The notes under the pieces: generated by a model
Database searches by the model: none
Told to the model about the DNA's origin: nothing
What the model saw: only the letters and a program-made list of their open reading frames with translations
Assembly: GCA_024401055.1 (NCBI GenBank)
Contig: JAKSLT010000021.1
Span: forward strand, 1-35,657
Direction: 5' to 3'
Length of the DNA stretch: 35,657 nt
From: Bacteroidaceae bacterium
GTDB taxonomy: Bacteria > Bacteroidota > Bacteroidia > Bacteroidales > Bacteroidaceae
Made by a program: the position numbers and the translations under genes
In this document: positions 1 through 35,657 of the stretch, piece after piece
Numbering within the stretch: the first letter of the stretch is position 1
Layout: each line of letters starts with the position of its first letter

Positions 1-48
1 TTCGAATTAAATGGGAAGAAGTTGCAACTAAAAGCGGACTAGTGAGAA
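1..48 (-). repeat. Edge fragment of a 21-bp tandem repeat array
   Basis: Read on the minus strand, this edge holds about two degenerate 21-nt units beginning TTTAGTTG and TTTAATTCGAA, preceded by ACTAGTCC. The units resemble those of the cleaner array at 24644-24718. The window edge cuts the array. Confidence 0.55.
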
Positions 49-173
49 AAAGGCCGAAATCCCTTTTGGTCGTGAGTGAAAAATAGGCACGAAAATCTTA
101 AAAATGCAATCTCGAAATGGCATAATTTTCGCCGTGAACGGCGAAAAGTCCCCAAAATTTAGTACAAAATTTT

Positions 174-197
174 GTCAAAATATTTTACAGTTTCGGG
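174..197 (+). repeat. Dispersed near-palindromic AT motif
   Basis: The motif is GTCAAAATATTTTACAGTTT followed by CGGG. Its core is almost a palindrome (GT-x-AAAATATTTT-x-AC). Full or near copies lie at 24381-24404 and 24863-24883, and a truncated inverted copy lies at the right window edge. All are non-coding. Function unknown. Confidence 0.7.
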
Positions 198-570
198 AAA
201 GGGATTTCGCCTGCGGCGCTACATGAATTAGGAATAAATTTTTCATAAATTTTGGAGGTCGGGAGCGGGTAGGAAGGCGTTTGTTGGCGAGGGAGAGGAT
301 TTTTGTCGGCTGACGCCGAGAAATAAGGCCGCCCTACGGGCGGGAAATAATAAGCCGCTTCGCGGGAAATATCTCTGAAAATTATTTCCTAAAAAAACTA
401 TTTCCGGCGAAGCCGAATTATTTCTTGCGAAGCAACGAAAATCCCCTCCAACTCCCCCGAGGGGGGAGAGCCCAAGAGCGAAAGAAAACAGGACTTTCCC
501 CCCTCGGGGGGACAAGAGGGGGGTCATTTCCGGCGAAACCGAACTATTTCTTGCAGAGCAACAAGAAAAT
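180..570 (+). repeat. Left copy of a ~390-bp inverted repeat
   Basis: This stretch is nearly the reverse complement of 35264-35657, with most positions identical by eye. It contains GC-rich mini-palindromes (for example CCCCGAGGGGGG) and two internal direct copies of a phrase built from CCGGCGAAGCCGAA and TTTCTTGCGAAGCAAC, around 408-440 and 528-562. No convincing gene lies inside: a 121-codon minus-strand frame follows the repeat and has a low-complexity translation. With the first 180 bases, this accounts for the gene-free start of the window. It could be a dispersed non-coding repeat or a decayed mobile element. Confidence 0.85.
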
Positions 571-650
571 ACCGCTTTCCCATTGCTTTTGACAACTGCG
601 GCTTTCACGAAATCTTAAAAAACTTATTTTTTTTCAAAAAATACCGCCTC

Positions 651-685
651 TTTGTATCCTAAAAGTGAGGAAGATAGTAATTTTG
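651..685 (+). promoter_or_regulatory. Bacteroidota-type promoter for the beta-helix protein gene
   Basis: A TTTG -33 element at 651-654 and TAATTTTG -7 element at 678-685 are separated by 23 nt, slightly long for the usual 19-21. The start codon at 770 would leave a leader of about 75 nt containing a GC/AT alternating tract. Confidence 0.65.
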
Positions 686-692
686 CACCAAA

Positions 693-727
693 TATGCGCG
701 CGCATACGTCCGCGACATGCGCGCATA
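693..727. other. Alternating purine-pyrimidine tract in a 5' leader
   Basis: The tract contains the 12-bp palindrome ATGCGCGCGCAT and a second one, ATGCGCGCAT. Alternating CG/CA/TA steps of this kind favour Z-DNA or cruciforms. Similar tracts occur at 3741-3775, 14953-14971 and 28673-28713. Confidence 0.6.
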
Positions 728-769
728 AGCATTAGAAAATTAACAACAAATAATTAATACACACAAAAA

Positions 770-3271
770 ATGAAAAAAGTCTTTAGCCTTGCCGTTGCAC
801 TCCTCGTGAGCCTCGCAGCCCTGGCAGACAACGCTGCCAAAATTGGCACCACTGAGTATGAAACTCTCGCTGTAGCCGTTGCTGCAGTTCCCACTGACGG
901 TACCCAGACAACCATTACTATGATTGCCGACGACTACTACAACGTCAACAACCCCATCACCATTGCCAAGGGTCAGAAAATCGTGCTCGACCTCAACGGC
1001 AAGACCATCAGTCAGGATGCTCCCGAGGCTAAGGCCTCCACTCTCATCGATGTGAAAGGCACGCTGACCATCACTGACGGCACCGATGCCGGCAACGACG
1101 GCGAGGACTGCGGACAAATCGTCATGAACAGTTGCATCGCCAGCGCCAGCGTCAGCTACGGCAACTACACCATCGGTGCGAGCGGCACGCTGATCATTAA
1201 CGGCGGCCTCATCAAATGCAACGCCACGGGCGGTGCCGTGTATCCCCTCAACACCAACGGCGGCAGCTTCTTCATAATGAACGGCGGCAAAATTTACACC
1301 ACGAGTTCCACGGCCTTCCGCATGTATGCCACCTCTGCGGCCGCCACCGTCATCAACGGCGGCACCATCGAGGGCAGCTACGCCGGCATGCAGGTGATGT
1401 ACGGCAAGAATGTTGAAGCCAACGTCACCGTCAACGGCGGTACCATCAAGGGCGGCTCCTACGCCTTCTACGACTACGCTGCCAGCAACGCGGGCGGCAA
1501 GTGCAAATACGAGTTCAACGGCGGTACCCTTGATGCCTCCTACTCTATTTACACCTACGGTGCCGACCTCACCATCAACGACGGCCACTTCACCGGTTGC
1601 GTGTGTCTTAACTACAAGTACGCCAGCGCTCCCTGCGCCATCTACGGCGGCTACTTCGACAGCTGGATCTATGCCTACGACACCTACGGCTATGACCCTC
1701 AGGGCTTCGTGCACGGCGGCTTCCACGGTGACCCCGACTGCTATTGGTACTACTTCCTGGCCGACAACGCCATTTGGGAGGAAAATACCGACCCCGAGAC
1801 GAAGGATAAGTACCCCTACCTCCTGACTCCTTGCCAGGCCAAGATAGGCAGCGAGCTCTACGTCACCCTGGCTGAAGCCTTGGAGGCCGTACAGAACGGC
1901 GAGACCATCACTGTAGTTGACAACATCGACTTCGGCGAAGTTGAAGGCACGGCCATCAATGTTGCCACGGGCAAGAACTTCACCCTCGACCTCAACGGTT
2001 ACACTATCTCCGGCATCGACTCCGGCATGAGCAGCCTCATCAACATCAGCAGCAACGCCACGCTCATCATCAACGACAGCAGCGCCGAGGGTACGGGCAA
2101 GATTACCTACAGCGACGGTGGAAGTGCCATCCTCAACGAAGGCTCCCTCATCGTCAACGGCGGCACCGTCTGCGGCATGATTTACTTCAAAAGCGACGGC
2201 ATCGCAAGCAGCAACGTCACCATCAACGGCGGCATCTTCGACATCACTACGCTCCGCATACGCAACAGCGCAGTCACCATCTACGGCGGCTACTTCGCCA
2301 TCAATACCATTATAAATGATAATATCTTCTTCAAGACTGTCACTCTAGCCGGCGGCCGTTACAACATCGACCTCACCCAGAGCATCGCCGTCGTGGACGA
2401 CTACTACACGCTGGATACCGACTCCGACCCCAACTACCCCTACTACGTGAAACCCGTGCCCCTCGGCTACTACTGCGAGAATGGCGTGGAAAGCGAAATA
2501 GGCGGTTACACCATCAACCTCAACCACAACCTGGCCGACTACATCAAAGTGAATGCCAACGAGGATTATCCCACGGTGAATTACACCCGCACGTTCAGCA
2601 ACGACGCCCTTCAGGCCTGGTGCCTCCCCTGCGACATCACCATCACCGAGGACATCATCGAGAACTTCCTCTTCGGCAAGATTTGGTCCGTACAGGTGGA
2701 TAAGGAAACCGGCGCTGCCACCGACGTCATCTACAAGACCATCAAGGCCGAGAACTTCTCCAGCCTCAGCGACAACGACAAAGTGCTGAAAGCCAACACG
2801 CCCTACCTCGTGCAGTGCCTCAACCCCGGTACTTACGTATTCACCGGCCACGGCATCAAGAAGACGGCCAACGCCACCATCGACTGCAGCACCACCGAAC
2901 TGCGCTACAACTTCGTAGGCAACTACACCACCACCCGCATGGGCGACGTCGAGGCCTACGCCCTCACCAAGGACGGCTCGCTGATGTATAGCTCAACCGG
3001 CAACGGAAAGGTCTATCCCTTCTGCTGGTACATGAACATCACCGACCGCACCACGGGCGACCTCGTGCCCGCCGGCACCCTCGGCACCGCCACACGCCTG
3101 CAGCTCACCCCCTGGAACGAGGATGAGGACTACACCACCGGCATCTACACCGTAGGCACCGGCGAGAGCGTGAACCTCAACAACGGTTCCTTCGACCTCT
3201 CCGGCCGCATGACCACGAAGGCCGGCAAGGGCCTCTACATTATGAACGGAAAGAAAGTCCTCGTAAAATAA
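770..3271 (+). CDS. Secreted beta-helix-like surface protein with T9SS-type C-terminal tail
   Basis: The protein has 833 residues. It starts with a signal peptide (about residues 1-20). Two tandem units follow, from about 22 and about 355. Each opens with AKIG..(E/L)Y.TLA and runs into many turns rich in INGGT, IYGGYF and DLNG, as expected of a right-handed parallel beta-helix. A non-helical domain covers about 575-800. The last ~28 residues carry DLSGRM and NGKKVLVK, which resemble the sorting tail read by the type IX secretion system. It is therefore probably exported and held at the cell surface. Ligand and activity are unknown; adhesin or glycan-binding roles are possible. The start is supported by the signal peptide and an upstream promoter. 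Two small peptides follow closely on the same strand. Confidence 0.85.
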   Translation: MKKVFSLAVALLVSLAALADNAAKIGTTEYETLAVAVAAVPTDGTQTTITMIADDYYNVNNPITIAKGQKIVLDLNGKTISQDAPEAKASTLIDVKGTLTITDGTDAGNDGEDCGQIVMNSCIASASVSYGNYTIGASGTLIINGGLIKCNATGGAVYPLNTNGGSFFIMNGGKIYTTSSTAFRMYATSAAATVINGGTIEGSYAGMQVMYGKNVEANVTVNGGTIKGGSYAFYDYAASNAGGKCKYEFNGGTLDASYSIYTYGADLTINDGHFTGCVCLNYKYASAPCAIYGGYFDSWIYAYDTYGYDPQGFVHGGFHGDPDCYWYYFLADNAIWEENTDPETKDKYPYLLTPCQAKIGSELYVTLAEALEAVQNGETITVVDNIDFGEVEGTAINVATGKNFTLDLNGYTISGIDSGMSSLINISSNATLIINDSSAEGTGKITYSDGGSAILNEGSLIVNGGTVCGMIYFKSDGIASSNVTINGGIFDITTLRIRNSAVTIYGGYFAINTIINDNIFFKTVTLAGGRYNIDLTQSIAVVDDYYTLDTDSDPNYPYYVKPVPLGYYCENGVESEIGGYTINLNHNLADYIKVNANEDYPTVNYTRTFSNDALQAWCLPCDITITEDIIENFLFGKIWSVQVDKETGAATDVIYKTIKAENFSSLSDNDKVLKANTPYLVQCLNPGTYVFTGHGIKKTANATIDCSTTELRYNFVGNYTTTRMGDVEAYALTKDGSLMYSSTGNGKVYPFCWYMNITDRTTGDLVPAGTLGTATRLQLTPWNEDEDYTTGIYTVGTGESVNLNNGSFDLSGRMTTKAGKGLYIMNGKKVLVK

Positions 3272-3286
3272 GGAAAGGAGAATTCG

Positions 3287-3463
3287 ATGAAAGAATACAT
3301 CATTCCAAACACTAAATACATCCACTTAGATGGAGAGAGCCTCCTGGCTGGCAGCCAGGAAGGTATTCTCCCCATTGGCGGCGGTGCCCCCGACGATGAC
3401 TTCGACTTCCGCGGCACCAACCGCCAGAATACTCCGTGGACCTACATGGAGGATGATAAATAA
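3287..3463 (+). CDS. Small acidic Gly-rich peptide 1 (58 aa)
   Basis: The gene starts 15 nt after the beta-helix gene, behind an unusually strong Shine-Dalgarno-like AGGAAAGGAG, which supports translation. The 58-residue product has a polar N-terminus (MKEYIIPNTKY), a short hydrophobic stretch (SLLAGS), then GGGAPDDDF, RG and WTY, and an acidic end (MEDDK). The GGG-x-x-DDDF-x-x-RG...WTY...EDD pattern returns in the next gene, so the two are paralogues. There is no signal peptide or cysteine. I do not recognise a function. The architecture resembles poorly described small Bacteroidales peptides and a RiPP-like leader/core is conceivable, but no modifying enzyme is adjacent. Confidence 0.75.
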   Translation: MKEYIIPNTKYIHLDGESLLAGSQEGILPIGGGAPDDDFDFRGTNRQNTPWTYMEDDK

Positions 3464-3471
3464 GTAAGCGC

Positions 3472-3666
3472 ATGAGCCGAACCGTAAAGTCGTATCAAGC
3501 GCCAACGGCCGTCTCCATTGAACTCTGTACCGAGAAAGGCTATGCCGTCATTATTGACAGCCTCGAAGTAGGCGGAGGCGGCAGCGACGATGACTTCGGA
3601 GGACGCGGAGTAAGGCGTTGGACATACGCGCCTTGGGACGAGCCCGAAGACGATGAGGCCATGTAA
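3472..3666 (+). CDS. Small acidic Gly-rich peptide 2 (64 aa)
   Basis: This lies 8 nt after peptide 1 on the same strand and just before a strong hairpin terminator, so the three genes look like one transcript. The 64-residue product shares the block GGGGSDDDFGGRG, then WTY and an EDD end, with peptide 1, but its N-terminal half differs (SYQAPTAVSIEL, one Cys). Conservation of the C-terminal block in two diverged neighbours argues that both are real genes. The role is unknown. Possible readings are a secreted peptide, a precursor peptide or an accessory factor of the upstream surface protein. Confidence 0.72.
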   Translation: MSRTVKSYQAPTAVSIELCTEKGYAVIIDSLEVGGGGSDDDFGGRGVRRWTYAPWDEPEDDEAM

Positions 3667-3669
3667 AAA

Positions 3670-3705
3670 AACGACCGCGCTGGCAGTGATGCCAACGCGG
3701 TCGTT
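3670..3705. terminator. Strong bidirectional hairpin terminator
   Basis: Arms AACGACCGCG + TGGCA and TGCCA + CGCGGTCGTT form a 15-bp stem with one internal mismatch and a GTGA loop. Read on the minus strand it is followed by a run of T, fitting the end of asnA. Read on the plus strand it closes the beta-helix/peptide operon (GTTCTTAT). Confidence 0.88.
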
Positions 3706-3740
3706 CTTATAATGTAGGAGGTGCAGCAGAAAATGTACCT

Positions 3741-3775
3741 CGCGTGCGTGCGCACGCATATTATATTATATATAT
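3741..3775. other. CG/AT alternating tract with 14-bp palindrome
   Basis: The palindrome TGCGTGCGCACGCA is followed by TATTATATTATATATAT. It sits between convergent operons, so it is not simply a 5' leader element. Confidence 0.6.
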
Positions 3776-3791
3776 GGTGTCCGCGCAGAAG

Positions 3792-4829
3792 TTATATCAG
3801 CGGTATGCCGGCCTGAGAGCAGGCGGCACGCATGGCGTCGGACCAGATGCTGGCTTGTATCTCGCCGATGTGGGCCTTGTGGAGAAGCACCATGCACAGG
3901 CGGCTCTGGCCTATGCCGCCACCGATGCTGAGGGGGAGGCGGCCGCCGAGGAGCTGACGATGGAAGTATAGTTCGGCACGCTGCTCCTGATGCTCGAGAG
4001 CAAGCTGGCGGCGCAGGGCAGCCTCATCGACGCGGATGCCCATAGAGGAAAGTTCCACACTGCGCTCCAGCGTGGGGTACCAAATGAGAATGTCGCCGTT
4101 GAGGCCGGGAAGGCCGTCGTCACCGGGCGTGGACCAGTCGTCATAGTCGGGGGAACGGCCGTCATGCTTCTCGCCATTGGAGAGACGGGCACCGATGCCG
4201 GTGATAAACACGGCGCCATACTCGCGGCAGACGGCGTCCTCGCGCTCCTTGGGCGTGAGGTCGGGATAGCGGCGGAGGAGTTCCTCGCTGTGGATAAAAT
4301 ATATCTGCTCGGGCAGGAAGGGGCTGAGCTGGGGGTAAATCTCGCAGGTGAGATACTCCGTGCGGCGCAGGGCCTGATAGATGCGGCGCACGACATCGTG
4401 GAGATAGTCGGTGGTGCGCTGCCCGGCGGTGATGACAGCCTCCCAGTCCCACTGATCGACATAGAGAGAGTGGAGGTTGTCCAGTTCCTCGTCGGCGCGG
4501 ATGGCGTTCATGTCGGTGTAGATGCCGTAGCCGGGCTGTATGCCGTGCTCGGCGAGGGAGAGACGCTTCCATTTGGCGAGGGAGTGTACCACTTCAGCCT
4601 CGCGGTCGCCGAGGTCCTTCACGGGGAATGTGACGGGGCGCTCGATACCGCTGAGGTCGTCGTTGAGGCCGAGGCCCTTGAGTACGAAGAGCGGTGCCGT
4701 GACGCGGCGCAGGCGCAGTTCGGTGGCGAGGTTCTGCTGGAAGAAATCCTTGATGTGCTTGATGCCCTGCTCGGTCTCGCGGGCATCGAGGAGAGCGCGG
4801 TAAGCGGGGGGAAGAAGGAGAGTGGACAT
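3792..4829 (-). CDS. asnA: Aspartate--ammonia ligase (asparagine synthetase A)
   Basis: This cytosolic enzyme makes L-asparagine from L-aspartate, ammonia and ATP. The 345-residue product fits the AsnA family, which shares the class II aminoacyl-tRNA synthetase fold. Recognisable blocks in order are EQGIKHIKDFF and the strand LRRVTAPLFV near the N-terminus, GLNDDLSG, EVVHSLAKWKR, GIYTDMNAIR, VDQWDWE, and the class II motif-3-like GGGIGQSRL around residues 300-308, followed by HIGEIQASIW. All expected blocks are present, with no truncation. It uses ammonia rather than glutamine, unlike AsnB. It appears monocistronic and ends at the shared hairpin downstream. Confidence 0.96.
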   Translation of the reverse strand: MSTLLLPPAYRALLDARETEQGIKHIKDFFQQNLATELRLRRVTAPLFVLKGLGLNDDLSGIERPVTFPVKDLGDREAEVVHSLAKWKRLSLAEHGIQPGYGIYTDMNAIRADEELDNLHSLYVDQWDWEAVITAGQRTTDYLHDVVRRIYQALRRTEYLTCEIYPQLSPFLPEQIYFIHSEELLRRYPDLTPKEREDAVCREYGAVFITGIGARLSNGEKHDGRSPDYDDWSTPGDDGLPGLNGDILIWYPTLERSVELSSMGIRVDEAALRRQLALEHQEQRAELYFHRQLLGGRLPLSIGGGIGQSRLCMVLLHKAHIGEIQASIWSDAMRAACSQAGIPLI

Positions 4830-4954
4830 GGTTGGGAAATATTTAAAAACCTCACCCCGTCAGAGCCTTTTGGGAGCTCTGCCACCCCTCCCCGAAAAGG
4901 AGGGGAAAGTTACGGGCTAGGGGGGTATCTATCGTCTGTTGTCCTTTAACGAAC

Positions 4955-4989
4955 TAAAAAAGCGCAGCTCATAAAGAAATGAGTTGCGC
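4955..4989 (-). terminator. Terminator of the initiator tRNA gene
   Basis: On the minus strand an 11-bp stem (GCGCAACTCAT / ATGAGCTGCGC, one wobble) is followed at once by six T. It begins 12 nt beyond the tRNA 3' end. Confidence 0.85.
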
Positions 4990-5000
4990 CGTTGTCTGTG

Positions 5001-5073
5001 TTGCGGAGGCTCGACTCGAACGAACGACCTCCAGGTTATGAGCCTGGCGAGCTACCAACTGCTCCACTCCGCG
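5001..5073 (-). tRNA. Initiator tRNA-fMet (anticodon CAT)
   Basis: The 73-nt gene folds as a full cloverleaf. Acceptor arms are CGCGGAG and CTCCGCA, D stem GAGC/GCTC, anticodon stem CCAGG/CCTGG around CTCATAA, and T stem GTTCG/CGAGC. The unpaired C1/A72 end and the A11-T24 pair are known hallmarks of bacterial initiator tRNA. The anticodon stem has A29-T41 where most bacterial initiators have a third G-C pair, so only G30-C40 and G31-C39 remain. The 3' CCA is not encoded (CAC follows A73). Promoter and terminator flank it. Confidence 0.95.
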
Positions 5074-5110
5074 ATGTAGCACTGAGAGGCTTTCCTCTCG
5101 TTTGCGGGTG

Positions 5111-5142
5111 CAAAAGTACGACTTTCTGGAGAAATAGCCAAA
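5111..5142 (-). promoter_or_regulatory. Promoter of tRNA-fMet
   Basis: Read on the minus strand, TTTG (5139-5142), a spacer of exactly 20 nt and TACTTTTG (5111-5118) match the Bacteroidota consensus in both boxes. A small hairpin (GAGAGG/CCTCTC) lies between it and the tRNA. Confidence 0.85.
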
Positions 5143-5197
5143 TGAAAGGGAACTTTTTTGCTTTTTGGAGTGCGCGGCGTGGGCTTTTTGCCACTCG

Positions 5198-6664
5198 TTA
5201 CTGACAAATCTGGAGATAACGGGCAAAGGCTTCCTCGGCTTGCGGGAAGGGCTGCGGTGCGAAATGAGCCGTCTGGGAACCCAGCGGAAAAACACCGGGA
5301 ACTGTGGCAGGAACGGGTGTAGCGGCGGAGACCTGCACCATGATATTGCCGAGGGCGGTGCACTCCGTGGGGCCGGCCACAACGGGGAGAGCGAGGACGT
5401 CGGCCGTGAGTTGGTTGAGGAAGGCGTTGCGACTGCCGCCGCCGATGATGTGGAGGCGGCGCAAGGGATGCGGAGCGAACTCCTGCAAGTGACCCAGCAC
5501 CTGACGGTAGCGCAGCACGAGGGAGTCGAAGATGCAGCGGACTATCTCGCCAGTGGTCTCGGGAACGGGCTGCTCCGTGCGGCGGCAGAAGGCTTGGATG
5601 GCGGCTGTCATATTCTGCGGTGCGGCGAAGTCGGGGGCATCGGGGAATATCAGGCTGCGGAAAGCGGGAGCTGCCTCGGCTGCGGCGATGAGGGCGGCAT
5701 AGTCGCCCCAGACGGCATCGCCCTCGTGCTCGCGGCGGCAACTCTCAAGGAGCCACATGCCACAGATATTTTTGAGGAAACAGGTGGTGCCGCCCACGCC
5801 GCCCTCGTTGGTGAAGTTGAGGGCAAAGCTGCGGTCGTTGATGATGGGGGCCGGGGCCACGATACCCATAAGGCTCCACGTGCCGCTGCTGAGATAGGCG
5901 AAGTCGGCGTCGGGGGCCGGAATAGCGGCAATGGCGGCCTGCGTGTCGTGGCCGGCGACGGCGAGGACGGGCACAGGACCGAGGCCCGTGAGTTGCTGCA
6001 CCTCGGGGGTGAGCGTGCCGACCTGCTCGCCCGGCATCACGAGGCGCCCGAACTGACTGCGGCGCAGACCGACGGTGCCAAGGAGGTCGTCGTCGAGGTC
6101 GCGGGTGCGGGCATTGAGGAAGCCAGAGGTGGAGGCGATGGTGTACTCACAGACGCGCTCGCCGGTAAGGAGATAGGAGAGGGCGTCGGGCATGAAGAGC
6201 ACCGTGTCGGCAGCGGCAAGGGCGCTGTCGGCGTCGCGCCGCATGGCGTGGAGCTGGAAGAGCGTGTTGAAGTTGAGAATCTCGGTGCCGGCCACGTCGT
6301 AAAGTTGGCGGCGGGAGCGCACGTTGGCGAGGTAGTCGTCCATGGCGGCGAAGGTGGCGGGGTCGCGATAGGCGCGGGGCGCACGGAGCAAGGCACCGTC
6401 GGCACCGAGGCATACGCAGTCCACGCCCCACGTGTCGATGCCGATGCTCTCGACGGTCAGGCCGCGACGGGCCACTTCGGAGAGGCCGCGGAGAATCTCG
6501 TTGTAGAGGTGGAGGATATCCCAATAGTAATGGCCGCCCGTCTGGATGAGCGGGTGGGAGAAGCGGGTGAGTTCCTCAAGGGAGAGACGGCCGTCGGCGA
6601 GGGTGCCGAGGATGGTGCGGCCGCTGGTGGCGCCGAGGTCGGCAGCGAAAAAGTGCTTGGTCAT
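5198..6664 (-). CDS. rhaB: Rhamnulokinase
   Basis: This FGGY-family sugar kinase phosphorylates L-rhamnulose at C1 with ATP, the second step of L-rhamnose catabolism. It has 488 residues. The N-terminal phosphate-binding loop DLGATSGR (9-16) is typical of rhamnulokinases, followed by IGIDTWGVD, then GHDTQAAIAAIP, SSGTWSLMG and, near the C-terminus, IIGGGSRN...LTADVLALPV, the second FGGY signature. The gene is intact. Its usual partners (isomerase, aldolase, permease, regulator) are not next to it: neighbours are tRNA-fMet and an rRNA methyltransferase. L-fuculokinase is a less likely alternative given the GATSGR loop. Confidence 0.9.
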   Translation of the reverse strand: MTKHFFAADLGATSGRTILGTLADGRLSLEELTRFSHPLIQTGGHYYWDILHLYNEILRGLSEVARRGLTVESIGIDTWGVDCVCLGADGALLRAPRAYRDPATFAAMDDYLANVRSRRQLYDVAGTEILNFNTLFQLHAMRRDADSALAAADTVLFMPDALSYLLTGERVCEYTIASTSGFLNARTRDLDDDLLGTVGLRRSQFGRLVMPGEQVGTLTPEVQQLTGLGPVPVLAVAGHDTQAAIAAIPAPDADFAYLSSGTWSLMGIVAPAPIINDRSFALNFTNEGGVGGTTCFLKNICGMWLLESCRREHEGDAVWGDYAALIAAAEAAPAFRSLIFPDAPDFAAPQNMTAAIQAFCRRTEQPVPETTGEIVRCIFDSLVLRYRQVLGHLQEFAPHPLRRLHIIGGGSRNAFLNQLTADVLALPVVAGPTECTALGNIMVQVSAATPVPATVPGVFPLGSQTAHFAPQPFPQAEEAFARYLQICQ

Positions 6665-6695
6665 AGGAAGGGGGGGGTATAACCCGGCGGGGGAA

Positions 6696-6715
6696 CCCGG
6701 CGGAAAACCGCCGGG
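6696..6715. other. Perfect GC hairpin between rlmI and rhaB
   Basis: CCCGGCGG-AAAA-CCGCCGGG lies in the 90-nt spacer. There is no clear T run on either side, so it may be a weak terminator, an mRNA stabilising hairpin or a REP-like unit. Confidence 0.6.
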
Positions 6716-6754
6716 AACGGGGGCGGGAACAGGGACGGGGGACGGGGGGAGGTC

Positions 6755-7945
6755 TTATTCCACCTGCAGGACGAGGCCCTTCAAATATTCGCCCTCGGGG
6801 TGGTAGATGTTGACGGGGTGGTCGGCGGGCTGATGGAGCTGGTGGAGGATGCGCACGTGGCGGCCGCTCATGGCGGCGGCGGTGAAGACGGCGAGGCGGA
6901 ACTGCTCCTTATTGACGGCCTGCGAACAGCTGAAGGTGAAGAGGATGCCGCCGGGGGCTATCTTCTGGAAGGCTACAGCATTGAGGCGCGTGTATCCCTT
7001 GAGGGCGTTGCGCAGGGCGTCCTTGTGCTTGGCAAAGGCCGGGGGGTCGAGGATGATGAGGTCGTAGGCGTCCTTGCCCTCGGGGATATGCTCCAGAAAT
7101 TTGAAAGCGTCCTCACAGAAGGCCTCATGGCGCGGGTCGCTGGGGAAGTTGAGGGCCACGTTGGCGTTGACGAGCTCCACGGCCTTGGCGCTGCTATCGA
7201 CGCTATGGACGCAGGCGGCGTCGCCACGGAGGGCATAGACGCTGAAGCCGCCGGTGTAGCAGAACATATTGAGGACGCGGCGGCCGCGGCTGTAGTGCTC
7301 CACGAGGCTGCGGTTGTCGCGCTGATCGACGAAGAAACCGGTCTTCTGGCCGCGCAGCCAGTCGATGTTGAAGCGCAGGCCGTTCTCCGTGGCCACCGTC
7401 TCAAGGCCCGGGGCACCGCCGATGAGGAAGCCGTTCTGCTGGTGGAGATCGGCTTTGAAGGGCAGTGTGGTCTCGCTCTTATAATATATATTGTGTACGC
7501 CCGTCACCTCACACAGCACCTCGGCAATGGTCTGGCGCTCAAGGTGCATGCCTACGCTGTGGGCCTGCACCACGGCGGTGTCGGCATACATATCTACCAC
7601 GAGGCCCGGCAGGCGGTCGCCCTCACCGTGGACGAGGCGGTAGGCGTTGTTGTCGGGGCGGATAAGACCGAGCGTCTGACGCACGAGGTAAGCCTGACGG
7701 ATGCGGCGCAGCCAGAAGTCGCGGGTGATATCTTGCTGGCGGAAGGTGAGGACGCGCACGGCGATGGAGCCTATCTGCCAGTGGCCGGTAGCGAGGTATC
7801 GGCCCTCGTCGTCGAAGACCTCCACAAGCTGCCCCTCCTCCATGTTGCGAGGAAGGGAGTGGATGGCGCCTGAGAACACCCAGGGATGATAGCGGCGGAG
7901 GCTCTCGGCCTTGCCGCGCTTGAGGTGAATTTGGGGGTAGGACAT
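6755..7945 (-). CDS. rlmI: 23S rRNA m5C methyltransferase, RlmI-like
   Basis: This SAM-dependent methyltransferase probably modifies a cytosine of 23S rRNA (C1962 in E. coli). The chosen ATG gives 396 residues beginning MSYPQIHLKRGK. A longer frame would add 14 residues translated from a heptanucleotide repeat and is rejected. The N-terminus is a PUA-like domain (LRRYHPWVFSGAI). The catalytic part has the hydrophobic TGFFVDQRDNR block, the SAM-binding motif I region (VLNMFCYTGGFSVYA), the DPP motif at 300-302 and TFSCSQ with the likely catalytic Cys340. It lies downstream of the exonuclease gene on the same strand. Confidence 0.9.
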   Translation of the reverse strand: MSYPQIHLKRGKAESLRRYHPWVFSGAIHSLPRNMEEGQLVEVFDDEGRYLATGHWQIGSIAVRVLTFRQQDITRDFWLRRIRQAYLVRQTLGLIRPDNNAYRLVHGEGDRLPGLVVDMYADTAVVQAHSVGMHLERQTIAEVLCEVTGVHNIYYKSETTLPFKADLHQQNGFLIGGAPGLETVATENGLRFNIDWLRGQKTGFFVDQRDNRSLVEHYSRGRRVLNMFCYTGGFSVYALRGDAACVHSVDSSAKAVELVNANVALNFPSDPRHEAFCEDAFKFLEHIPEGKDAYDLIILDPPAFAKHKDALRNALKGYTRLNAVAFQKIAPGGILFTFSCSQAVNKEQFRLAVFTAAAMSGRHVRILHQLHQPADHPVNIYHPEGEYLKGLVLQVE

Positions 7946-7951
7946 AGGGAT

Positions 7952-7993
7952 GTGAAGAGTGAAAAGTGAAGAGTGAACAGTTAACAATTAATG
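7952..7993. repeat. Heptanucleotide tandem repeat (GTGAARA)n
   Basis: Six consecutive 7-nt units can be read: GTGAAGA, GTGAAAA, GTGAAGA, GTGAACA, GTTAACA, ATTAATG. About 50 bases on, at 8048-8083, the sequence TTGTTCACTGTTAAC and TTAATTGTTAAC partly mirrors it. This fills the 127-nt spacer between the exonuclease and rlmI. Confidence 0.75.
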
Positions 7994-8072
7994 AGAGAAA
8001 GTGAAAAAGTAAGGAGCGATTGTTCAAACATTATCTTCAATTCCTTATTGTTCACTGTTAACTTTTTAATTG

Positions 8073-8693
8073 TTAACTTTCATATTCCTCCACCACATAG
8101 TCGCCGCTTTCCTGCAACTCTTGCAGGCGGCGGTATAGGACGAGGCAAGCGTAGGCGTCGGTGGCAGCGTAGAGTTTCTGGGCGTCGGTATAGACGTCGG
8201 CCTCCCAGTTGGAGAGCTGGGCGCTCTTCGAGATGCGCAGGCGGAATACGTTGGCAAAAATCTTCTGCAAGCTCATGTCGTCGATGCCCATCGCTTTGAC
8301 GATGCGCTGAATGTCCACCCAGCCGCCAGCCTTGAGCCTTCTGTGGCGGCGCTGCAAGGCGCGCAGGTCGTCACCCAGGCTGAGGCCCACCTTCGTGATG
8401 CCCTCGTCCTGCAACAGCTCCACGATTTCGGGCGTGAGGCCCGTCATGTTGAGGCGGAAGAGGAAGCAGATGTCGTCGGTGCTGACCTGCAGCAGGGCCA
8501 CGGGGCGCATGGCGCCGGGCTTGAAGTTGGGGCGCGTCTCGGTGTCGATGCCGAGGACGGGGCTTTTGCGCAGCACGCTCACGGCGCGACGGGCTTCGGC
8601 CTCGCTCTGCACAACCTCAATCCGCCCTGGAAACGTGAACCGTTCCAGGGCGGGTATGAGATGCTTGTCCGTTCGTTGGAAAAGACTTTGCAT
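8073..8693 (-). CDS. 3'-5' exonuclease, RNase D-like (DEDDy)
   Basis: The 206-residue protein is a single DEDD exonuclease domain. The metal-binding residues are visible: D50 and E52 in GIDTET, an Asp in LGDD (108-109), and Tyr175/Asp179 in the YAATD motif that defines the DEDDy subtype shared with RNase D and WRN. There is no HRDC domain, so it is shorter than E. coli RNase D. It probably trims RNA 3' ends or acts on DNA; the substrate cannot be told from sequence. It sits between an OmpA gene (24-nt gap) and rlmI, a plausible operon. Confidence 0.88.
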   Translation of the reverse strand: MQSLFQRTDKHLIPALERFTFPGRIEVVQSEAEARRAVSVLRKSPVLGIDTETRPNFKPGAMRPVALLQVSTDDICFLFRLNMTGLTPEIVELLQDEGITKVGLSLGDDLRALQRRHRRLKAGGWVDIQRIVKAMGIDDMSLQKIFANVFRLRISKSAQLSNWEADVYTDAQKLYAATDAYACLVLYRRLQELQESGDYVVEEYES

Positions 8694-8717
8694 TGTTCGA
8701 CTAATGTCGGGAAGGGA

Positions 8718-9458
8718 CTACTTCAGCGTGCCAGCGTTAGCGGCGGCTACCATTTCGTCGGAGGGGATGATGTAAACCTCTACGCGACGGTTCTGAGCCT
8801 TACCGGCGGCAGTGCTGTTGTCAGCCACGGGAGTGGTCTCGCCCTTACCCATGACAGTCTTAATCTGAGAAGCGGTGATGCCCTTGCCGGTGAGATACTT
8901 GCTTACGGCGCTGGCACGATCCTCGGAGAGAGTCTGGTTCTTAGCGGTGCTCTCGGCAGCGGTGCAGCCCTTCCAGGCGTCGTTGTCGGTGTGGCCCACG
9001 ATAGCGAGGTCCATGTCGGAGGTTACCACGTTCTGAGCGAACTGAGTGAGGTTCTGCTGGGCAGCAGCGGTGAGGGCGCTCTTGCCACTCTGGAACAGCA
9101 GGCCGCCGTCGAAGGTGACGCGTACGCCGATGGTGTTACCGTTCTCGTCGGTCAGGCCTTCAGCCTGAGCAGCAGCGAGGGCAGCGGCAGCAGCCTTGGC
9201 CTTGTCCATCTTCTTACCGATGAGCAGACCGGCGGTGGTACCACCAGCCACGCCTACGGCAGCACCGATGGCAGCGCCCTTCTTAGCGCCGCTCTTGCCG
9301 CCTACGAGTTTACCGATGAGAGCACCGATGCCAGTGCCGGCTGCACCACCTGCGGTGCTACCGATGAGACCGCCCTTGGCCATGTTGGTCATGCCGTTGC
9401 AGCCACAGAGAATCATGCTTGCGCAAAGCGCGAAGATTGTTACTTTGATACCTTTCAT
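8718..9458 (-). CDS. OmpA-family lipoprotein with glycine-zipper region
   Basis: The protein has 246 residues. A lipoprotein signal peptide ends in the lipobox LCGC with lipidated Cys20. Residues ~28-80 are a Gly/Ala-rich glycine-zipper segment (GGAAGTGIGALIG, GAAIGAAVGVAGG). An Ala-rich helix follows, then an OmpA C-terminal peptidoglycan-binding domain (~112-232) with VGHTDN and NRRVEVYI. It probably anchors the outer membrane to peptidoglycan. It has its own promoter just upstream and may lead the transcript that continues into the exonuclease gene. Confidence 0.9.
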   Translation of the reverse strand: MKGIKVTIFALCASMILCGCNGMTNMAKGGLIGSTAGGAAGTGIGALIGKLVGGKSGAKKGAAIGAAVGVAGGTTAGLLIGKKMDKAKAAAAALAAAQAEGLTDENGNTIGVRVTFDGGLLFQSGKSALTAAAQQNLTQFAQNVVTSDMDLAIVGHTDNDAWKGCTAAESTAKNQTLSEDRASAVSKYLTGKGITASQIKTVMGKGETTPVADNSTAAGKAQNRRVEVYIIPSDEMVAAANAGTLK

Positions 9459-9540
9459 GTGTGTTTTGTTTTAGGGATTAATAAAATAGGTAATGTCTTA
9501 TTTCTTATTTATTAGGGAATAAGTCCGTGAGAAAGTGCTG

Positions 9541-9571
9541 CAAAATTACACTTTTCTCATGACACGCGCAA
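9541..9571 (-). promoter_or_regulatory. Promoter of the OmpA lipoprotein gene
   Basis: On the minus strand, TTG (9569-9571), a 20-nt spacer and TAATTTTG (9541-9548) fit the Bacteroidota consensus. The leader to the start codon is about 75 nt. Confidence 0.7.
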
Positions 9572-9615
9572 GTTTTTTAGAATTATTTAAGCAAAAAAGC
9601 CAGTTTCTTTATGTT

Positions 9616-10011
9616 TTACTCCTCATTTTCGCTATTTGGGCAATGCTCCAGACGCCATTGGCGGGGAGTCATGCCGAAATGACGCTCAAAGGCGGTGTAG
9701 AATGCCTGACGGCTCTTGTAGCCGCAGCCCAGGGCGATGTCTTCTGCCGTGCGCGACGTGTAGCGCGAGGACGCCATGCGCTTGCAGGCCTCCTTCAGCC
9801 TCAGCTCATTGAGCAAGGCACTGAAGTTGGCGTCTCCGCCCACACGCACGGCTACCGATATCTGCGGAGACGTGCATTCCAGTTCCCGTGCCAGCAGTTC
9901 GGCCGTAATGTCGGGCGAGAGATAGCGGTTTCTCTTGGTGAGGAAATGCAGGATACGTGCGTAAAGCTCTACGCTGCGGGTCTGTTTGCGGTTTTTGACG
10001 TATTCCTTCAT
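9616..10011 (-). CDS. AraC-type helix-turn-helix regulator, HTH only
   Basis: The protein has 131 residues and consists almost entirely of an AraC/XylS DNA-binding domain. The first helix-turn-helix contains LSPDITAELLARELECTS, and the second carries AEDIALGCGYKSRQAFYTAF followed by GMTPRQWR. There is no ligand-binding or sensor domain, so either it responds through a partner or it is a reduced regulator. It starts 9 nt after udk on the same strand and is likely co-transcribed with it. Its target is unknown; the adjacent promoters around 10680-10712 are candidates. Confidence 0.85.
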   Translation of the reverse strand: MKEYVKNRKQTRSVELYARILHFLTKRNRYLSPDITAELLARELECTSPQISVAVRVGGDANFSALLNELRLKEACKRMASSRYTSRTAEDIALGCGYKSRQAFYTAFERHFGMTPRQWRLEHCPNSENEE

Positions 10012-10020
10012 GGCGGGCTC

Positions 10021-10653
10021 TTATTTCTGTTCCTTCTTCTTCTGTTCGCGCACAAAGCCCTGAATATAGGCGCGCATCATCTCAATGGCCGAGCCGTTGT
10101 CGCCCAGGTTGGGGATGATAATGTCAGCATACTGCTTCGTGGGCGCCACGAACTCGTCGTGCATGGGCTTCAGCACGTTGCGATACTTGGCGATGAGCAT
10201 CTCCAGCGGATGGCCGCGCTCCACGGTGTCACGCTGAATGACGCGCAGCAGGCGCTCGTCGGCACCCGTCTCCACGTAAATCTTCAGGTCCATCAGGTCG
10301 CGCAGCTGCTTGTCGTAGAGCGCCATGATGCCCTCCACGATTATCACGTCGTGGGGCTCCACGTGCACCGTCTCGGGCAGGCGCGTACACGTTATATAAG
10401 AATAGGTGGGCTGCTCCACGGCCTTGCCGGAGCGCAGTTCTTCTATCTGCTTGGCCAACAGCGACCACTCGAAAGCATTGGGGTGGTCGAAGTTCGTGAG
10501 TTTACGCACGTCGAGGGGCAAATGGCTCTGGTCGTTGTAATAGGAGTCCTGAGGGATGACGGCTACGCTGTTCTCTGGAAGCGATTCTACAATTTTGCGC
10601 ACAACGGTGGTCTTTCCCGACCCCGTGCCGCCGGCTATACCGATAATTAACAT
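10021..10653 (-). CDS. udk: Uridine kinase
   Basis: This cytosolic pyrimidine-salvage enzyme phosphorylates uridine or cytidine to UMP or CMP using a nucleoside triphosphate. The 210-residue length matches bacterial Udk. The P-loop GGTGSGKTT covers residues 8-16. Then come DSYYNDQ, NFDHPNAFEW, YSYITCTR, VIIVEGIMALYD and the lid-region residues IQRDTVERGH. All motifs are intact. The Lys/Glu-rich C-terminus is common in the group. It shares a short divergent promoter region with the HD-domain gene. Confidence 0.95.
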   Translation of the reverse strand: MLIIGIAGGTGSGKTTVVRKIVESLPENSVAVIPQDSYYNDQSHLPLDVRKLTNFDHPNAFEWSLLAKQIEELRSGKAVEQPTYSYITCTRLPETVHVEPHDVIIVEGIMALYDKQLRDLMDLKIYVETGADERLLRVIQRDTVERGHPLEMLIAKYRNVLKPMHDEFVAPTKQYADIIIPNLGDNGSAIEMMRAYIQGFVREQKKKEQK

Positions 10654-10684
10654 ATAAGTAATACTTTTTTTATTGTTTCAGCTG

Positions 10685-10692
10685 CAAATTTA
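10685..10692 (-). promoter_or_regulatory. -7 element of udk
   Basis: TAAATTTG on the minus strand, 32 nt from the udk start codon. The -33 region is weak. It lies only 12 nt from the opposing -7 box of the HD gene. Confidence 0.6.
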
Positions 10693-10704
10693 CACATTTT
10701 TCCG

Positions 10705-10712
10705 TAACTTTG
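10705..10712 (+). promoter_or_regulatory. -7 element of the HD-domain gene
   Basis: TAACTTTG, 20 nt before the chosen ATG at 10733, which supports that start. The -33 box is not recognisable. Confidence 0.65.
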
Positions 10713-10732
10713 CCCTGTCTAAAGAAAAAATT

Positions 10733-11257
10733 ATGACAATTTCTGAAATTATTGACCTCTATTACGCCGACAACGCCCCCCTTCGCGCCCTTCTCGTGCA
10801 TCACAGTGAGCAAGTGCGCGACCATGCCCTGCGCATTGCCGACTGTCATCCCGAACTCTCCCTCGACCGCCAGCTCCTCGCCGACGGCGCCATGCTCCAC
10901 GACATAGGCATCGTCTTCTGCGACGCCGCCGGCATCCATTGCCACGGCCGTCACCACTACATAGCCCACGGCCGCGTGGGCGGCCATCTCCTGCGCCGCC
11001 TCGCCTCCCAAGGTCTCCAGAACGCCGCTGCCCTGGCCCGCATCTGCGAGCGCCACACCGGCACCGGCCTCCCCGGCTATGAGCCCGAGACCCTTGAGGA
11101 GCAAGTCATCTGCTACGCCGACAAGTTCTATTCCAAGAGCCATCCCGAGCGCGTCAGCACCCCCGAGCAAGCCGCTGCCAGCCTCTCCCGCTTCGGCCGC
11201 CACTGTGCCGACAAGTTCTGGGAGTGGCACGAGAAATTTAAGACCCTCCCCCAATAA
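10733..11257 (+). CDS. HD-domain metal-dependent phosphohydrolase-like protein
   Basis: The protein has 174 residues. The HD signature is complete in outline: H24/H31 in the first helices, LHDIG with H55-D56, the HGRHHYIAHG block at ~71-80, RHTG, and a later ADKFYSKS. The family hydrolyses phosphate esters, often of nucleotides, but the substrate is not predictable here. The start at MTISE is chosen because the promoter -7 box lies 20 nt upstream; an upstream TTG that would extend the frame lies before that promoter. It is divergent from udk, which hints at a link to nucleotide metabolism but does not prove one. Confidence 0.85.
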   Translation: MTISEIIDLYYADNAPLRALLVHHSEQVRDHALRIADCHPELSLDRQLLADGAMLHDIGIVFCDAAGIHCHGRHHYIAHGRVGGHLLRRLASQGLQNAAALARICERHTGTGLPGYEPETLEEQVICYADKFYSKSHPERVSTPEQAAASLSRFGRHCADKFWEWHEKFKTLPQ

Positions 11258-11338
11258 GGCCCTTTCCCTGCCCCTCCCATAAAGGCCGTGAAAGCCCCAT
11301 ACAGCCCCGCTGACGTCCGTCTTCCCGCCTAATAGTTC

Positions 11339-11448
11339 CAGTCCTCCCCTGTAAGGACTGGAGTTTCTCCCTATAAGGATTGGAGTTTTATCCTGTAAGG
11401 ACTGGAGTTTTATCCTATAAGGACTGGAGTCCTAACAGGGGAGGACTG
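11339..11448. repeat. Four 22-bp tandem repeats framed by a 13-bp inverted repeat
   Basis: Units lie at 11348-11369, 11370-11391, 11392-11413 and 11414-11435, with consensus CCTRTAAGGAYTGGAG then TTTTAT. The array is bracketed by CAGTCCTCCCCTG (11339-11351) and its exact reverse complement (11436-11448). Units abut without spacers, so this is not CRISPR. The rest of the 417-nt gap between the HD gene and rpsP shows only the rpsP promoter. Confidence 0.9.
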
Positions 11449-11560
11449 CGCTTTCTTCACGTTTACGAAGAGCACAAACTGTTTTCAGCACAAGAATTAC
11501 TACATTAGTGAGCAACGAGGCTCCCTTTTGCGGCATATAATGCAAAAAGTCAGCGAAATG

Positions 11561-11592
11561 TTTGGTGCGTTCGCGGAAAAGTAGTACTTTTG
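11561..11592 (+). promoter_or_regulatory. Promoter of rpsP
   Basis: TTTG at 11561-11564, a 20-nt spacer and TACTTTTG at 11585-11592 form a consensus Bacteroidota promoter. The leader is about 75 nt. Confidence 0.85.
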
Positions 11593-11674
11593 CAGCCGCT
11601 ATTACGTGATGATAGCATCGAGTCGCCGCCACGAGATGGCGGCATAAGTCAAACTTTTAATTACATTTACACAC

Positions 11675-12247
11675 ATGGCAACTCGTATTCGCCTGCAACG
11701 CCACGGCCGCAAAGGCTACGCTTTCTACAGCATCGTGGCAGCCGACAGCCGCGCTCCCCGCGACGGCCGGTTCATTGAGAAGTTGGGCACCTACAACCCC
11801 AACACCAACCCCGCAACCGTTGACCTCTGCTTCGAACGCGCCCTTTACTGGGTAGAGTGCGGCGCACAGCCCACCGACACCGTTCGCAACATCCTCTCCC
11901 ACGAGGGCGTGATGCTGATGAAGCACCTCAACGGCGGTGTGCGCAAGGGTGCTTTCTCCGAGGAGGAGGCCCAGAAGCGCTTCGAGGCTTGGAAGGCCCA
12001 GCAGACCAGCAAGACCACGGCCGTGAAGAGCAAGGAAGCCGCCGACAAGAAGGCCGCTGCCGCCGCTCGTCTGGAAGCCGAGAAGAAGGTCAACGCTGCC
12101 ATCGCCGAGAAGGTAGCCGAGAAGAAGGCTGCCGAGGCCGCTGCCAAGGCTGAGGCTGAAGCCGCTGCTGCTGCAGAGGCTGCCGCCACTGAGGCTGCTG
12201 CCGAAGAGGCTCCCGCTGAGGAGACCGAGGCTCCCGCCGAGGCTTAA
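11675..12247 (+). CDS. rpsP: 30S ribosomal protein S16 with long C-terminal tail
   Basis: This small-subunit protein helps assemble the 16S rRNA 5' domain. The first ~85 residues are the S16 core ([39 protein letters not shown]). The remaining ~100 residues are a low-complexity tail of Ala, Glu and Lys, predicted to be helical or disordered. Such an extension is usual in Bacteroidota S16 and makes the 190-residue length normal for the phylum. It is not in an operon with rimM or trmD here. A consensus promoter precedes it and a bulged GC hairpin with a T-rich end follows it. Confidence 0.97.
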
Positions 12248-12282
12248 TCCTCCGCGTCGCCCACTTACGGCACACAAAACTA

Positions 12283-12325
12283 CGCCTGGACCCCGTGCCA
12301 CCACGGAGCCCGGGCGCTTTGTTTT
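12283..12325 (+). terminator. Probable terminator of rpsP
   Basis: A bulged GC-rich stem (CGCC/GGCG outer arms, CCGTG/CACGG inner arms) is followed by CTTTGTTTTG. Confidence 0.6.
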
Positions 12326-12394
12326 GAATACCCCGCCCCTCTTATTTTTTAACAAGGATTTAAGAAACAATTCCTCATGGCTTGGTATTTTCAA

Positions 12395-12480
12395 GAATTG
12401 CTGCATGATGCAGCAGAATTCCATGCGGCCCTCTCTCCTCACAGCTCATCTTTCTTCTATTCAGCAGTGCCCGGCACTGC
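12395..12480. other. Two palindromes upstream of the DPP III gene
   Basis: One covers 12395-12421 (GCTGCAT-G-ATGCAGC between GAATT and GAATTC). The other is 12464-12480 (GCAGTGCC-C-GGCACTGC). They occupy the 301-nt gap between rpsP and the peptidase gene. They could be operator-like sites or mRNA hairpins; no promoter consensus is clear. Confidence 0.55.
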
Positions 12481-12548
12481 AATTCCTAATAATTCATTGA
12501 CAGGACGCGATAAAAATTCCTTAATTCCTTAATTCTTGATAAAACAAA

Positions 12549-14585
12549 ATGAAACACTTATTCCTTACAGCAATGCTTGCTACCCTACCCTTCGCAGCCA
12601 GCCAGGCTGCCGATGACTTCAAGTACACCGACGAGCAGTTTGCCGACATCCAGATGCTCCGCTATCAGGTGCCCGGCTTCGACCAGCTCTCCCTGCGCCA
12701 GAAGACCCTCGTCTATTACCTCCAGGAAGCCGCCCTCTCCGGACGCGACATCCTTTTCGACCAGAACGGACGCTACAACCTCCGCATCCGCCACGCCTTC
12801 GAGAAAATCTACACCGACTACCGAGGCGACCGCAAAGACAAGGAGTTCCTCGCCTTCGAGGTGTATCTCAAGCGCCTGTGGTTCTCCTCCGGCATACACC
12901 ACCACTACGGCTGCGAGAAGTTCCACGCCGACTTCTCCGAGGTATGGCTGCGTAACGCCCTCAAGAGCGTAGGCGCCACCCTCGACGAGGAAATCTTCCC
13001 CGTCATCTTCGACGACAGCATCATGCAGATGCGCACCAACCAGCGCGACGGCGACGACCTCGTCCTCACCTCCGCCAGCAACTACTACGCCCCCGGCATC
13101 ACGCAGGCCGAGGCCGAGGAGTTCTACACCCAGCGCAAGCCCCTCGCCGACCCGCGCCCCGTAATGATGGGCCTCAACTCCCGCCTCGTGCGCAACGAGT
13201 GGGGCCTCATCGATGAGCAGGTCTATCGCGTAGGCGGCCTCTACGACGCTGCCCTCTCCCGCGTTGTCTATTGGCTGGAGAAAGCCCTGCCCTTCGCCGA
13301 CACGCCCCAGCAGAAGCGCGTCATCGGTAAACTCATCGAATACTACCGCACGGGCGACCTCCGCACCTTCGACGCCTTCAACATCCTCTGGCTTAAGGAC
13401 ACCGCCTCCACCGTCGATTTCGTCAACGGCTTCACCGAGTCCTACGGCGACCCCCTCGGCATGAAGGCCTCGTGGGAGAGCATCGTCAACTTCAAGGACC
13501 TCGCCGCCACGGCCCGCACGGAGAAACTCTCCGCCAACGCCCAGTGGTTTGAGGACAACTCCCCCGTTGACGCCCGCTTCAAGAAAGCAGAGTGCAAGGG
13601 CATCAGCGCCAAGGTCATCACCGCCGCCATACTCTCCGGCGACCTCTACCCCAGCCCCGCCATCGGCATCAACCTGCCCAACTCCGACTGGGTGCGCCGC
13701 GACTTCGGCTCCAAGAGCGTCACCATCGGCAACCTCACCTCCGCCTATGCCAAGGCTGCCGCCGGCAGCGGTATGGGTAAGGAGTTCACCATCGACGACG
13801 CCACCCTCGCCCTCGTCCGCCAGTACGGCGACCTCACCGACGACCTCCACACCGACCTCCACGAATGCCTCGGCCACGGCTCCGGCAAACTCCTCCCCGG
13901 CACCGACCCCGACACGCTGAAGGCCTACGGCTCCACCATCGAGGAGGCCCGCGCCGACCTCTTCGGCCTCTACTACGTGGCCGACCCCAAACTCTGCGAA
14001 CTCGGCCTCACACCCAATATGGAAGCCTACAAGGCACAGTTCTACTCCTATATGCAGAACGGCCTCATCACCCAGCTCGTGCGCATCAAGCCCGGCAACA
14101 ACATTGAGGAGGCCCACATGCGCAACCGCTCCCTCATCGCCCACTGGGTACTGGCCCGCGCCAACGGCGAGAAGGTGCAGGGCGCCAAGGGCACCGTAGC
14201 CGGCAAGACGCCCGCCGTGGAACTCATCAAGCGCAAGGGCAAGACCTACGTCCGCGTCAACGACTACGCCGCCCTGCGCACCTACTTCGGCGAACTCCTT
14301 GCCGAGATACAGCGCATCAAGAGCGAGGGCGACTATGCCGCCGCCCGTGCCCTCGTAGAGACCTACGCCGTGAAGGTTGACCCTGCCCTCCATAAGGAAG
14401 TCCTCGCCCGCTACGAGAAACTCAACCTCTCCCCCTACAAGGGCTTCATCAACCCGCGCTACGAGGCCACCTTCGCCGCCGACGGCACCGTCACCGACGT
14501 CCGCCTCACCTACGGCGAGGGCTACGCCGAGCAGATGCTCCGCTACAGCCGCGACTACGGCTTCCTGCCCGCCGTGAACGAATAA
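12549..14585 (+). CDS. Dipeptidyl peptidase III (family M49), secreted
   Basis: This zinc peptidase removes dipeptides from the N-terminus of oligopeptides. The 678-residue protein starts with a signal peptide (about 1-20, ending SQAA), so it probably works in the periplasm or outside. The zinc motif HECLGH is at 438-443, and the second M49 motif EEARAD is at about 464-469, supplying the third zinc ligand and a substrate-binding residue. Size and the Cys in HECLGH match the characterised Bacteroides enzyme type rather than the longer Porphyromonas one. Such genes are sometimes mislabelled dihydrofolate reductase; nothing here supports that. It is followed by a clear terminator. Confidence 0.93.
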   Translation: MKHLFLTAMLATLPFAASQAADDFKYTDEQFADIQMLRYQVPGFDQLSLRQKTLVYYLQEAALSGRDILFDQNGRYNLRIRHAFEKIYTDYRGDRKDKEFLAFEVYLKRLWFSSGIHHHYGCEKFHADFSEVWLRNALKSVGATLDEEIFPVIFDDSIMQMRTNQRDGDDLVLTSASNYYAPGITQAEAEEFYTQRKPLADPRPVMMGLNSRLVRNEWGLIDEQVYRVGGLYDAALSRVVYWLEKALPFADTPQQKRVIGKLIEYYRTGDLRTFDAFNILWLKDTASTVDFVNGFTESYGDPLGMKASWESIVNFKDLAATARTEKLSANAQWFEDNSPVDARFKKAECKGISAKVITAAILSGDLYPSPAIGINLPNSDWVRRDFGSKSVTIGNLTSAYAKAAAGSGMGKEFTIDDATLALVRQYGDLTDDLHTDLHECLGHGSGKLLPGTDPDTLKAYGSTIEEARADLFGLYYVADPKLCELGLTPNMEAYKAQFYSYMQNGLITQLVRIKPGNNIEEAHMRNRSLIAHWVLARANGEKVQGAKGTVAGKTPAVELIKRKGKTYVRVNDYAALRTYFGELLAEIQRIKSEGDYAAARALVETYAVKVDPALHKEVLARYEKLNLSPYKGFINPRYEATFAADGTVTDVRLTYGEGYAEQMLRYSRDYGFLPAVNE

Positions 14586-14638
14586 GGACGAAAACGAAAA
14601 CTATAACGAAGACGAAAACTTCGTTGCACCACATACCC

Positions 14639-14676
14639 AGCCCCGAGGACGCCCGCCGCCCTCGGGGCTCATTTTA
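14639..14676 (+). terminator. Terminator of the DPP III gene
   Basis: A 10-bp perfect GC stem (AGCCCCGAGG / CCTCGGGGCT) is followed by CATTTTAT. Confidence 0.88.
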
Positions 14677-15190
14677 TCCATTCCCCGTTAAAATCATAAT
14701 AATCATAAAGCATCATAATAATCATTATAGCCAGCGCAGCGGCCTACGGCGTTATGAAGATTTATAGGATGAATTATGATTTTTATGATTCACGTATTCG
14801 TTAGATTCGTGCGATTCGTGGTCTCAAAGAATAATTTCTGGATAAAATTTCTTTTAATCACTTTCGGTTCTCCCCATAAAGGGGGAGTAAGAGGGGGGTA
14901 CTTCAGTTCAGCAAGGCCCCAGGCCTTGCGCGCCCACCTCGCTCCATTAATTAAATATACACGTACGCGCGAGGTCATTTCTTGCTACATTTCCTACATT
15001 GCTACATCGGTGCCGCCCAAAAGATAATTTACGCCCCTATTCCCGACAATTCGCATCAAGCAAAGCTCCACGTTTACCAAGCTCCTTCTTATTCCTTTTT
15101 GCTCCACGCGCTCGCCGCAGCCGCGGCCTTCTTGCCGTTGAGGAAATAGGAAAGACAACGCATAACACAGCAAACAACATCACATTAAAC
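14677..15190. other. Gene-free repeat-rich spacer
   Basis: This contains AT-rich degenerate repeats based on ATCATAATAATC (14693-14735), a GGGGGAGT-type GC repeat phrase near 14875-14900 and an alternating tract TATACACGTACGCGCG (14956-14971). I see no convincing gene. With the hairpins and array that follow, the gene-free stretch reaches 15532. Confidence 0.6.
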
Positions 15191-15194
15191 GCAT

Positions 15195-15242
15195 ATATAA
15201 GCGGTGAGCCGTCTGAAAAATTGCAGACCTCGCCGCTTATAT
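15195..15242. other. Long two-step hairpin
   Basis: Outer arms ATATAAGCGGTGAG and CTCGCCGCTTATAT pair over 14 bp with one wobble. Inside them GTCTG and CAGAC form a second stem around AAAAATTG. It could be a small structured RNA or a decayed mobile-element end. No promoter box is evident nearby. Confidence 0.6.
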
Positions 15243-15293
15243 TGTGTTTATCGGGCCCCACGCGAAACTAATCGTCATTTATATGTTTTTCTA

Positions 15294-15373
15294 CATATGT
15301 GGAAAATAGTTTCGACATATGTAGAAAATAGTTTTGACATATGTGAAAAATACTTTCCACATATGTCGAAACG
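15294..15373. repeat. 22-bp tandem array with CATATG core
   Basis: Three full 22-nt units start at 15294, 15316 and 15338, and a partial fourth starts at 15360. Each begins CATATGT and continues (G/A)(G/A)AAAATA(G/C)TTT. ACATATGT is itself a palindrome repeated about every two helical turns. Confidence 0.88.
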
Positions 15374-15423
15374 AAATTAAAAGGCGTGGCGTGCAGGCCC
15401 TGAGGGGGACTGGACAAGCTCAA

Positions 15424-15449
15424 CCTGTATGCCATGCTTGGCATACAGG
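15424..15449. other. Perfect 11-bp hairpin
   Basis: CCTGTATGCCA - TGCT - TGGCATACAGG. It lies 5 nt before the OmpA-gene terminator hairpin. Confidence 0.7.
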
Positions 15450-15454
15450 CAAAA

Positions 15455-15492
15455 AGAGAGAAGACGGCGCGGAGGGGCGCTGTCTTCTCTCT
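15455..15492 (-). terminator. Terminator of the OmpA/LamG-like gene
   Basis: AGAGAGAAGAC/GTCTTCTCTCT plus an inner GCGC pair form a long stem. On the minus strand it is followed by CTTTTTGCC. Confidence 0.85.
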
Positions 15493-15532
15493 CTTTATGA
15501 TTGCGGACGGGATGATTACAAGAGGATGGGGC

Positions 15533-16795
15533 TCACTTCTTGATAAATTCTACGCGGCGGTTCTTGGCGCGGCCTTCTTCGGTGGCGTTGTCGGCCACGG
15601 GCTCGTGGCTGCCTTTGCCCACTGCGCGGAGGTTCCATTCATCCACGCCGAGTTTCACGAGGGCGGCCACTACGGCTTCGGCACGCTGCTGGCTCAAGGG
15701 ATCGTTCACTTTGTCGGAGCCTTGGTTGTCGCAATGGCCCTGCACCTCGAAGCGCACGTTCTTGTTCTTGAGCATATAGTCGGCCACCTTCTGGATTTCG
15801 GTCATCGACTCGGGAAGGAGCGTGGCCTTGGCGGTCTCGAAGTTGATGTTGTTGGTCACGAACTTGCCGGTCTCTTCCATGGCCTTGGCAATGGCGCCCT
15901 CGGAGGCATCGGTGGCGTTGCGGCCATAGAGTTCGCCGGCACCGCGGGCGATGCGTACGTTCTTCAGATAGGCGGGGTTCTCACCACGATAGAAGAATGT
16001 CATCCAACCAGCACCGGCCTTGGCACTGGGTACGTTGATGTAGCGAACATTATCTACATACACTTTAATTACACGCTTGTTGAACGAGATGGCATAGTGA
16101 TGCCAGCGGTTGTCGTTGAGCTTTGTCTTCTGGTCTTGATGGCTGGAACCCTCCTTGCTATGATTGTTTGCACAGTCTGGACGCACGTAACCAAGGCTAA
16201 GGGCCCCATTATGACCCCAAGTCAATGTGAATATCTCCGAATCTCGCTGCTCATCAGGGTGCATAAAGTCTATCTCAAAGCTTCCTTCGGTGTACATAAT
16301 GTCGAACTCCACGGTGAACTCATCGCCGAAGTAGTTTTTGGGATTCTTGCTGATGAGGGGCTTTATCCAGCAGTCCTCCTTGGCAAGTTCAATGGCCTGC
16401 TCGCCGTTCACGACGGCTATCTCGGCATTGCCGCGTTCCAGGTCCCACTTGCTGGGGAACTCGCCCACCTGCTCGCCCTTGACGACGTCTTCAAACACGA
16501 CTACGGAGCCGGGCACGAAGTCGCTCTTGACATTGGCGGTGGTCACAGAGGGGGCAGCGGCTTCTTCCGTTTCCTGGGTCTCCGTGGCTTCGGAATTGTT
16601 CTTTTTGCTTTTCTTACCGTTGAGGACGCGGTCGGCAGCATTGTCAACCGTGTTCTCCACTTTCTGCTCAATCTTTTGCTTTACTTTGTCCTTGGCCTTA
16701 TCGGCAAGACCCTTGAGGAAACCTTGAGCGGAGGCTACGCCGCTGCCGCAAAGCATCAGCAGCAGGGAGGTAAGGATAATTTGAAATTTTCTCAT
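15533..16795 (-). CDS. OmpA-family protein with N-terminal helix and LamG-like domain
   Basis: The protein has 420 residues. It has a signal peptide (1-23, ending ASAQ), then a charged amphipathic helix with spaced Lys (DKAKDKVKQKIEQKVE) and a polar linker. A beta-sandwich-like region from about 90 to 285 has concanavalin/LamG-type features (FTVEFDIMYTEG, NRWHHYAISFNKRVIKVYVD). A C-terminal OmpA domain (about 300-420) carries VQGHCDNQGS and NRRVEFIKK for peptidoglycan binding. It is therefore probably an envelope protein that couples a binding domain to the wall. The ligand is unknown. It is monocistronic, with its own promoter and terminator. Confidence 0.88.
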   Translation of the reverse strand: MRKFQIILTSLLLMLCGSGVASAQGFLKGLADKAKDKVKQKIEQKVENTVDNAADRVLNGKKSKKNNSEATETQETEEAAAPSVTTANVKSDFVPGSVVVFEDVVKGEQVGEFPSKWDLERGNAEIAVVNGEQAIELAKEDCWIKPLISKNPKNYFGDEFTVEFDIMYTEGSFEIDFMHPDEQRDSEIFTLTWGHNGALSLGYVRPDCANNHSKEGSSHQDQKTKLNDNRWHHYAISFNKRVIKVYVDNVRYINVPSAKAGAGWMTFFYRGENPAYLKNVRIARGAGELYGRNATDASEGAIAKAMEETGKFVTNNINFETAKATLLPESMTEIQKVADYMLKNKNVRFEVQGHCDNQGSDKVNDPLSQQRAEAVVAALVKLGVDEWNLRAVGKGSHEPVADNATEEGRAKNRRVEFIKK

Positions 16796-16852
16796 GGTTA
16801 CTGTTGTTTTGTTGTTATTTGTTTATGTTTATCGTTATTTCCTTCTACGCGG

Positions 16853-16860
16853 CAAAGGTA
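16853..16860 (-). promoter_or_regulatory. -7 element of the OmpA/LamG-like gene
   Basis: TACCTTTG on the minus strand, about 58 nt from the start codon. The -33 region is poorly matched. Confidence 0.65.
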
Positions 16861-16976
16861 CACATTATTTATAATATATCGGCATATTTCCGGCATATTT
16901 TATTCAATTCTCGCCCTTTCTCACAAAAAATGTGATAAAAAGTCCCGCAAAGAAGTGTTTATTTCAAAAGATATTG

Positions 16977-16984
16977 TAACTTTG
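16977..16984 (+). promoter_or_regulatory. -7 element upstream of the MITE-like element
   Basis: TAACTTTG on the plus strand. The next plus-strand start codon is 267 nt away at 17251, with the palindromic element in between. It may drive the membrane-protein gene through a long leader, or an untranslated RNA. Confidence 0.6.
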
Positions 16985-17036
16985 CGGGCGGTAAAGTTTG
17001 TTAACCCCCTGTTCCTATTAACCTCAAAACTTATAA

Positions 17037-17245
17037 GGTAGGTTCTATAAATTAGCTCGCGCCGATTTGGCGGCTCTTCCGACTTTTGGAAACGTCCAAA
17101 AGTATAGATTTCTTTTTTTCATGAAGGAGCGTAGCGGGCTACGTGACTGAATGAAAGGAAGGAAGACACGAGAGAAGAGACCAAAAGCGGCCGAGAATAG
17201 AATACTACCCGAAATGAAAGAGAAAACCAATTTATAAAACCTACC
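17037..17245. mobile_element. MITE-like palindromic element, 209 bp
   Basis: The ends GGTAGGTTCTATAAATT (17037-17053) and AATTTATAAAACCTACC (17229-17245) are 17-bp inverted repeats with one mismatch. Inside are nested hairpins, including ACTTTTGGA/TCCAAAAGT and CGTAGC/GCTACG. No transposase is encoded. A 61-codon frame across it follows the palindromes and is not convincing. No clear target-site duplication is visible. It could instead be a structured leader RNA for the next gene. Confidence 0.65.
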
Positions 17246-17250
17246 ATATT

Positions 17251-17697
17251 ATGATTCCCTTAGTAGCCCTCGGTCCTATTGGATCGTTTATCTTTCTGGC
17301 TGTTCTGGCCGTTGCTCTTTATGTATTAGGAAAATTCCTCGGTCGCCTGCCCGTTCCCGCAGTAAACACCCTGCTGAAGTGGGCGTGCATCATCGGTGCG
17401 GTGCTCTGCGGCCTGCTGGCCATCTATATCGGTATCACGGAAGGCATCACGGCTCTCCTGGGCTGGGTGACTAACCACACGGGTACGACTATCGTCATCA
17501 TCTTCGTAGCCGTATGCATCGTGGGTGCCCTCACGCATACCTCGGTAGGGCTTGGCTCTTTTGGCAAGATGTTCTCGCACAGCGAGGAGGAGAAGAAGAT
17601 GTGGCGCGACAATATGTACCGCGATAAGTATGGCAACACGCACACTAACGGTGTGGACCGCGACATTGCTAATAAGCGGTATGACGAGACGCATTAA
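17251..17697 (+). CDS. Small inner-membrane protein, three predicted TM segments
   Basis: The protein has 148 residues and I recognise no family. Hydrophobic segments cover about 8-28, 42-64 and 79-97, with a polar, charged C-terminus from about 105 (SEEEKKMWRDNMYRDKYG...) rich in Tyr, Asp, Lys and Asn. It starts six nt after the palindromic element, and the only nearby promoter box lies on its far side. It is alone on its strand between two minus-strand units. Coding is supported by clean hydrophobic periodicity and typical codon use. Confidence 0.75.
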   Translation: MIPLVALGPIGSFIFLAVLAVALYVLGKFLGRLPVPAVNTLLKWACIIGAVLCGLLAIYIGITEGITALLGWVTNHTGTTIVIIFVAVCIVGALTHTSVGLGSFGKMFSHSEEEKKMWRDNMYRDKYGNTHTNGVDRDIANKRYDETH

Positions 17698-17698
17698 G

Positions 17699-17747
17699 AA
17701 CCACGGATATCACGGATAACGCGGATAGAACCACGGATATCACGGAT
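17699..17747. repeat. Direct repeat, 19 bp x2
   Basis: AACCACGGATATCACGGAT occurs at 17699-17717 and 17729-17747, directly after the membrane-protein gene. Confidence 0.85.
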
Positions 17748-17765
17748 TTATACGGGTAAGGTCGA

Positions 17766-17809
17766 TTGAAAAAGGGAACCGGCGGACCACTTGGAGTGGC
17801 CCGCCGGTT
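17766..17809 (-). terminator. Terminator of the surface redox cluster
   Basis: AACCGGCGG and CCACT pair with AGTGG and CCGCCGGTT around TGG (17777-17809). On the minus strand it is followed by CCCTTTTTC. It closes the run of genes that ends at 17835 and may also serve the plus-strand gene. Confidence 0.9.
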
Positions 17810-17834
17810 GCGGTATGAGGGGGACTGGTGTCTG

Positions 17835-20513
17835 TTAGAGGATTACTTTCTTGCCGTTCTTCACGAGTATGGCGCCGTGGGAAGCTGCGGCGGGACGGCC
17901 CTGGAGGTCGTATGTGCGTCCGTTGTCTGTTGTCTGTTGTCTTAGCACAGTGCCTACGCCGGTGAGAAGGGGATCGTCGTCGCTGACGATGGCGTCCTCC
18001 ATGCGTATCTGGGCGGCGTTGACGATTTCCATGCTCTCGGCATCAAGGAGGAGGGCGATGAGACGGCAGTTGTCGAGGTCGCTGACGAGGGACTTACCGG
18101 TGGTGTACTTGGGAATGTCGAAGCCAAATCTGTGCTGCTTGGGCTCGCCCTTGACGATGGCGCCGGTGAGGCTGCCTTCCAGACCGAGGCCTTCGGCGCA
18201 GTATTCCATCACGTCGTTATAGATGGGACGCCAGTTGGCGGGCTTCTGCGTGAGTTCGTAGAGCTCGGGGGCGTTCTGCTTGTAGAGGGCCTTGGTCTCG
18301 GAATCTACCTGCGAGGTGAAGTAGTTCATCTGCTGGGCATACTGGAGGTCGTCCTCGGCGAGCACGTAGGTGAGGAGGTAGGGGCAGTAAGCGCAGTCGA
18401 TGTTGAAGATGGTGCTGGTCTGGAGGCCGATGTGCTGGCCGTCCTTGGAGCGTACCACCTTGTCGAAGCCGATGGTGGCCTCCGTTATCTGGCGGCGCAC
18501 GGCGTCAACGTCGTCCTTGATACCGAAGTAGCCGTTGGAGGAACCGCCGTAGGGGTCGCAGGTGTAGAGACGGTTGACGACGCAGGAGGGAGCGCCGGTG
18601 GCACCGAAGGTGGCAAGGACATCGTCCATCATGTAGTTGGACTTCTGGTCCTGACCGGTGTGGATGCCGATGAGGGCGATGTTCTCGCCGTACTTCTCAC
18701 GCAGCATTTCCATGCCTACGAGGCCGCGGGGGCACCAGCCGCACCACGTGCCGGTGTTCTCCTCGATGACGGGCATACGGTCCACGTCCTCACTCTCGTT
18801 CACGGCGATGATGGAGCCGTTGACGTCGGAAGCGATATCCACGTCCTTGCCGTTAATCTTGCTTACCTTTATCTGGAGGCGCTGGCGGGAGGGATCGGCG
18901 GGAGCCTTGATGTCGTCGTTGAGGTTGGCCTGCTCAAGGAAGCGGATGCCGTCCTTGAAGCGTATCTTCTGGGTGTTCTCGCCCACGGTGACGTCGAAGG
19001 TAGCACTCTTGATGGCATCAACACCGTAGTTGGTGAAGGTGGTGTTGAAGGCCACCTTGCTGTCGCCGGCGTAGCAGCGTGAGGACTTCACGGCGTCGAA
19101 GCGAATGTCGTTGTGGGGGAAACCGCCGTTGCCCTCGGTCTCAACATAGCAGAAGAGGCTGGCATAGGTGGTCCACTGATACTGCGACATGAGGCTGGAG
19201 GTGTAGGGGGTGTAGTCCTCTACGCGGCCGTTGTGCCAGTCGGGGTCGTCGTCGCCGCTCATAAAGGCATAGTAGGGGCGGGAGGTGGGGAGGAGATAGG
19301 AGCAGCTGTACCAGTAACCGTCCTTCAGGCCGCCCTTTTCGTCGCGGCCGTTCTTGTAGTTCTCCTTGTATTCGCCGGGATAGACGATGGTGTAGCCAAT
19401 CTGGAGGTTGGGGTGGTCTTTGGTAATGGTGAAGTCGCAGGGGATACCTACCACCTGGTTGCACTTGTAGTAGGGGTCATCGGGGTCCTTGACGTCGAGG
19501 TTGAGGTCGTAGCCGTAGAAGGTGCCCTTGCCGGCAACGTCCTCTTCTTCCTCATCAGCGCCAATCCAGTGTTCCTTGAGGCCGTTGGGCTTGGCGATGA
19601 TGTGGTTGACGGTCTCGGTGAAGTCGTAGTAGTCGCTCCAGAGGAGGCTCTTCTCGGGGTCCTGCTCCATGGGGTCCATAACGAAGAACTGAATCTCGGC
19701 GGCGTTGGGGGGCAGCATGAACCAGAGGTTCTTCACCTTGTTGCCGTAGAACTGGCTGACGACGTCCTCGCGGTAGATTACGTAGTTGAAGCTGGACACG
19801 CCCTTGCGGTAGGGCATCCAGGGCTGAACGTAAACGCTCTTGTTGTCCATGGGAGCGTATGTCAGCACCTTGGCATCCTGCATACTCTTGGCCCAGTTGG
19901 CCTGGAAGTCGCCTTCGATGTCGTTGGGCTCGATGTCAATCTCTTCCTCTTCTTCTTCGTCGCCACCGCCGGTGCTGCGGTTGTCAATCTCGGAGGGAAG
20001 GGTCTGGAAGAAAAGGAAATCCATGCAGGAGCCGTTGATGGACTTGTCGGTCACACCGTACTCCGAAGGCCAGCCGGTGATGGTGGTGCCTTCTCCGTCG
20101 ATATAGATGAAGTCATTGTCGGGAATTTCTTCGCCAAAGAAGCTGATGATCACGTCGGCGCTGATGGTGTAGCAGCCCTTGCGGAAAGCGTTGTCCTTGA
20201 TGTCCCAGGTTTTGGGATTGGAGGAGAGATAGATAATATTGTTAGGGGAATCCCAGTCCATGCAGTTGGAGCCGTTGGCGTGGAATACCCATGAGCCGTT
20301 CTTCTTCTCAAGTCTCCATTCGGGATCGTCGGGGGCGATGGTGGAGGTAATCACCGTGGAGCCCTTGGTGGTAACGAAGTAACCGTTGTCGCAGACAAGG
20401 TAGAATCTCTGGCCGTCAACGGGAGGCTCGGAGGTGAGGCCGTCCGTGTTGACCTGTGCGGCAGCCGTCAAAGTGCAGAGGGCTGCGGCGAGAAGTGTAA
20501 ACAGTTTTTTCAT
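17835..20513 (-). CDS. Large Omp28/thioredoxin-like surface protein with T9SS tail (CGWC)
   Basis: With 892 residues this is the longest and most divergent member of the array. It has a signal peptide (1-20). An N-terminal domain covers ~21-180 and does not match the other paralogues. An acidic linker GGGDEEEEEE follows (183-191), then a long beta-rich region. The thioredoxin-like segment opens IEENTGTWCGWCPRG with C591-G-W-C594, followed by IGIHTGQDQ and GAPSCVVNR as in its relatives. A second pair, C707-A-Y-C710, lies further on. The tail has RQQTTDNG, YDLQGR and NGKKVIL. It is probably surface-exposed and redox-active or disulfide-bonded; substrate unknown. It is last in its transcript, 37 nt after the previous gene. 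Confidence 0.85.
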   Translation of the reverse strand: MKKLFTLLAAALCTLTAAAQVNTDGLTSEPPVDGQRFYLVCDNGYFVTTKGSTVITSTIAPDDPEWRLEKKNGSWVFHANGSNCMDWDSPNNIIYLSSNPKTWDIKDNAFRKGCYTISADVIISFFGEEIPDNDFIYIDGEGTTITGWPSEYGVTDKSINGSCMDFLFFQTLPSEIDNRSTGGGDEEEEEEIDIEPNDIEGDFQANWAKSMQDAKVLTYAPMDNKSVYVQPWMPYRKGVSSFNYVIYREDVVSQFYGNKVKNLWFMLPPNAAEIQFFVMDPMEQDPEKSLLWSDYYDFTETVNHIIAKPNGLKEHWIGADEEEEDVAGKGTFYGYDLNLDVKDPDDPYYKCNQVVGIPCDFTITKDHPNLQIGYTIVYPGEYKENYKNGRDEKGGLKDGYWYSCSYLLPTSRPYYAFMSGDDDPDWHNGRVEDYTPYTSSLMSQYQWTTYASLFCYVETEGNGGFPHNDIRFDAVKSSRCYAGDSKVAFNTTFTNYGVDAIKSATFDVTVGENTQKIRFKDGIRFLEQANLNDDIKAPADPSRQRLQIKVSKINGKDVDIASDVNGSIIAVNESEDVDRMPVIEENTGTWCGWCPRGLVGMEMLREKYGENIALIGIHTGQDQKSNYMMDDVLATFGATGAPSCVVNRLYTCDPYGGSSNGYFGIKDDVDAVRRQITEATIGFDKVVRSKDGQHIGLQTSTIFNIDCAYCPYLLTYVLAEDDLQYAQQMNYFTSQVDSETKALYKQNAPELYELTQKPANWRPIYNDVMEYCAEGLGLEGSLTGAIVKGEPKQHRFGFDIPKYTTGKSLVSDLDNCRLIALLLDAESMEIVNAAQIRMEDAIVSDDDPLLTGVGTVLRQQTTDNGRTYDLQGRPAAASHGAILVKNGKKVIL
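17918..17942. repeat. Heptanucleotide repeat (GTCYGTT)n in coding linker
   Basis: About three 7-nt units (GTCCGTT, GTCTGTT, GTCTGTT) lie in the codons just before the sorting tail of the 892-aa protein. Confidence 0.85.
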
Positions 20514-20550
20514 TTGTGTGTTGTTATTAAGGAATTAAGGGATAAAAGAA

Positions 20551-22413
20551 TTAGCGGGCGAGACGGACTTTGCCGTTCTGTATGTAGAGGCCGCCGGCAG
20601 GGGCGGAGGACAGACGATGGCCGGCGAGGTCGTAGGACGTTGTCCGTTGTCCGTTGTCTGTTGTCTGTTCTCTCAACACGCTGCCTATGCCTTCAGCCAC
20701 TTCCACGCGGGCTTTGCCGGCATTGGCCACGTGGCCCTCGGCATCGGCGACGATGGCCACGACGTATATCTGGTCGTACTTCAGGGCGGCGCGGCCGTAG
20801 TCATTGCAGGTGATGGGCAGGTTGCAGGCGTTCTCGGCCGTAGTGCCGGCCTTGCCGTCGGCGGGCAGGGGGTCGGTGTGCTCGCCCTCTGCGGGCGTGT
20901 AGCTGCTGCCTATCATCACGTCGTTGAAGACGAGGTTGGTGAGTTCGGTGCTGCCGTACTTGCCTCCCTGGGCAAACTCGGCGTAGAGGTTGCGGATTTC
21001 GCAGGTGCCGTCGCCGCGGAAGTTGTTGCGCGTCTCATTCTTGGCGAAGACATTGGCCTGGCGCCACATGCGGAGTGTCTTGTCGTCGGGGTTAGCGGGG
21101 CAAGTGAGGCCGTCGGCGGTGAGGGCGTAGGAGATTTTGCAGCCGGGGCAGTTGTTGAGGAAGTCAACGCTGGCCTTGGCGGCTACCGTCTTGCCGTCGG
21201 GCTGGAGCGTGCCGCTCACGTGCACCTCAACCTCGGGCATGATGGCATTGCAGGCCAGGAAGTCGCCTATAATCCACTCGTCGGGGTCGGAGCCGTAGAG
21301 GGGGTCGAGGGCCTTGGTGCGGCGGTCGAGCAGGCAGGAGGGTGCGGCAGAGAGGCCGAGGGTGGGATAGTTGGGATTATACATGGCGTCGTCCTGATTG
21401 TGCTGGTGGGTGCTGACGGCGATGTAGTTGTCGTAGTGCGTCTTCATATACTCCATGCCGGCCCAGCCGCGGGTGCAGTGCTGGCAGCCCGTGCCGGTGT
21501 GTTCCTCCATCACGGTGTAGCGGGGCACGAGGCGGACGTATATGGTGCCGAGGGCGGAGGAGGAGGTCGGCGTGACGGGCTTACCGTTGACGGACGTCAA
21601 TGTCACGGTGGCGGTGTACTGGCCAATCTCGGCGGGAGTGGGAGCCACGATGTTGATGGTCTGCAACTGGTTGAAGCCGGTGGCGATGTTCACGTCGGCC
21701 GTGCCTTCGGTAGTCTTGCCGCCGAAGTCCACTTTGTAGCCCACCTGCTTGATGGGCGTGCCGCTGTTGCCGCGGACGACGGCTTGGATGTTGGCCGTGG
21801 TGTTGATGCCGCCGCCGAAGTCGAAGACGTCGCCCATGACGGCGTAGTCGCTGGGAAGGGTCACGCCTTTCATGCGCACTTGCAGGCCGCTGCAGCCCCA
21901 GCCTTCGCCGGAGTAGTCGGTCCACGTCTTTTTGTTATAGACCATCAGGCCGCCGGGCTTCGAGGTGCCGGCGGTGAGGATGGGTTCCTTCTCCTGCTTG
22001 GTGGCGGTGGAGATGATGCGGAAGGTGTAGCCCACATACACGTTCTTGCCCTTCTCAAGCTTGTAGGGCTCTTTGAACATGTAGGTGTTGTAGCCCACGC
22101 TGGAGCCGTCGTCGTTGAAGGTGCTGACGAGCGGCGTGTTGATGTCGTCGGCGGAGGCTACGAAGGCGGTGACTTCCCAGGCCTCCTCGGTGGAGAAGGG
22201 CACGTCGATGCCGGTGATGTACGTGCCGTCGAACTGGTCATCGACGGTGAGCAGCACGGCGGCGCCGAACATGCTCTGCGTGGAGAAACCGTGGCCCTGA
22301 AGGGCGCTGAAGTTGTTGTCGGTGTAGCCCCACAGCATGGTGTCGTCGGCAGCGCGGAGGCTACTGATGCAGAGGCTGCACAGAAGGGCTACGAGGAAAA
22401 GCGTTTTTTTCAT
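20551..22413 (-). CDS. Omp28/thioredoxin-like surface protein with T9SS tail (CQHC)
   Basis: The protein has 620 residues. Domain order is a signal peptide (1-21), an N-terminal beta domain opening DDTMLWGY and ending in YVGYTF, an Ig-like domain (about 195-290, with TSVNGKPVTP), and a thioredoxin-like domain starting MEEHTGTGC with C310-Q-H-C313 and continuing RGWAGMEYMK, THQHNQDDAM and APSCLLDRR. A further pair, C422-P-G-C425, is not conserved in the other array members. The end has a Gln/Thr/Asp/Asn linker, YDLAGHRL and NGKVRLAR, a slightly decayed tail. It is very close to the next paralogue upstream (7-nt gap), suggesting tandem duplication. Probably an exported surface protein; activity unknown. 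Confidence 0.87.
   Translation of the reverse strand: MKKTLFLVALLCSLCISSLRAADDTMLWGYTDNNFSALQGHGFSTQSMFGAAVLLTVDDQFDGTYITGIDVPFSTEEAWEVTAFVASADDINTPLVSTFNDDGSSVGYNTYMFKEPYKLEKGKNVYVGYTFRIISTATKQEKEPILTAGTSKPGGLMVYNKKTWTDYSGEGWGCSGLQVRMKGVTLPSDYAVMGDVFDFGGGINTTANIQAVVRGNSGTPIKQVGYKVDFGGKTTEGTADVNIATGFNQLQTINIVAPTPAEIGQYTATVTLTSVNGKPVTPTSSSALGTIYVRLVPRYTVMEEHTGTGCQHCTRGWAGMEYMKTHYDNYIAVSTHQHNQDDAMYNPNYPTLGLSAAPSCLLDRRTKALDPLYGSDPDEWIIGDFLACNAIMPEVEVHVSGTLQPDGKTVAAKASVDFLNNCPGCKISYALTADGLTCPANPDDKTLRMWRQANVFAKNETRNNFRGDGTCEIRNLYAEFAQGGKYGSTELTNLVFNDVMIGSSYTPAEGEHTDPLPADGKAGTTAENACNLPITCNDYGRAALKYDQIYVVAIVADAEGHVANAGKARVEVAEGIGSVLREQTTDNGQRTTSYDLAGHRLSSAPAGGLYIQNGKVRLAR
20639..20674. repeat. Heptanucleotide repeat (GTCYGTT)n in coding linker
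   Basis: Four to five units lie just before the tail of the 620-aa protein and encode TTDNGQRTT. Confidence 0.85.
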
Positions 22414-22420
22414 TTTGATG

Positions 22421-24310
22421 TTATTTGATTGTCTTCTTTCCGTTGTTGATAAAGAGGGAGTGCCCCCCAGGCCGGCTCTGCAACTTGCGGCCTTGAAGGT
22501 CGTAGGGAGTTGTCCCTTGTCCCTTGTCCGTTGTCCGTTGTCTGTTGTCCGTTGTCTGTTGTCTCAAAACCGACCCTATACCCTCCGGCACTTCCACGCG
22601 GCTCTTGCCGGCGTTGGCGATACGCCCTTGGGCGTCGAGGACGAGGGCCACGACGTATATCTTATCGTATTGCAAGGCATCGCGGCAGACGTCGCTGCAA
22701 GTGATGGTCACGTTGCGGGAAGTCTCGCCGGAAGTGCCGGCCTTACCCTCGGCGGGGAGGGCATCGGTGGTCGGCTGTCCGTCGGCGGTGGTCTGGCTGC
22801 TGCCTATCATCACGTCGTTGAAGACGAGGCCGTAAAGCTCTGTGCTGCCGTACTCGCCGCCCTTGGCAAACTCGGCGTAGAAATTGCGGAGTTCGTTGCT
22901 GCCGTCGCGGCGGAAGTGCTCGCGCGTCTCGGCCTGGGCAAAGATATTGGCCTGCATCCAGCGGCGCTGCGTCTTGGCGTCGGCGTCGGCGGGACAGGTG
23001 AGGCCGTCGGCCGTCAGGGCGTAGAAGACGCTGTAGCCCGGGCTGTCGTAGAGGAAATCCACGTTGGCCGTGACGGCAACGGTGGTGCCGTCGGGCTGGA
23101 GCGCACCCGTGGCGCGCACTTCCACCTCGGGCACGATGGCGTTGCAGGCTTCAAAGTCGGCGATGATAAGGGCATTGGTGTCGGAGCCGTACAGAGGGTC
23201 AATGGGGCCGGTCCTGCGGTCGAGGGCACAGCTTGGCGCACCGCTTAGTCCTATATCGGGGTAGTTCTTGTTCACCATGGCGTCGTCGTCGTTGTAGTTG
23301 TGGGCGCTGATGGCGATGAAGCGGTCGTAGTGGTTGCGCATATACTCCATGCCGGCCCAGCCGCGGGTGCAGTGCATGCAGCCCGTGCCGGTCTTTTCTT
23401 CCATCACGGTGTAGCGGGGCACGATGCGCGTGTAAAGGGTGGCGGTGGCGGCGGCAGTGGTGGGGCTGACGGGCTTACCGTTGACGGATGTCAGAGTCAC
23501 GGAGGCGGGATACTGGCCCACAGAGGGGAGCGTGGGCACGGTGAGGGTGACGCTGGCCGTCTGGCTGGAGCCGGCGGGGATATTGACGTCGGCCGTGCCC
23601 TCACTGGTCTGGTCTCCGAGCGTCACGCTGTAGCCTATCTTGCTAATAGCGTTGGCGCTGTTGCTGCGGATGAGGGCCTGGAAGGTGGCAGTGGCGTTGA
23701 TGGCGCCGCTGAAGTCGTAAACCTTGCCCATAGTGGCGTTGTCGCTGGGAAGGACGAGGTCTTTCAGGCGCACCTGCAAGCCGCTGTTGCCCCAACCCGC
23801 GCCGGAGTAGTCGCTCCATTCCTTTTTATTGTATATCATCAGGCCGCCAGGCATAGCCTCGCCGCCCGTGAGGATGGGGGCGCGCTCTTCCTGCGTGGCC
23901 GTGGAGATGATGCGGAAGGTGTAACCCACATACACGTTCTTGCCCTTCTCAAGCCTGTAGGGCTCTTTGAACAGGTACGTGTTGTAGCCGATGCTGGAGC
24001 CGTCGTCGTTGAAGGTGCTGACGAGGGGCGTGTTGATATCGTCGGCGGAGGCCACGAAGGCCGTCACTTCCCAGGCTTCCTCGGTGTTGAAGGGCACGTC
24101 GATGCCGGTGATGCTGGCTCCGTCGAACATATCGTCCACCGTGAGGAGCACGGCGGCGCCGAACATATTCTGCTGGTTGAAGCCGTTGGCCTGAAGGGCG
24201 GCATAGTCGGCAGGGGTGTAGCCCCACAGCAGGGTGTCGTCGGCAGCGCGGAGCATCGTGCCGCAGAGGCTGGCAAGAAGAAGGATTAAAAAGGATATGC
24301 GTTTCATCAT
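22421..24310 (-). CDS. Omp28/thioredoxin-like surface protein with T9SS tail (CMHC)
   Basis: The protein has 629 residues from the chosen ATG (MMKRISFL); a TTG five codons earlier is less likely. The layout is the same as in its downstream twin: signal peptide, a WGY-containing beta domain, an Ig-like domain with TSVNGKPVSP, then MEEKTGTGC with C311-M-H-C314, RGWAGMEYMR, SAHNYNDDDAM and APSCALDRR. The second Cys pair of the twin is replaced (DSPGY). The linker is long and repetitive (QQTTDNRQRTTDKGQGTT), followed by YDLQGRKL and NGKKTIK. It probably starts a new transcript after the 617-nt repeat-filled gap upstream. Surface location is inferred from the tail. Confidence 0.87.
   Translation of the reverse strand: MMKRISFLILLLASLCGTMLRAADDTLLWGYTPADYAALQANGFNQQNMFGAAVLLTVDDMFDGASITGIDVPFNTEEAWEVTAFVASADDINTPLVSTFNDDGSSIGYNTYLFKEPYRLEKGKNVYVGYTFRIISTATQEERAPILTGGEAMPGGLMIYNKKEWSDYSGAGWGNSGLQVRLKDLVLPSDNATMGKVYDFSGAINATATFQALIRSNSANAISKIGYSVTLGDQTSEGTADVNIPAGSSQTASVTLTVPTLPSVGQYPASVTLTSVNGKPVSPTTAAATATLYTRIVPRYTVMEEKTGTGCMHCTRGWAGMEYMRNHYDRFIAISAHNYNDDDAMVNKNYPDIGLSGAPSCALDRRTGPIDPLYGSDTNALIIADFEACNAIVPEVEVRATGALQPDGTTVAVTANVDFLYDSPGYSVFYALTADGLTCPADADAKTQRRWMQANIFAQAETREHFRRDGSNELRNFYAEFAKGGEYGSTELYGLVFNDVMIGSSQTTADGQPTTDALPAEGKAGTSGETSRNVTITCSDVCRDALQYDKIYVVALVLDAQGRIANAGKSRVEVPEGIGSVLRQQTTDNRQRTTDKGQGTTPYDLQGRKLQSRPGGHSLFINNGKKTIK
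22509..22564. repeat. Heptanucleotide repeat, seven to eight units, in coding linker
   Basis: This is one of the two longest copies. Its units are GTCCCTT, GTCCCTT, GTCCGTT, GTCCGTT, GTCTGTT, GTCCGTT, GTCTGTT and part of another. Three units give seven residues, so any change that is not a multiple of three units breaks the frame. Confidence 0.9.
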
Positions 24311-24380
24311 TTTTTGTTCAAGCAACAGTTGCGAAATTCTATTTTTGCTCTATGTGATTGACCGTAACTGAAAATTTTTT

Positions 24381-24404
24381 GTCAAAATATTTTACAGTTT
24401 CGGG
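24381..24404 (+). repeat. Dispersed near-palindromic AT motif, copy 2
   Basis: Identical to 174-197 over GTCAAAATATTTTACAGTTT and CGGG. Confidence 0.85.
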
Positions 24405-24643
24405 GTGTTTTCTTAGCGTTTTTTGGCCGTGGAGGGCAGCGCGCGACGTCTCGGGCGGAAATACGCGATTTTTGATTACTTTGTTAAACGACTTATTTAT
24501 ATAGTGTTAAGTCTGCAAGAGGAATGACGGATATTCTTTTAGGTGCGCTACTCCCGCATTTAGTTGCGAAAAGGCGCCGTAGGAAATTTGTTTTTTTGTG
24601 ATTTTTTCGGAAAACGGCGGGTTCCAGTGAAAACTAATCCTCC

Positions 24644-24718
24644 TTTAATTTGAACTAGTCCTGATTTAATTCGAACTAGTCCTGATTTAATTTGCACTAG
24701 TCCTCCTTTAGTTTCTGG
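24644..24718. repeat. 21-bp tandem array with ACTAGT core
   Basis: Full units start at 24644, 24665 and 24686 (consensus TTTAATTYGMACTAGTCCT + 2), with partial units on both sides. ACTAGT is a palindrome repeated every 21 nt, two helical turns. Confidence 0.9.
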
Positions 24719-24767
24719 TAAAAGGGAAGTAGTGAAAATTAAAAGGGAGATAGTGAAAATTAAAAGG
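24719..24767. repeat. Second 21-bp array, adjacent
   Basis: Two full units at 24726-24746 and 24747-24767, of the form GARRTAGTGAAAATTAAAAG + G, with partial flanks. The sequence differs from the neighbouring array but the period is the same. Confidence 0.85.
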
Positions 24768-24862
24768 GATGAAGGAGCAAAATGATGGGAAACCGGCACG
24801 TTCGGTCCGCCTTTTTGCGCATTTAGGCCTCATCGCGCCGCGTTTTCTCCTTTTTTCGTTTT

Positions 24863-24883
24863 GTCAAAATTTTTTACAGTTTC
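24863..24883 (+). repeat. Dispersed near-palindromic AT motif, copy 3
   Basis: GTCAAAATTTTTTACAGTTTC. It differs from copies 1 and 2 by one base in the AT core. Confidence 0.8.
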
Positions 24884-24942
24884 AAATAATCGTTATGGAC
24901 GGTTGGGCAGTAATGCAGTCGGAAAATTTCCATGCCGCACCG

Positions 24943-26835
24943 TTAAAAATGCTTCTTGCCGCCGGAGATGCGCAGGGTGTGGGCGGCAGGCGACGAGGTG
25001 AGGCGGCGACCCGCGAGGTCATACGTCTGTTGTCCCTTGTCCTCCGTCTGTTGTCCGTTGTCTGTTGTCCTCAACACATTCAGGCCGGTGGGCTCTTCCA
25101 CGCGGACGCGGGCGGCGTTGCACACCTTGCCGTCGGCGTCCATCACGAAGGCCACGGCGTAAATCTGGTCGCGGTGGAGGGCCTGGAGGAGTACGTTGCG
25201 CGTGGGGAGGGCGAGGGTGTAGGCGCTCTCCACCTTACTGCCTGTTGTGCCGGCGGCGATTTGCGCCTGCGACTTTCCCGTGGTGGGATGGAAGGAATGG
25301 GCGATGCACACGTCGTTGTAGTGGATGAAGACCTCATTGCTGCCGTACTTGCCGCCGGCACCGAACTCGCCGAGCTCGTTCATGCCGCCGTAAGCCTCGG
25401 TGAGGAGGATGGCCTCCTTGCTTGAACTGCCCCAGGTGTTTTTCTGGCGCCAGAGGGCGGTGTTGCCGCGGAGGCTGTCGGCCGTCAGGACGAAGGCGAT
25501 GCTGGGCGAGGCCACTTCGCCGAGGTATTCCACGGCGGCCTTGGCGTTCACGCTATTGCCATCGGCGCTGAAGGTGGCGCTGAGCTGGATATCTACGTCG
25601 GCGGGCTCGGCATTGTAGGTGGCGAAGTCGGTACGGATGCCGAGGGGGCCGAAGGTTCCGTAGTAGGCGTCGCATGGCTCGTTCTTGCGGTCGATGACGC
25701 TGGTGGGCGAGCCCGTGAAGATATTGGGATAGTCGGGGCAGACCATCGCGTCGTCGCCGTTGTAGTTGTGCACGCTGATGCCGATGAAGTGGGGCTCGTG
25801 CTGCTTGAGGTACTCCATGGCCACCCAGCCGCGGGGACAGTAGAGGCAGCCCGTGCCGGTGCTTTCCTCCACGATGGAATGGCGCTCCACGATGCGGCCG
25901 AGGGTGGTGGACGCGAACGAAACAGGGGCTACGGCCTTCTGCGAGGCCTTGCCGTTGAAGGCCGTCAGGGTGAGTTTGCCCTCATAGGGGCCTATGGCGG
26001 CGGGAGCCTGGAAGGTGAGGGGCAGGGTGCCGCGGCGCTTGAAGCCGGCGGGGACGGGCGTGGCAAGGGTCTGGGTGTAGGTCTGTGCCGTACCGCCGAC
26101 CTCCACGGTGTAGGTGACGGCGGTGATGGGCTCGGCACTGTTGCTGACGACGGAGGCGTTCACCACGGCGGTGGAGCCGGCAGGGGCGGTGGGGGCCTCG
26201 GCACCCTTCAGCGTGATATTGACGTCGGGGAGCGAAGTGCCGGCGACGTGGGCCAGCATGGCCGTCGGGTAAGCGGTCCAGGAGTTGTTGCCCCACGAGG
26301 TACCTGACATCAGCCAGAGGGAATGCTCGGCTCTGGCGATGTCAACCATCACTACGGCCTCGGCATCCTCGGTGGTTTGCAGGCGAGTGACGTTGAAGGT
26401 GTAGCCTACGAAGAGGCCGTCGGTGGGAATGGCCACGGGCTCGTCGAAGAAGACGGTGGTGTAGCCGCCCTTGTGGATTGTGCCGGAGTAGGAGGCGGTG
26501 GCGAGCACGCTGTCGGTGGGCATGAAGGAATCACCCTCCTCGCTGAACGTGGCACCCGCGAAGATTTGCAGCTTGCTGACGTTGTCGGAAACGAAAGGCA
26601 CGCTTATGGCCTTGACGGTGGCGCCTTTCACGGTCTTGTCGTAGGGAATCTTCATGGCCACGCCGATGCGGGTGAGCATCCTCACGTTGGTGTATTTCCA
26701 CTCGGCGGGGTCGCCGGTGGCAAAGCCCCATGCCACGGTGCCGTCCACGTTGGGGGCGAGGCTGTTCTGGCCCAGCGCATACTGACGGCCGAGACAGAGC
26801 ACGGCGATGATAAGAATGAATTTCCTTATGTTCAT
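24943..26835 (-). CDS. Omp28/thioredoxin-like surface protein with T9SS tail (CLYC)
   Basis: The protein has 630 residues. It has a signal peptide (about 1-22, ending ALGQ), an N-terminal beta domain with VAWGFATGD and FVGYTFNV, an Ig-like domain, then VEESTGTGC with C330-L-Y-C333, RGWVAMEYLK, SVHNYNGDDAM and SPTSVIDRK. Here the resolving APSC cysteine seen in relatives is missing (SPTS). The tail has YDLAGRRL and SGGKKHF, shorter and less canonical than in the others. Its ATG overlaps the upstream stop (ATGA), so it is translationally coupled to that gene. It is last in its transcript. Function is inferred as for the array. Confidence 0.86.
   Translation of the reverse strand: MNIRKFILIIAVLCLGRQYALGQNSLAPNVDGTVAWGFATGDPAEWKYTNVRMLTRIGVAMKIPYDKTVKGATVKAISVPFVSDNVSKLQIFAGATFSEEGDSFMPTDSVLATASYSGTIHKGGYTTVFFDEPVAIPTDGLFVGYTFNVTRLQTTEDAEAVVMVDIARAEHSLWLMSGTSWGNNSWTAYPTAMLAHVAGTSLPDVNITLKGAEAPTAPAGSTAVVNASVVSNSAEPITAVTYTVEVGGTAQTYTQTLATPVPAGFKRRGTLPLTFQAPAAIGPYEGKLTLTAFNGKASQKAVAPVSFASTTLGRIVERHSIVEESTGTGCLYCPRGWVAMEYLKQHEPHFIGISVHNYNGDDAMVCPDYPNIFTGSPTSVIDRKNEPCDAYYGTFGPLGIRTDFATYNAEPADVDIQLSATFSADGNSVNAKAAVEYLGEVASPSIAFVLTADSLRGNTALWRQKNTWGSSSKEAILLTEAYGGMNELGEFGAGGKYGSNEVFIHYNDVCIAHSFHPTTGKSQAQIAAGTTGSKVESAYTLALPTRNVLLQALHRDQIYAVAFVMDADGKVCNAARVRVEEPTGLNVLRTTDNGQQTEDKGQQTYDLAGRRLTSSPAAHTLRISGGKKHF
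25025..25071. repeat. Heptanucleotide repeat in coding linker
   Basis: About six units (GTCTGTT, GTCCCTT, GTCCTCC, GTCTGTT, GTCCGTT, GTCTGTT) lie before the tail of the CLYC protein. Confidence 0.85.
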
Positions 26836-28661
26836 TTTGCTATTACTTTTTTACCTTGTTGTATGTAGATATTGCCGTGAAGCTTCAAGCCAACGGCGCG
26901 ACCAGAGAGGTCAGTCGTCTGTTGTCCGTTGTCTGTTGTCCCCAGTCCGTTGTCTGTTGTCTGTTGTCTTAACACATTGATGCCCTCGGTCGCCCCTACC
27001 CTGCAACGGGCGGCGTTGGCCACGGTGCCGTCGGCATTGAAGACGATGGCGGTGAGATATACCTTGCCGTAATCCATGGCCTGGCGCATAAGACTGGAGG
27101 CATTGAGGGCCACGGTGGAGGCGGCAAAGGCGGTGGCGCCCTTTGTGGTGGGCGAGAGGGTGACGGAGCCGTCCTTGATGCTGCCGTTGGTCTGCTTCGT
27201 CCACGTAGAGCCGCACATCACGTCGTTGTAAGTCAGGAAGATGTAGCCGTCGCCGTATGCGCCGCCCTTGCAGAAGATGGCGAGGTCGCCCATGCCGTTG
27301 GGGTCGGTCTGGTACAGGTCGTTGTTCTGACGCCACGGGCTACCGGTGCCCGTGATGCCGTCGGCGGTGAGGACGAAGGCCACACGGCTGCCGGGACTGC
27401 TGGCAAGGAAGGTCACGTCGGCGGAGGCATTCACGCTATTGTGGCTGGCATCGGCCCAGGAGCCTGCCACGGTGATGACGGCGGTGGGATCCACGTCGCT
27501 GTACTTGTTCACGCACTGCGCCATGCCCTCGCCCCATTCACCGTAATAGGGGTCGATGTTGATGGCCGTGCGATCCACGCAGCAACTGGGGGCACCGTCC
27601 CAAGGCAGGTCGGCATAGTCGGGACAGTACATGGGGTCGTTGTTGTTGTATTGGTGCACGGCCACGACCAAGGCCTGGTCGGCCTGCTTCTCATGCACAC
27701 GTTCGAGGGCCAGCCAGCCACGCGGGCAGTTGCCGCACCATGTGCCGGTGAATTCTTCTATGAGCGTGAGGCGCTGATGGAGTTCGTCGCGCACGTCGAG
27801 GTCGAAGCCGGCGGCGCTATGGTCGTTGTAGGGCTTGCCGTTAACGGCCGTGATGCTCACGAGCCCCTGATACGTGCCGGCCTTCTTGGGGGCCGTGAAG
27901 GAGATGGCCACATTGCCGTACTGGTTCAGGCCGCTGGGGATGGGCTCGGCCAGTGTGGCGGTGCCGTTCTGCGTCTTGCCGTCCAGCTCCACGGCATAGC
28001 CGATGCTCTGCACGGGTTCTGCGCTGCTGCTGGCCAGTGTCAGCTCGGCAAGGGCTTCGCCGCCTTTCTGGCACTTGCGGCTCTGCACCTGAAGGATGCT
28101 TACCTTGCTCTCGTCGAGCTGCATGCCGGTGACGAAGAGCTGCAAGGCGCTCACGCCCAGTTCGGGATAGTCGTACCAGCGGCCGAACTTGTTCTCGTAG
28201 AGCCACAGACCGTCCTTCGCCTCGCCGTCGGCGGTGCAGATGGGGTAATAGTAATTGGTGTCGAAGCTGTAGCCGATGAAGAAGCCTTCGGCCGGAATGG
28301 CGAGGGGACTCTTGAGGTCCACGCGGGTATAGCCGTTGCCTTTCACCTTGCCGCTGTATTTCTGCTCAAAGGTCTTGGCCGGCAGCCAAGCGGCGGCATA
28401 CTCGATGGATGGCACTGACCAGATGCTGATGTTCGTGGCGTCGTCGGTAGCAAAGGGAAGGTTTACGGCCGTTATCTTGGCGCCTTTCAGCTCGCCGTCG
28501 CCGGGCACCCACATGGCTATTTCCGTCCGGCCGCCACCGCTGCCGGCCACGGAGAAATCGGGCGCGGTGCTGTAGCCCCACAGGGTCTCCTGCGAGAATG
28601 CCGTGAGGGGAAGGACGAAAAGGAATACGAAAAGGAGGGAACTGAGTAAAGGTTTCTTCAT
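26832..28661 (-). CDS. Omp28/thioredoxin-like surface protein with T9SS tail (CGNC)
   Basis: The protein has 609 residues. It has a signal peptide (about 1-23, ending AFSQ), an N-terminal beta domain with ETLWGYST and FIGYSFD, an Ig-like domain with ITAVNGKPYND, then IEEFTGTWC with C309-G-N-C312, RGWLALERVH, AVHQYNNNDPM and APSCCVDR followed by DPYYGEW. The double Cys in APSCC is unusual within the array. The linker is long and repetitive, then TDLSGRAV and QGKKVIAK. It is separated from the upstream paralogue by 146 nt containing a hairpin and an alternating tract, and overlaps the downstream gene by ATGA. Probably surface-exposed. Confidence 0.87.
   Translation of the reverse strand: MKKPLLSSLLFVFLFVLPLTAFSQETLWGYSTAPDFSVAGSGGGRTEIAMWVPGDGELKGAKITAVNLPFATDDATNISIWSVPSIEYAAAWLPAKTFEQKYSGKVKGNGYTRVDLKSPLAIPAEGFFIGYSFDTNYYYPICTADGEAKDGLWLYENKFGRWYDYPELGVSALQLFVTGMQLDESKVSILQVQSRKCQKGGEALAELTLASSSAEPVQSIGYAVELDGKTQNGTATLAEPIPSGLNQYGNVAISFTAPKKAGTYQGLVSITAVNGKPYNDHSAAGFDLDVRDELHQRLTLIEEFTGTWCGNCPRGWLALERVHEKQADQALVVAVHQYNNNDPMYCPDYADLPWDGAPSCCVDRTAINIDPYYGEWGEGMAQCVNKYSDVDPTAVITVAGSWADASHNSVNASADVTFLASSPGSRVAFVLTADGITGTGSPWRQNNDLYQTDPNGMGDLAIFCKGGAYGDGYIFLTYNDVMCGSTWTKQTNGSIKDGSVTLSPTTKGATAFAASTVALNASSLMRQAMDYGKVYLTAIVFNADGTVANAARCRVGATEGINVLRQQTTDNGLGTTDNGQQTTDLSGRAVGLKLHGNIYIQQGKKVIAK
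26914..26971. repeat. Heptanucleotide repeat in coding linker, interrupted
   Basis: Two runs of about three units each flank CCCCA. They encode the Gln/Thr/Asp/Asn linker of the CGNC protein. Confidence 0.85.
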
Positions 28662-28672
28662 GCGCGTGTTCT

Positions 28673-28713
28673 TGCGTACGTATGCGTACGCGTAATAATA
28701 TAAATAGGTATAT
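28673..28713. other. Alternating CG/TA tract upstream of the CGNC gene
   Basis: TGCGTACGTATGCGTACGCG followed by TAATAATATAAATA. This would lie in the leader of the CGNC-protein mRNA. Confidence 0.6.
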
Positions 28714-28759
28714 CCCTACGGATAGGAACACCCGTCTTGCAGGCATTCCTATCGTAGGG
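28714..28759 (-). terminator. Hairpin between two array genes, possible attenuator
   Basis: On the minus strand, CCCTACGATAGGAA pairs with TTCCTATCCGTAGGG (one bulge) around a 17-nt loop, followed by AT-rich sequence without a strong T run. It sits between the CAWC gene and the CGNC gene and may end or attenuate the upstream transcript. Confidence 0.6.
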
Positions 28760-28768
28760 GGGAGGTAA

Positions 28769-28793
28769 GTGAAAAGTTAAAAGTGAAAAGTTG
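28769..28793. repeat. Heptanucleotide repeat (GTGAAAA)n
   Basis: Units GTGAAAA, GTTAAAA, GTGAAAA, GTT in non-coding DNA just after the CAWC gene. Same family as 7952-7993. Confidence 0.75.
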
Positions 28794-28807
28794 CGGGGTG
28801 AGGCCTT

Positions 28808-30697
28808 TTATCTTATCACCTTCTTGCCGTTCTGGATTACGACGCCGTGAGCCTGGGTGGCGATGCGGCCGGAGAGGTCAACGGCAGTCTGCTGGCCGTT
28901 ACCCGTTGTCTCCTGCAGCACGGTGCCGATGCCTTCGGCTTCTTCAACCTTGGCACGGGCAGCGTTGACGATTTCACCGGAAATCTTATCAAGCACGAGG
29001 GCTACGACGTTCACCTGGTCGTACTTGATGGCGGGCTTGCCGTAAGAGGAAGCGGTAATGCTGACGGTGTAGGCGTTTTCAACCTTCTCGCCAACCTTGG
29101 AGAGGGTGGGAAGAGCCTCGGCCTTGTTCTTGTGGGCGGTGTTCCAGGAGCTTCCAATCAGCACGTCGTTGAAGACGAGGTTGGCAATCTGGCTCTGGCC
29201 ATACGTGCCACCCTTGCAGATGAGGGCAGCCTTCTTGCCGAGTTCGGTCTTGGTGTCAAAACCGGCTTGAGTGGTGGTGTAGTTGGCGTAGTTGTTGTAC
29301 TGCTTCCAGCGGTTCCTGATGGTGGTGCTGGCACCCTCGGGGCAGGTCATGCCGTCGCCGGTCAGCACGTAGGCAATCTCGTAGCCTTCGCAGTCGGTGA
29401 GGAATTCAATGCTGGCCTTGGCGTCCACCTTGGAGTGAGTCTCGTCGGTGTAGGCACCGCTGACGGTCACGTCAACGAAAGGTGCGATGGCACCGTAGTA
29501 ATCCAGGTCGGCATCGATGGTGGTGCCGAAGCCGCCCTCATAGGGGTCAACCTGGCCATCCTTGCGGTCAACCATAGCGCCGGGAGCGCCCTTCCACTGG
29601 ATGGAAGCGTAGTTGTTGTTGTACATCGGGTCGGCAGAATCGTACTGGTGGATGGCAATGCCGATTACTTCGGGACGGAACTCCTTAATGTATTCCATAG
29701 CAGCCCAGCCGCGGGGGCACCAGGCGCAAGTGGTGCCGGTGAACTCTTCAATGACGGTGTTGCGCTTGACGGAACGTGAGAGCACGTTCACCTTGGCAAC
29801 GACAGGGTCGGCAGTGACGGCCACGCCGTTCACCTTTGTAATGGTCACAATGGCATTGTAGCCGCCTTCCTTTTCGGGCAGCGTTATGTCAATGGAGATA
29901 GTGCCGGGCTTATTGATACCTGAAGGTATATTGACCTTGGCTTCATCGGCAACAGTCTGTCCGTTGAGCTCAACGGTGTAGCCTACGCTTGTGATGGCGT
30001 TGCTGCTGGTGCCCATCAGGTGGCACTTGAGGGCAGACTTGTCGCCCTTGCCGCCATATACGTTGTCAATAGCCGTAAGGACAACATTATTCTCGGGGAG
30101 TTTGAGACCCTTCACGAGAAGTTGCAGGGGGCTGGCGCCAAACTGGCCGGAGTAGTCCTCCCACTTGCCGCCGACCAGCAGGTTGAGAGCACCGGGAACG
30201 AGGTCTGCGCCCGTTGCGATGGGGTACTGCTCTGTTTGTGCCGAGGCTGAGCTGATGGTGAACTTATAGCCCACGTACAGCGTCTCGCCCTTTGTCATCT
30301 TATATTCCTTTTCCAATGCTACGTTGTTGTAGCCTTTCTTCACACTGCCGGAGAGTGTGCCGGCGGCCAGGTCGGTGCCACCGAGGGTCTTGGTAACGAA
30401 CACGGAAACGCCCGTGGCCTTCGTGGTGAAGAAGGGCACGGCCACGCCTTGGATAGTTGCGCCGTCCAATAATTCGTCCACTACCACTTTGATGGCAGCG
30501 CCGAACTCGCCTGTGCCGCCTGTGCCGACGCAAGCGTAGCCGAAGTTTTCGTCGTAGGCATAGCCCCACATGTCCGTGCCGTCAAGGCTGGCGGCGTGGA
30601 GAGGTCCCTGGGCTTTTATCTGAATCTTTTGAAGGCGCTGGGCCTGCATGCTGATGCCGAACAGTACGGCCACAGCGAGAAGGAGTAGTTTCTTCAT
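28808..30697 (-). CDS. Omp28/thioredoxin-like surface protein with T9SS tail (CAWC)
   Basis: The protein has 629 residues. It has a signal peptide (1-19, ending MQAQ), an N-terminal beta domain with DMWGYAYD and YVGYKFT, an Ig-like domain with ITKVNGVAVT, then IEEFTGTTC with C324-A-W-C327, RGWAAMEYIK, AIHQYDSADPM, GAPGAMVDRK and DPYEGGF. The resolving-site Cys of APSC is absent (APGA). The linker is short (QETTGNGQQT) and the heptanucleotide repeat is eroded. The tail VDLSGRIATQ ... NGKKVIR is canonical. It follows the Cys-rich gene by 18 nt, so both are probably on the transcript that starts at the TlpA gene. Confidence 0.88.
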   Translation of the reverse strand: MKKLLLLAVAVLFGISMQAQRLQKIQIKAQGPLHAASLDGTDMWGYAYDENFGYACVGTGGTGEFGAAIKVVVDELLDGATIQGVAVPFFTTKATGVSVFVTKTLGGTDLAAGTLSGSVKKGYNNVALEKEYKMTKGETLYVGYKFTISSASAQTEQYPIATGADLVPGALNLLVGGKWEDYSGQFGASPLQLLVKGLKLPENNVVLTAIDNVYGGKGDKSALKCHLMGTSSNAITSVGYTVELNGQTVADEAKVNIPSGINKPGTISIDITLPEKEGGYNAIVTITKVNGVAVTADPVVAKVNVLSRSVKRNTVIEEFTGTTCAWCPRGWAAMEYIKEFRPEVIGIAIHQYDSADPMYNNNYASIQWKGAPGAMVDRKDGQVDPYEGGFGTTIDADLDYYGAIAPFVDVTVSGAYTDETHSKVDAKASIEFLTDCEGYEIAYVLTGDGMTCPEGASTTIRNRWKQYNNYANYTTTQAGFDTKTELGKKAALICKGGTYGQSQIANLVFNDVLIGSSWNTAHKNKAEALPTLSKVGEKVENAYTVSITASSYGKPAIKYDQVNVVALVLDKISGEIVNAARAKVEEAEGIGTVLQETTGNGQQTAVDLSGRIATQAHGVVIQNGKKVIR

Positions 30698-30715
30698 CTT
30701 TATTTCCTTTACAAA

Positions 30716-31759
30716 TTAGCGAATAACTTTCTTGCCGCCCTTGATGAGGAGGCCCTTGGCGCCCTGAGAGGCTACGCGGCCCTGGAGGTCGTATGCCTTC
30801 TGCGACTGAGAGCTTACTGCGGCCTGCTGTATGCCTTCGGGGCCAGAACCTTTCTCATAAACATACTTCACGGTGTAGGTGTTACCTTTCGCACCGTTAA
30901 CATAGAACTCCATGGTGCAAGTGCACTCGCCGGGCTCATATTCATAGCTAGCCATGCTCATGCAGTTCCATTCGGTAAGGATGTCCTTTGTCTCACCGGC
31001 CTTGATGACTTCAGCACCCGTCTCGTAGGTGGCACCGGAGGGATACATCTGACACATACCGCCCAGGCAGCACTGGAAGGAACCGAAGCTGTACTTGGGA
31101 GTGAACTTCATCGTCACCTTAGCATCGGTTAATTCATTATTCCTCAAGGAAGGGCTGTGGAAGATTACGTCACCCCACTCAGGGTCAATCTCTGGCGTGA
31201 TAATCATTGTCTCGCCGTCCTTGTACTCTTTGCCGTCATTAGGATTAACAAGGACTACACCCGGCAGAGGATTGTCATTGGTCTTTTCTTGATAAACATA
31301 CTTCACGGTGTAGGAGTTACCTTTCTCACCGTTAACGTAGAATTCCATGGTGCAAGTGCACTCGCCATACTTGTACTCGAAAGTCGCACTGTCCATGCAG
31401 TTCCATTCGGTAAGGATACTCTTTGTCTCACCGGCCTTGATGGCTTCAGCGCCCGTCTCGTAGGTGGCACCGGAGGGATACATCTGACACATGCCGCCAA
31501 GGCAGCACTGGAAAGAGCCGAAGCTGTACTTGGGAGCGAACTTCATCGTCACCTTTACATCGGCCTTGCCTTTATTCTTCAATGAAGGGCTCTCAAAAAT
31601 TACGTCGCCCCACTCTGGGTCAACATTGGGCGTGATAATCATCGTCTCACCGTCCTTGTACTCTTTGCCATCGTTAGGGCTGACGAGTACTACGTCCTTC
31701 TGGGCGAAGGTGGGGGCAGCCAGAAGTGCGGCTGCGAATAAAGCGTAAAGTTTCTTCAT
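30716..31759 (-). CDS. Duplicated Cys-rich secreted protein with T9SS tail
   Basis: The protein has 347 residues and belongs to no family I recognise. It has a signal peptide (1-19). Two ~134-residue repeats cover 23-156 and 168-301, offset exactly 145 residues. Each has six cysteines in the same places: FQCC, GMCQ, WNCM and ECTC (85, 86, 91, 121, 134, 136, and the same +145). All twelve are even in number and suited to disulfides. The tail has YDLQGRVASQ and GGKKVIR, without the heptanucleotide linker. Lying between the Omp28 lipoprotein and the thioredoxin-like array, it is a candidate client or partner of the redox proteins; that is inference from position and Cys content. Confidence 0.85.
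   Translation of the reverse strand: MKKLYALFAAALLAAPTFAQKDVVLVSPNDGKEYKDGETMIITPNVDPEWGDVIFESPSLKNKGKADVKVTMKFAPKYSFGSFQCCLGGMCQMYPSGATYETGAEAIKAGETKSILTEWNCMDSATFEYKYGECTCTMEFYVNGEKGNSYTVKYVYQEKTNDNPLPGVVLVNPNDGKEYKDGETMIITPEIDPEWGDVIFHSPSLRNNELTDAKVTMKFTPKYSFGSFQCCLGGMCQMYPSGATYETGAEVIKAGETKDILTEWNCMSMASYEYEPGECTCTMEFYVNGAKGNTYTVKYVYEKGSGPEGIQQAAVSSQSQKAYDLQGRVASQGAKGLLIKGGKKVIR
30857..31258 (-). repeat. In-gene duplicated module, copy 2
   Basis: DNA-level direct repeat of 31292-31693, almost identical over the Cys-rich core, so the duplication is recent or kept uniform by gene conversion. Confidence 0.85.
31292..31693 (-). repeat. In-gene duplicated module, copy 1
   Basis: First copy of the Cys-rich module, paired with 30857-31258. 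Confidence 0.85.
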
Positions 31760-31823
31760 AGAAATAAAAGTTTTTGAGTTATTATTTATTTAGATTTGTC
31801 AAGAGTTAGCGGCATGCCGCGGG

Positions 31824-32642
31824 TTAAGCGTTCACGAGGGGGAAACGCTTAACCTGCAGCATCTCGCCGTCCTTGGAGGACACGATTACTACGACATACA
31901 TATTGGCTGCCGTCCACGCGTTGTTGATTGCCAGGCTGTAGTGGCAGGCTGCGGCGGTGCCCTCCGTCAGGCTTACGGCATCGCCGTCGATGGGCGTGAG
32001 CGTGGTGCGGAAGATGTTGTTATGTCTGAACTCGCGGTTGCGCGAACCGTCGGGCATCTTCTGCCAACTTATGAAGTCGTTCTCCGTCACCCACACCTGT
32101 ACGAGGGCGTCGAGGCTCTGCGTGGTGCTGATGTTGAAGTTTACGTCATAGGTGTTGGCGTCGCTCTCGCTGACGGTGCCTGTGAAGTCGGAGATTTTCA
32201 CGGGAGTGGTCTGTGCGGCGTAGGTGTGCACAAGTTCGGGCAGGCGGTTCTGCACCTCGGGGCCGCCGCAGAGGGGTTCGCCGATGCGGTTGACGCGCAC
32301 GGCGGGCTGGGGCAGATTTTCGTTGCCGAGCTTCAGGAAATATTCCTGTCCCTCCTTCGTAAAGAGGGGAGTGCCCATGCCGAGCATGCCGCTGTGGATA
32401 CCCACTGCTACTACGTGGCCCGAATAGAAGTGCTCCAAGTTTTCAACGACGGTCGTGGCCGTGGGACAGTTGGGGCAGTTCTGACCGGTGAAGTCCTCGA
32501 TGAGCACAGTGCGGGATTCCCCCGTGGTGGGCACGATGGGGCCGACTTCTTCCTCCACGAGGCGGTCTTCATAACTGATATCGCTGCACGAGGCGGCCAG
32601 CAGGGCAGCCACGGCGAGGCTAAAGAGATGTATATGCTTCAT
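31824..32642 (-). CDS. Omp28-family outer-membrane lipoprotein
   Basis: The protein has 272 residues. Its lipoprotein signal peptide ends LAAS-C19. The thioredoxin-like region opens IEDFTGQNC with C56-P-N-C59 and continues with GHVVAVGIHSG, LPQPAVRVNR and a beta-rich C-terminal half (VSESDANTYDVNFNIST). It has no T9SS tail, so it is lipid-anchored, unlike the larger relatives downstream. Omp28 was first described as a surface protein of Porphyromonas gingivalis; its biochemical role is unsettled. It lies 15 nt after the DUF6029-like gene. As the simplest member it may be the ancestor-like form of the array. Confidence 0.88.
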   Translation of the reverse strand: MKHIHLFSLAVAALLAASCSDISYEDRLVEEEVGPIVPTTGESRTVLIEDFTGQNCPNCPTATTVVENLEHFYSGHVVAVGIHSGMLGMGTPLFTKEGQEYFLKLGNENLPQPAVRVNRIGEPLCGGPEVQNRLPELVHTYAAQTTPVKISDFTGTVSESDANTYDVNFNISTTQSLDALVQVWVTENDFISWQKMPDGSRNREFRHNNIFRTTLTPIDGDAVSLTEGTAAACHYSLAINNAWTAANMYVVVIVSSKDGEMLQVKRFPLVNA

Positions 32643-32657
32643 TTCAGATGGGGAAAA

Positions 32658-34379
32658 TCAGAAGTTGTAGTTGTAGTTGATGGTTAAGCCCTTCGAGGCG
32701 GGGATGTAGCGGCACACGCCGCCGGTGCAGTTCACGCCGGCACGGGTACGGCCGAAGCCTACTTGCAGGCGGTGGCCCTTGTGGCTGCCTGTCACGCTGA
32801 AGTTGTAGTAGTGCGTCACGTCGCCGTAGCTGTCGGTCTTCTCCGGGCGGCCTATCTGGTCGCTGACGGTGAACATCAGGTAGGGCGCTACGCTGAGTTC
32901 AAGGAGGCCGAAGCCCCAGTCGCCGCTCTCGTGGTCGGTGTAGAGGTACTGGGCCTCACCGCGCAGCGTGAGCTTGTTGTTGATTTTCCATTTGGGCTCA
33001 AAGATGAAGACGTGCGAGCGGATGTGGCCTTCGTGCTTCTGGATGATGCGGTTGAAGTCCTGATACATATACATCGCGTGGATGTCCCATCTCTTGCTGA
33101 GCTTCTTCTCCAGCTGGATGTCGAGATCCTGATAATACGTGTCGTGACCCCATTTCCAGAAGGCCGAGCCGTAGCCGTCGGTGGTGGCCAGAAGGTCGTT
33201 CACGTTGCCTTCGGCGTCAACGCCGTGCCAGTTGTAGTCGATGGGCTTCACGAGGGAGTAGTTCAGTTTCAGCTTGGTGCCGTACTTGCCGCCCATGGCC
33301 GTCTTCTTCTTGAAGTTGTAGCCCAGGCTGCCCTGGTAGGCCCATTCGCCGTTGTTCTCGCCCTCGGCCATGGTGCTGTAGGGATAGAGGGCTGCCAGCG
33401 CGTAGGTGTGGTCCAGGCAGAAGGCGGGCTGATGGTTGATGAAGGAGGTGGTGGAGTGCGTCTCGTTGCGCTTCGAACGGAAGGCCATGTTGTCGCTGCG
33501 CTTGGTCTGCAACAGCACGGAGAGGCCTTTCTTCGAATACGTGGCGGAGAGCATGGCGGCACGGCCGGTGCGGTAGATATTGCCGTTCAGGGAGTTGGGA
33601 TCCTGGCTCTTCTGGGCGTACTCGCCGAGGATGTTGAAGCCGCCCTTGCGGAAGTTCACGCGGGCATCGAAGGCGTTGACGAACTCAGGCACGTTGAGGC
33701 TGTAAGCGGGGTCCTTGCTGTAGAGCTTATCCTTGTAGTTTTCCCACTTATTCACCCATGAACCGCCCACGAGCAGATGCATGCCTTTCTTCTTCATGGG
33801 CTTTATCCACTGGTCGAGGCTCATCTCCACGTCGGCACCGCTCACGATGCTGCCGTTGTGCTCCCAGTAGTTGCGCTGCACGCCGCTCAAAGCCTTGATT
33901 TGCAGGCCTTCCACGGGGGTGATGACGGCGCGGCCGCCGGTGAGGCTGTTATCGACGCCGAGGGTGCGTTCCTCGTAGGTGCGGAGGATAAAGCCGCTGC
34001 CGAATTGCTCATAGAAGGAGCCCATGGTGAGTTCCACCCTCTTCAGGCGGCCCTTCACCCACAGGTTGGGCACGCCCCAGCCCTTGAAGTCCTCGTTGGG
34101 CGAGGTGGCGAAGCCCGGCATGGGCCACTGCGTCAGTTCGAAGCGGCCGCCGGCATCAACGCTCTTGCTCTGCAGCATGAGGTCAACGTAGGTGTTGGTA
34201 AGAAAATACTTATTGTCGTACTCTGAGGTGCCGATGCGCTCATCCTGGAGCGGCGCCACCATCATGTCGCTCTGCACGGAGCCGGTGACGCTCACCTGGG
34301 CCGTCAGCTGCTGACAACAGACAACGGACAACAGACCGAGAGCGGCGAAGCGAAGAGTCTTTCTCATAGGATATTTCAT
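32658..34379 (-). CDS. DUF6029-like outer-membrane beta-barrel protein
   Basis: The protein has 573 residues. It has a signal peptide (ending LTAQ near residue 28; a second Met at residue 5 is an equally good start). The rest is alternating beta strands rich in aromatic residues (WVNKWENYKDKLYS, GTKLKLNYSLVKPIDYNW, HAMYMYQDFNRI) ending in an aromatic residue (NYNYNF), the usual signature of an outer-membrane barrel. I assign DUF6029 from its length, its opening region and its place between a TlpA-like and an Omp28 gene, a grouping I recall from other Bacteroidales. Function unknown; an export or anchoring role for the partner lipoprotein is speculative. Confidence 0.8.
   Translation of the reverse strand: MKYPMRKTLRFAALGLLSVVCCQQLTAQVSVTGSVQSDMMVAPLQDERIGTSEYDNKYFLTNTYVDLMLQSKSVDAGGRFELTQWPMPGFATSPNEDFKGWGVPNLWVKGRLKRVELTMGSFYEQFGSGFILRTYEERTLGVDNSLTGGRAVITPVEGLQIKALSGVQRNYWEHNGSIVSGADVEMSLDQWIKPMKKKGMHLLVGGSWVNKWENYKDKLYSKDPAYSLNVPEFVNAFDARVNFRKGGFNILGEYAQKSQDPNSLNGNIYRTGRAAMLSATYSKKGLSVLLQTKRSDNMAFRSKRNETHSTTSFINHQPAFCLDHTYALAALYPYSTMAEGENNGEWAYQGSLGYNFKKKTAMGGKYGTKLKLNYSLVKPIDYNWHGVDAEGNVNDLLATTDGYGSAFWKWGHDTYYQDLDIQLEKKLSKRWDIHAMYMYQDFNRIIQKHEGHIRSHVFIFEPKWKINNKLTLRGEAQYLYTDHESGDWGFGLLELSVAPYLMFTVSDQIGRPEKTDSYGDVTHYYNFSVTGSHKGHRLQVGFGRTRAGVNCTGGVCRYIPASKGLTINYNYNF
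34313..34337. repeat. Heptanucleotide repeat in a signal peptide, inverted relative to the gene
   Basis: Three units of the same family, here read as LLSVVCCQQ inside the signal peptide of the DUF6029-like protein. This is the opposite orientation, relative to the coding strand, from the copies before the sorting tails. Confidence 0.85.
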
Positions 34380-34398
34380 GGATTAGACTGACAAAGAA

Positions 34399-34450
34399 TT
34401 TTTAATTCCAAATTCTTAATTCTTAATTCTTAATTCATAATTCCCAATTA
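34399..34450. repeat. Heptanucleotide repeat (TTCTTAA)n
   Basis: Seven units in register: TTTTTAA, TTCCAAA, TTCTTAA x3, TTCATAA, TTCCCAA. They run right up to and into the stop codon of the TlpA-like gene. Confidence 0.88.
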
Positions 34451-34975
34451 CTCCGCGGGCTGTTCTTCCACGGGAGCGGCCTCGCGGGCTGCCTTCAGCT
34501 CGCGCAGCTTCTCAAGGAGTTCGAGTTCGGCACCCTCGGTGTAGCCGTTGTGGCGGTAAACGATTTTGCCGTTGCCGTCGATGATGAGCACGTAGGGGAT
34601 AGTCTGTATGCCCAGAGCGCGCTTGAAGTCGCTGTTGGGGTCGAGGAGCACGTCATACTCCCAGCCGTTTTCGTCCACGAGGGGCTTCACCTTGTGGATG
34701 TTCTGAGCCTGGTCGATGCTGATGGCCACGAGGCGCACGCCGGTCTCTTCCTTCCATTCGTCGTACACTTCGCTGATGGCCGTAAGCTCACGGTTGCAGG
34801 GCTTGCACCATGTTGCGAAGAAGTCGATGATGACGGGCTGGCCGTGTGTACCGAGGGTGTCGGTCTGCACCTTGTTGCCGTCCATGTCGTTGAGGGTGAA
34901 TGCGGGCACTTGGGCCTTTGCGGCGGTCACTGCGGCGAAAGCGCAGATGACGAGGAGGAGTTTTTGAAGTTTCAT
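34448..34975 (-). CDS. TlpA-like thioredoxin, exported
   Basis: The protein has 175 residues. It has a signal peptide (1-21, ending AKAQ). A single thioredoxin fold follows with FFATWCKPCN (C57-K-P-C60), SIDQAQN and the cis-Pro loop TIPYVLIID. A Glu/Pro-rich C-terminal tail (REAAPVEEQPAE) ends it. It is of the TlpA/ResA class, which reduces disulfides in the periplasm and needs electrons from a membrane partner not seen here. It leads the ten-gene minus-strand run and is a plausible upstream donor for the surface proteins; that link is inference. Confidence 0.93.
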   Translation of the reverse strand: MKLQKLLLVICAFAAVTAAKAQVPAFTLNDMDGNKVQTDTLGTHGQPVIIDFFATWCKPCNRELTAISEVYDEWKEETGVRLVAISIDQAQNIHKVKPLVDENGWEYDVLLDPNSDFKRALGIQTIPYVLIIDGNGKIVYRHNGYTEGAELELLEKLRELKAAREAAPVEEQPAE

Positions 34976-35075
34976 AGTGTTTTAATGTTTTTAGTTAGTA
35001 ATTTCTCTGTAAAGCCCCACACATAGGCGGGCGCGTGCTCCTATCCGTGCGGGTGCATATATGTAATATGGTGTG

Positions 35076-35083
35076 CAAAGTTA
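35076..35083 (-). promoter_or_regulatory. -7 element upstream of the TlpA-like gene
   Basis: TAACTTTG on the minus strand, about 100 nt before the start codon. The leader has a GC-rich partly alternating stretch (35027-35066). The -33 box is poor. Confidence 0.6.
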
Positions 35084-35263
35084 CACAGAAAATTTCGCAT
35101 AGCCGCCTTTTTCCGCGTTTTTTGCGATATATTTACCACTTTTTATACATTTTTTGCAAACACGCCCTCCCATTCTTCACATTTTGCCACATTCATCCCC
35201 CCCATCCGACAGCTCCGCCCCGCGTCTCTCCCGCCCCGCCCCGCGCAACCAGCCAACGGTCAT

Positions 35264-35657
35264 TATTTTCCAGTTGCTTCGCAAGAAATAGCACGGCTTC
35301 GCCGGAAATGCCCCCCCTCTTATCCCCCCGAGGGGGGGGGGAGTCCTGTTTTCTTTCGCTCTTGGGCTCTCCCCCCTCGGGGGAGCAGGAGGGGATTTTC
35401 GTTGCTTCGCAAGAAATAATTCGGCTCCGCCGGAAATAGTTTTTTTAGGAAATAATTTTCAGAGATATTTCCCGCGAAGCGGCTTATTATTTCCCGCCCG
35501 CAGGGCGGCCCTATTTCTCGGCGTCAGCCGACTGAAAAACTACCCCTCGCAAACAAACGCCTTCCTACCCGCTCCAACCCTCCAAAATTTTTGATAAATT
35601 TTTTCCTAATTTATGTAGCGCCGCAGGCGATATCCCTTTCCCGAAACTGTAAAATAT
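35264..35657 (-). repeat. Right copy of the ~390-bp inverted repeat
   Basis: Reverse complement of 180-570 with small differences (for example a longer run of G after CCCCGA). It ends exactly at the window edge, within the dispersed AT motif (35637-35657). No gene is seen in 34976-35657. Confidence 0.85.

Follow-up and report, generated by a model that had tools for sequence, protein, structure and literature searches.

Ten consecutive minus-strand genes of a gut Bacteroidaceae genome (assembly GCA_024401055.1, contig JAKSLT010000021.1) may form a cell-surface thiol-disulfide system, composed of a TlpA protein in the periplasm, a DUF6029 barrel, an Omp28 lipoprotein and then the cargo, an array of thioredoxin-module proteins (P1 to P6). 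The reading favoured here, at a probability of about 0.5, is that the array exchanges disulfides at the cell surface, probably by reduction, and that host or dietary proteins are opened to proteolysis in this way.

The ten ORFs fill positions 17835–34975 of the window, the whole analysed stretch of 35,657 nucleotides, and the ORF list confirmed the run of genes described in an earlier note on this DNA. As the note had stated, eight of the ten contain a CxxC: CKPC in TlpA, CPNC in Omp28, and CAWC, CGNC, CLYC, CMHC, CQHC and CGWC in P1 to P6, respectively. The EExTGTxC-like lead-in ascribed to all eight was found in seven, TlpA having the ordinary FFATWCKPC. Seven of the ten proteins, P1 to P6 and a 347 aa protein, displayed by eye a C-terminal sorting-type tail (YDLxGR...GKK-type), loosest in P5 (GHR...GKV) and P3 (GKKHF). 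The distances between the genes range from −4 to 146 bases, with the exception of 617 bases before P4. The sequence TAACTTTG was found 108 bases ahead of the tlpA ATG and resembles the Bacteroidales −7 element; no −7-type promoter motif was detected in the 617-bp gap (24326–24942). This gap harbours 21-nt direct repeats of two types, and the frames flanking the same position in Candidatus Equimonas faecalis leave no comparable gap. The remaining half of the window contains 22-nt tandem repeats at 11347–11448 and 15288–15371, each of 3.8 copies, and a tRNA gene at 5001–5073, the one feature of the window to reach an Rfam gathering score. The open-access literature searched yielded no account of a comparable tandem array.

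The first gene (34448..34975; all genes given here are on the minus strand) encodes a presumably periplasmic thioredoxin of 175 aa, assigned to the TlpA/ResA class by an AhpC-TSA/Redoxin domain with CxxC (Pfam AhpC-TSA, PF00578, 86.1 bits, above cut-off); its score of 86.7 with the ResA model NF002854 is under the cut-off of 170 of that model. The DUF6029 gene (32658..34379) encodes an outer-membrane beta-barrel of 573 aa (PF19494, 549 bits, cut-off 27), in which the sole invariant cysteines, C551 and C556 (NCTGGVCR), are located ahead of the last strand. This Cx4C pair was present in all 38 distinct full-length sequences, the alignment being limited to non-duplicate pieces of 450–600 aa, and in 20 of 20 loci from across the order. 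The predicted structure (pLDDT 78.8) resembles porins and ushers. A search against the PDB gave matches to RecA over a short segment and to BstC (E = 0.35), both judged uninformative, and in the open-access literature searched DUF6029 is mentioned in one paper only, as a suggested polysaccharide pore. The Omp28 lipoprotein (31824..32642, 272 aa) scored 166.7 bits with NF033782 (cut-off 150) and 88.8 bits with Pfam Omp28; a single-sequence PDB search with it gave no match at the limits used. A lipobox was recognised by pattern in 41 of 49 cases, with acidic residues behind it, which is not decisive on surface exposure.

The earlier note had expected TlpA, DUF6029 and Omp28 to be conserved together as neighbours while the paralogue number varies, and this was borne out by the named loci, the order-wide loci and a survey of the genus. 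All three genes occurred beside a thioredoxin gene in 30 of 65 named loci, which were drawn by two peptide patterns, one including the second active-site cysteine; two of the 30 are near-identical stretches of one MAG, and several other loci stop at a contig end. Among the 20 order-wide DUF6029 loci, TlpA was present in 19 and the small Omp28 gene was the next match after DUF6029 in 16; these loci represent 20 of the 45 genomes with DUF6029, chiefly those with the higher scores. In an even sample of 80 genomes from across the order, DUF6029 was found in 45 and the thioredoxin profile in 44 (both in 42, DUF6029 only in 3, the profile only in 2, neither in 33; Fisher p = 1e-16, shared ancestry uncorrected), a co-occurrence to which the neighbouring Omp28 contributes. 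With the count restricted to frames of at least 400 aa, the profile was matched in 31 of 45 genomes with DUF6029 versus 2 of 35 without (p = 3e-09, shared ancestry likewise uncorrected). PorV matches were obtained in 77 of the 80 genomes, 73 of them over cut-off, and DUF6029 was present in four of the seven genomes with no PorV match over cut-off, some of which are incomplete. With PorV near universal and DUF6029 present in those four genomes, this sample does not support a strict tie of the core to type IX secretion. The TlpA-DUF6029-Omp28 core is widespread, conserved and old, and no description of its function was found within the open-access literature searched.

The array begins with P1 (28808..30697, 629 aa, CAWC at 324–327). 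Its predicted structure is divided into a lectin-like domain (37–198), an Ig domain (204–308), a thioredoxin module of the HBP35/Omp28 type (307–590) with a putative cis-proline at 372, and the tail (about 605–629). P1 was the sole member modelled, and the model contains the thioredoxin fold around CxxC on which the earlier interpretation depended; the closest solved structure is HBP35, and a single-sequence PDB search with P1 gave no match at the limits used. P2 (26832..28661, 609 aa) and P3 (24943..26835, 630 aa) share the P1 architecture by alignment, and are followed by P4 (22421..24325, up to 634 aa; listed with a TTG start, an MM five codons in being likelier) and P5 (20551..22413, 620 aa). 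P2 to P5 are 33–39% identical to P1. The claimed tandem of six paralogues is present, but the N-terminal half of P6 (17835..20513, 892 aa, with a second motif, CAYC) differs from that of P1 to P5, the thioredoxin module and tail being the same by profile. The Pfam search that had been suggested named DUF6029, Omp28 and the TlpA redoxin above cut-off, NCBIfam named Omp28, and neither placed P1 to P6 in a family above cut-off.

The active site is strongly conserved. CxxC was present in 157 of 158 distinct family proteins by profile alignment, a looser motif pattern giving an agreeing count, and in 30 of 31 distinct proteins from the loci drawn by a genome profile search (L107 on). The invariance of the second active-site cysteine in alignment A3 is partly by construction, because the pattern used for picking loci included that cysteine. 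The sole member without CxxC is a full-length protein of 620 aa (L115:11782-13641). P372 and H350 were invariant across the family alignment, and the dipeptides between the cysteines vary across the array, CxHC forms included.

The genome encodes components of the type IX secretion system presumed by the earlier note, namely SprA (2586 bits), PorU (862 bits) and, adjoining PorU, PorV (424 bits). The curated tail model PF18962 had three matches in the genome and none in the window and was rejected as a tail detector, so that the claim of sorting tails rests on alignment. The tails of PorA-like proteins in four loci (L004, L005, L007 and L050) align, with a three-residue deletion, to longer tails of the KxxxK type in relatives (e.g. 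NGKTIKQIVK), and the window tails are of the same short kind. The PorA-like family profile (A7) matched the C-termini of the crystallised enzymes 8bbl (E = 0.00012) and 4kca (E = 0.0019) and, weakly, that of 7jvi (E = 0.11). From these alignments, the curated model missing the window tails, we infer that the array proteins are probably located at the cell surface.

Heptanucleotide repeats, RACAACN on the minus strand, encode the linker ahead of the tail in P2 to P6 (26920–26968, 25049–25069, 22529–22563, 20638–20665 and 17921–17941, respectively). The genome contains 45 such sites, 14 of them within array-profile matches and mostly at the tail end, and the five Equimonas counterparts read have none in their linkers. 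Adding or losing a single unit would shift the tail into another reading frame, a possible switch of surface anchoring.

The array is also found in Candidatus Equimonas faecalis, the closest named match obtained in the scan, where TlpA, DUF6029, Omp28 and a short tailed gene occur in the same order, followed by colinear best matches to P1 to P5 (46, 68, 67, 71 and 72% identity, respectively) and by a P6-type gene of which only the start precedes the end of the contig. This colinearity argues that the array is not a product of chance. A tree was built from 114 thioredoxin regions of at least 200 aa and 60 bits, and in it the pairs of P1 to P5 with their Equimonas counterparts obtained support values of 0.966, 1.0, 1.0, 0.38 and 0.971. 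P2 and P3 shared 29–34% identity with the remaining Equimonas members; P4 compared with the counterpart of P5, and P5 with that of P4, gave 65%, and P1 reached only 46% with its own. From the ordered pairing and the tree, most of the array appears to be older than both species and to have been retained. In another horse-gut genome (L005), the core is accompanied by three genes of the array type, one of the P6 type and one more.

Between Omp28 and P1 lies the gene for the 347 aa protein (30716..31759), which is rich in cysteine and consists of two copies of a unit of about 145 aa and the tail. The two units result from an internal 435-bp duplication (30857–31678, copies 86% alike), whereas only one unit is present in the relatives read, which occupy the same locus position. 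The protein is possibly PorA-like. In Porphyromonas gingivalis, PorA (PG2172) is, going by locus number, the neighbour of the Omp28 protein PG2173, and the window likewise has a short tailed gene beside Omp28, although PorA lacks the internal duplication. With profile A4 the family matched the PorA N-domain 6kjk weakly (E = 0.081), with the larger profile A7 6kjk was absent from the matches up to E = 1, and a single-sequence PDB search gave no match at the limits used. C86 and C91 of the PorA-like family, again a Cx4C pair, were invariant in 24 of 24 rows.

The earlier note had pictured the six window proteins as the array, but 15 more tailed proteins of this type occur elsewhere in this genome (83% complete; tails by eye), giving 21 in total; its overall interpretation, a displayed family of redox proteins, is in part supported. 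Among 58 genomes of the genus the number of thioredoxin-profile matches ranged from 0 (in 22 genomes) to 21, the highest count being shared by this genome, whose 21 matches include the Omp28 lipoprotein and omit one tailed protein, and by G021. The next highest count in the 80 order-wide genomes was 7. Within the literature searched, such surface thioredoxins have so far been described singly, as HBP35. One member in this genome (L091:787-4713) is a C10 cysteine protease with a Spi propeptide fused to a complete module of the array type. Equimonas likewise has a C10 protease that carries an Omp28 module (L147), and the C10 protease of G021 (L148) has an Omp28 part that is under the Pfam limit but matches profile A5. 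A second copy of P6 (L085:3512-6181) is located directly upstream of PorU and PorV; the two are 68% identical overall, 41–52% over the first 400 alignment columns and 85–90% over columns 500–900, a pattern as after partial gene conversion.

HBP35 of P. gingivalis (PG0616, 344 aa) is the nearest described protein. Its module is reported to reduce insulin in vitro via CxxC, and the protein complements E. coli dsbA and binds hemin (PMC2907840). Its active cysteines are at positions 48 and 51 (PMC2907840), leaving no room for lectin-like and Ig domains in front, and haem binding is known for HBP35 only. The Omp28 family (NF033782, PF11551; PG2173) shares the CxxC module with the array and has one true member in the locus. 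P1 to P6 lie outside it, scoring 12.6–36.3 against the cut-off of 150, and are more than twice as long as Omp28 lipoproteins, with tails in place of the lipobox.

Protein 00502, from the trypsin-degrading 00502/00509 locus of Paraprevotella clara, is described as related to Omp28, dependent on type IX secretion and equipped with WD40 and Ig-like domains; it recruits trypsin and accelerates the autolysis of this enzyme, an effect explained there by recruitment and oligomerisation and not by redox (PMC9477747). The terms 'thioredoxin' and 'disulf' are absent from the main text of that paper (PMC9477747), and no description of a redox role for 00502 was found within the open-access literature searched. 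Unlike 00502, P1 has no N-terminal WD40 domain, its N-domain being lectin-like in the model. Seven relatives of 1215–1297 aa all contain CxxC and an Omp28 domain above cut-off, and three of the seven have a Big_5 Ig-like match, one above cut-off. Three of the seven (in L107, L108 and L113) are located beside the TlpA-DUF6029-Omp28 core. The N-terminal repeats of the three read look propeller-like by eye; a beta-propeller assignment was rejected, the profile giving only a Kelch protein at E = 0.54. By its published description, not by sequence, 00502 is likened to these relatives and we infer that it belongs with them. If so, 00502 may work by reducing the disulfides of trypsin, which is testable because the proteins resembling 00502 carry the same CxxC module.

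The favoured mechanism may be depicted as follows. The type IX system would export and anchor the array, the N-terminal domain (lectin-like in P1 by the model and in P2 to P5 by alignment) would bind a particular target, the Ig domain would act as a spacer, and the thioredoxin module would exchange disulfides in the bound target. The net effect would most likely be the reduction of disulfide-stabilised host or dietary proteins, which would then be degraded by proteases, among them host trypsin and the C10 cysteine protease that the cell itself encodes; the number of paralogues and their varied CxxC dipeptides would reflect different targets. It is the combination of a binding domain, a spacer, a disulfide-exchange module and a protease fusion that points to the opening of outside disulfide-bonded proteins for digestion. 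The varied dipeptides with their CxHC forms and the L115 relative devoid of CxxC speak against surface reduction, as do the lack of an identified extracellular electron source, the missing WD40 domain in P1, the published attribution of autolysis to recruitment and oligomerisation (PMC9477747) and the presence of DUF6029 in genomes with no PorV match over cut-off. As HBP35 also complements dsbA, oxidation is as possible as reduction. The complementation (PMC2907840) agrees with a folding catalyst, with TlpA, Omp28 and the array forming or repairing disulfides within surface proteins of the cell itself, such as cysteine-containing type IX cargo or the Cx4C loops found in DUF6029 and in the PorA-like protein. 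The invariance of both Cx4C pairs, in families adjoining thioredoxin genes, fits this alternative, which we nevertheless consider unlikely: large binding-type N-domains and 21 copies per genome exceed a housekeeping need, the module is fused to a protease, and the copy number is low in most of the sampled genomes that have the core.

The modules could instead be non-catalytic scaffolds in a set of adhesins, as the lectin-like and Ig domains, the lower mean identity among P1 to P5 of the N-domain (0.33) than of the first thioredoxin segment (0.42) and the one relative lacking CxxC would allow; a scaffold would not need the near-universal CxxC or the invariant P372 and H350, and this reading is quite improbable. 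Acquisition of haem or iron by HBP35-like surface haem binders has in its favour that the closest solved structure binds hemin (PMC2907840) and that a 2026 preprint proposes an iron role for a predicted Muribaculaceae T9SS thioredoxin (PMC13404670). A shared fold alone does not demonstrate haem binding, and no haem-uptake or TonB family was found among the 20 window proteins scanned with Pfam; this is the least probable of the readings considered.

How surface reduction might be powered is suggested, rather doubtfully, by the core itself, which could be an ancient outer-membrane thiol relay keeping the type IX-exported array reduced. Periplasmic TlpA would set the redox state of the DUF6029 barrel, with its Cx4C loop at the outer end, and this state would pass to the Omp28 lipoprotein and on to the exported thioredoxins. 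Because the loop is predicted to lie on the outer side, direct contact with TlpA is disfavoured, so that a pore variant, or one with charging before export, is equally open. For Paraprevotella-type surface proteins, the array suggests a concrete and testable mechanism, disulfide exchange by CxxC, for how trypsin is made to destroy itself. The locus offers a candidate explanation of how redox power could be exerted beyond the outer membrane; if the relay is true, these bacteria deliver reducing power to their surface and unlock disulfide-bonded host proteins.
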